From NCBI RefSeq assembly GCF_026151205.1, contig NC_087072.1, forward strand, positions 17,873,669-17,933,668: DNA of 60,000 bases, written 5' to 3'. Positions 1 to 60,000 of the stretch are shown one piece after another. Source of the DNA: Bolinopsis microptera. Lineage: Eukaryota > Ctenophora > Tentaculata > Lobata > Bolinopsidae. The notes beneath the pieces are model-generated. The model did not search any database. It saw only the letters and a list, made by a program, of their open reading frames with translations, and was not told the origin of the DNA. The first letter of the stretch is position 1; the number at the start of each line of letters is the position of its first letter. The position numbers and the translations under genes were made by a program.

Positions 1-429
1 CTTTAACAATGTTAAAGATTACCATGATTATGCATGTGGCAGCAATTGATACAAAATTCTCCCACGGCAGAGATATGCAACGTGTTACTTTTAGGCGGCG
101 GCGGTCTCACGGTCTGACTACTATAAGATATATCTAAACCACGGTCTGTGAGGACATTTCGATGAATTATAGGATGAAAATTGTTATAGGATAAAAATTG
201 TTTTAGGATGAAAATTGTTCTTCTTAATCTATTACAATTGTAAGAAGAACTACCTGAAGGCAGCTGTTATACTCTGCAATAAAGATTCAACAATGAATAA
301 ATATCAGCTTATTGGACACTAATTATAGCTTCCTTATCCCAAAATACTAGGTATCGACCCAAAAGCAACCCAAAAAGATTTTTACAGTATGTGATTGATG
401 CAATTATTCGAAACTTATTACAATTCGTA
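1..429. other. gene-free stretch
   Basis: I see no convincing exon, RNA gene or element here. There is a short local repetition of 'aggatgaaaattgtt' around 170-215. Short open frames on both strands lack domain signatures. Confidence 0.5.
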
Positions 430-549
430 AGCCGTGAATGAATGGGAAAAGCGAGCGACCGATTTCATTCTCGGTATCATTTTGCATTTGCAGACGGTCA
501 TTCAAATTAATATCATCTACTTTTGTTTGGGAAAGAGAGACACTGGCAG

Positions 550-636
550 TTACTGGGCCGCGCTCAGCCTGTCATTCCGCCAAATCTTTATTCGTTTATA
601 TGTTAATGAACATAAAAGCCTGGGGTCCTCAGGTAA
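550..636. mobile_element. 87-bp MITE with 8-bp target duplication
   Basis: A short non-coding element that starts TTACTGGG and ends TAA, with imperfect terminal inverted repeats. It is flanked on both sides by the 8-bp direct repeat ACTGGCAG (542-549 and 637-644). The paralogous Q copy near 54.65 kb lacks the insert. A second element of exactly the same length lies in the other orientation at 58495-58581. An 8-bp duplication is typical of hAT, P or Merlin transposases; I cannot choose between them. Confidence 0.8.
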
Positions 637-968
637 ACTGGCAGCGGTCCACTCTACCCATGATTATGGGTTTTGATCAAATATCATCTCTTTTTGATTA
701 TAATGTCAGGGTACTTTTCAAAGTCGAAATGTAAACTCATAACTTCAACAATTTCGAAATTTAACCTTTGAAAACATTTCCTTGTGTTTAGGTAGACATA
801 TCTGTCGATAACTGACTGAATATGGCACTTTTTACTCATTCAAGTCGGCATTAAATTCATATATAATGCCATTCAACTGTCACGGAAAAGCAGAATCTAA
901 TCGAAATCACGAATGAGCAAAATTCTCACCTTTCGCACGTGCAAACTTTGAGCGGACGTTGCGTGCAC

Positions 969-1987
969 ATACATGACTGCATTCTATTTCCGGAACAAGT
1001 TCCCTCAACTCAAGGAAATTGCCAAAGATCAGATCGAGAAAGTTCACCTCTTCTTCCTTAAGTGGACTATAAGCGTCAGTAAAAGAACCTCCAATGCAGG
1101 AGTGTGGGGTGATACGGGTCGACACCCTTTTGCTATTGAGGCCAGTCCCCAAGTATCTAACTATGTTCGAAGACTAGAAAGCATGGAAACTTCCGGATCG
1201 GAAGCCCTTCATGTTCGACATGCATTCACTGAACAAAAGAAAATGGGCCTATTATGGTACTCCGGCATTACGTCTATGAATCAATTTCTGGCAGAAACGA
1301 ACGAAAGGCAACAATCAGTATCGCCCATCCAGATACGAGATGCTCTCCGTTCTTGCTTTAGAACGCAATGAAGAGAGACAGCTCAACAGAAAACTTGGAT
1401 TCTACAATTCGATTAAATCAAGTTTTGGTTGTGAAAAATACCTCTCTCTATCTTCCACTCGACCAGTCAAAAAGACTAGCCCAAATAAGGACTAGCTCTC
1501 ACCGCCTAAATATTGAAACGGGACGCCATGGACATGTCAGTAGAAACAACATCCTAAATCGTATCTGCACTACATGTTCCACTAAGGACAAGAACACTCT
1601 GAAGTACATGGCAGAGCTACCCTTCTTTGATCCCATAATAGAAGATGAGGTTCATGTGCTTAGAACCTGCCCCCTCTACCAAGACAACAGGGACCGCCTT
1701 AGCCCTGAAGCTAAAACCAACCTCTTCGAGGGAATAGATCTCATATTCACTCAACCAAAGCTTTTAAAAGAGATTGCTAAATGTTTAGTTAATATAGATG
1801 CACTTCGTTTCCCGAGAGACTTAGCTTAAATTATAGTTTATGTTTCTTTACGGTTTTTGTATCTTATTTCTATGTTATGATTACATTCTTGTATTGTCAA
1901 GCCAGGAGTGTTAGGGCTTCTCTTGACCAATTAAAGTTTAATCCGTTTAATTAACGTTTAATCCGTTTAATCCGTTTAATCCGTTTA
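969..1987 (+). pseudogene. LINE reverse-transcriptase C-terminal fragment (degenerate)
   Basis: Open frames at 973-1371 and 1368-1829 encode the region downstream of the RT palm in non-LTR retrotransposons. Recognisable pieces are a K-W-x-x-x-V-S-K-x-T-S-N-A-x-V-W-G-x-x-G-R-x-P segment and a terminal zinc-knuckle-like pattern (C-x2-C, then E-x-H-x-x-x-x-C-P-x-Y). The stretch between them (KLGFYNSIKSSFG) sits in the third frame, so at least two frameshifts break the protein. The 3' end has short TTTAATCCG repeats (about 1925-1985), as LINE tails often do. The flanks are continuous in repeat Q copy 2, so this is a 5'-truncated insertion. It is not expected to be active. Confidence 0.8.
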
Positions 1988-2337
1988 CAATATTGAATCA
2001 CCGTTTATTTTTGTATAGTGGTATTTTATATATAGTTTGATAAGCGTGCAAAGTTTCAAAAGGTTTTTAAAAGAACGTGGATTAAAACGGGGCTCTAAAG
2101 TTGATAAAAATCGAGAAAACACCAATTTTCAGTGATTTTAGCAATTTTCTATCAATTTGGGCCAGTCCTCACTTGTGCAACTTTTTGATTTTCAACTTTA
2201 AAACTAGTATTTTGCGCAAATTTCTTAAAAACCTCCACATAACTATTTCTTATTCCTGTCATCTTTAACATTGAATTAGAATGTTTTGAAAATACTTGCT
2301 GAACTACTTTCGATGAGTCTTAATGCCTGAAAAACAA

Positions 2338-2420
2338 TAAAGGGGTATAATAGTAAAGGGGGTATAATAGTAAAGGGGGTATAAAAGTAAAAGGGGTAAA
2401 TAGTAAAGGGGGTAAGTAGT
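2338..2420. repeat. short tandem repeat, about 17-bp unit
   Basis: Roughly five degenerate copies of a unit like AGTAAAGGGGGTATAAT. Confidence 0.8.
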
Positions 2421-3694
2421 AGTGAATATAATAGGCACGGTCATGCTTGCCATCATTGTGATAGCACAGTCTTTGATTGATTGGGAATCGAGCGGTTTAC
2501 TCGATTAATGTTTACTCAAAATTATAATACAAACAGCAATAGATAGAAAATAGTAATGTCTATTTGACCCTTATTATATTTGCAATACCTTTAATCGTCG
2601 TAACAGATACACATAGGTAGGTGTCAATGGCGGTACCCAAAACTGCAAAAAAATATTATTGCTAAAACGTGGAAATTAAATTACCGGTTACCATGTATAA
2701 TAGACAGTGTAAAAATGAATCAATTATTTAATCACAATTGAAGTATTATGTTACTGGTCATTATCAAATCTGAATCTTCAATGATGACTGATAAGAAGCA
2801 TTCAAGGTAAGTTCGATTTCATCTTAGTAGCCCTGACGTCATTTTACAATATAAGTGCTGTCCAATAAAAGTATATTCTTTAGCATACATACAACATTTT
2901 AATCCAGAATATCGACGGTAAGGCCCAACCAATTCAAACATTTTGTAGTTTCAGAATTCACATTTTGCAATAACGGTTCTGGAATAATTATTAATTGGTA
3001 GATAAAAGGGCAACCCATTGATATGATCATATTTCATATGGTAGTGACCTGCATTAAACTTAAAGCATCTCATGCAGTCTGCGCCCTTAGACATTCCTTA
3101 ATTCTTCAATCATTTGTTTGCAATTCTTCATTCGCTCGAACTTCGGCCAAAAGCGTTTTATGTTCTCTGAGTATTGTCTCGACTCTCGAATAATCGATTA
3201 AGGGTGACGAATGATCAATATTAAATGATGAGCCAACTAGACTTGTTTTTTAGTTTATTTTACTGTTAAACAGATCGTAATTTAAGCGCGTAACAGCCGC
3301 CTTCGAATACTCGAACATTGTGTACTGTATATCTCTACTGTGTACTTGTAATCATGCGTAAGCATCTAGCTTCATCAATTTAACCAATTACCAAATGAAT
3401 CCAATTCCATTTTAGACCTCGGGTGAGTCCCGATTAATTTATGTAAAAAAAGAAAAGTTTCTTAATGCAATCAAGCCAAAAATATACAATTTTATAATAT
3501 ACATGAGCCCTGCTCGAAACAAATCTCATATTCTTATATTCTGAAGAATCGCCCGATTTTTCTAAAATTGCATTAAATTGAAACTCATAGATAAGTGCAT
3601 TACCAATATGTCGCAATCTTTATCACAGAGTATAACATCAATCGGTTCAATTAGTTCTATTAGTCATTTGTTAGACTTGTCAATCTTCAAATGC
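2421..3694. other. gene-free stretch downstream of the peptide transporter
   Basis: No exon is supported. It contains the presumed 3' UTR of the minus-strand transporter. A minus-strand AATAAA lies at 3254-3259, about 440 bases beyond the stop, and could be its polyadenylation signal, but it is not unique. Confidence 0.4.
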
Positions 3695-6600
3695 CTAAGA
3701 AGCTTCACGTTTATCCTGCGTGTTCGTCATCTCCACCGCATCGCCCTCCAAAGTCCTTTTCTTGTACTCGTCCAATGGTGCCTGGACTCGACGACAGATG
3801 AGATACATGAGAACAGAAGCAAATATCTGGATACCCGCCCACATAAAGTACTGATACAGCTGAAATAAGTTGACGATTGGAGGGTTTTGGAATCAATGTT
3901 AACTTGTTAACAATGTTCACGATAATTCAACCTTTAAAAATAACCTCAATCTGTTTTATTCTGTTATGGAAACCGAAATCATGAGATTATACCATATTTA
4001 TAACAAAAAATAGAGCATTTAATATTGAGCTCATGCTTACATCTCTTTTGGTCACTTTGGTGAAGATGACAACGACAAGGTTGCCGAATGATGATGTTAT
4101 GAGCATCATTGACTGACATACTGACTTCATAGAAGGTGGAGCCTGATCAACGGGGATGACATTAGTCGAGACAACATAAATAAATACACTAATTTCATTG
4201 CAGTTTCATTTCCGAATGGAAGTTTTCACAAGCAAAGTTTTCAAAGAAAAAATACAACTCACATAAGCATAGGCAAACTCTATGACGGTTATAGAACAGA
4301 GAATCTCCGCACAGGTGATTAGGAAAATCTGGGGTATCATGGTGAGAACGTGAAGTTGGTGCTCCTTGTCCATGGTGCTCAGTATTCTGATGTCGTCTGG
4401 GTGTACAATGTTCCAACTGGATACACGTTTCTGAAATTGATCAAGGTTGAGGATTTTACATTTTGGCTTTGGATATGTCTGATTCATTTCAGAGTTAAAT
4501 TACTAGCAGACGTGAGGGTATAGTGTATACTATATATCATTTTTACTTCAACCTTAATAGTGAACAATTTAAACGACAGCGGTTGATGAACAGTCAGATC
4601 TTAAGTGATTTAATATTTACCTCCATAGCTAACTCAACAAATCCGCACACAATGAAGGCTATAGCAGCGAAGAACATTCCCACAACTATTCTGAATGCTG
4701 GGCTAAAAGAGATAAAGTATATGTGAATATAGTAATCAAGATTGAACTGATGGTCTGGTGACAGTTTGGGTTAATATCTTAGCAAATTAAATGATAAAAC
4801 AACAGAAAGCGCTTAGCTGGAAGGTAAAAGATGCGTAAATTAACTATACTAGGAGTGCAGCGATGGTTATATTATGTTGTTTTAGGATCGAATTATTCGG
4901 AGGAACAAGGGGAATCTTATAGCTTTCAAAGTACCTTGTGGGAATACCAATTTTCTTCATAAGAGGATAGACTACTATCTCGAAGAAGGGTATGAGACAC
5001 ATAACAAATGCAGGGTTGATCACTTGCATCTGGTCAGGCTTTATCTCAAACGAGCCCTGCAAATATTGTGTTTTTTGTTTGGAAATCTTATGGATTATCA
5101 TCTGTTACAATTATTGATCAGTATGTTACTTCTTCTGACAAAGTAGTTCATTAGATGGACGAAGGAAGCCAACGCTCCTTCGTAGAATTAATGTTATTTC
5201 ATTAATTATGCTAATAAAATGCTAATCAATCACTTACAATTTTCCCATTCATTCTGTCCGCCTGCATAACCCAGCGACTGCTTTGTTGATCGAACAGAGC
5301 CCAGAATAGTGGAAATGGAACGAAAACAGCTAGCACTCGTCCTAATTGTTTCGTCTCTTCTACTTTCTTTGCCTAAAGTGTATTACATATCTTTAACTAA
5401 AGATGCGGTTTCTACTTTTTATGATATGTTAAATCCAATGATTTTACTGCACAAGCACGTTAGGTTCAATTGATAATCGAAAAATTATCACAATTTTTAA
5501 AATTTTAAAATTCAAATAAATGTTACGTCCTATGGCTGGGTTTTCTGATAAAAACCGGGATTTTGAACTTACCCCATACAATTTCACCGGTGACTCTTTT
5601 CCAAAGAACATGGCCTGAAAATCCACCGTCAGCTCTAATCACACATAATTTTGATAAGATTACGGGTAATTTACTTCGACTGATAAGTACTAGTAATTAG
5701 TACCTATACTACCGTAAAAGGACAATTACAGAAATTCGAGATCATTTCGAATTATGAATTACCCATGTGACTTTGGAAACATCGATGATAGGATTTCCAA
5801 GTGGTGGAATTTTTACGTACCACCGACTGGCAATTAGGAAGGCTACAGTGGCAATAACCATGAAGAATGCTGGAACTCCAAACGCAAGGGGGTAACACGT
5901 GTCCTCCCCCAAACAACTCATACCTGAAAATGGAGCCCGGTCACAGCAGCGAGTGCTCATACTTATGATAAAATGCTTTTTAGTACAAAAAGTACAGTGC
6001 TAAGAGAACAGCTAACTGTAAGGAGAGAAAGAGAGAGTAAACAGTGGCTCAGACTCAAAGTACTGACTACTGATAACTCCTCATTGTGGTGAATATCATC
6101 GCTTTTATCAATTTCAAATCTATAGTTGCAGTCGAGCAACCTTTCAAATTCAACTAACCTCGAAGTTCAGGAGTAATAGCAGTGGCAATAACACTTCCAG
6201 CGTTGATAGAAAAGTAAAACATTGAAAAGAAACGTTGTAGTTGCAAGCCCTAGAAAAATTAAAATCATGTTCGAGGGGTGGCGCTTAACCTTAAAGTTGT
6301 TCAAAAAACGTACTGTAGTCTTCATAATACATGTAACCATACCATTAAATCTAAAATGTTTAAGGACTTAATGAATACATGTGTGTAGCAGATAGCTTAC
6401 CTCGGTAACTTTAAACTGGTCTCCCCCAAAGCTGGAGACACAGGGCTTGATACCACCCGTTCCCAGAGCAATAAGATGCAGAGCCAGAATAGGCCCCCAG
6501 AATTCCGGGACGTAATCGTAAAAACCAGACGCTTCGTCGTAGGAGGCAGAGTTCTGGAATACGCTCCATTTTCCAACAGCAGACATGGCCATTACTGCAT

Positions 6601-8062
6601 TCCCGATCAAGTATACTGTTGACATGATCAGAATTGTCCTAAAGACGTTGAAAAATCATTTTAAAGGAGATTTCAATGGTGACCATAGTGAACAACCATA
6701 TATCAAAAATATCGATAAAATAACATTTCTTAGTTCAGCGTATTATCAAACTGGGAATACTTACATGAACTTTCCTATGAAAACATCAGCAATGATGGCA
6801 CCAAGAAGGGGTGTGGCATAACATAAGGCTGCAAATTCGTGAAACCAAAGAGTGGCCGTCTCGTCAGACATAGAGAGCTTCTTTGTAAAGTATATCGTCA
6901 AAATTGCTGTAATGGCATACAATTTGAGTTATGGAGCATTTTGATGAATTAAATCATACAGAAAGATGTGATACTATTTTACATGTTGCTATTTCTTTTT
7001 ACTGTTGCGTAACTTTGTAGTCACAGGAAGCGATGTAACAGAGTCGATATATTTTAATTTTGCCATGGGGTGGCAATAACTCAATGAGTACCCATCCATC
7101 GCAGCCCACTATAGGTTCACTGACTCCTAATATTACAACTCTATACATTACATAAACATTAAATACCATAGCACTAACTTCTCATTCCGTAGTAAGAGAA
7201 GCGTTCACAAAACTCATTAGAGATGATGAAAGGGATCGATATGGGGAAACCAAAGACCTGTGAAGTATTATTAAGTACAATATTTTGGGTGACAAATATT
7301 CAGAAAAATATTTGTACGTGTACTTTCTTTGCAGTGGATTGATCTAAACTACAAAATGAGTACGAGACCTGTAGAAACATGAAACGGTATGGTTTCATTC
7401 GTTTTTAAAAGACGTTGTACTAAAAATGTGTACAAATAATGTTATACAACTATTTTTCTTCACAATATGGTACGGATTCTGTTATTTCTGATGAAGATGG
7501 AGACACAAATATATTTACCCGCTTTACCCTCTCCCTTTTCTTCTCATAGGTATCACTGCCACCATCATTCTTCGGTTCAGTGATCGCTGAAATTAGTAGT
7601 CGAAAATCAAAGACTTGTAATTGTATGAACATAGACAGGCGATTGAAACTATAAAATTGTAAAGTTGAACAATATTTTAAAAGGTTAAGATACAACTCTA
7701 ATAGTCTAATAAACAGATTCTCATGTTAAAACATGAATTACTTGGGAATCCTTTAGCTTCCAAAGCAGACGATCGCCTTCTCGTACCCTCTTCTAACATT
7801 GATGACTTCCTCCTAGTTACACCGTCGTATCTCTGAAAAAAAAATCTATTTTAAAAGTATTCCAAAAGCCTGAACATAAACCCTCTTAATGGAGTTATCA
7901 ATTTTGTAACAAATCGTCTCCAGAAGATATGACGAGGAGACCTCACATTTTGCATCTTACATCAGGGATATCTAGTAAATCATCGACATCAGCATCTACA
8001 TCGTCGGCGATGAAGATTTCGTCAGTTATAAGGTTGCATGAGATGGTATGATCAGAATCCAT
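3695..8062 (-). CDS. SLC15/POT-family proton-coupled oligopeptide transporter, 15 exons, complete
   Basis: Exons (minus, 5' to 3'): 8062-7961, 7832-7742, 7586-7519, 7257-7179, 6906-6765, 6638-6401, 6249-6159, 5923-5763, 5614-5573, 5372-5238, 5056-4935, 4702-4621, 4430-4263, 4142-4041, 3859-3695. All have AG/GT borders; phases agree and sum to 1,788 bases (595 residues). The family couples proton influx to di/tripeptide uptake across membranes. Family marks: [13 protein letters not shown] in helix 1, containing the ExxER proton-coupling motif; [18 protein letters not shown] near residues 218-236; WALFDQQ in helix 7; PDQMQ next to helix 8. The first 86 residues are a hydrophilic, initially acidic tail. 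The loop between helices 9 and 10 is only about 30 residues, so the large extracellular domain of vertebrate PepT1/PepT2 is absent. The 42-bp exon (5614-5573) is the least certain. The start is the first in-frame ATG of the acidic exon. Confidence 0.93.
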
Positions 8063-9639
8063 TTCTTAGTGCCACTCAATCGTTCAAATTCAGACAAACA
8101 GAAACAAGTTTTCCCCTAAATTCATTCAAAATATGGTATACGTATATTATACATCAGCAGTCAAGCAAAGGGTGTTATGTATCGAGTAATATGATCGGTG
8201 ATAGAATGATAGTCTTACTCTTGGTAAGGGTCAAATTACCTTGTTTTGGACGCCATCCAACTCTGTCATCTACAAAATAAACGTTAGTTTTATTTTGAAT
8301 TCGATTAACCCAGCGAATGCGAATACTGGAATATTGAAATTACGCTCCAAACGTTGAAAACGATAATCGATTTGCAGTAACTGTTTAACTGCGAAGGCTG
8401 CCTAATTGAAGTACAGCTGTACAATGCAATATGATTCTATCAAAAATAACACGTTATCAAAGGAATCACCATCACTGAATTGTGATAGCCTAATAGGTAA
8501 ATATGATAAGGAATCTAGAGTGAACCAGGTTGATTTGTGCTGCATCCGTTCCGCAGTTCCACTCGCCGTTATAACTTAATTGAAATCCACTTTATCCGTT
8601 TATATTAGGTCGGTAAGAGTGTGGTAGGGTTCTAGTTAGGTCACGAACGCTGCAACTGTTCGTTGATATTTGGACTTGGGAATCAATCATATGTGGAATC
8701 TGCGGAAAAAACCTGCAATAATTTTCAAAACGTTGAAAAAATTATCGTTTTCCGATCATATAATGTTGTTATTAAATTCAAATTATTGAATGTTGATAAG
8801 ACAAATGTGAAACAGTAAATGATAAAAACGATATACTCAGTTATATAAGGTTTTAATAAAACTTCCACCTAAAATTAGCATGCCACTATAAATTGAGCAA
8901 ATTATCCAAATAAGGGCCTCTCACGAGTTCATTTAGCACCGTTTTAATGCCTAGATATAGTAAAGTATGCTCACGTTCCAACGGGGCGAGTCAGGACAAT
9001 AGAAATGCTCATGCGTCCCTGTTGAATCATTCTGAGTTAATCCTGATCACCCCAACACGTGAATACAATCCAAGGTTGCTAATGGTCAATGCTCGAGATC
9101 CAGGCATGCGATTGGTTGAATAGTGGACCAGCCTCTAAACTTATGGTGATAGCTTTAACGAAATGCTTTGTTTTATCCGGCTCCCCAGCTCTCCTCAATC
9201 CATATTCTCCCTCTTCCTAATCCTCACAGTTCAAAGGGGTGGGGGTAATCGTCGATTAAAGCACCAAATCCAATGCATTGAACCGCCTTTACAAGACAGG
9301 ACGATAAGCTAAACTGTGAAATACCCAGTTTAACTTTGCTTACCGTTACGAATAATCTGTATGCCCGACTGTGCGACAGATTCACAAAATGCTTATCATA
9401 TTCGCAGCTCTTTTAAGTTCTATCTGAACTGTGATAACGATTTCTTTGGCATACATGTATATTCTCACTTCAAGAAATTGTATTTCCTTAAGAGAAATTA
9501 ACTAAAACTGGTAAACTACCTAGCTTGTGAGGTGTGACTTCCCCGTCTTGTAATATATAAATTAGTTATTTGTATTTTATTTATCATTATAATATGATGA
9601 TATCAACTTATTTATTAAACTCTGAAATATACAGCGTGG
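8063..9639. other. intergenic region between divergent genes
   Basis: This 1.6-kb stretch lies between the 5' ends of the minus-strand peptide transporter and the plus-strand sushi gene, so it should hold both promoters. I see no convincing exon or mobile element. Splice-bounded 5' UTR exons for either gene cannot be excluded. Confidence 0.5.
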
Positions 9640-11704
9640 ATGTCAAATTCGATGGTTCTACAAAGAAAGATGTGTAGATATCGGGACCCGAAAAAGCGAA
9701 AAGGCAAGTTTAAAGGTGGTATCCGCTCCAAAGACATCCTAACTGTCTTCCTCTTAACCCTCTTCCTTGTAGGACCTACAACTGGGCAAGGTATGTACTT
9801 GATTCAACCAGTTAAGACTGTGACTCTTTCAAAACAGAGGGTCGTCCTAAAAGTCACAATTTCTTAGAATGTCGTTTATAAATTTATCTATATCGTCAAT
9901 ATCTTGTTCACATCCATCTCTTTTCATGCTTTTGTCACCTAATCTCCTTACAAGTACAACCGGTATTCAACACTTATTCCTCATCCAAATGCGTTCAGTG
10001 GCAACTGTATCATAGCAAGACAGCATAGTTATATCTAACATCTTAGCATGAAATAAATCATATCATTGACGATCAAGATCCAACCATAAGGGGCTGCGTG
10101 CAACTTCTTCTGCTATTAATACCATTTATTTTAGGCTGGAAAAACATAAACCGAAACTCATACGACACATTCGACCTTGAAGGCATTCCGTTGGAGATAC
10201 GGACAATTACAAACTCAGTGGAGAGAGTTGAAGTCTGGTTCTTCACATCTGAGGTTACAAAATTGTTTTCGTAATTACAAGTCACTCAAATTTAGTACTT
10301 TATTTTTGGCAGACATTATAATATGGACAAACATAATTTTGGTCGGACATAAATATGGACGTACATTTTAGTCCGGCTACAATATAGTAGACGAAATTTA
10401 ATGTTGAGATTACGTGTGGACGCTGAGCGCTCCATGTAAGGTTCGACCAAATAAGATCCGACAAAGTATGTGGTATCATGGGTTGGGTCATTTTAAGTAT
10501 TTCAATCACTGATCAGGTGATCCTTGATTATTATTAAGGTGTGTATTGAAATGCCTCTATTATCCAGAATACAGAAGTCGGAGCACTGGAGATTTTCCTT
10601 GGTTCAAACCAATACTACATTGTAAAGTGTTTCTCTGGTGGTAGGCATTATCGGGGAAACTACGATGGTAACACCGGTAGAAATGGCATTTGGAAAATCT
10701 CCAAAACATTGGGTAACTCTCCTAGGCTAGTGGCTTCCCTTGATGATTACGAGAAGTTCAGCGTCCTGATGTCTGACTCAACATGCAGTGATGTCAATTG
10801 GAAAAACTATTGGAGAAAAGACGTAGCGAAATTGGCATTCGTTGACAATGACAAGGCCTCTGCTCAATATCGCATGGGTAAACAAAAGCATATAATATTA
10901 TAATCTAAATGAAAATTTCAAATATCTAGAATGACTTCAAAGCAAGAATTAGGCTTTAGAACAATAAATTATAACAAGTAAAGCGCGAATCTTATATTTA
11001 TAACGATGGAAAGTATGCAAATATCCCAGCTGTGACAAAACACCTTTACAGGCGGTTGTGATGGAGTACCCTCATCCTGGTTGTTAACTGAATTATCTCC
11101 TCAACCACCTGTTACGAGAGACATTCTGTTGACGGTGAGATGTGCTGACCCAACAAGAACTTTCAACCTTGGAAGCAGCGAAGTTACCTGCAGTTACGGA
11201 ACAACGTACTCATACTCTGGAAGTATGCCCGAATGCAAGCTAGGTGAGACTTTTTGTATAAGTAGGGATTATATTATTAACGACTGAAGGCAAATTTCGT
11301 GTCACTATTATGTTACCAAAATCCACCTCCAGGGGTGAACTATATGATTACAGCTTAAACTTTAAATAATGATCTAAGTGGAATAGAAAGTAGCCATCCC
11401 CTCTGTGAAACACTTTTCAAATATATCCACATTAGTTACAGTGCAATGTGCATGAGTGCAGACTGTGTTGAATATTTTATTTTTGTAAACTGACCAAATC
11501 TTACGAATCTTAGGCTGCACTGAACAAAACCCTGACTGGGATGGAATCAGAACAACAAGGAGCTATCCAGTACTCAAAGACACAGTTGTAGAAGTGACAT
11601 GTTCTGATTTGAGAGCTCTGAAAAGAGGGAGCAACAAAGTGACTTGCATTTCAGGAAGAAATTTCACGTCCGTGCACGAACCGAGCTGTTCGACACCAGG
11701 TTGA
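9640..11704 (+). CDS. secreted or type II membrane protein with an unrecognised module and two sushi (CCP) domains
   Basis: Exons 9640-9790, 10135-10253, 10568-10877, 11052-11243 and 11514-11704 join with agreeing phases (963 bases, 320 residues plus stop). Residues 1-31 are basic and precede a hydrophobic segment ending FLVGPTTGQ, so this is a signal anchor or a signal peptide (a start at Met11 would shorten the basic part). Residues about 51-195 form a module I do not recognise, with marks EVWFFTSE, FLGSNQYYIVKCFSGG and LMSDSTCSDVNW. Residues about 195-257 and 258-320 are two sushi-like domains with the C...C...C...C pattern. Sushi domains mediate protein-protein contacts outside the cell. 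The final exon reads through a possible donor into TGA, giving an end at CSTPG; a longer spliced form is possible but no later exon is visible. Confidence 0.8.
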
Positions 11705-12320
11705 TTAACGTTATGTAAATTGATAACAGAACAGGGCGAGCTCTCGGTACCATTGTGTAACTTTCTGCCTTACCTCTATAACTGTAGCTCCAAGCATACC
11801 CATAGTTAGTAGTTTAGCGAGATACTGCTTTGTTGGGAGATGGATCAGTGTTTCGTTAGGTGCGCAATTCCATCCGCGAATACTGATGCGTCTAATAAAA
11901 AACTAAGGTGGTTCAACGATTGTAGCCTATGCACTACTGCCACTGGGCCGCGCCGCGCATCAAATAATTCTTCTGGCTTCGTGAAACTGAGATCGTAGCT
12001 ACATCGTTAATCAATTTCAACGTAATTAACCAAGATATCATATTTATAGTGTGTCCTCTATGGTCAATTATCATACCTCCGCGGTGTTTTATAAATTTAT
12101 ATTTGTGAGTTTTTGCTGAGCAGATGGCATGCTGTACTATATTGTTCGAGGATTCCGTCCCTAAAATTTGAAAATTCGAATATTTTAGACCACGCCCATT
12201 CAATACTAAAACACTTAGTTTGTTTTCTTTGAACATGCTGAACGCCTAATTTTTTTCAGAGGCGGTAAATTATTAAATGTTGCATCTGATCTTTAAAAAA
12301 ATGAGGCAAAACGGATTATA
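11705..12320. other. 3' flank of the sushi gene
   Basis: A plus-strand AATAAA at 11894-11899, about 190 bases after the stop, is the likely polyadenylation signal of the sushi gene. The rest shows no exon or recognised element. Confidence 0.5.
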
Positions 12321-12353
12321 GAAATGACGAAGTTATCAAGCATTTTGTGTATC

Positions 12354-12607
12354 AACAACATTACAAAATACAAGGGCAGGTCTCTCCCGAACGTTGGGAC
12401 GGCCTGAGGTGCTTATCTCATTTTCAAGTTTTCGGCAACCCTAAGCTGCACTTTTTGCCAAGGCACTATACTAGCTGTAGGGGGGTTAGTATCCAGAGGG
12501 TGTGTATCACCAGCCGAAGCTGTGCCAGTTAAGCTTGGTAACTCAGTAATAATATAACTGGCCGACGGATTTGAACCCGGGTCTTTTACCACTACACCAC
12601 CCGGCCG
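12354..12607 (-). mobile_element. tRNA-derived SINE
   Basis: On the minus strand the element begins with a tRNA-like head holding an A box (TGGTGTAGTGG, 12599-12589) and a B box (GGTTCAAATCC, 12577-12567). They are separated by only 11 bases, so the anticodon arm is missing and this is not a functional tRNA gene. It is flanked by the 7-bp direct repeat GTGTATC (12347-12353 and 12608-12614). The empty site is seen in repeat R copy 2 near 49.69 kb. Confidence 0.75.
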
Positions 12608-12759
12608 GTGTATCTCGTTAACAAAATTGACTGGGTGATTATGAGACACCGTGACACGACACTTTAATTGGGCACCCTTGGCCTTAACAATTCCCATAAT
12701 GTTCAACGGGGTGGTTTACGGGGTCACCTAATCACGTGATTATGTAATTGTAATTGTAA

Positions 12760-13862
12760 CAGAGGAATTTGTTTCCCTTTGAATCAATCAAACTAGATGA
12801 ATTGTTGTAAATACTGAGATCAAACTATCAATCTACAGGCTATCGTCAAACATGTTGCAAGGCGTCATCTTCAGTGACATAAGCCCTAGAAATTGTAAAA
12901 AGTTAGTAAAACCCAAAATTCCTTAAAAAATCTGAACACTCTTAAAACGGTTATAAAGTTAAAATTAAGATGTTAGGAGTAAAGGAAGGCCAAAAGGATT
13001 TATAGTGTTAATTCCCAAAGGTTTTAAAGTCTTGAGTAGTTGAATATATTTATGTTCACGGACATCCAAAGTTTTAGGACTAGAATTATCAATAATTGAC
13101 ACATTAAAAATGTTGTTAAAATCTTCCCTTTGTCTAAAACCATGATCCAACAAATGTAAACCCAAACTATATTCATCACTTGTTTCATCTACCTTATCAC
13201 CATTTAAAAGTTTATAATATTTGACCCTATGTTCTCCAGTCCTAACCCGTAGAGATCGAGTTGTGCGACCGACGTAAGCCTTTCCACAGACACTACATTG
13301 GAATAGATAAATGATGTTGTAGCTCTGGCAGTTTCCAGGGGAAGCTTTAACCTTCTTGCCGTTCACTTTGAATTCACGGGTGCCTTTGACAAGTTCACAA
13401 CATTTGCATCTTGGCACATTGCATTTGCTGGTTGGGCCATGTTGAGCTCCTAAAGCAAGTTCTTTCAATTTGACGAGGCGAGATTTTAGGCTTGGCCCTG
13501 TTTTCTTTGTGTAACTGAAAATTGTCTTCCTAGGCGTGGCGGATGTTGTGGAGGTCTCTTGGGATGTTTCAGCAGTGTCACTTTCACTGAAACTCCTCGT
13601 TCTTGAGAGGTGTTCTTCATACTTCTTAGTCACAGACACCAGATCATCATCACTACCATAAGTAGATATGACCCTGATTGGAAGATGTAATGATGTCTGG
13701 TCATCAGGAGCCTGAACTTTGCGTGACAGTGATCTTGCTGTGTTAAGGACCTTATTACTGATGTTCTCAATCATTTTTCTAGGGTAACATGCGGCAAGGA
13801 AGGCTTTTTTGAGGTTGTTGAGATGTTCTTTCAGGCGTTCTTGGCAGTTGATGATCCTTCTG
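12760..13862 (-). mobile_element. 5'-truncated Penelope-like retroelement
   Basis: A 1.1-kb insertion in repeat R, flanked by a 14-bp direct repeat AATTGTAATTGTAA (12746-12759 and 13863-13876). It holds only the C-terminal part of the Penelope protein and the 3' UTR; the reverse transcriptase is lost. Confidence 0.85.
12965..13862 (-). pseudogene. Penelope GIY-YIG endonuclease C-terminal portion
   Basis: An open frame of about 299 residues encodes the tail of a Penelope-like element protein: a basic helical region, a zinc-binding-like CNVPRCKCC motif, then a GIY-YIG nuclease core (YNIIYLFQCSVCGKAYVGRT, followed by R and a catalytic-position E in VREHKYIQLL). It ends with the family-typical LKPLGINTINPFGLP. 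In intact elements this nuclease nicks target DNA for insertion. The frame is undamaged but lacks the RT domain and its own start; the apparent upstream Met at 13885 belongs to repeat R. Confidence 0.85.
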
Positions 13863-14118
13863 AATTGTAATTGTAAACCAATCACCTGGTCACACGTAAT
13901 GAATAAACTCGTTATGCTTCATATCTCGGTCATCTGAAAAGCTACAGTTCTAATTTTTTCAGGACATACGTAATTCGAATGGCCAAACACAATTTAATAA
14001 AATTTGGCTCGATCCAACTATCAAAACTATCAAATAAATGCAAAAATGAACGTTCATTTGAAAAAAATGAACTCGAATATTTTTCGATTTGACAAATTCC
14101 TCGAACCACTGGTGGTAC

Positions 14119-14534
14119 TGGCCACTGTTTGCACACTGACTTTGAACTCCCCTGACTTCAACTATCAGATGATCTTGAAGTTCAAAAAAGCATTTATAAA
14201 ATGCATAATGGCTCCCAGTCCCACGTGCATATTTGGTTGCGAGTATGGATAAAAAGCAGTTTAACTCAGGTTAAATTGCAAGGTTAAGTTTATTTTGTAT
14301 TTAACGATGATAAAAAATTAAACTCAATCATAGATGTGTCAAGAATCAAAATATCATAATATTTATCAAATTGATTGGATTCTTATTTACATATTCGTTG
14401 ATCAATAAGCACAAAACAAAAGATCTGCATTCTGCCCAGCAGTTGTGCCTTTATCTCACATAACCCTTAACAATTAATTCACGAGATCATCATCATCATC
14501 ATGACTCTCCTTCATCATCAATCAAGAGTTCAAT
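14119..14534 (-). terminator. 3' UTR and candidate polyadenylation signal of the giant gene
   Basis: This follows the TAG of the terminal exon at 14535. A minus-strand AATAAA lies at 14294-14289, about 240 bases past the stop. No other exon is visible. Confidence 0.45.
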
Positions 14535-15136
14535 CTATTGTCCATGATGAGGAGGGGGGTGGTGAGGATGGGGATGGTAATGAGGGGGATGATGAGGAGG
14601 GGGATGGTGAGGAGGTCCACCGTGGGGAGGTCCACCGAAAGGAGGTCCACCGTGAGGAGGTCCACCGTGAGGAGGTCCACCGTGAGGAGGTCCACCGTGA
14701 GGAGGTCCACCGTGGGGAGGTCCACCGTGGGGAGGTCCACCGTGGGGAGGTCCACCGAAAGGAGGTCCACCGTGAGGAGGTCCACCGTGAGGAGGTCCAC
14801 CGTGAGGAGGTCCACCGTGAGGAGGTCTACCGTGGGGAGGTCCACCGTGGGGAGGTCCACCGAAAGGAGGTCCACCGTGAGGAGGTCCACCGTGAGGAGG
14901 TCCACCGTGAGGAGGTCCACCGTGAGGAGGTCCACCGTGGGGAGGTCCACCGTGGGGAGGTCCACCGCGAGGAGGTCCACCGCGAGGAGGTCCACCGCGA
15001 GGAGGTCCACCGCGAGGAGGTCCACCGCGAGGAGGTCCACCGCGAGGAGGTCCACTGCGAGGAGGTCCACCGCGAGGAGGTCCACCGCGAGGAGGTCCAC
15101 CATTAGGAGGAGATCCACGTTGTCTGTGTCCTTGGC
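14535..15136 (-). CDS. terminal exon: GGPP(H/R/F) repeat tail of the giant gene
   Basis: The acceptor (TTCCTTCTCAG) precedes 15136. The exon starts in phase 1, matching the donor of the preceding exon at 15626. It encodes [12 protein letters not shown], then about 33 Gly-Gly-Pro-Pro-X pentapeptides, then a His/Pro-rich end and a TAG at 14537-14535. X is Arg in the first part and mostly His later, with Phe at intervals of 7-8 repeats. Such low-complexity Gly/Pro tails are expected to be disordered and extended. Aromatic or basic X residues could mediate cohesion or matrix binding (inference). All other frames of this 15-bp repeat are open too; splice phase and the acceptor are what select the minus-strand frame. 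Confidence 0.75.
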
Positions 15137-18100
15137 CTGAGAAGGAATTTAATTTTTTAAATCCGGTCACGGCCGATTTTTGTATCTAATCAGTACCCTT
15201 CAAGGCTTATATAATAAGTGTTCTCCTACAGATATGGATATGCTCATATTTTGTACAGTACATGTAATCTGTAACAGCACCAAATTCTTGTTTCTGCAGT
15301 CATCGTGTCTTATCAGGATTAAAAAACCCATCATAAGGTAAGTTAAGCAACACCATGGTTCAATGATTAGCTGGAACATTGCAAACACAATATTTGGTCC
15401 GACGAACCAAACATTTCAAAGCCCTTCAGTGCATGCGTATGATACAGCAGCCAACTAAAGGTTTCAATAGAGTACGATGACATTTGATTTAAATGTTTAT
15501 CTGTAGACTGTTTTCTTGCTAGATGTCTGCTCAAATATTTATAGTTCAAATGTAGTTTTGAATGTGATAGCACTAACCAAAATATACTCTTCAAATTCAA
15601 TTAAAGATATGTAGTCAAAATTTACCGTTATGAGTGGAGGTTGAAATTGTTTTGGTCCAGGATACTTCGTGGCTAGGACTATTTTTGAGTGAAGTTCCTT
15701 TTCTAAGAGTAAATTTCTTTGTTTTGGGCTCGAACGTGATTCCTCCACAATCTGTAGTGTGATGATATTTAATTGTAAAATTGATTTAAATTAATTCACA
15801 AAAAGACAATTGCAAATCTTATCGCAATAGTATAAAAATCAAGTTAAATATTTAGTGAGAAAGCACAATTTAATACTACATGAAATAAATAAGTGTCAAT
15901 GGTTATGAACCTTTACGCTGGTAGCATTGTTTAGCAGCCTCTTGAAGATTAGGGTAATTGTGTTGTCCACTACTGTACCCAGAAAGGTATTTTCCGTTGT
16001 GTTGACTCCAAGTTACCTTAACTCTTCGAACTGTTGTACTTGTTCTACGAACTGGAAAAGGAAACGAATTTAAGTTTTTTCCTAGGGACCCACAAAGAAT
16101 GTATGTTTATATATTCGATACTGGTCAATGGTGCACCTAAATCCCATCAACATTCCAACATCCCTTTTTCAATATCATTTGCAGATAAATTACCCTTAAC
16201 GACAGATGTGAAATTTTATAGAATAAGGCGCCGTTTCACAAAGTAGCTAATGAGAAACTGCGTGAGAGCAACTTCGTGAGCGAGGACACGTGAAAATCAT
16301 TCCAGCTATATCAACGAACAGGTCCTTGACATTGGAGGAGGGATGATCTGAGTCTGGAATCATTTTTCTATATAGAGAAGCCATGTAAATAAAGATTTTA
16401 TTGTATATTATTTGACAATCACATTTTTCCGATTGTACTGACTAGATATAAAATACTCAAATTCATGTTATATCTCACCGGAAGTCGCTCCACCTTTTCC
16501 AGTTGTAGTTGTAGTTGTTTTGGTCCAGGATATTTCGTGGCTAGGACTTTTTTTGAGTGATGTTCCTTTTCTTAGAGTAAATTTCTTTGTTTTGGGCTCG
16601 AACGTGATTCCTCCACAATCTGTTAATAAATGATATTAATCATTGAGTAAAGTGAACGACTTAAGATTTTAAGCTATCTAAAAGTGAAAATATTGCTACG
16701 TATTCAGTGCAGAGAAGGCAAATATTACTGCTTCATATAAAATGTTATGAAAGATAAGTGTCAACAGTTATGAACCTTTACGCTGGTAGCATTGTTTAGC
16801 AGCCTCTTGAAGATTAGGGTAATTGTGTTGTCCACTACTGTACCCAGAAAGGTATTTTCCGTTGTGTTGACTCCAAGTTACCTTAACTCTTCGAACTGTT
16901 GTACTTGTTCTACGAACTTGAAAAGGAAACGAATTTAAATTATTTTCCTAGGGACCCACAAAAAATGTATGATTATATATACGATACTGGTCAATGGTGC
17001 ACCTAAATCCCATCAACATTCCAACATCCCTTTATCAATATCATTTGCAGATAAATTACCCTTAACGACAGATGTGAAATTTTATAGAATAAGGCGCCGT
17101 TTCACAAAATAGCTAATGAGAAACTGCGTGAGAGCAACTTCGTGAGCGAGGACACGTGAAAATCATTCCAGCTATATCAACGAACAGGTCCTTGACATTG
17201 GAGGAGGGATGATCTGAGTCTGGAATCATTTTTCTATATAGAGAAGCCATGTAAATAAAGATTTTATTGTATATTATTTGACAATCACATTTTTCCGATT
17301 GTACTGACTATATATAAAATACTCAAATTCATGTTATAGATTAATATATCTCACCGGAAGTCGCTCCACCTTTTCCAGTTGTAGTTGTAGTTGTTTTGGT
17401 CCAGGATATTTCGTGGCCAGGACTTTTTTTGAGTGATGTTCCTTTTCTTAGAGTAAATTTCTTTGTTTTGGGCTCGAACGTGATTCCTCCACAATCTGTT
17501 AATAAATGATATTAATCATTGAGTAAAGTGAACGACTTAATATTTTAAGCTATCTAAAAGTGAAAATATTGCTACGTATTCAGTGTAGAGAAGGCAAATA
17601 TTACTGCTTCATATAAAATGTTATGAAAGATAAGTGTCAATGGTTACGAACCTTTACGCTGGTAGCATTGTTTAGCAGCCTCTTGAAGATTAGGGTAATT
17701 GTGTTGTCCACTACTGTACCCAGAAAGGTATTTTCCGTTGTGTTGACTCCAAGTTACCTTAACTCTTCGAACTGTTGTATTTGTTCTACGAACTTGAAAA
17801 GGAAACGAATTTAAATTATTTTCCTAGGACCCACAAAAATGTATGATTATATATACAATACTGATCAATGGTGCACCTAAATCTCATTGTAGTTTGAAAA
17901 GGAAGTGTAAATAAAGGTTATATTGTATATTATTTGGCAATCACATTTTTCCGATTGTACTGACTAGATATAAAATACTCAAATTCATGTTATAGATTAA
18001 TATATCTCACCGGAAGTCGCTCCACCTTTTCCAGTTGTAGTTGTAGTTGTTTTGGTCCAGGATATTTCGTGGCTAGGACTTTTTTTGAGTGATGTTCCTT

Positions 18101-21100
18101 TTCTTAGAGTAAATCTCTTTGTTTTGGGCTCGAACGTGATTCCTCCACAATCTGTTAATAAATGATATTAATCATTGAGTAAAGTGAACGACTTAAGATT
18201 TTAAGCTATCTAAAAGTGAAAATATTGCTACGTATTCAGTGTAGAGAAGGCAAATATTACTGCTTCATATAAAATGTTATGAAAGATAAGTGTCAACAGT
18301 TACGAACCTTTACGCTGGTAGCATTGTTTAGCAGCCTCTTGAAGATTAGGGTAATTGTGTTGTCCACTACTGTACCCAGAAAGGTATTTTCCGTTGTGTT
18401 GACTCCAAGTTACCTTAACTCTTCGAACTGTTGTACTTGTTTTACGAACTTGAAAGAAACGAATTTCAGTTATTTCCCAAGGAGTACACAAATCATAAGA
18501 ATTTAAGCGCTTTAAAAATGAATCAAATTCACCAAAAATAGATTCGTAATGGCAAATATATACGACGATTTTATCAACCTCCCCAACCAAAATTACAGAA
18601 TTGGTCCTACAATTCCAAAAGATAATTCTTCAACCAATAAACATACATATGAGCACTTATTGACATCAATATACTTGCTTACATACCGACTGTTTTTGTA
18701 GCTGTGGTAGGTACTCCAGAAACAGGACATTTGTAGATTACATTTCCAGTGTTCGTTCCAACAACTTCATCTCCATATATCTCTATCTGCATCAACTTTC
18801 CAGGTATATGTACCCATCCAGTACCGGTTGGTCTTGAAGCACTCATTCCTTTACGGTAGTAAATGTTGTTGCCAGAGTTCACACCAACAACAATATTGCT
18901 ACCAGACGATATCCACTTCAACTTGCCACCAATGTGGGTCCACTGTAACGATTTCCAGTCAATTGAAATTAGTTATGGAAATGTTAATGGATAAAACTGG
19001 CTATTCATTTGAAAAACTAATTCTTATGCTCTCAAAGAATTTGATAATTCGTTGTTGGACTGTTAGCTTAGACATTGATTTATGAATCTTTGGACAAATG
19101 CAAGTTTCACCAGGCGTGGGTTCCTTGACAATTTACTTTCTTAATTTATTATCATCTTAATTTAGTCACTTACTCCAGATCCAGCAGTATTGCTGTCTCC
19201 ATATGTTCCTTTTCGATAGTAAATGTTATTTGCTCTGTTGACTACCCAAACTCCAGATGGTCCCACAGTAACTTGTATAGCCTTCCCTCCAATGTGCTGC
19301 CAGTTCTTTCCAGTCCATCTATAGATATTCTGATGTTTGCTGACTCCCCAAACATGACCGTTGTCACTGACATCAAGCTGAAAGAAAATTCCGTCCATGA
19401 AATCATATAGCTATTCCCGAAAACAGTTCATGCTCTCTATTCTACTATCAAGAAGTAATTAGAAGATTAGAAGTCGTTGATTTAATACTGTCTACAGAAA
19501 TTACTCACATTGGTAAGTGCACCAGGTATTCGCTGCCATTTGTTATGACCCGCATATCTATAGATCTGACCATGTCTGTTGACTCCCCATACAGACGAAC
19601 CAGATGAAATTTGTACTAAGTTACCAGGTATTTTAGTCCAGCTTTTTCCTACGAGAACGTTTCTTTTTAATGACCAATCTAACAATACTCATTAACGATA
19701 AATATGGTTATTTCATATTTAATCTTCGCTAATTTGCAACAAATGTTGTTTGTTGATAAACTATTTCGTTTGATAAATTAATGATAAGTTTCAATACCGT
19801 TACTGTTAAGCTTGTAGATATTTCCTCCCCTGTTAACACCCCACACGCCAGATCTTCCTTTGGAGATACGAATCAGTCTTCCTGGTATAGCTTGCCATTT
19901 AGCAGTAACTGCAACTCCAGATGTCACCTTAACTTTTCCACCTAAAGTGTTTAAAATCAAATCGATTGCTCATTATTCCAAATATTTCATACACTGCATG
20001 GTATAAACCTTAGCTAAATACTAAATTAGCATTTCCTTCTAGAATCTAGAAGTAGGCAAAGTATCTCAAAAGGCAAGAACAAAGTTTTTTATCAAGTTGA
20101 TAATAGTTATAATAAACTCAGCAATTTTTGTATAGATATTACAAGATCTTAAAAAACTGTTTACAAAATGATTATAGACACACGACACACATGATCTCAG
20201 CTTTAATATTATGAGTATTCATGATTTAGTTTGAAGATCAAAATGCTTACCACTGCTTGTAGGTATATTACAGTAGTCCCATCGAGGCTTAGTTCCCTCA
20301 GCATTATAACACCAGGCGCCTTTTGATGCACTGAGGAAAATGACGACACATGTTATAATGAAGAATTTCTAAAAGTAAAAAGAAATTTCACAGATGATTT
20401 ATATTCCAAAGCCCCTTCATTGCAGTTTTATCGTAGATTTTACTTAAATCTACAATAAATTTTTGTGCCCCTACCTTGTGCTCGACTTGATAACAATCCT
20501 TATGGAACACTACCGGATATCAGATATTGAAGACTTACCCGGATGGATTTCTGCAATAGTTGTTTTGCAGTCCTGAATGAGGGTATCTGAAAATGTTTTT
20601 GTAATAAGCTATTTTCCTAAAGTAGGTAGTGTTGTGAATCGTAACTAATAATTTGGCTTCTGTCGAGAGCCCATTTAGAAACATTTCGAAGTTTGGGTGT
20701 AAAATGATTTAGGACGCTCGATTAAATATAGTACATGTCTCATCTTCCAAAATCCGAATAATCTGGATAAGAATAAATCTAAATCTGGATTATGCCGTAT
20801 TGTGGCCGCCTGTGGGTGAGACTAGCTTATACCTGTTGTGCCTTAGAAGCACCAATAAAACTTACTTCTTAGGAGAGTATTTGTGTTTATTAGGTGAATT
20901 AGAGTCCCATCTCTGGCAGACGTGTCCTGATTTTGTGCGGGATACAGTTCCCCTGTAGTCTGATCCTTTCTTATCCGCTTTATGAACACCTTCGTCTGGA
21001 GCTGGAGTTAATCCATTTGTTATTCTTTTTAGAAACGTTAATAATGAATAAAAGTAGTTTCTTGATAAACGATGGCTTGATAGTGGGGTAAATTGGGTTT

Positions 21101-24100
21101 GCGGTAAATCTGCGTTTGCGGTAAATTTGAGCGCAGTAAATCTGCATTTGTGGTAAATTGGAACGCAGTAAATCGGAATCTGTAAACAAGGCCAGGGCAG
21201 GGTAAATCGGACTTCTGTGTCAAAACTCAACTAAAAACCTGGATTGAAAAATATGAGATTTTCCTGAAAGATCAATATTGTATACTTTTGCGAATGAGTA
21301 TATGTCAAACATATGAAGACCAAACAATGTACCTCCAACAGGCTGTTTAGGAGGCAAGAGTTTGACAATGAATCACATTCACCGAAAATAGATTTGTAAT
21401 GGCAAATATATACGACGATTTTATCAACCTCCCCAACTAAAATTACAGAATTGGTCCTACAATTCCAAAAGATAACGCTTCAACCAATAAACATACATAT
21501 GAGCACTTATTGACATCAATATACTTGCTTACATACCGACTGTTTTTGTAGCTGTGGTAGGTACTCCAGAAACAGGACATTTGTAGATTACATTTCCAGT
21601 GTTCGTTCCAACAACTTCGTCTCCATATATCTCTATCTGCATCAACTTTCCAGATATATGTACCCATCCAGTACCTGTTGGTCTTGAAGCACTCATTCCT
21701 TTACGGTAGTAAATGTTGTTGCCAGAGTTCACACCAACAACAATATTGCTACCAGACGATATCCACTTCAACTTGCCACCAATGTGGGTCCACTGTAACG
21801 ATTTCCAGTCAATTGAAATTAGTTATGGAAATGTTAATGGATAAAAATGGCTATTCATTTGAAAAACTAATTCTTATGCTCTCAAAGAATTTCATAATTC
21901 GTTGTTGGACTGTTAGCTTAGACATTGATTTATGAATCTTTGGACAAATGCAAGTTTCACCAGGCGTGGGTTCCTTGACAATTTACTTTCTTAATTTATT
22001 ATCATCTTAATTTTGTCACTTACTCCAGATCCAGCAGTATTGCTGTCTCCATATGTTCCTTTTCGATAGTAAATGTTATTTGCTCTGTTGACTACCCAAA
22101 CTCCAGATGGTCCCACAGTAACTTGTATAGCCTTCCCTCCAATGTGCTGCCAGTTCTTTCCAGTCCATCTATAGATATTCTGATGTTTGCTGACTCCCCA
22201 AACATGACCGTTGTCACTGACATCAAGCTGAAAGAAAATTCCGTCCATGAAATCATATAGCTATTCCAGAAAACAGTTCATACTCTCTATTCTACTATCA
22301 AGAAGTAATTAGAAGATTAGAAGTCGTTGATTTAATACTGTCTACAGAAATTACTCACATTGGTAAGTGCACCAGGTATTCGCTGCCATTTGTTATGACC
22401 CGCATATCTATAGATCTGACCATGTCTGTTGACTCCCCATACAGACGAACCAGATGAAATTTGTACTAAGTTACCAGGTATTTTAGTCCAGCTTTTTCCT
22501 ACGAGAACGTTTCTTTTTAATGACCAATCTAACAATACTCATTAACGATAAATATGGTTATTTCATATTTAATCTTCGCTAATTTGCAACAAATGTTGTT
22601 TGTTGATAAACTATTTCGTTTGATAAATTAATGATTAGTTCAATACCGTTACTGTTAAGCTTGTAGATATTTCCTCCCCTGTTAACACCCCACACGCCAG
22701 ATCTTCCTTTGGAGATACGAATCAGTCTTCCTGGTATAGCTTGCCATTTAGCAGTAACTGCAACTCCAGATGTCACCTTAACTTTTCCACCTAAAGTGTT
22801 TAAAATCAAATCGATTGCTCATTATTCCAAATATTTCATACACTGCATGGTATAAACCTTAGCTAAATACTAAATTAGCATTTCCTTCTAGAATCTAGAA
22901 GTAGGCAAAGTATCTCAAAAGGCAAGAACAAAGTTTTTTATCAAGTTGATAATAGTTATAATAAACTCAGCAATTTTTGTATAGATATTACAAGATCTTA
23001 AAAAACTGTTTACAAAATGATTATAGACACACGACACACATGATCTCAGCTTTAATATTATGAGTATTCATGATTTAGTTTGAAGATCAAAATGCTTACC
23101 ACTGCTTGTAGGTATATTACAGTAGTCCCATCGAGGCTTAGTTCCCTCAGCATTATAACACCAGGCGCCTTTTGATGCACTGAGGAAAATGACGACACAT
23201 GTTATAATGAAGAATTTCTAAAAGTAAAAAGAAATTTCACAGATGATTTATATTCCAAAGCCCCTTCATTGCAGTTTTATTGTAGATTTTACTTAAATCT
23301 ACAATAAAAGTTTGTGCCCCTACCTTGTGCTCGACTTGATAACAATCCTTATGGAACACTACCGGATATCAGATATTGAAGACTTACCCGGATGGATTTC
23401 TGCAATAGTTGTTTTGCAGTCCTGAATGAGGGTATCTGAAAATGTTTTTGTAATAAGCTATTTTCCTAAAGTAGGTAGTGTTGTGAATCGTAACTAATAA
23501 TTTGGCTTCTGTCGAGAGCCCTTTTAGAAACATTTCGAAGTTTGGGTGTAAAATGATTTAGGACGCTCGATTAAATATAGTACATGTCTCATCTTCCAAA
23601 ATCCGAATAATCTGGATAAGAATAAATATAAATCTGGATTATGCCGTATTGTGGCCGCCTGTGGGTGAGACTAGCTTATACCTGTTGTGCCTTAGAAACA
23701 CCAATAAAACTTACTTCTTAGGAGAGTATTTGTGTTTATTAGGTGAATTAGAGTCCCATCTCTGGCAGACGTGTCCTGATTTTGTGCGGGATACAGTTCC
23801 CCTGTAGTTTGATCCTTTCTTATCCGCTTTATGAACACCTTCGTCTGGTGCTGGAGTTAACCCATTTGTTATTCTTTTTAGAAACATTAATAATGAATAA
23901 AAGTAGTTTCTTGATAAACGATGGCTTGATAGTGGGGTAAATTGGGTTTGCGGTAAATCTGCGTTTGCGGTAAATTGGAGCGCAGTAAATCTGCATTTGT
24001 GGTAAATTGGAACGCAGTAAATCGGAATCTGTAAACAAGGCCAGGGCAGGGTAAATCGGACATCTGTGTCAAAACTCAACTAAAAACCTGGATTGAAAAA

Positions 24101-27100
24101 TATGAGATTTTCCTGAAAGATCAATATTATATACTTTTGCGAATGAGTATATGTCAAACATATGAAAACCAAACAATGTACCTCCAACAGGCTGTTTAGG
24201 AGGCAAGAGTTTGACAATGAATCACATTCACCGAAAATAGATTCGTAATGGCAAATATATAAGACGATTTTATCAACCTCCCCAACTAAAATTACAGAAT
24301 TGGTCCTACAATTCCAAAAGATAACGCTTCAACCAATAAACATACATATGAGCACTTATTGACATCAATATACTTGCTTACATACCGACTGTTTTTGTAG
24401 CTGTGGTAGGTACTCCAGAAACAGGACATTTGTAGATTACATTTCCAGTGTTCGTTCCAACAGCTTCATCTCCATATATCTCTATCTGCATCAACTTTCC
24501 AGGTATATGTACCCATCCAGTACCGGTTGGTCTTGAAGCACTCATTCCTTTACGGTAGTAAATGTTGTTGCCAGAGTTCACACCAACAACAATATTGCTA
24601 CCAGACGATATCCACTTCAACTTGCCACCAATGTGGGTCCACTGTAACGATTTCCAGTCAATTGAAATTAGTTATGGAAATGTTAATGGATAAAACTGGC
24701 TATTCATTTGAAAAACTAATTCTTATGCTCTCAAAGAATTTGATAATTCGTTGTTGGACTGTTAGCTTAGACATTGATTTATGAATCTTTGGAAAAATGC
24801 AAGTTTCACCAGGCGTGGGTTCCTTGACAATTTACTTTCTTAATTTATTATCATCTTAATTTTGTCACTTACTCCAGATCCAGCAGTATTGCTGTCTCCA
24901 TATGTTCCTTTTCGATAGTAAATGTTATTTGCTCTGTTGACTACCCAAACTCCAGATGGTCCCACAGTAACTTGTATAGCCTTTCCTCCAATGTGCTGCC
25001 AGTTCTTTCCAGTCCATCTATAGATATTCTGATGTTTGCTGACTCCCCAAACATGACCGTTGTCACTGACATCAAGCTGAAAGAAAATTCCGTCCATGAA
25101 ATCATATAGCTATTCCAGAAAACATTTCATACTCTCTATTCTACTATCAAGAAGTAATTAGAGGATTAGAAGTCGTTGATTTAATACTGCCTACAGAAAT
25201 TACTCACATTGGTAAGTGCACCAGGTATTCGCTGCCATTTGTTATGACCCACATATCTATAGATCTGACCATGTCTGTTGACTCCCCATACAGACGAACC
25301 AGATGAAATTTGTACTAAGTTACCAGGTATTTTAGTCCAGCTTTTTCCTACGAGAACGTTTCTTTTTAATGACCAATCTAACAATACTCATTAACGATAA
25401 ATATGGTTATTTCATATTCAATCTTCGCTAATTTGCAACAAATGTTGTTTGTTGATAAACTATTTCGTTTGATAAATTAATGATTAGTTCAATACCGTTA
25501 CTGTTAAGCTTGTAGATATTTCCTCCCCTGTTAACACCCCACACGCCAGATCTTCCTTTGGAGATATGAATCAGTCTTCCTGGTATAGCTTGCCATTTAG
25601 CAGTAACTGCAACTCCAGATGTCACCTTAACTTTTCCACCTAAAGTGTTTAAAATCAAATCGATTGCTCATTATTCCAAATATTTCATACACTGCATGGT
25701 ATAAACCTTAGCTAAATACTAAATTAGCATTTCCTTCTAGAATCTAGAAGTAGGCAAAGTATCTCAAAAGGCAAGAACAAAGTTTTTTATCAAGTTGATA
25801 ATAGTTATAATAAACTCAGCAATTTTTGTATAGATATTACAAGATCTTAAAAAACTGTTTACAAAATGATTATAGACACACGACACACATGATCTCAGCT
25901 TTAATATTATGAGTATTCATGATTTAGTTTGAAGATCAAAATGCTTACCACTGCTTGTAGGTATATTACAGTAGTCCCATCGAGGCTTAGTTCCCTCAGC
26001 ATTATAACACCAGGCGCCTTTTGATGCACTGAGGAAAATGACGACACATGTTATAATGAAGAATTTCTAAAAGTAAAAAGAAATTTCACAGATGATTTAT
26101 ATTCCACAGCCCCTTCATTGCAGTTTTATTGTAGATTTTACTTAAATCTACAATAAAAGTTTGTGCCCCTACCTTGTGCTCGACTTGATAACAATCCTTA
26201 TGGAACACTACCGGATATCAGATATTGAAGACTTACCCGGATGGATTTCTGCAATAGTTGTTTTGCAGTCCTGAATGAGGGTATCTGAAAATGTTTTTGT
26301 ATTAAGCTATTTTCCTAAAGTAGGTAGTGTTGTGAATCGTAACTAATAATTTGGCTTCTGTCGAGAGCCCATTTAGAAACATTTCGAAGTTTGGGTGTAA
26401 AATGATTTAGGACGCTCGATTAAATATAGTACACTAGAAACCCGCTAGTCGAAAGCTTTGTTCGAGGAAATTTTAAAAATCAGTTATGTTTTTATTTCTC
26501 TTCATCATACAGCTCTGTTATACAGTAGACATAATGGAATTTATTTAACAATGGCGACAGCGTTGTTAGTATTCGGATTCCCAAAACGATACTTTTTACC
26601 GCATCAAAAAATACCAATCACAACCAAAGTTATGAATATAAGTCATAGCGTGAGCGTAAATGTGAGCTAGTTTTGAAGTTATGACGTAGCATACAGCATA
26701 ACAACGTGCGTAGTTAAGATGTTCTTGCTCGCGCACGTGCATTTTTATCGTTGCTACGCAACAGCGCAGTAAACCTTTGCTAAAATAACGCCATCTTACT
26801 ATATATAAAGCGAGACGACATCAGAGGACGTTAATCAAAGGTACTCTTCCCAAGGTTGAAGACTTGTCAATGGAAAACATGTCCAGAACAGTTGTAAATC
26901 TTACAGACAAAGAGCTTAGTAAAGAGCAACTCTATGTCTTTTTCTTGTCTCACAAGTTTGCACCTACACCTCCCCTACCAGATCTAAGCCGCTTCGAGAA
27001 CGATCTGTGTAGATGGTTTTCTAAAATGAGAGCTAAAGTTGTATTTGATAGCTTTAAATGTGGACCCAACAAAGCAGATAAGAGAGTTACTGACATGGAA

Positions 27101-30100
27101 CGTTGTCTTATAAAGACTGATGCATCACGTACTTTCGAATCTTGTAAAAACCCTGCACTTGAGGCATTTATAAAATGCTGCAGAGCAGAAGTAGACCTCC
27201 ACAGGCCAACTCAGAAATTCGTCTCACCAGATAACATCGCTGCGCCCATCAGAGCAGCTCTCAAAGAAGTCAAAGGTTGGAAAGACATTGTAATCAGACC
27301 ATTCGATAAAGGAGTAGGATTCTTCCTTCTTAGTGAAGAAGATTATATTCAACGAATAGGTGTACATTTAAATGATAGATCTGTATATAGTATTGTAAAT
27401 ACTTAAATAATGTAGATGATTTAGTTGTAGAATTGATTGATAAAATTTCGAATTGGACAATTGAGTTTAAAGATGAATTAGGTATGTCCAAGAAGGTCAA
27501 GGAGTGGGTTATTCCATGTACTGAGCTTAACCAGCCTGGAAACATGTACCTGAATCCCAAGGCACACAAACCACCTTTGTATCCTGGGAGGATGATTACC
27601 ACCGGCTGTGTGTACATTGAAAACCTTTCTGCCTTGACTGCGTATGAATTGAAGAAGGCTACTTTGAATTATAGAATTATTGATACCCCTCACTTTCTGA
27701 GGAAGATTGATAGCCTGAACGAGTCTAGCATATTGTTGGGAAAGGAGGTTATACATGTTGCCATCGATATATCTAACATGTTTACCAACATTCCTAGGGA
27801 TATGGGGATCCAACAATGCACTAAGCACCTGAATAAAAGGAGTAGTGGTGATCAATTGTTTAGTACAGAATGCATTATTAGTGCACTAGAAATTACTCTT
27901 GATTACAACATTGCTTCATTTAACGGTATAACATACCGCCAGGAGCGTGGAGCAGCGATGGGTCCTAAGAACTCATGTGAGTATGCTGATTGTGCTATGG
28001 ATAAGATTGATATTTTAGTTAACGAAGGAGATCTAGAATATGGCCCGCCTCATAGACCAGCATTCTGGGGTAGATTACGTGATGAAATTTATATGGCTTG
28101 GCCCGGTACTGTTGAGGAATTATTACAATTCATGGAATGGCTCAATAGTATCCACCCAAACCTTTTGTTTACTTACGACTACTCTAGGGACGGCGTTGAG
28201 TTTCTAGACACCTATGTCTATGCTGTTGGTGATGTTGTCCACACCAAACTCTACTCTAAACCTAGTGACACCCACTGCTACCTTATCCCCACGTCATGCC
28301 ATAGGAACCATGTTGTAAAAAACATACCTTTTGGAGTGGCGAGGCGGGTGAGACAGAACAACAGTGAAGACACTAACTTCTTGGAGCAGAGAGAGGTCTA
28401 TACACGTTACCTTCTAGCCCGAGGTTATCATTCCAGTATTATAGAAGATGCCTTTAACAAATTTAGTGATATAGCTAATAGGAAAAACTTGTATACCCTT
28501 AAAGACAAGGATGAGTCGACTGCCTGTTTAATACCCATGGTGATGGATCAAAATCCAGCACTTCCCAACATGGGGGGCATTATCCATAAGTATAAGCACC
28601 TTCTCAACCTTGATCCGGCCCTGAAGAAGCTGTTACGTGCGGACAGTGTATTCGTGAGTCATCGAAAGAATCAAACTATCGGTGGCATGCTTGTACACAA
28701 TAAGTACCGTGCCAGTGGAACTTTAAACTGTGATAATGAGAGAGAAACAACTGCAAGCCAGATCCAGGAACCAGACTCCGAAAGTCTAAGGGCGGTTCCC
28801 GGGGCTGTCGACCCAGGGTGCCATGCTTGTGGTAAATGTTATGTTTGTAAGCAAAATTTCCTGTCCCCCTGTTCCAATTTTAGTAGTCACCATTCTAAAC
28901 AAGTTTTCCCTATAACTAAGTATATATCTTGTCAGAGTTATAACCTCATTTATTTAATGGAGTTTAAGACTTGTAAACAGTCGTATGTCGGTTATACTAC
29001 CTCAAATCTCCCTAAGAGATTCTCTAACCATAAGAGTCACATAAAGAAAGGTATAAGAAGTTGTAAATTAGTTAACCATTTTTTAGATATTGATCATGAT
29101 TTAGATTTTAGTACCATAGCCTGCTATAATTCCTCACTTAGTAAGCACCTTTCTGTCATTATAGTAGACGCTTTAGTATTTGAGCCTAATATTAGTAAAG
29201 CAGACAAAGAAAAGGCTATGGAAGCTAGAGAGGGGTTCTACCAGACCCAATTGAAAACCCTTGAACGGTTTGGGGGTATGAACACCCTTGATAGTAACCA
29301 TCTACTTTTTAAATCTGCCGGAGCTTAGTTTTAGTTTTAGTATATTTTGTAGATTTTATTTAGTTATACCATTATTCCAGAGACGTGCATATTACATTTT
29401 TTTACTTAAGTATAAATTTTACAGGTTTTTGTTGTGATTTTAAGTGATTTTCCGAGAATCAGTTATCAGTATTTAGATAAGAGATAAGATAAGAGTACAT
29501 TTTTAACGGCTTTCAGTTTCTTTTTTTTTTATTTCAGTTCATCAGATTTTCCCACTGCTTTTAGTTTGTATTTATTCTCAATTGTATATGATTCGTATTT
29601 GTTGTAGTTACTTTAATGATATAATTTCTCAGAATTGACGTAAATAAACGATGCAAAGACTTTTGAAGATCTAATCACAACCGCTTTCTTTTATTGTGTA
29701 GAAGTCCAGCCATGAAATATATATATATCTGTGCCATTTTACTGACACCACGGCATCAACTTTAACGCAACTTTCCGCAAAAACCGTAAAAGATATACAA
29801 CTGAAACTTTTTTGACTGGGTTAAATGCTTTAATGGCCTTCAAATCAGCATGAAAAAATAAAAAATTGGCCAAGGAATAATAATTTTAGTGCCCAAAATT
29901 TGGACTCCCAAGTGGTGTCAAAAACGCGAATTAAATAGGTAATAATTATTTTAGTCTCTCGAGTCTTGACACCACTTTAGGGTTAGACGGGTTCCTGCTA
30001 GTTATTCTAACGATTATTTAACCTCACTTCCGACGTTAATTATAAAAAATCTAAAGCCTAAATCAAAATTCTAAGAATGCTATAGCCTATTCATATCCTT

Positions 30101-33100
30101 TTTCTACAACCCTGCTAAAAATGGCGAGGTTTCAACTCCATTTGCGAGCTGGGTTTGGCTTCACCAGGAGGTCATTTTGAGGTCGATTTTCGGTGTTTTT
30201 TCTTCTATGTCCCCGTTGCCGGGGAAATTTCGTCAAGTTTAAAATATTGTATAGATGTCTCATCTTCCAAAATCCGAATAATATGGATAAGAATAAATCT
30301 AAATCTGGATTATGCCGTATTGTGGCCGCCTGTGGGTGAGACTAGCTTATACCTGTTGTGCCTTAGAAGCACCAATAAAACTTACTTCTTAGGAGAGTAT
30401 TTGTGTTTATTAGGTGAATTAGAGTCCCATCTCTGGCAGACGTGTCCTGATTTTGTGCGGGATACAGTTCCCCTGTAGTCTGATCCTTTCTTATCCGCTT
30501 TATGAACACCTCCGTCTGGAGCTAGAGTTAATCCATTTGTTATTCTTTTTAGAAACGTTAATAATGAATAAAAGTAGTTTCTTGATAAACGATGGCTTGA
30601 TAGTGGGGTAAATTGGGTTTGCGGTAAATCTGCGTTTGCAGTAAATTGGAGCGCAGTAAATCTGCATTTGTGGTAAATTGGAACGCAGTAAATCGGAATC
30701 TGTAAACAAGGCCAGGGCAGGGTAAATCGGACATCTGTGTCAAAACTCAACTAAAAACCTGGATTGAAAAATATGAAATTTTCCTGAAAGATCAATATTG
30801 TATACTTTTGCGAATGAGTATATGTCAAACATATGAAGACCAAACAATGTACCTCCAACAGGCTGTTTAGGAGGCAAGAGTTTGACAATGAATCACATTC
30901 ACCGAAAATAGATTCGTAATGGCAAATATATACGACGATTTTATCAACCTCCCCAACTAAAATTACAGAATTGGTCCTACAATTCCAAAAGATAACGCTT
31001 CAACCAATAAACATACATATGAGCACTTATTGACATCAATATACTTGCTTACATACCGACTGTTTTTGTAGCTGTGGTAGGTACTCCAGAAACAGGACAT
31101 TTGTAGATTACATTTCCAGTGTTCGTTCCAACAACTTCATCTCCATATATCTCTATCTGCATCAACTTTCCAGGTATATGTACCCATCCAGTACCTGTTG
31201 GTCTTGAAGCACTCATTCCTTTACGGTAGTAAATGTTGTTGCCAGAGTTCACACCAACAACAATATTGCTACCAGACGATATCCACTTCAACTTGCCACC
31301 AATGTGGGTCCACTGTAACGATTTCCAGTCAATTGAAATTAGTTATGGAAATGTTAATGGATAAAACTGGCTATTCATTTGAAAAACTAATTCTTATGCT
31401 CTCAAAGAATTTGATAATTCGTTGTTGGACTGTTAGCTTAGACATTGATTTATGAATCTTTGGACAAATGCAAGTTTCACCAGGCGTGGGTTCCTTGACA
31501 ATTTACTTTCTTAATTTATTATCATCTTAATTTTGTAACTTACTCCAGATCCAGCAGTATTGCTGTCTCCATATGTTCCTTTTCGATAGTAAATGTTATT
31601 TGCTCTGTTGACTACCCAAACTCCAGATGGTCCCACAGTAACTTGTATAGCCTTCCTCCAATGTGCTGCCAGTTCTTTCCAGTCCATCTATAGATATTCT
31701 GATGTTTGCTGACTCCCCAAACATGACCGTTGTCACTGACATCAAGCTGAAAGAAAATTCCGTCCATGAAATCATATAGCTATTCCAGAAAACATTTCAT
31801 ACTCTCTATTCTACTATCAAGAAGTAATTAGAAGATTAGAAGTCGTTGATTTAATACTGTCTACAGAAATTACTCACATTGGTAAGTGTACCAGGTATTC
31901 GCTGCCATTTGTTGTGACCCGCATATCTATAGATCTGACCATGTCTGTTGACTCCCCATACAGACGAACCAGATGAAATTTGTACTAAGTTACCAGGTAT
32001 TTTAGTCCAGCTTTTTCCTACGAGAACGTTTCTTTTTAATGACCAATCTAACAATACTCATTAACGATAAATATGGTTATTTCATATTCAATCTTCGCTA
32101 ATTTGCAACAAATGTTGTTTGTTGATAAACTATTTCGTTTGATAAATTAATGATTAGTTCAATACCGTTACTGTTAAGCTTGTAGATATTTCCTCCCCTG
32201 TTAACACCCCACACGCCAGATCTTCCTTTGGAGATACGAATCAGTCTTCCTGGTATAGCTTGCCATTTAGCAGTAACTGCAACTCCAGATGTCACCTTAA
32301 CTTTTCCACCTAAAGTGTTTAAAATCAAATCGATTGCTCATTATTCCAAATATTTCATACACTGCATGGTATAAACCTTAGCTAAATACTAAATTAGCAT
32401 TTCCTTCTAGAATCTAGAAGTAGGCAAAGTATCTCAAAAGGCAAGAACAAAGTTTTTTATCAAGTTGATAATAGTTATAATAAAATCAGCAATTTTTGGA
32501 TAAATTAAACAAAATAATAGTTATAATAAAATCAGCAATTTTTGGATAGATTATACAAGATCTTTAAAAAATGTTAATAAAAAAATGTTACAAATTATCT
32601 CAAAATCTGTTCTTACCTCGTTTAAGGACCATGTTAGCACTCAAAAGATGTCCTTTACCGGTCTTCCTTTTGGCTCCGTTGTGTTTCTTCTTCAACCAAC
32701 AGTAACTGTCTTTCTTGCGCATTGTGAAAGAAGCGCAACCTTTCTGTTTTCTACAGTTGTTGTAACAATCTCGGAGACCCTTGCTTCGGAAGCTCCTGAT
32801 GTCAGCACCCCAGTAGTCTACGTTATTTTCAACACGGGCTGAAACAAATTAAGTTATCATATCAATGCAGTTCATAACAACTGTAGATGGAATATAATTG
32901 GACTAATTTCATATCTTAGTTCAAGTTTATAAATCGTCATTCGTCATTCGTCATTATATTGATAAGTTGACTTCATGATCATGAAATTGGTTTTTTTCTT
33001 AACAATTGAAAATGAATAAAGCTGATTTATAAATTTTAAATTTTAATCACCTTCAGTCTTTGAGTTCAGAGAGTTGGAATTGCCAGTACGTTTTGCTAGA

Positions 33101-36100
33101 ACCATGTTAGCACTCAAGAGATGTCCTTTACCGGTCTTCCTCCTGGCTCCGTTGTGTTTCTTCTTCAACCAACAGTAACTGTCTTTCTTACGCATTGTGA
33201 AAGAGGCGCAACCTTTCTGTTTTCTACAGTTGTTGTAACAATCTCGGAGACCCTTGCTTCGGAAGCTCCTGATGTCAGCACCCCAGTAGTCTACGTTATT
33301 TTCAACACGGGCTGAAACAAATTAGGTTATCATATCAATGCAGTTCATAACAACTGTAGATGGAATATAATTGGACTAATTTCATATCTTAGTTCAAGAT
33401 TATAAATCGTCATTCGTCATCATATTGATAAGTTGACTTCATGATCATGAAATTGGTTTTTTTCTTAACAATTGAAAATGAATAAAGCTGATTTATAAAT
33501 TTTAAATTTTAATCACCTTCAGTCTTTGAGTTCAGAGAGTTGGAATTGCCAGTACGTTTTGCTAGAACCATGTTAGCACTCAAGAGATGTCCTTTACCGG
33601 TCAACCTCCTGGCTCCGTTGTGTTTCTTCTTCAACCAACAGTAACTGTCTTTCTTACGCATTGTGAAAGAGGCGCAACCTTTCTGTTTTCTACAGTTGTT
33701 GTAACAATCTCGGAGACCCTTGCTTCGGAAGCTCCTGATGTCAGCACCCCAGTAGTCTACGTTATTTTCAACACGGGCTGAAACAAATTAGGTTATCATA
33801 TCAATGCAGTTCATAACAACTGTAGATGGAATATAATTGGACTAATTTCATATCTTAGTTCAAGATTATAAATCGTCATTCATCATCATATTGATAAGTT
33901 GACTTCATGATCGTGAAATTGGTTTTTTCTTAACAATTGAAAATGAATAAAGCTGATTTATGAATCTTAAATTTTAATCACCTTCAGTCTTTGAGTTCAG
34001 AGAGTTGGCATTGCCAGTACGTTTTGCTAGAACCATGTTAGCACTCAAGAGATGTCCTTTACCGGTCATCCTCCTGGCTCCGTTGTGTTTCTTCTTCAAC
34101 CAACAGTAACTGTCTTTCTTACGCATTGTGAAAGAGGCGCAACCTTTCTGTTTTCTACAGTTGTTGTAACAATCTCGGAGACCCTTGCTTCGGAAGCTCC
34201 TGATGTCAGCACCCCAGTAGTCTACGTTATTTTCAACACGGGCTGAAACAAATTAAGTTATCATATCAATGCAGTTCATAACAACTGTAGATGGAATATA
34301 ATTGGACTAATTTCATATCTTAGTTCAAGATTATAAATCGTCATTCATCATCATATTGATAAGTTGACTTCATGATCGTGAAATTGGTTTTTTTCTTAAC
34401 AATTGAAAATGAATAAAGCTTATTTATAAATTTTAAATTTTAATCACCTTCAGTCTTTGAGTTCAGAGAGTTGGAATTGCCAGTACGTTTTGCTAGAACC
34501 ATGTTAGCACTCAAGAGATGTCCTTTACCGGTCTTCCTCCTGGCTCCGTTGTGTTTCTTCTTCAACCAACAGTAACTGTCTTTCTTGCGCATTGTGAAAG
34601 AGGCGCAACCTTTCTGTTTTCTACAGTTGTTGTAACAATCTCGGAGACCCTTGCTTCGGAAGCTCCTGATGTCAGCACCCCAGTAGTCTACGTTATTTTC
34701 AACACGGGCTGAAACAAATTAGGTTATCATATCAATGCAGTTCATAACAACTGTAGATGGAATATAATTGGACTAATTTCATATCTTAGTTCAAGATTAT
34801 AATCGTCATTCATCATCATATTGATAAGTTGACTTCATGATCGTGAAATTGGTTTTTTTTCTTAACAATTGAAAATGAATAAAGCTGATTTATAAATTTT
34901 AAATTTTAATCACCTTCAGTCTTTGAGTTCAGAGAGTTGGAATTGCCAGTACGTTTTGCTAGAACCATGTTAGCACTCAAGAGATGTCCTTTACCGGTCA
35001 ACCTCCTGGCTCCGTTGTGTTTCTTCTTCAACCAACAGTAACTGTCTTTCTTACGCATTGTGAAAGAGGCGCAACCTTTCTGTTTTCTACAGTTGTTGTA
35101 ACAATCTCGGAGACCCTTGCTTCGGAAGCTCCTGATGTCAGCACCCCAGTAGTCTACGTTATTTTCAACACGGGCTGAAACAAATTAGGTTATCATATCA
35201 ATGCAGTTCATAACAACTGTAGATGGAATATAATTGGACTAATTTCATATCTTAGTTCAAGATTATAATCGTCATTCGTCATCATATCGATAAATTGACT
35301 TCATGATCGTGAAATTGGTTTTTTTTCTTAACAATTGAAAATGAATAAAGCTGATTTATAAATTTTAAATTTTAATCACCTTCAGTCTTTGAGTTCAGAG
35401 AGTTGGCATTGCCAGTACGTTTTGCTAGAACCATGTTAGCACTCAAGAGATGTCCTTTACCGGTCAACCTCCTGGCTCCGTTGTGTTTCTTCTTCAACCA
35501 ACAGTAACTGTCTTTCTTACGCATTGTGAAAGAGGCGCAACCTTTCTGTTTTCTACAGTTGTTGTAACAATCTCGGAGACCCTTGCTTCGGAAGCTCCTG
35601 ATGTCAGCACCCCAGTAGTCTACGTTATTTTCAACACGGGCTGAAACAAATTAGGTTATCATATCAATGTAGTTCATATCAACTGTAGATGGAATATAAT
35701 TGGACTAATTTCATATCTTAGTTCAAGATTATAAATCGTCATTCGTCATCATATTGATAAGTTGACTTCATGATCGTGAAATTGGTTTTTTTCTTAACAA
35801 TTGAAAATGAATAAAGCTGATTTATAAATTTTAAATTTTAATCACCTTCAGTCTTTGAGTTCAGAGAGTTGGAATTGCCAGTACGTTTTGCTAGAACCAT
35901 GTTAGCACTCAAGAGATGTCCTTTACCGGTCAACCTCCTGGCTCCGTTGTGTTTCTTCTTCAACCAACAGTAACTGTCTTTCTTGCGCATTGTGAAAGAG
36001 GCGCAACCTTTCTGTTTTCTACAGTTGTTGTAACAATCTCGGAGACCCTTGCTTCGGAAGCTCCTGATGTCAGCACCCCAGTAGTCTACGTTATTTTCAA

Positions 36101-39100
36101 CACGGGCTGAAACAAATTAGGTTATCATATCAATGCAGTTCATAACAACTGTAGATGGAATATAATTGGACTAATTTCATATCTTAGTTCAAGATTATAA
36201 ATGATCACAATATTGATAAGTTGACTTCGTGATCGTGAAATTGGTTTTTTCATAGCAATAGAAAAAGAATAAAACCGATTTATAACTCTTCAATTTTAAT
36301 CACCTTCAGTCTTTGAGTTCAGAGAGTTGGCATTGCCAGTACGTTTTGCTAGAACCATGTTAGCACTCAAGAGATGTCCTTTACCGGTCTTCCTCCTGGC
36401 TCCGTTGTGTTTCTTCTTCAACCAACAGTAACTGTCTTTCTTGCGCATTGTGAAAGAGGCGCAACCTTTCTGTTTTCTACAGTTGTTGTAACAATCTCGG
36501 AGACCCTTGCTTCGGAAGCTCCTGATGTCAGCACCCCAGTAGTCTACGTTATTTTCAACACGGGCTGAAACAAATTAGGTTATCATATCAATGCTGTTCA
36601 TAACAACTGTAGATGGAATATAATTAGAATAATTTCAGATCTTAGTTCAAGATCATAAATGGTCACAATATTGATAAGTTGAATTCGTGATGGTAAACTT
36701 GGTTTTTTTCATAGCAATATGAAAAAGAATAAAACCGATTTATAACTCTTCAATTTTAACCACCTTCAGTCTTTGAGTTCAGAGAGTTGGCATTGCCAGT
36801 ACGTTTTGCTAGAACCATGTTAGCACTCAAGAGATGTCCTTTACCGGTCTTCCTCCTGGCTCCGTTGTGTTTCTTCTTCAACCAACAGTAACTGTCTTTC
36901 TTGCGCATTGTGAAAGAAGCGCAACCTTTCTGTTTTCTACAGTTGTTGTAACAATCTCGGAGACCCTTGCTTCGGAAGCTCCTGATGTCAGCACCCCAGT
37001 AGTCTACGTTATTTTCAACACGGGCTGAAACAAATTAAGTTATCATATCAAGGCGGTTCATAACAACTGTAGATGGAATATAATTGGACTAATTTCATAT
37101 CTTAGTTCAAGATTATAAATCGTCATTCGTCATCATATTGATAAGTTGACTTCATGATCATGAAATTGGTTTTTTTCTTAACAATTGAAAATGAATAAAG
37201 CTGATTTATAAATTTTAAATTTTAATCACCTTCAGTCTTTGAGTTTAGAGAGTTGGAATTGCCAGTACGTTTTGCTAGAACCATGTTAGCACTCAAGAGA
37301 TGTCCTTTACCGGTCAACCTCCTGGCTCCGTTGTGTTTCTTCTTCAACCAACAGTAACTGTCTTTCTTGCGCATTGTGAAAGAGGCGCAACCTTTCTGTT
37401 TTCTACAGTTGTTGTAACAATCTCGGAGACCCTTGCTTCGGAAGCTCCTGATGTCAGCACCCCAGTAGTCTACGTTATTTTCAACACGGGCTGAAACAAA
37501 TTAGGTTATCATATCAATGCAGTTCATAACAACTGTAGATGGAATATAATTGGACTAATTTCATATCTTAGTTCAAGATTATAAATCGTCATTCGTCATT
37601 ATATTGATAAGTTGACTTCATGATCGTGAAATTTGTTTTTTCATAGCAATAGGAAAAGAATAAAACCGATTTATAACTCTTCAATTTTAATCACCTTCAG
37701 TCTTTGAGTTCAGAGAGTTGGCATTGCCAGTAAGTTTTGCTAGAACCATGTTAGCACTCAAGAGATGTCCTTTACCGGTCTTCCTCCTGGCTCCGTTGTG
37801 TTTCTTCTTCAACCAACAGTAACTGTCTTTCTTACGCATTGTGAAAGAGGCGCAACCTTTCTGTTTTCTACAGTTGTTGTAACAATCTCGGAGACCCTTG
37901 CTTCGGAAGCTCCTGATGTCAGCACCCCAGTAGTCTACGTTATTTTCAACACGGGCTGAAACAAATTAAGTTATCATATCAAGGCGGTTCATAACAACTG
38001 TAGATGGAATATAATTGGACTAATTTCATATCTTAGTTCAAGATTATAAATCGTCATTCGTCAGCATATTGATAAGTTGACTTCATGATCGTGAAATTGG
38101 TTTTTTTCTTAACAATTGAAAATGAATAAAGCTGATTTATAAATTTTAAATTTTAATCACCTTCAGTCCTTGAGCTCAGAGAGTTGGCATTGCCAGTACG
38201 TTTTGCTAGAACCATGTTAGCACTCAAGAGATGTCCTTTACCGGTCAACCTCCTGGCTCCGTTGTGTTTCTTCTTCAACCAACAGTAACTGTCTTTCTTG
38301 CGCATTGTGAAAGAAGCGCAACCTTTCTGTTTTCTACAGTTGTTGTAACAATCTCGGAGACCCTTGCTTCGGAAGCTCCTGATGTCAGCACCCCAGTAGT
38401 CTACGTTATTTTCAACACGGGCTGAAACAAATTAGGTTATCATATCAATGCTGTTCATAACAACTGTAGATGGAATATAATTGGACTAATTTCAGATCTT
38501 AGTTCAAGATCATAATGGTCACAATATTGATAAGTTGACTTCGTGATGGTGAACTTGGTTTTTTTCATAGCAATAGAAAAAGAATAAAACCGATTTATAA
38601 CTCTTCAATTATAATCACCTTCAGTCTTTGAGTTCAGAGAGTTGGCATTGCCAGTACGTTTTGCTAGAACCATGTTAGCACTCAAGAGATGTCCTTTACC
38701 GGTCTTCCTCCTGGCTCCGTTGTGTTTCTTCTTCAACCAACAGTAACTGTCTTTCTTACGCATTGTGAAAGAGGCGCAACCTTTCTGTTTTCTACAGTTG
38801 TTGTAACAATCTCGGAGACCCTTGCTTCGGAAGCTCCTGATGTCAGCACCCCAGTAGTCTACGTTATTTTCAACACGGGCTGAAACAAATTAGGTTATCA
38901 TATCAATGCTGTTCATAACAACTGTAGATGGAATATAATTGGACTAATTTCATATCTTAGTTCAAGATTATAAATCGTCATTCGTCATCATATTGATAAG
39001 TTGACTTCATGATCATGAAATTGGTTTTTTTCTTAACAATTGAAAATGAATAAAGCTGATTTATAAATTTTAAATTTTAATCACCTTCAGTCTTTGAGTT

Positions 39101-42100
39101 TAGAGAGTTGGAATTGCCAGTACGTTTTGCTAGAACCATGTTAGCACTCAAGAGATGTCCTTTACCGGTCAACCTCCTGGCTCCGTTGTGTTTCTTCTTC
39201 AACCAACAGTAACTGTCTTTCTTGCGCATTGTGAAAGAGGCGCAACCTTTCTGTTTTCTACAGTTGTTGTAACAATCTCGGAGACCCTTGCTTCGGAAGC
39301 TCCTGATGTCAGCACCCCAGTAGTCTACGTTATTTTCAACACGGGCTGAAACAAATTAGGTTATCATATCAATGCAGTTCATAACAACTGTAGATGGAAT
39401 ATAATTGGACTAATTTCATATCTTAGTTCAAGATTATAAATCGTCATTCGTCATTATATTGATAAGTTGACTTCATGATCGTGAAATTTGTTTTTTCATA
39501 GCAATAGGAAAAGAATAAAACCGATTTATAACTCTTCAATTTTAATCACCTTCAGTCTTTGAGTTCAGAGAGTTGGCATTGCCAGTAAGTTTTGCTAGAA
39601 CCATGTTAGCACTCAAGAGATGTCCTTTACCGGTCTTCCTCCTGGCTCCGTTGTGTTTCTTCTTCAACCAACAGTAACTGTCTTTCTTACGCATTGTGAA
39701 AGAGGCGCAACCTTTCTGTTTTCTACAGTTGTTGTAACAATCTCGGAGACCCTTGCTTCGGAAGCTCCTGATGTCAGCACCCCAGTAGTCTACGTTATTT
39801 TCAACACGGGCTGAAACAAATTAGGTTATCATATCAATGCGGTTCATAACAACTGTAGATGGAATATAATTGGACTAATTTCATATCTTAGTTCAAGATT
39901 ATAAATCGTCATTCGTCAGCATATTGATAAGTTGACTTCATGATCGTGAAATTGGTTTTTTTCTTAACAATTGAAAATGAATAAAGCTGATTTATAAATT
40001 TTAAATTTTAATCACCTTCAGTCTTTGAGTTCAGAGAGTTGGCATTGCCAGTACGTTTTGCTAGAACCATGTTAGCACTCAAGAGATGTCCTTTACCGGT
40101 CAACCTCCTGGCTCCGTTGTGTTTCTTCTTCAACCAACAGTAACTGTCTTTCTTGCGCATTGTGAAAGAGGCGCAACCTTTCTGTTTTCTACAGTTGTTG
40201 TAACAATCTCGGAGACCCTTGCTTCGGAAGCTCCTGATGTCAGCACCCCAGTAGTCTACGTTATTTTCAACACGGGCTGAAACAAATTAGGTTATCATAT
40301 CAATGCGGTTCATAACAACTGTAGATGGAATATAATTGGACTAATTTCATATCTTAGTTCAAGATTATAAATCGTCATTCGTCAGCATATTGATAAGTTG
40401 ACTTCATGATCGTGAAATTGGTTTTTTTCTTAACAATTGAAAATGAATAAAGCTGATTTATAAATTTTAAATTTTAATCACCTTCAGTCTTTGAGTTCAG
40501 AGAGTTGGCATTGCCAGTACGTTTTGCTAGAACCATGTTAGCACTCAAGAGATGTCCTTTACCGGTCAACCTCCTGGCTCCGTTGTGTTTCTTCTTCAAC
40601 CAACAGTAACTGTCTTTCTTGCGCATTGTGAAAGAGGCGCAACCTTTCTGTTTTCTACAGTTGTTGTAACAATCTCGGAGACCCTTGCTTCGGAAGCTCC
40701 TGATGTCAGCACCCCAGTAGTCTACGTTATTTTCAACACGGGCTGAAACAAATTAGGTTATCATATCAAGGCGGTTCATAACAACTGTAGATGGAATATA
40801 ATTGGACTAATTTCATATCTTAGTTCAAGATTATAAATCGTCATTCGTCAGCATATTGATAAGTTGACTTCATGATCATGAAATTGGTTTTTTTCTTAAC
40901 AATTGAAAATGAATAAAGCTGATTTATAAATTTTAAATTTTAATCACCTTCAGTCTTTGAGTTCAGAGAGTTGGCATTGCCAGTACGTTTTGCTAGAACC
41001 ATGTTAGCACTCAAGAGATGTCCTTTACCGGTCAACCTCCTGGCTCCGTTGTGTTTCTTCTTCAACCAACAGTAACTGTCTTTCTTGCGCATTGTGAAAG
41101 AGGCGCAACCTTTCTGTTTTCTACAGTTGTTGTAACAATCTCGGAGACCCTTGCTTCGGAAGCTCCTGATGTCAGCACCCCAGTAGTCTACGTTATTTTC
41201 AACACGGGCTGAAACAAATTAGGTTATCATATCAATGCGGTTCATAACAACTGTAGATGGAATATAATTGGACTAATTTCATATCTTAGTTCAAGATTAT
41301 AAATCGTCATTCGTCAGCATATTGATAAGTTGACTTCATGATCGTGAAATTGGTTTTTTTCTTAACAATTGAAAATGAATAAAGCTGATTTATAAATTTT
41401 AAATTTTAATCACCTTCAGTCCTTGAGTTCAGAGAGTTGGCATTGCCAGTACGTTTTGCTAGAACCATGTTAGCACTCAAGAGATGTCCTTTACCGGTCA
41501 ACCTCCTGGCTCCGTTGTGTTTCTTCTTCAACCAACAGTAACTTTCTTTCTTGCGCATTGTGAAAGAGGCGCAACCTTTCTGTTTTCTACAGTTGTTGTA
41601 ACAATCTCGGAGACCCTTGCTTCGGAAGCTCCTGATGTCAGCACCCCAGTAGTCTACGTTATTTTCAACACGGGCTGAAACAAATTAGGTTATCATATCA
41701 ATGCGGTTCATAACAACTGTAGATGGAATATAATTGGACTAATTTCATATCTTAGTTCAAGATTATAAATCGTCATTCGTCAGCATATTGATAAGTTGAC
41801 TTCATGATCGTGAAATTGGTTTTTTTCTTAACAATTGAAAATGAATAAAGCTGATTTATAAATTTTAAATTTTAATCACCTTCAGTCCTTGAGTTCAGAG
41901 AGTTGGCATTGCCAGTACGTTTTGCTAGAACCATGTTAGCACTCAAGAGATGTCCTTTACCGGTCTTCCTCCTGGCTCCGTTGTGTTTCTTCTTCAACCA
42001 ACAGTAACTGTCTTTCTTACGCATTGTGAAAGAGGCGCAACCTTTCTGTTTTCTACAGTTGTTGTAACAATCTCGGAGACCCTTGCTTCGGAAGCTCCTG

Positions 42101-45100
42101 ATGTCAGCACCCCAGTAGTCTACGTTATTTTCAACACGGGCTGAAACAAATTAGGTTATCATATCAATGCAGTTCATAACAACTGTAGATGGAATATAAT
42201 TGGACTAATTTCATATCTTAGTTCAAGATTATAAATCGTCATTCGTCATCATATTGATAAGTTGACTTCATGATCATGAAATTGGTTTTTTTCTTAACAA
42301 TTGAAAATGAATAAAGCTGATTTATAAATTTTAAATTTTAATCACCTTCAGTCTTTGAGTTCAGAGAGTTGGAATTGCCAGTACGTTTTGCTAGAACCAT
42401 GTTAGCACTCAAGAGATGTCCTTTACCGGTCAACCTCCTGGCTCCGTTGTGTTTCTTCTTCAACCAACAGTAACTGTCTTTCTTGCGCATTGTGAAAGAG
42501 GCGCAACCTTTCTGTTTTCTACAGTTGTTGTAACAATCTCGGAGACCCTTGCTTCGGAAGCTCCTGATGTCAGCACCCCAGTAGTCTACGTTATTTTCAA
42601 CACGGGCTGAAACAAATTAGGTTATCATATCAATGCAGTTCATAACAACTGTAGATGGAATATAATTGGACTAATTTCATATCTTAGTTCAAGATTATAA
42701 ATGATCACAATATTGATAAGTTTACTTCGTGATGGTGAACATAACAATTTTCATAGCAATAGAAAAAGAATAAAACCGATTTATAACTCTTCAATTTTAA
42801 CCACCTTCAGTCTTTGAGTTCAGAGAGTTGGCATTGCCAGTACGTTTTGCTAGAACCATGTTAGCACTCAAGAGATGTCCTTTACCGGTCAACCTCCTGG
42901 CTCCGTTGTGTTTCTTCTTCAACCAACAGTAACTGTCTTTCTTGCGCATTGTGAAAGAGGCGCAACCTTTCTGTTTTCTACAGTTGTTGTAACAATCTCG
43001 GAGACCCTTGCTTCGGAAGCTCCTGATGTCAGCACCCCAGTAGTCTACGTTATTTTCAACACGGGCTGAAACAAATTAGGTTATCATATCAATGCAGTTC
43101 ATAACAACTGTAGATGGAATATAATTGGACTAATTTCATATCTTAGTTCAAGATTATAAATCGTCATTCGTCATCATATCGATAAATTGACTTCATGATC
43201 GTGAAATTGGTTTTTTTCTTAACAATTGAAAATGAATAAAGCTGATTTATAAATTTTAAATTTTAATCACCTTCAGTCTTTGAGTTCAGAGAGTTGGCAT
43301 TGCCAGTACGTTTTGCTAGAACCATGTTAGCACTCAAGAGATGTCCTTTACCGGTCTTCCTCCTGGCTCCGTTGTGTTTCTTCTTCAACCAACAGTAACT
43401 GTCTTTCTTACGCATTGTGAAAGAGGCGCAACCTTTCTGTTTTCTACAGTTGTTGTAACAATCTCGGAGACCCTTGCTTCGGAAGCTCCTGATGTCAGCA
43501 CCCCAGTAGTCTACGTTATTTTCAACACGGGCTGAAACAAATTAGGTTATCATATCAATGCAGTTCATATCAACTGTAGATGGAATATACAGAATCAATA
43601 GTTCCCACAGTCAGACAACGAATGAGTTTAAAAATTCCAACAAAATCTTTATAACATCATTGGTAAAACATTTTCGGACATCTTCAGTACCTAATAAAGA
43701 TAAGGGTTAATACTCCAATTATATCAGAAAATTATAAATTGAACTAAAGGATGTTAGCTGTAAAAAGAAGCCAAACTCTCAAAAATGGAATGGGAAGCAC
43801 TCGGGTATGGGGGGTTGTGAGGCCCCAACTAGTCGGAAAAATATACTAGTCCCTGCATTAAGGGTGAAATAATTTAAGGACCATTGTCAAAAGTTTTATT
43901 TTCAAATAAAAGTGGCATACCAAAAGGATCACATGAATTAATACCATATGGTTTCAAAGTTCTGAGTTTTTGTATAAGTAGATGTTCGTTAACTTCTAAA
44001 TTACTAGGACTAGAATTCTTTAGGATAAAAACATTATAAGAAGCATCAAAATCAGGTCTATTGGAAAGGTTATGTGAGTCTATAAGGTGAGCTGCTAAAC
44101 TATAGGTGTCACTATCATCAGATAAAAAATCATCACTAAGTTTTAAGGAAGGGTCTTTCAATAATTTATAATAGTTAGCTCTATGTTCGGTTACTCTTTC
44201 ATGCAAAGTCCTAATGGTACGTCCATCATAGCAGAAAGGAGATGGACATAATTTACAAATGAATATATAGACTATGTTGTAGCTAGAACAGGTCCCTGGA
44301 GCTTGTCTTATCTTGACTCCATTAATACACTTTTCACTTCCTATCATTGCACAACACTTACAATTTCTTTGATGGCAAGGTTCTGTTTTTGTTATAGTGT
44401 TATTCTCTGCGTGCAATTGTGGGTTGAGGAGTCTTCTCCGCAAAGATGCGCCTGATCGTTTAACATAACTGAATAGTCTTTTGCCGGTGTTTCTATCCTT
44501 GTTGGAGGTCTCCGTTGTACTTGTCGTGTCGGTGTTAGAGGTAGACGACAAACTCGGAGAAGTCTCTATGGTGGACTCAAACTTTTCAATTACGTCTATC
44601 AGTGCCGCGTCACCTCCGAAGGTGGAGATAACACGTATTGTGTTATCAGGGGACACAGGGAGCATTATAGAACTGTTCGAGGTATCCCTGCAGGTGGGGA
44701 GCCTGCGTTCGAATGTTTTCACCTTCGAAGAGATGTTGTTGATCATCTTTTTCGGGTAGTTTGAGTTCGAAAAGCACTCTTTCAGCTCGTCGATTCTTAG
44801 GGCTAACCTATCATTGTCATTGATGATACGGCGGAGACGGAGACATTGGGAATAGATGATGCTGCTGTAGACGTGGTTAGGATGGGTGGATCCAAAGTAT
44901 AGTTAAGACCTAGAATCAGTTTCCTTTACATACAGGTCAGTCTGGAGGTTTCCATCGACGTCAAATGTAAATTGTATGTCGAGGAAACAAGTAAATCCTC
45001 CAGGGTCTTCGATGCTGAACTCATCTATATTAAGACCTACAGTACTACTGAGTCTCGAGTTGACATTAGAGATAAATTCTGAAAACTGTCTTTTTGTTCC

Positions 45101-48100
45101 ATCAAAAAAACCCGCTCCATCGTCTATGTATCTTTTTACTGTTGACACGTTTTTCATCAAGTGTTCATCAGAATATACTACTTTTCTCATGTAATAGTAA
45201 ACTGCTATATTCGCAATTTGTACACAGAGGCTTCCTCCCGTTGGTATTCCGACTAGTTGTTGGTAGCAATCACCTTCAAATTGGCCAATAGAAGCTCTGA
45301 AGCTGAGGTCTACGAGGGCAAGGATCCATTGTTTGAACTCCTCACTCCATTCCGTTCGACATTCAGTCATAGCAACAGTTAGGGCTTCCATCGCCAAATC
45401 GGGTTTAAGAGAATCGTATAATGCCTTGTAGTCAAAAGCAAAGCTTCTGAGCCGGCGTTTAGTATTGTGATCAAATGAACTGTTGATGCCGTCTAACCAG
45501 TTAAGTGCATCTCCAGAGTCGATAAGTAGATCCCCACAAAATTCACGTTCCAATGAGCGTAAAAATGTGTCAGCAAGGTAAACATCTGAACGTCTTGTAA
45601 CTCCCTCTTGGAGTGCTGTAATAAGCCTTGCGGGTGGCTCAACACCAGGTTTCAAAGATGGAATATAATTGGACTAATTTCATATCTTAGTTCAAGATTA
45701 TAAATCGTCATTCGTCATCATATTGATAAGTTGACTTCATGATGGTTAAATTGGTTTTTTTCTTAACAATTGAAAATGAATAAAGCTGATTTATAAATTT
45801 CAAATTTTAATCACCTTCAGTCTTTGAGTTCAGAGAGTTGGAATTGCCAGTACGTTTTGCTAGAACCATGTTAGCACTCAAGAGATGTCCTTTACCGGTC
45901 AACCTCCTGGCTCCGTTGTGTTTCTTCTTCAACCAACAGTAACTGTCTTTCTTGCGCATGGTGAAAGAGGCGCAACCTTTCTGTTTTCTACAGTTGTTGT
46001 AACAATCTCTGAGACCCTTGCTTCGGAAGCTCCTGATGTCAGCACCCCAGTAGTCTACGTTATTTTCAACACGGGCTGAAACAAATTAGGTTATCATATC
46101 AAGGCGGCTTATAACAATTAACAACTGTAGATAGAATATAACTAGACTAATTTCAGATCTTAGTTCAAGATCATAAAGGTCATCATATTGATAAATTGAC
46201 TTCTTGATGATGAAATTGTTTTTTTTTCTTAACAATTGAAAATGAATAAAGCCGATTTATAACTCTTTAATTTTAAACACCTTCAGTCCTTGAGTTCAGA
46301 GAGTTGGCATTGCCAGTACGTTTTGCTAGAACCATGTTAGCACTCAAGAGATGTCTTTTATTGGTCAACCTCCTAGCTCCGTTGTGTTTCTTCTTCAACC
46401 AACAGTAACTGTCTCTCTTGCGCATTGTGAAAGAGGCACAACCTTTCTGTTTTCTACAGTTGTTGTAACAATCTCGGAGACCCTTGCTTCGGAAGTTCCT
46501 GATGTCAGCACCCCAGTAGTCTACGTTATTTTCAACACGGGCTGAAACAAATTAAGTTATCATATCAAGGCGGCTTATAACAACTGTAGATAGAATATAA
46601 CTAATCTAATTTCAGATCTTAGTTCAAGATCATAAATGGTCATCATATTGATAAATTGACTTCTTGACGATGAAATTGTTCTTTTTTCTTAACAATTGAA
46701 AATGAATAAAGCCGATTTATAACTCTTTAATTTTAAACACCTTCAGTCCTTGAGTTCAGAGAGTTGGCATTGCCAGTACGTTTTGCTAGAACCATGTTAG
46801 CACTCAAGAGATGTCTTTTATTGGTCAACCTCCTGGCTCCGTTGTGTTTCTTCTTCAACCAACAGTAACTGTCTCTCTTGCGCATTGTGAAAGAGGCACA
46901 ACCTTTCTGTTTTCTACAGTTGTTGTAACAATCTCGGAGACCCTTGCTTCGGAAGTTCCTGATGTCAGCACCCCAGTAGTCTACGTTATTTTCAACACGG
47001 GCTGAAACAAATTAAGTTATCATATCAAGGCGGCTTATAACAACTGTAGATAGAATATAACTGGACTAATTTCAGATCTTAGTTCAAGATCATAAATGGT
47101 CATCATATTGATAAATTGACTTCTTGATGATGAAATTGTTTTTTTTTTTCCTTAACATTTGAAAATGAATAAAGCCGATTTATAACTCTTTAATTTTAAA
47201 CACCTTCAGTCCTTGAGTTCAGAGAGTTGGCATTGCCAGTACGTTTTGCTAGAACCATGTTAGCACTTAAGAGATGTCTTTTATTGGTCAACCTCCTGGC
47301 TCCGTTGTGTTTCTTCTTCAACCAACAGTAACTGTCTCTCTTGCGCATTGTGAAAGAGGCACAACCTTTCTGTTTTCTACAGTTGTTGTAACAATCTCGG
47401 AGACCCTTGCTTCGGAAGTTCCTGATGTCAGCACCCCAGTAGTCTACGTTATTTTCAACACGGGCTGAAACAAATTAAGTTATCATATCAAGGCGGCTTA
47501 TAACAACTGTAGATAGAATATAACTAGACTAATTTCAGATCTTAGTTCAAGATCATAAATGGTCATCATATTGATAAATTGACTTCTTGACGATGAAATT
47601 GTTTTTTTTTCTTAACAATTGAAAATGAATAAAGCCGATTTATAACTCTTTAATTTTAAACACCTTCAGTCCTTGAGTTCAGAGAGTTGGCATTGCCAGT
47701 ACGTTTTGCTAGAACCATGTTAGCACTCAAGAGATGTCTTTTATTGGTCAACCTCCTGGCTCCGTTGTGTTTCTTCTTCAACCAACAGTAACTGTCTCTC
47801 TTGCGCATTGTGAAAGAGGCACAACCTTTCTGTTTTCTACAGTTGTTGTAACAATCTCGGAGACCCTTGCTTCGGAAGTTCCTGATGTCAGCACCCCAGT
47901 AGTCTACGTTATTTTCAACACGGGCTGAAACAAATTAAGTTATCATATCAAGGCGGCTTATAACAACTGTAGATAAAATATAACTGGACTAATTTCAGAT
48001 CTTAGTTCAAGATCATAAATGCTCATCATATTGATAAATTGACTTCTTGATGATGAAATTGTTTTTTTTTCCTTAACATTTGAAAATGAATAAAGCCGAT

Positions 48101-51100
48101 TTATAACTCTTTAATTTTAAACACCTTCAGTCCTTGAGTTCAGAGAGTTGGCATTGCCAGTACGTTTTGCTAGAACCATGTTAGCACTTAAGAGATGTCT
48201 TTTATTGGTCAACCTCCTGGCTCCGTTGTGTTTCTTCTTCAACCAACAGTAACTGTCTCTCTTGCGCATTGTGAAAGAGGCACAACCTTTCTGTTTTCTA
48301 CAGTTGTTGTAACAATCTCGGAGACCCTTGCTTCGGAAGTTCCTGATGTCAGCACCCCAGTAGTCTACGTTATTTTCAACACGGGCTGAAACAAATTAAG
48401 TTATCATATCAAGGCGGCTTATAACAACTGTAGATAGAATATAACTGGACTAATTTCAGATCTTAGTTCAAGATCATAAATGCTCATCATATTGATAAAT
48501 TGACTTCTTGATGATGAAATTGTTTTTTTTTTTCCTTAACATTTGAAAATGAATAAAGCCGATTTATAACTCTTTAATTTTAAACACCTTCAGTCCTTGA
48601 GTTCAGAGAGTTGGCATTGCCAGTACGTTTTGCTAGAACCATGTTAGCACTTAAGAGATGTCTTTTATTGGTCAACCTCCTGGCTCCGTTGTGTTTCTTC
48701 TTCAACCAACAGTAACTGTCTCTCTTGCGCATTGTGAAAGAGGCACAACCTTTCTGTTTTCTACAGTTGTTGTAACAATCTCGGAGACCCTTGCTTCGGA
48801 AGTTCCTGATGTCAGCACCCCAGTAGTCTACGTTATTTTCAACACGGGCTGAAACAATTTGAATTATCATATGTAGGTGACACAACTTGATGCTCAAGTT
48901 GTATCTGTATTGATTTATAACTCAAACAGTTGGAGTTTTAAGAAAGTAACCATGGAGAAAATAGACACACTTCATCGTAGACACCTGAGGTCCATTTTAA
49001 ACATCAAATGGCCTAAAGGTACGATAAGCAACAAAGCATTGTATGAAAGGTGCATAGTTGAAAAGTTATCCAAGCGTATCTAACACCAGCTGTGGAAGAT
49101 GTTCGGACACATTCTAAGGAGTATGGAGAACACCCCAGCCCAAACGGCTTTCTCTTTTGCTATTGAATCAGATAATTCATTTAATGGAAGATTGGGGAGA
49201 CCTAGAATGAACTTGTTGTCTATTTTAAGAAGTGATTTAAGTAGTAGAAATCTGCACATAGATAACTTGCATGAATTAAACGAAATCAAAGATATAGCTG
49301 CATGCAACAGATGTTGGGAAAATCTGTTTCAAGGGTACAGTTTACCGCATTAAGGTATTTTTATGAATCATTTTTGTCGGTAAGATCCTGTTTTATAATA
49401 ATAATAATATGTAGGTGGTTTTTTTAACTGCAGATGAATGTAACTGGTCATTCGGATATTAATTCAAAATCATAAACCATCATCATATTCATAAGTTGAC
49501 AATGACTTCGTGATCATGAAATTGGTTTTTTCTGCATTAACAATAGAAAAACGAATAAAGCCGATTTATAACTTTTCAATTTTAATCACCTTCAGTCTTT
49601 GAGTTCAAGGAATTCATATTCCCTTGACGTCCTGAAAGTTGAATTCATGAGGGAATAAAGTATTAGAGATGACGAAGTTATCAAGCATTTTATTTATCTC
49701 GTTAACAAAATTGACTGGGTGATTATGTGATTACTTAATCAACGACCAAACCCCCCCCCCCCCCCCCCCCCCCCCCCGTAATCACTAATCAACCTTACCG
49801 CGGAAGCTCTGACATCTTCCATGGGGACATGGCTTGTGTTGGTCTCCCGCGCAGCACAAACTGTCTCTCTGAATCACACTGCCGTCACACTTGGCACCCT
49901 GAGGTTTGTAGTGCTTCTCCTTGTTCGATTTACAACAGTGCTGGCCGTTGTAGTAGACGTGTGGATGGGAAGGAGGACATTGAGCTGAAAAATTATTTGT
50001 AACAATAATGTGCAACGGGGTGGTTAACGGGGTCACCTAATCACGTGAGTAGGTAAACCAATCACCTGATCACACGTAATAAATAAACTCGTTATGCTTC
50101 ATATCTCGGTCTTATATCTTATACAAAAACTAAGAACTTTGAAACCTTATGGTATTAATTCATGTGATCCTTTTGGTATGCCACTTTTATTTGAAAATAA
50201 AACTTTTGATAATGGTCCTTAAATTATTTCACCCTTATATATATTAATGCAGGGACTAGTATTTTTCTACTAGTTGGGGCCTCACAACCCCCCATACCCG
50301 AGTGCTTCCCATTCCCTTTTTAAGAGTTTGACTTCTTTTTACCTAACATCCTTTCGTTTTAATTATAATTTTCTGATTTAATTGGAGTATTAACCCTTAT
50401 CTTTATTAGGTACTGAAAATTTCCGAAAATGTTTCACCAATGATGTTATAAAGATTTTGTTGGAACTTTTTAACTCATTCGTTGTCTGACTGTGGGAACT
50501 ATTGATTTTTGATCATATCTCGGTCATCTGAGAAGCTACAGTTCTAATTTTTTTCAGGACAAACGTTATTCAAATGGCCAAACACAATTTAATAAAATTT
50601 GGCTCAATCCGACTATCCAAACTATCAAATAAATGCAAAAATGAACGTTCATTTGAAAAAAAATGAACTCGAATATTTTTCTATTTGACAAATTCCTCGA
50701 ACCAGTGGTGGTAGTAAGTCATACCAGAAAAAATTATTTCAATTGGGCACTCAGTGACTGAGCTATTAAGGCCAACGTATATTGTACACTACTTTTGGCC
50801 CACCCTGTATCAATAAATATTGAGTATTGACGCAATAAAGTATTTGTTGGCAATTTAACTATGAAGATGCTCACATTTCTAACATCTTGTTATAAATTTA
50901 CTTCATTAAATTCACATGCTAAAAAGCTGTGTTCGAAATTTGGATTTTGAACTGAATAATCACAATGCTGGCAAGCATTACCGTTGCCCTTATATTCACA
51001 ACACTATTTACCCCCTATACTATTATATCCCCTTTATTGTTTTCCAGGCATTACTCATCGAAAGTAGTTCAGCAGGTATATTTAAGCTCAAAACATTCTA

Positions 51101-54100
51101 ATTCAATGTTAAAGATGACAGGAATAAGAAATAGTTATGTGGAGGTTTTCAAAAAATTTGCGCAAAATTCGCGCCAGCATGTTATGGACACGTTCATTTG
51201 AGTTTGAGGATATTGGTAAATATAAGTGACCCTATTAAATGGCACAGTGTAGTTGAATTTGTCACACTATGAAATTACATAAACCCTTGATGGTTAGGAT
51301 AATCGTATCATCCTCTAGGCTAACTTTGTCACATAACGATATCTTAATCAGGTGATAAGATATCGCTTAAATACGGCCGGCACGGAAATGGTTACATTGT
51401 CACACTATAAACATGTGACGGAGTAAATATGGACCCCTTGCTGCCGTTTTTGACCAAATTTTTGAGTGTCCAGTTGATTGGATGGGTACATATGACCATA
51501 ACCTACATATTTGACGACTTTTTTCGTTAGATGGTGCACTCAGGTTTACTCTGTCACACATTAAAGAAAATATGTGATGAACGTTTAGGGCGCCCTGATA
51601 AGCAATGCTGAGTAGTGTAGGTTTATTTGATGGCCTGAAAGTGCTGGGAATTGTTATTATATCATATAGTGGTAAGGAATTAAAACACAGAAGGCACAAC
51701 CAAGTTTACTTTGTCACATAATCTTGATGATATCTGAACATGTGTGAAATTGAACAAATAATGATATACCAGCTTAAACCCCTTAAATATTACGTACTAT
51801 GGATCAAACAACACTGCTAGTACCATGCACCAGTCACATGAATCATTATCAGGTGGTAATATGTTAACAGTGTCACAATTAAACTACCACAACATGGTCA
51901 AAAATAGGATAATTTCGTCACAAAAAAATTATTATAACTCTGTTAGCTCCTTGCTGGCAAAATAACTAGTTTATCGAAAAATTTTTGATGGTTAAGTTTC
52001 ATAGTATTCTAATAGAGGTATAGTTCTTCAAAATAGGGGCAAGACATGTTTACTTTGTCACATCAGTTATTATAAGAGTTAGGTAATCGTCATCAGATTA
52101 AAAGATATTTTTCGTAGTTTGGATCGATTAATATACCTGTAATAAAGCACCCTATGCCAATTTTAACGTGCACTATCTTGATATTGTTGGGGCAGGGAAA
52201 GTTAATTTTGTCACATTTTCAGTGTCATTGACAAATTAATCTAAAATTGTTAAAATTGAGCTCTGATGTTCTGGACAATATTCTTCCAATCGTTTCTGAA
52301 AGAATGTTGAATTCTAATAGAGTTATAGACCTTCAAAATAGGGGCAAGACATGTTTACTTTGTCACATCAGTTATTATAAGAGTTAGGTAATCGTCATCA
52401 CATTAACATATATTTTGTAGTTTGGATTGATTTATATAGGCAATAAAGCATCCTAGTATGCCAATTTTAACACACTATCTTGATATTGTTGGGGCAGGGA
52501 AAGTTGATTTTGTCACATTTTTAGTGACTTTGACAAATTTAACCTAAAATTGTTAAACTTAAGAATGTTGAATTCTAATAGAGGTATAGAATATAGATCT
52601 TCAAAATAGGGGCAAGACATGTTCACTTTGTCACATCAGTTATTATAAGAGTTATTATAAGAGACTATTTCATTCTATAATCATTGTTTTTAACCTATTT
52701 ACGATTTCGTATAATTTTTTGTGACAATGTAAACATCAACTGATCTTAACTTGCATCAACTAAATTGTCATTATATAAAGTTTTCCCGCCTTTCAAACCA
52801 AAATCAAATATAAATAATTCGCCCAAAATTTAAAATTTCATATATTGTGACAGAATTAACCTCATTTCCCAATAACCAAGTGCTTGTATTAGCTAACTAT
52901 TCAAAACGATATATTTTAGGGCTATGATTGGTAGAGCAACCATCAAATAATGAGTTGAAAGGGTTTTTAGGACACCTCACAGTAGAATAGAGGTATGGTA
53001 TCATGAGTGTGACAAAGTTACCCAAATATTGCCTTGTAACCGTTCGATCCGTGCCCATTAACCAATGCTGTATCATAATTGTAAGATTTACCTAATTTAC
53101 TATATTTCAGACCAAGGAATGATAATTAGACAACTGCAGTTAACTAAGTCACACAAAATGTGACATTTGAAACATTATAGTGCCTAACAACAATAGATTT
53201 TCTTTCTGAGCGGTGCATATGGGAGTATGGGTTACGTGGCTAATGTTCAGAACTTCTGAACATGCTAGGTTAATAGATGTCAAAATTAAGCCACTATCGT
53301 CGAAAACGCTATTATTTTTGTTTACCAATATCCTCAAACTCAAATGAACGTGTCCATATACATATATATATATATGTATAGACGCTTTTTGCAGTCAATT
53401 GTAGCCTACATATAAGTGTCCGTAGATTCAAAAGTATAAAAGATACAGTCATTTCCAACCACAGGTTTTAAAGATAATCGTTTATACTTTAGTTTAAATT
53501 ATATTGAAAAATTATTTATCGTCATCATCATTACTTGATGACGTCATCAATTTAAGTGTTTTTAAAACTTGATTTTTGACAAAATAATAACTTTTCAAAT
53601 CTATTTTAAACCATTAAGGAGTAATTTTATTCAAAATCTGAGGACATTTTCACCTCAGATAATTGTTCAAGCATTCTGAAAATCTACCGGAAAATTTTCC
53701 TACCTTGCTTCTTCATAAAGATATTCGCTATTGAAGTTAGTGCTTTTTTGAAGAATAATTTTATAAAAACACAAAAGTTGTGAATTAGTATTCTCTGGTG
53801 TTGGGCCATCCCTTGAGTTGTGGAGCTCAATTGTGCTTCCTAAAGGTCTAAATTGTGTTATAGGCTAGTTTTAAAGTTAAAAATCTAAAAGTTGCACACG
53901 TGGGGACACGCCCAAATTGATTTAAAATAGCCAAAATCACTGAAAATTGTTATTTTCACGATTTTTATCAACTTTGGAGTCCCGTTGTGATCCACGTTCT
54001 TTTTGAAATCTTCTGAAAATTTGCATGCTTATCAAACTATATATAAAATACCACTAAGCAAAGATTTACGGTGATTCAATATTGTGTGCGCACGCAACGT

Positions 54101-55663
54101 CCGCTCAAAGTTTGCACGTGCGAAAGGTGAGAATTTTGCTCATTCGTGATTTCGAATATGTTCTGCTTTCCCACGAGATTTAATGGCATTATATATGAAT
54201 TTAATGCCAACTTGAATGAGTAAAAAGTGCCATATTCAATCTGTTATCGACATATATACCTACCTAAACACAAGGAAATGTTTTCAAAGGTAAAATTTCG
54301 AAATTGTTAATGAAGTTTCGACTGTGCAAATTATCCTGACATTATAATCAAAAAGAGATGATATTTGACCAAAACCCATAATCATGGGTAGAGTGAACCG
54401 TTGCCAGTGTCTCTCTTTTCCAAACAAAAGGAAATGATATTAATTTGAATAACCGTCCGCAAATGCAAATTGATACCGAGAATGAAATCGGTCGCTCGCT
54501 TTTTCAAATCAATAAGCTTTATTAAAATTCGTAAGCCGTGATCGAATGGAAAAAGCGAGCGACCGATTTCATTCTCGGTATCAATTTGCATTTGCGGACG
54601 GTTATTCAAATTAATATCATTTCCTTTTGTTTGGAAAAGAGAGACACTGGCAACGGTTCACTCTACCCATGATTATGGGTTTTGGTCAAATCAGTCATAT
54701 CAAATATGACACATACCGTGTTGTCTTTTCGGAGGTCTTCTTGGAGGACCAAGGTTTCTTCTTGGAGGACCACCTCTTCTTGGACGGAAGCTCTGACATC
54801 TTCCATGGGGACATGGCTTGTGTTGGTCTCCCGCGCAGCACAAACTGTCTCTCTGAATCAAACTGCCGTCACACTTGGCACCCTGAGGTTTGTAGTGCTT
54901 CTCCTTGTTCGATTTACAACAGTGCTGGCCGTTGTAGTAGACGTGTGGATGGGAAGGAGGACATTGAGCTGAAAAATTATTTGTAACAATTTGGCAATTT
55001 AACTATGAAGATGCTCACATTTCTAACATCTAATTATAAATTTACTTCATTAAATTCACATGCAAAAAAGCTGGGTTCGAAATTTGGATTTTGAACTGAA
55101 TAATCAGTCATATCAAATATGACACATACCGTGTTGTCTTCTCGGAGGTCTTCTTGGAGGACCAAGGTTTCTTCTTGGAGGACCACCTCTTCTTGGACGG
55201 AAGCTCTGACATCTTCCATGGGGACATGGCTTGTGCTGGTCTCCCGCGCAGCACAAACTGTCTCTCTGAATCACACTGCCGTCACACTTGGCACCCTGAG
55301 GTTTGTAGTGCTTCTCCTTGTTCGATTTACAACAGTGCTGGCCGTTGTAGTAGACGTGTGGATGGGAAGGAGGACATTGAGCTGAAAAATTATTTGTAAC
55401 AATTTGGCAATTTAACTATGACGATGCTCACATTTCTAACATCTAGTTATAAATTTACTTCATTAAATTCACATGCAAAAAAGCTGGGTTCGAAATTTGG
55501 ATTTTGAACTGAATAATCAGTCATATCAAATATGACACATACCGTGTTGTCTTCTCGGAGGTCTTCTTGGAGGACCAAGGTAATGACGTTCAGAATCTGC
55601 TTCAGCATCAACAGAAAGTGTGATAACAAATAGCAGCGCACAAACAAAGCTGAAGAGCCTCAT
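14535..55663 (-). CDS. giant modular secreted protein, about 70 exons, predicted single gene
   Basis: Exons from 55663 down to 14535 all have AG/GT borders and join in one frame to 14,388 bases (4,795 residues; one base less as sequenced because of a deletion near 31651). Approximate order: 1-40 signal peptide and GPPRR tail; 41-270 three 8-cysteine domains; 271-284 linker; 285-2968 31 PAN/apple-like domains; 2969-3216 tectonin propeller; 3217-4224 three kringle-plus-tectonin modules; 4225-4595 four copies of a 94-residue domain (the last shorter); 4596-4795 Gly/Pro-rich tail. Every module boundary is phase 1. The signal-peptide start and the terminal stop each occur once, at opposite ends, which favours one gene. 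Family knowledge: PAN, kringle-type and tectonin modules bind proteins or carbohydrates outside cells. Inference: a secreted matrix, mucus, adhesive or recognition protein. Alternative: several genes, since each 2849-bp kringle unit has an in-frame upstream ATG and a stop just past its last donor. Individual blocks are listed separately. Confidence 0.62.
14612..15105. repeat. 15-bp tandem repeat, about 33 copies
   Basis: The unit is GGAGGTCCACCGTGA with variants at the last three bases (TGA, TGG, CGA, AAA). Units with AAA recur about every 105-120 bp, showing a higher-order repeat. It encodes the GGPPX tail on the minus strand. Confidence 0.97.
15626..18448 (-). CDS. four tandem copies of a 94-residue two-exon domain (giant gene)
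   Basis: Exon pairs (B then A, 5' to 3'): 18448-18308/18151-18011; 17792-17652/17495-17355; 16916-16776/16619-16479; 16051-15911/15751-15626. The first seven exons are 141 bp and the last is 126 bp; all run phase 1 to phase 1. Exon B encodes [12 protein letters not shown] and [16 protein letters not shown]. Exon A encodes [20 protein letters not shown] and [10 protein letters not shown], followed in the first three copies by a Thr run and GKGGATS. Each copy has two cysteines that probably pair. I recognise the C-x-G-I-T...FTLR-x-G...S-P-x-x-E-x-S-W pattern as a recurring extracellular module of invertebrates but cannot assign a named family with certainty; it may be distantly apple-like. The last copy diverges after TKT and connects to the Gly/Pro tail. 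Confidence 0.75.
18687..21001 (-). CDS. kringle-like + six tectonin repeats, module 1 (giant gene, most 3')
   Basis: Seven exons: kringle 21001-20866, 20586-20539, 20330-20251; tectonin 19941-19798, 19648-19509, 19377-19174, 18942-18687. They total 1,008 bases (336 codons), phase 1 to phase 1. The kringle reads [20 protein letters not shown], then [16 protein letters not shown], then GAWCYN and PRWDYCNIP. It has only four of the usual six cysteines: the first and last are missing. Tectonin repeats show W-x-x-I-P-G-x-L and (V)WGVN-x-x-x-x-IY patterns; six fit a six-bladed propeller as in known tectonin-type lectins. There is no signal peptide upstream of the kringle; the preceding donor (module 2, 21537) matches its phase. 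Confidence 0.85.
21537..23850 (-). CDS. kringle-like + six tectonin repeats, module 2 (giant gene)
   Basis: Seven exons: 23850-23715, 23435-23388, 23179-23100, 22790-22647, 22498-22359, 22227-22024, 21792-21537. They are nearly identical to module 1, including introns, and offset by 2849-2850 bp. The frame is intact. The near identity of introns indicates a recent tandem duplication or ongoing homogenisation. Confidence 0.85.
24386..30521 (-). CDS. kringle-like + six tectonin repeats, module 3, split by a Penelope insertion (giant gene)
   Basis: Exons: 30521-30386, 26284-26237, 26028-25949, 25639-25496, 25347-25208, 25076-24873, 24641-24386. It is the same module as the preceding ones, offset 2849 bp, except that the intron between the first two kringle exons contains a 3.8-kb Penelope-like element in the antisense direction. 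Splice sites and frame are intact, so the module should still be usable if the enlarged intron is removed. Confidence 0.83.
26435..30256 (+). mobile_element. Penelope-like retroelement inserted in a kringle intron
   Basis: The 3,822-bp difference between this copy and the uninterrupted kringle introns of modules 1 and 2 defines the insertion. It encodes an RT and GIY-YIG nuclease in two overlapping-range frames (26864-27406 and 27433-29328), antisense to the host gene. About 900 bp follow the ORF; part may be 3' UTR and part an unrelated insertion. Target duplications are not clear. Confidence 0.85.
26864..29328 (+). pseudogene. Penelope RT-GIY-YIG protein with one frameshift
   Basis: The N-terminal part (26864-27406, 180 residues) and the main part (27433-29328, 631 residues) lie in different frames; a single-base change near 27404 would explain the break. 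The main part has RT signatures: PKAHKP, the metal-binding aspartate motif [19 protein letters not shown], and FLDTYVY. At the YxDD-box position it reads [11 protein letters not shown], so the second catalytic aspartate appears as glutamate. It continues with a Cys-rich segment ([11 protein letters not shown]) and a GIY-YIG domain ([20 protein letters not shown]), ending [14 protein letters not shown]. Length fits a nearly full Penelope-like protein. Probably inactive. Confidence 0.88.
31057..32309 (-). CDS. tectonin-only module 4, with a frameshift in one exon (giant gene)
   Basis: Exons 32309-32166, 32017-31878, 31746-31544 and 31312-31057 match the tectonin part of the other modules. No kringle exons precede it; it joins directly to the PAN array at 32617. 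One base is missing near 31651 (CCTTCCTCC where the other copies have CCTTCCCTCC), which frameshifts the third exon into an early stop. That exon is phase 0 to phase 0, so skipping it would restore the frame at the cost of about two tectonin repeats. A sequencing error is also possible. Confidence 0.8.
32617..48848 (-). CDS. array of 31 PAN/apple-like exons (giant gene)
   Basis: Each exon is 261 bp (87 codons), phase 1 to 1; the 3'-most is 222 bp. Low ends: 32617, 33051, 33517, 33982, 34448, 34914, 35380, 35846, 36304, 36764, 37230, 37695, 38161, 38619, 39085, 39550, 40016, 40482, 40948, 41414, 41880, 42346, 42805, 43271, 45815, 46281, 46741, 47204, 47664, 48125, 48588; high end is low+260 (first: 32838). 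Each encodes [49 protein letters not shown] or [13 protein letters not shown], then an Asn/Ser linker. Four cysteines and CWLK fit PAN/apple domains, which bind proteins or carbohydrates. The domain is strongly basic. The six copies at 46281-48848 form a subfamily ([13 protein letters not shown]); the rest have TGKGH and vary Lys/Leu before it. Introns are nearly identical too. Confidence 0.85.
43590..45655 (-). mobile_element. 5'-truncated Penelope-like element inside the PAN array
   Basis: A 2,066-bp insertion in a PAN intron, flanked by the 12-bp direct repeat AGATGGAATATA (43578-43589 and 45656-45667). It lies in the same orientation as the host gene. Its 3' end also occurs as a separate insertion at 50112-50513. 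Confidence 0.92.
43874..45655 (-). pseudogene. Penelope RT-GIY-YIG protein, 5'-truncated, one in-frame stop
   Basis: The frame from 45655 runs through RT motifs ([19 protein letters not shown], and the YxDD box [11 protein letters not shown], then CFLDIQF) to a single TAA at 44905-44903. It then continues in the same frame through a basic region, a Cys-rich segment (CHQRNCKCC), and a GIY-YIG nuclease ([22 protein letters not shown], and E in [10 protein letters not shown]), ending [14 protein letters not shown]. Apart from the stop and the missing N-terminus the protein is intact, so the insertion is young. Confidence 0.9.
48880..49406 (+). mobile_element. LINE 3' fragment with 11-bp target duplication
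   Basis: It is flanked by ATATGTAGGTG (48869-48879 and 49407-49417) and ends in a (TAA)n-like tail. The plus-strand frame encodes an RT C-terminal tail: [10 protein letters not shown], a [13 protein letters not shown] segment, one in-frame TAA at 49081, then MFGHILRSM and GRLGRPRMN. The stop and 5' truncation make it inactive. It sits in the intron upstream of the first PAN exon of the array, antisense to the giant gene. Confidence 0.88.
49590..49631 (-). CDS. 42-bp linker mini-exon (giant gene)
   Basis: AG/GT borders, phase 1 to phase 1, 14 codons including [10 protein letters not shown], which matches the C-terminal linker of the PAN exons. Its downstream intron is PAN-array type. It looks like a remnant of a PAN exon whose domain part was lost and whose acceptor was replaced. 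Confidence 0.6.
49751..49777. repeat. poly(C) tract
   Basis: A run of 27 C residues on the plus strand (poly-G on the transcript of the giant gene) in the intron next to the 8-cysteine exon. Length is likely unreliable in sequencing. Confidence 0.95.
49799..49984 (-). CDS. 8-cysteine domain exon, copy 3 (giant gene)
   Basis: 186 bp, phase 1 to 1, 62 codons. It encodes [33 protein letters not shown] and [10 protein letters not shown], with eight cysteines (C...CC...C...CC...C...C). The pattern with YxxGxxCC and CDGSxIxxxSxCC resembles small secreted cysteine-rich modules of invertebrates; I cannot name the family. Unlike copies 1 and 2 it lacks the GGPPRR extension and ends right after QSFR with its own donor. 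Confidence 0.75.
50112..50513 (+). mobile_element. Penelope 3'-end fragment
   Basis: A 402-bp insertion flanked by a 12-bp direct repeat CATATCTCGGTC (50100-50111 and 50514-50525). It encodes only the last 33 or so residues ([18 protein letters not shown]) and the 3' UTR of the element family at 43590-45655. The empty site is seen in repeat R copy 1 near 13.92 kb. Confidence 0.9.
50714..51182. repeat. intron remnant and fragment of repeat Q
   Basis: 50847-50960 matches the intron upstream of the 8-cysteine exons at 54.99 and 55.40 kb. 51045-51175 matches repeat Q (about 2.2-2.33 kb, reverse complement). No exon is visible. Confidence 0.6.
51183..53358. mobile_element. 2.2-kb non-coding DNA transposon with 38-bp terminal inverted repeats
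   Basis: The 38 bases at 51183-51220 (starting TATGGACACGTTC) are the exact reverse complement of 53321-53358. A flanking TA on each side would fit a Tc1/mariner-type insertion. The interior encodes no transposase. It carries many copies of a TTTACTTTGTCACAT-like motif: direct in the left two thirds (for example near 51.70, 52.05, 52.35, 52.62 kb) and inverted in the right part (for example near 52.85 and 53.01 kb). This resembles reiterated sub-terminal transposase sites. It is inserted into repeat Q. Confidence 0.75.
53359..53860. other. unassigned repeat-like DNA
   Basis: About 500 bp between the transposon and the resumption of repeat Q. It starts with a small ATATAT palindrome (53361-53380). 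No exon or element recognised. Confidence 0.4.
53861..54691. repeat. dispersed repeat Q, copy 2
   Basis: Reverse-complement match to 430-2330, uninterrupted where copy 1 holds the LINE fragment and the MITE. It ends in the perfect inverted repeat described separately. Confidence 0.8.
54363..54691. repeat. perfect 143-bp inverted repeat (long palindrome)
   Basis: 54363-54505 is the exact reverse complement of 54549-54691, with a 43-base spacer. It lies in the intron just 3' of 8-cysteine exon 2; the right arm ends 25 bases from that exon's donor. Transcribed, it would form a very stable hairpin. Confidence 0.95.
54717..54968 (-). CDS. 8-cysteine domain exon, copy 2, with GGPPRR extension (giant gene)
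   Basis: 252 bp, phase 1 to 1. It carries the same 8-cysteine domain as copy 3, then [18 protein letters not shown], then KRQHG. The Arg-rich Gly/Pro extension echoes the C-terminal GGPP tail of the same predicted protein. Differs from copy 1 by a Val-to-Leu change and a Lys for Arg. Confidence 0.8.
55130..55381 (-). CDS. 8-cysteine domain exon, copy 1, with GGPPRR extension (giant gene)
   Basis: 252 bp, phase 1 to 1, nearly identical to copy 2 and exactly 413 bp upstream of it. It has eight cysteines plus [18 protein letters not shown] and RRQHG. Confidence 0.8.
55543..55663 (-). CDS. signal-peptide exon, start of the giant gene
   Basis: The ATG is at 55663-55661 and the exon ends in phase 1. 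It encodes [20 protein letters not shown], a classical signal peptide with likely cleavage after VDA, then [19 protein letters not shown]. Its 3' half and following intron are identical to the ends of the 8-cysteine exons, so it is a hybrid of a signal exon and a third 413-bp repeat unit. No other exon in 14.5-55.7 kb encodes a signal peptide. Confidence 0.82.
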
Positions 55664-55759
55664 GATGAAAAATCAGAGAACGCTCCTTCAAAAATGAAAA
55701 TGAACAAATAACAACCAGATTATAACAATCAAAAATACATAACAGGGGGAAAGTCTTCA

Positions 55760-55853
55760 GGCAGATTTTGCAAGTTCTCGTGGTCTTCCCCTGGTTTCCT
55801 TGTACCACTGAGATTGTGTATTAAGTATAATGTACAGATTTATATACAAAAAA
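55760..55853 (-). promoter_or_regulatory. candidate TATA-type promoter and 5' UTR of the giant gene
   Basis: On the minus strand a GTATATAAAT TATA-like box lies at about 55847-55838, some 180 bases upstream of the ATG. This would place initiation near 55.81 kb and give a 5' UTR of about 150 bases. The whole stretch is repeated with changes at 56032-56125. Confidence 0.45.
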
Positions 55854-56031
55854 CCTTTTGCTTCTGATTAGATTTAGAATGCAAATAACATCAATGAAAC
55901 AATAAATTTTCAATAAAGCAATAAGTTTTGTTTTACATTCCTAGAAATAAGCTTAAAGAATTGACTGTTTTATGATGACTCTTTACAGGTAATGTAAAAT
56001 CCGGATTGGAGTATTATTTTATGAGTCTCAT

Positions 56032-56125
56032 GGCAGATTTTGCAAGTTCTCGTAGTCTTCTCCTGGTTTCCTTGTGCCACCGAGATTGCGAATTAGGTAT
56101 AATGTACAGACTTATGTACAAAACA
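56032..56125 (-). repeat. diverged duplicate of the giant-gene promoter region
   Basis: Sequence from GGCAGATTTTGCAAG to ATGTACAGACTTATGTACA matches 55760-55853. The TATA-like box is changed (TTATGTAC instead of TTATATAC). It looks like a relic of another copy of the gene start; no second signal exon follows. Confidence 0.7.
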
Positions 56126-56868
56126 CATTCCTAAAAATAATAATAACTTTTAATACTTTCAACACTACTATATAAGAAATAATTTGAGGTCATGAATACG
56201 ATGTTGTAACATTGAAACGTTGAGTAAATTCTTCCTGATAAGAGCATTTTGCCTTGTCGCATCAAACGGGATCAATACAATTTTAAACAAGAATACATTT
56301 ATATGTAATCATATAGAAACATATATTTGAATGTTAGTATTTTTATCATGGCAAATGGTTGATTCAGAATGGCGGGAATGAAACCACCTATATACTTCAC
56401 TGACCCTGTAAGATGGTCATTCAAGAAAAATTCAGTCAAAACAGTGAAATTTGGGTCGCGGAAAGCTGAAATTCAAATATGTCTTACCGGTAGGACAAAA
56501 TTTTCATTGCATCTAAGTTTTCTCCGGATATACTGTTCCAGTACCTTCGTGGCGACTTGTGTCATTCTCACCGACCTCACTGATCAGTCACTGGTCAAAG
56601 TTTCAGTCAAAACCGCGTAATATCGGTCAAGGGGACGGCAGAAAAGCTCCTCTTGAAAATTCTTCCAAAACCTCAATCGTTCCTCAACACTTACCCACCT
56701 TTTAAATATATTGGAATCGCTCAGCAGATGTTTCAACAATTGTCTTCATTGTTAGTCGCATTTTTTGGCTTCAACAAAATGTCCTATTTTCAGTAACAGG
56801 TGCTTTTACCTGTACGGTATAACACTCAGATATCACACTACGAATAAAAGCAATATACGAGCCTGGAA
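56126..56868. other. gene-free stretch
   Basis: A short open frame at 56369-56620 has no recognisable domain. Nothing else is supported. Confidence 0.4.
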
Positions 56869-56937
56869 TCTTTACTGTTTTCTTATCTTTGCTGTTTTCT
56901 TATCTTTACTGTTTTCTTATCTTTACTGTTTTCTTAC
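56869..56937. repeat. 17-bp tandem repeat, four copies
   Basis: Unit CTTTACTGTTTTCTTAT with single-base variants. Confidence 0.9.
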
Positions 56938-56989
56938 CCTTGGCTTTACTGTTTCCTTCTAACATCTACTACTCCACTATATTATATTT

Positions 56990-57144
56990 GCGGTATAAAC
57001 TATATGCAGTATAAACTATATGCGGTATGAACTATATGCGGTATGAACTATATGCGGTATGAACTATATGCGGTATGAACTATATGCGGTATGAACTATA
57101 TGCGGTATGAACTATATGCGGTATGAACTATATGCGGTATGAAC
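56990..57144. repeat. 16-bp tandem repeat, nearly ten copies
   Basis: Unit GCGGTATGAACTATAT; the first copies vary (GCGGTATAAAC, GCAGTATAAAC). Confidence 0.95.
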
Positions 57145-57231
57145 TTCAACTATGTGCTCCCACTGTTTGAGGAAAGCAGTGGGAGTACTTTCCTTGATGA
57201 TTACTCTGCTTCACTTTTCCGATGCTCTCAA

Positions 57232-58018
57232 GTCTCACTGGCACTATTATTACACGAGTACAGCATAAAGCCACCGTGTATCTCGGATTGATACTCGCAT
57301 TCCAGATTCCCGGTGTTACCCTCATAACTGTTGCTATGTGCTATGTGTTACCCTGTTGCTATATATGTTACCCTGTTGCTATGTGTTACCCTGTTGCTAT
57401 GTGCTGTTGCTATGTGCTATCGAGAAACCTCTGGTTATTCTAAATGCTCAAAAAGCTACCTTCCTCTCAGTCTCAACATCATAGTGAGTATCATCTGCGC
57501 CCTTTACTTTGTCATTCTTCCTTTTACTGTCCTCATCTGCGAGGTCATTCAAGTGAAGTATCTGAGGAGTGAGGAGGTCAGTCCGAGAAGAGTATCTCTC
57601 ATCATTCCATTGTCGTTGAAGACCACCCTGATCACTTTTTCGAGGAACCAAGAATTCAGGTAGAAGCGATTATTTACTTGTATATCATTTTGAATTCTTG
57701 TAGCAACTATATTTGCAGCCGCCCTAAATTTGTAACGTGTTTTTGGCCGCAGAGCAGCGGCACTATTAACACTGCACTCACGAAGATACAACTTTTCTAC
57801 GATTTAACGAAGTGAACTCGTCCAGGTAGGATTTGCTGAGTTCACCCTGCTGCTGATCTATGCAGCAGTCTACCCAGTGATTATTATATCCAGGAGGCCA
57901 AAACTGAAGGGGAGGTCTTTAGGGTACTACAGACGAGTTTGGCGCTGGTGCTGCACTTGCACTCCTCGGGGGGATAACCAACCCAACAGCGAGCAAAAAA
58001 CTGGCCTAAATGAGTACA
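57232..58018 (+). CDS. possible 3' exons of a seven-transmembrane receptor
   Basis: Three plus-strand segments look like the end of a rhodopsin-type receptor. About 57232-57335 encodes VYLGLILAFQIPGVTLITVA (helix-5-like). About 57453-57576 encodes SLNIIVSIICALYFVILPFT (helix-6-like, with LP). About 57829-58018 encodes FTLLLIYAAVYPVIII (helix-7-like, YPVII in place of NPxxY), then a basic helix-8-like segment with CCTC and a stop. A donor at GAG|GTCAGT (57576) and an acceptor before 57829 are phase compatible. The link between the first two segments crosses a tandem repeat and is not resolved. No helix 1-4 exons were found upstream. It could also be a decayed copy. Confidence 0.35.
57328..57420. 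repeat. short tandem repeat of GTTACCCTGTTGCTAT
   Basis: About five degenerate copies, ending in GCTATGTGCT variants. It lies between two hydrophobic putative receptor exons. Confidence 0.85.
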
Positions 58019-58494
58019 TATAAGCAACAACACCTGCTTTTGGACAATGGGCAATATTCTTAATGACATTTGATTTCACCAGCTCACGGGTTATTTTGTG
58101 ACGTTGTGCTTACTGTCCAGATACTGATTTATTAGCTATGTTTATAATATACAACTTATGAAGCAACAGGATATACTAAAAATAAAATGCTCATATTCCA
58201 AGTTTTCAGCGAAACTGAAGGTCAAAGTATGCACGTGCAAAACGCGAGAATTATGGAAGATTTTGTCTCATGTCCAATGTCTGTCAGTTTTTTATCACTA
58301 TTACTCCTTATTCCTTAACGTGAGCCAGACATCCAATGGATCTTTTCCCTTCCATTTTCTTATCATCCCGTTCAGCCTCCATTTTTATTATCAGTAAAAT
58401 GTTAAAGCTGCCGAGCTCTCGAACTTTGCCTTCACAGTCCACCTAAGCACTTGGCCTCATTTGGAGGCCTCCAGCTTACTGGGCGGCGCTCAGC

Positions 58495-58581
58495 TTACCT
58501 GGGGACCCCAGGCTATTATGTTCATAAACATAACGCCGAATAAAGATTCGGCGGAATGACAGGCTGAGCGCCGCCCAGTAA
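58495..58581. mobile_element. 87-bp MITE nested in another copy of itself
   Basis: It starts TTACCTGGGG and ends CCCAGTAA, the reverse orientation of the element at 550-636. It is flanked by the 8-bp direct repeat CGCTCAGC (58487-58494 and 58582-58589). The flanks themselves (TTACTGGGCGGCGCTCAGC and CTGTCATTTCGG) are the left part of another copy of the same element, so one MITE inserted into another. Confidence 0.88.
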
Positions 58582-59023
58582 CGCTCAGCCTGTCATTTCG
58601 GCTTACTTTTTGTAAAATTTCCGTGTGTGTGCTGGTACAGCACACCCAACAATTTTGATTTCACCACTACTACTTTACCAAACATTACAATTATATCATC
58701 AAAACAGTACAAAACTCTGAAATATATTTTTGAGATTTTGAATTACGTAACAGTATCACTAACAGTAACTGTGTATTTTGATATCTACAATCTACTGAGT
58801 TATTAATAATAATGTATCAGTACAGGATAAATTTTATAAAAATCAGCAGCAGTTACATACAACCTTAATTACTTTGAAAGCTCATAAATAATGCTCGTGC
58901 GGAAGGCGGGCCATACTTCAACATGCACGTTCCATAAATATAAGATGATTATTAATCACTCTACACTCGACTGTCACGTGACATTTTCAACCCGTTCTCT
59001 AGCTGGTTCTGAACAACTTTTGG

Positions 59024-59110
59024 AAACCCTAACCCTCTAATCTGATCCCAACCCTAACCCTAACCAAATGCTTAACAAAAACATTATATGCTGAAACCCT
59101 AACCCTAACG
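59024..59110. repeat. interstitial telomere-like AACCCT repeats
   Basis: Several short, interrupted runs of AACCCT (the complement of TTAGGG, the ancestral metazoan telomere repeat). Too short and interrupted to be a chromosome end. Confidence 0.7.
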
Positions 59111-60000
59111 AGAAATTAGACTAACTTCCTTATACGGTCATATCACGTGATCGAGACAGTTTTTCGCCAATATCTCGTCAGTGGAGCATTTTAACCCTAT
59201 GCCATGGGGGTGATTCAATACATCGATTGAAGTTGGTTGCAACCGTCGGGGGCCCTTTTAAAACAATCTCGAAGATCGACTGTAGAGTGATTTAGCACGC
59301 TCGATAAAAAATACCTAAGATAATCATAATCCGGTAAATCATGCCGTTAATTAGTAGTACTAATCACTGCCCAGCAGTTGTTTAGATTGACAAAATTTAT
59401 TCGCCATGATCAATGTAAATGTAATAAATAAATGTAAACATATCATTTGGTAACCAATTATTGTGAGCACATTGTTTGTTTGTTTGTTTGTTTATAAAAC
59501 CCGTCCCCAATCTCGTATCGGAAAATGACTTAACTCAGGTCTGAGTGTGAATACGGGTGGTACCTGCAAGTGTGTTCATTAAGCATTTAGAGTTCTGTAA
59601 AACTGCAATAACAATTGTGCTAGAGTATTTTTAGTATATACGGTCGATATCAGGTCTAAATCCCTACATGCTTCCAAAATTTGTATTCTCCAACTTTCTG
59701 CACAATGTACTGGAATGTTTTGGGAAAAAAGGAAAATGATATAAAATCAACGATTTAATGTTAGGAAGGTAAATTTAATTCCCTGGTTTCTTAAGTCAGC
59801 TTTAAAGTCGGAAAATCAAAATATGTAGGGTCGATACCAAACCGATTATTGAGCGATGATAGCTAAATAGTTGGTTCCTGGGATACAGAGTCCTCCTGAT
59901 TCCTCAGTCTTTGAGTGTGGTTGTTGCTCTTGTTCAGTTCTGTCCATATTTCCTCGTGTTATTTTCAAAGTTTCGGAGTGTCATGTAGTCTTGGCACTGA

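Follow-up and report, generated by a model that had tools for sequence, protein, structure and literature searches.

A predicted secreted mosaic of PAN, tectonin and kringle modules in the genome of the ctenophore Bolinopsis microptera

Tectonin propellers are glycan-binding, and the ligands of PAN and kringle domains are proteins or glycans. Two described groups of proteins offer the closest comparisons for the locus reported here: the tectonin/tachylectin-1/fish-egg lectin family (PF19193; PDB 5fsb, 4ruq), in which tachylectin-1 and fish-egg lectin have an immune or opsonin-like role, and the HGF/plasminogen family, whose members are built from PAN, kringles and a protease-like domain. We analysed a stretch of 60,000 nucleotides from Bolinopsis microptera (hereafter the window; GCF_026151205.1, contig NC_087072.1, forward-strand positions 17,873,669 to 17,933,668), and establish here the exons, splice sites and domains of a long mosaic gene model, the splicing within its modules, and the presence of related mosaics in the same genome. 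The ctenophore origin is borne out by two ionotropic glutamate receptors of this genome: among PDB sequences the first matches Mnemiopsis leidyi ML032222a at 7e-120, well ahead of 4zdm (2.6e-66) and of glutamate receptor 2 or kainate 2 chains (about 3e-41), and the second also has ML032222a as its top match, by a narrower margin (3e-53 against 4.7e-41). COX1 (PF00115) had no match in the genome. The locus resembles the lectin family in that each tectonin unit comprises six W..IxG repeats, as counted by eye, and has sequence matches to both solved lectins; it differs in that a single exon series carries four of these units, separated by kringles and preceded by a PAN array. With the HGF/plasminogen family it shares PAN and kringle modules and a signal peptide, whereas the 31 PAN domains, the kringles lacking cysteines 1 and 6 and the added tectonin units set it apart. 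PAN and kringle modules occur in a single exon series with tectonin between them, as read from genomic exons. We found no trypsin-like C-terminal domain of the HGF/plasminogen type: Pfam searches with the five module types and the tail gave no protease match, and the last exons encode PAN-like units and a GGPPX tail.

The recognised modules are all of known kinds, and the predicted product would be a secreted shuffled mosaic protein, itself a known class. As far as the listings show, the combination and size are apparently undescribed: among the titles and abstract openings searched (tectonin with kringle or PAN, lectins, adhesives, tandem duplication and ctenophores), none showed this architecture, annotation databases being outside that search. 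A preliminary description of this locus had called the protein previously unfamiliar, which holds for the literature searched.

Between 55663 and 14535 the minus strand of the window carries 70 exons, with GT-AG borders at 69/69 introns, in line with the roughly 70 minus-strand exons first proposed (Table 1). The series starts at the signal-peptide exon (55663) and ends at the GGPPX tail (14535). The signal peptide is followed by Cys-rich modules 1-3, a short linker exon and the 31 PAN exons; tectonin 1, kringle 1, tectonin 2, kringle 2, tectonin 3, kringle 3 and tectonin 4 come next; and the fourth tectonin unit leads into four two-exon PAN-like units and the terminal GGPPX exon. Reading is open in 69 of the 70 exons, including every one of the 31 PAN exons. 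All modules have phase-1 borders on both sides, and since such uniform 1-1 modules join in frame in any combination, phase is weak evidence for one gene. For Pfam searches we used one copy of each module type, either a spliced unit or an exon. The 31 PAN domains and the tectonin propellers of the preliminary description are both borne out by the searches given below, while two module types that it left unnamed, one Cys-rich (three copies) and one two-exon and PAN-like (four copies), complete the series.

Table 1. Modules and exons of the predicted gene, in 5' to 3' order (positions in the window).
Feature	Position	Strand	Remark
TATATAAA	55846	-	~180 bases upstream of signal-peptide exon
Signal-peptide exon with ATG	55543..55663	-	ends in phase 1; single genome-wide match is itself
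Cys-rich exons 1 and 2	54717..55381 (55381-55130, 54968-54717)	-	Gly/Pro/Arg-rich linker in each
Cys-rich exon 3	49799..49984	-	
Short linker exon	49590..49631	-	by eye like the final 14 residues of a PAN exon
PAN block 1, 7 exons	45815..48848 (starts 48848, 48385, 47924, 47464, 47001, 46541, 46075)	-	261 nt each
PAN block 2, 24 exons	32617..43531 (first 43531-43271, last 32838-32617)	-	261 nt each, last 222 nt
Tectonin unit 1	31057..32309 (T1 32309-32166, T2 32017-31878, T3 31746-31544, T4 31312-31057)	-	T3 203 nt, frameshifted
Kringle 1	25949..30521 (K1 30521-30386, K2 26284-26237, K3 26028-25949)	-	
Tectonin unit 2	24386..25639 (25639-25496, 25347-25208, 25076-24873, 24641-24386)	-	
Kringle 2	23100..23850 (23850-23715, 23435-23388, 23179-23100)	-	
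Tectonin unit 3	21537..22790 (22790-22647, 22498-22359, 22227-22024, 21792-21537)	-	
Kringle 3	20251..21001 (21001-20866, 20586-20539, 20330-20251)	-	
Tectonin unit 4	18687..19941 (19941-19798, 19648-19509, 19377-19174, 18942-18687)	-	
PAN-like units, 4 x two exons	15626..18448 (18448-18308/18151-18011, 17792-17652/17495-17355, 16916-16776/16619-16479, 16051-15911/15751-15626)	-	
Terminal exon, GGPPX tail	14535..15136	-	201 codons from split glycine codon, stop included

The PAN array repeats with a period of about 466 bases, and its two blocks are split by a 2.3-kb intron holding transposon-like reading frames. One PAN exon matched the PAN_4 profile (E = 8.5e-8), a genome search with a PAN exon returned the 31 window exons at 94-100% identity, and all 31 encode four cysteines; the array therefore shows both hallmarks of PAN/apple domains, the four-cysteine core and the profile match, the latter taken from one exon. 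All 30 full-length PAN exons measure exactly 261 nt, whereas the 29 short inter-PAN introns fall into eight lengths of 197-212 nt, a constancy of exon length beside varied introns that is more than chance. Pairwise divergence in the array amounts to 0.018 per nonsynonymous site, 0.027 per synonymous site and 0.073 in introns, and dN/dS (0.53-0.79) is only moderately below one. Cys-rich exons 1 and 2 are 93.5-98% identical in DNA to four copies at C1:3.52 Mb. This module had no match in Pfam; its two matches in a PDB sequence search (E 0.36 and 0.6) were ubiquitin-conjugating enzymes and were taken as chance, and a single-sequence structure prediction was discarded (mean pLDDT 55.3, pTM 0.31). 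At about 49751-49777, some 20 bases past the donor of Cys-rich exon 3, the minus strand has a run of ~27 G, a weak point for assembly.

The spliced fourth tectonin unit matches PF19193 with E = 2.3e-53; among PDB sequences, the tectonin unit matches tectonin 2 (2.3e-36) and fish-egg lectin (1e-18), and it also matches the TECPR repeat PF06462 (3.1e-11). By inspection, all four units have the repeat number of a six-repeat propeller, the first with a frameshift. They are very alike, differing at 12/511 intron columns and 9/744 exon columns plus one gap in T3. The label 'kringle-like' used in the preliminary description was apt: the second kringle matches the Pfam kringle profile (PF00051, E = 2.5e-24), yet all three copies have four cysteines instead of the six that form three disulphides, with cysteines 1 and 6 both replaced in each, whereas both are kept in the two paralogous kringles at C1:3.52 Mb. 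For the tectonin units, dN/dS against the C10 copy is 0.65-0.75; for the kringles, calculated on exons 1 and 2 only, it is ~0.8-1.1 with one paralogue as reference and 2.8-3.0 with another (4-18 changes). Neither is clearly below one, and selection on these modules is therefore not demonstrated by the dN/dS test. The PAN-like unit (one searched) reaches E = 3.9e-4 against PAN_1 at 20.6 bits, short of the Pfam cut-off of 21.4. The GGPPX tail encodes 200 residues, mostly Pro, Gly, His and Arg, and had no match in Pfam; the splice phase sets its frame, because the 15-bp repeat can be read through in more than one. A 3.8-kb insertion (26434-30241), absent from the two sister units, occupies the first intron (K1-K2) of kringle 1. 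We rejected the idea that it destroyed this kringle, since the insertion is intronic and all three exons are intact.

For the tectonin, kringle and PAN-like modules, the predicted internal splicing is confirmed by intronless homologues. The intronless tectonin gene at C10:16345206 (86% protein identity) aligns over T1-T4 at the predicted borders, single-exon kringles such as C8:14429320 span the kringle exons (8-86 of 89), and single-exon homologues at C1:5161435 and C1:10697172 span the two-exon PAN-like unit. Support for the junctions between modules is partial. In the paralogue C1:3521285-3520839, a Cys-rich module and a PAN domain lie ~18 residues apart in one open frame, apparently as one exon; at the same locus (C1:3.52 Mb), a Cys-rich exon precedes a kringle by ~340 nt; and at C13:7.54 Mb a kringle and a tectonin unit lie on one strand, 2.9 kb apart. 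No case of PAN joined to tectonin was seen among the homologues examined in the genome. We also considered C13:7.54-7.56 Mb as one kringle-tectonin-PAN-like gene; this is doubtful, as the PAN-like unit at C13:7.55 Mb follows an apparent new signal-peptide exon (likely at 7555340) and is probably outside the kringle-tectonin gene there.

Our results differ from the preliminary description, which had the exons summing to 14,388 nt, a multiple of three, and joining in unbroken phase over about 4,795 residues. The sum is 14,387 nt, because the T3 exon of tectonin unit 1 has one nucleotide fewer than the 204 nt of its three sister copies; the earlier figure fits if 204 nt is assumed for this exon. 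In the assembled sequence the phase breaks here and translation stops after 3,107 residues. The exon is in phase 0-0, such that skipping it would restore the frame, and the other three tectonin units are intact, as is each of the three kringles. According to the published account of the assembly, at the point cited here, it was built with wtdbg and then polished by pilon with Illumina reads, and Iso-Seq and RNA-seq data went into its annotation (PMC10232365). Short-read polishing is presumably unreliable in units ~98-99% alike, and the break may therefore be an assembly error; it may also be allelic or a true lesion.

A single mRNA spanning every module is, we infer, the probable product, and a single giant protein is still the best model even though the one-nucleotide frame break and the T4 donor on an ancestral stop codon both weigh against it. 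A crude scan of the 41-kb minus strand for signal-peptide exons with a phase-1 donor found two candidates, at 55663 and, marginally, at 27288 inside the insertion; the plus strand gave none and five random resamples gave 0, 0, 0, 1 and 1. The exon at 55663, put forward previously as the sole signal-peptide exon, is thus the only good one. The T1 exons begin 307-309 nt downstream of the end of the preceding module, and none of the four tectonin units has an in-frame ATG between the last stop and T1.

A rather unlikely alternative is that several shorter products start at the one signal-peptide exon, many of them ending early or including few PAN exons. In its favour is the T4 donor, G|GTATGTAAG, which is homologous to the last codons of the stand-alone tectonin gene (Val-Gly-Met-stop there) and is followed, within the intron, by ~130 nt of that gene's 3' flank. 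A donor laid over an ancestral stop, with the flank retained, means that transcripts could end at T4, and with a former stop codon at the end of every T4 exon, the GGPPX exon is less certainly the 'only clear terminal exon' that it had been called. The phase-1 boundaries would let any module be skipped without loss of frame, and the frameshift in unit 1 would end a full-length product, unless T3 were skipped. In-frame stops also lie two codons behind 29/31 PAN exons and 4/4 T4 exons. As a sign of terminal exons we rejected the stops behind PAN exons, because validated internal exons show the same: stops follow K1 and K2 at one codon and the first exon of the PAN-like unit (P1) at two. The PAN donors further argue against early ends, agreeing with the splice-donor consensus MAG|GTRAGT at 7-8 of 9 positions, compared with 6/9 for T4, 5/9 for the validated T1 and 6-7/9 for the validated P1. 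A decaying or misassembled array, with a real frameshift, an untranslated 3' half and a copy number that is partly an assembly product, is improbable: one frameshifted exon, the G run, the dN/dS values of the tectonin and kringle modules and the expected weakness of a wtdbg and pilon assembly (PMC10232365) at near-identical repeats would fit it, but the openness of all other exons, the four cysteines throughout the PAN array and the intact remaining tectonin and kringle units stand against it.

Returning to the single gene, exon shuffling and tandem duplication would have built it. T1 begins within what, by eye, is the end of the signal peptide of the C10:16345206 tectonin gene, and T4 ends at that gene's stop codon. 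The mosaic units and this stand-alone secreted gene also share their six repeats, and the gene's 3' end is homologous to the end of T4 and the intron that follows; the gene differs in being intronless, in having its own signal peptide (by eye) and one propeller, and in ending where the mosaic splices on. The stand-alone form is presumably older than the mosaic units, in which case the former stop codon would serve T4 as splice donor, a placement that is noteworthy in itself. The window kringle unit is 95-96% identical over up to 1.2 kb, introns included, to one kringle at C1:3.52 Mb, and 88-95% identical in shorter pieces to the other. As we read the alignment, the T4-K1 intron of units 1-3 contains the end of a Cys-rich exon, the one found ahead of this kringle in the paralogue. 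The tectonin-kringle units would later have been duplicated in tandem, and comparison with the paralogues indicates that the window kringles lost cysteines 1 and 6 together. The locus shows how exon shuffling and tandem duplication can build very large extracellular proteins while the source modules are still recognisable.

For this predicted gene, transcription would run from ~55.8 to 14.5 kb and splicing would yield one long mRNA encoding a secreted protein of ~4,700-4,800 residues. From its modules we infer, with somewhat better than even confidence, that a single mRNA of this kind specifies a secreted, multivalent glycan-binding protein of an adhesive or mucus; its tissue, ligands and function are likewise proposals. 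Four six-bladed tectonin propellers would offer many glycan-binding sites, potentially ~24 (four propellers of six blades), and 31 PAN domains, four PAN-like units and three kringles would form a long chain of putative protein- or glycan-binding modules, with flexibility or cohesion supplied by linkers and a tail rich in Gly, Pro, His and Arg. Taken with the signal peptide and tail, these modules point to a multivalent secreted strand, adhesive or gel-forming, that would act in colloblast glue or in feeding or surface mucus by cross-linking glycans of prey, microbes or mucus. In the sections of PMC6278862 cited here, the TECPR beta-propeller repeat PF06462 is among the domains common to Mnemiopsis colloblast candidates and a toxin database; the tectonin unit matches this profile, and we count the link in favour of an adhesive. 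Against it we count two statements in the same sections, that the colloblast candidates have no significant domain overlap with toxins or known adhesives and that they show no low-complexity enrichment (PMC6278862). The colloblast adhesive is there termed undescribed, its candidate genes having no BLAST support for homology to known adhesives (PMC6278862, 2018). Tentacles and colloblasts have been lost in Beroe (PMC11184263). A fuller account is tentative: the product would be a giant structural part of ctenophore glue, in colloblast secretion or feeding mucus, of ~4,700 residues, with a changeable PAN array that unequal crossing-over resets in length and with captured modules in which the tectonin stop became a donor.

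We rank the adhesive or mucus strand first and an immune or opsonin-like secreted lectin, which is doubtful, second. The matches to tectonin 2 and fish-egg lectin in the PDB favour such a lectin, as do the F5/8-type galactose-binding domains of the related locus at C1:3.51-3.53 Mb, while a protein of this size, with its PAN array and Gly/Pro/His tail, seems better suited to be a structural strand than a soluble opsonin. As a giant lectin mosaic, the locus gives proteomic studies of mucus and tentacle secretion a definite gene to look for.

The locus is not an isolated oddity: elsewhere in this genome are a related mosaic and stand-alone genes with PAN, tectonin or kringle modules in tandem. 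The paralogous mosaic at C1:3.51-3.53 Mb shares with the window its Cys-rich modules (up to 98% in DNA), its kringle (up to 96% over 1.2 kb with introns) and PAN; unlike the window, it has F5/8-type galactose-binding domains, six-cysteine kringles and GPLPPHPP repeats, which are long (C1:3510001-3530000). A second giant PAN protein of different build is encoded at C9:1857479-1874587 (minus strand), in a 5,916-residue open frame with PAN matches throughout. Single open frames of 1,696 residues with seven tandem tectonin propeller matches (C10:1300607-1305616, plus strand) and of 1,593 residues with a long tandem row of kringles (C11:16207723-16212048, minus strand) were also found. Two PAN loci 168 kb apart, C12:6880033-6880977 and C12:7048470-7049414, have pairwise identical match scores, with a TAA inside one match each. 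A second intronless tectonin copy (C10:16357915-16358706) contains an in-frame TAA, and upstream of it, on the opposite strand, lies a frame that by eye resembles the transposon-like frame at 12968-13918 of the window. The latter (minus strand) has a weak GIY-YIG match below cut-off and is by eye similar to the frames at 43877-45673 (minus strand), two in number, which sit in the intron that separates PAN exons 7 and 8 and had no match in Pfam. Finally, a same-strand neighbour of the mosaic at 6371-6655 (minus strand) is an exon of a POT-family peptide transporter (PTR2, E = 1.7e-16).
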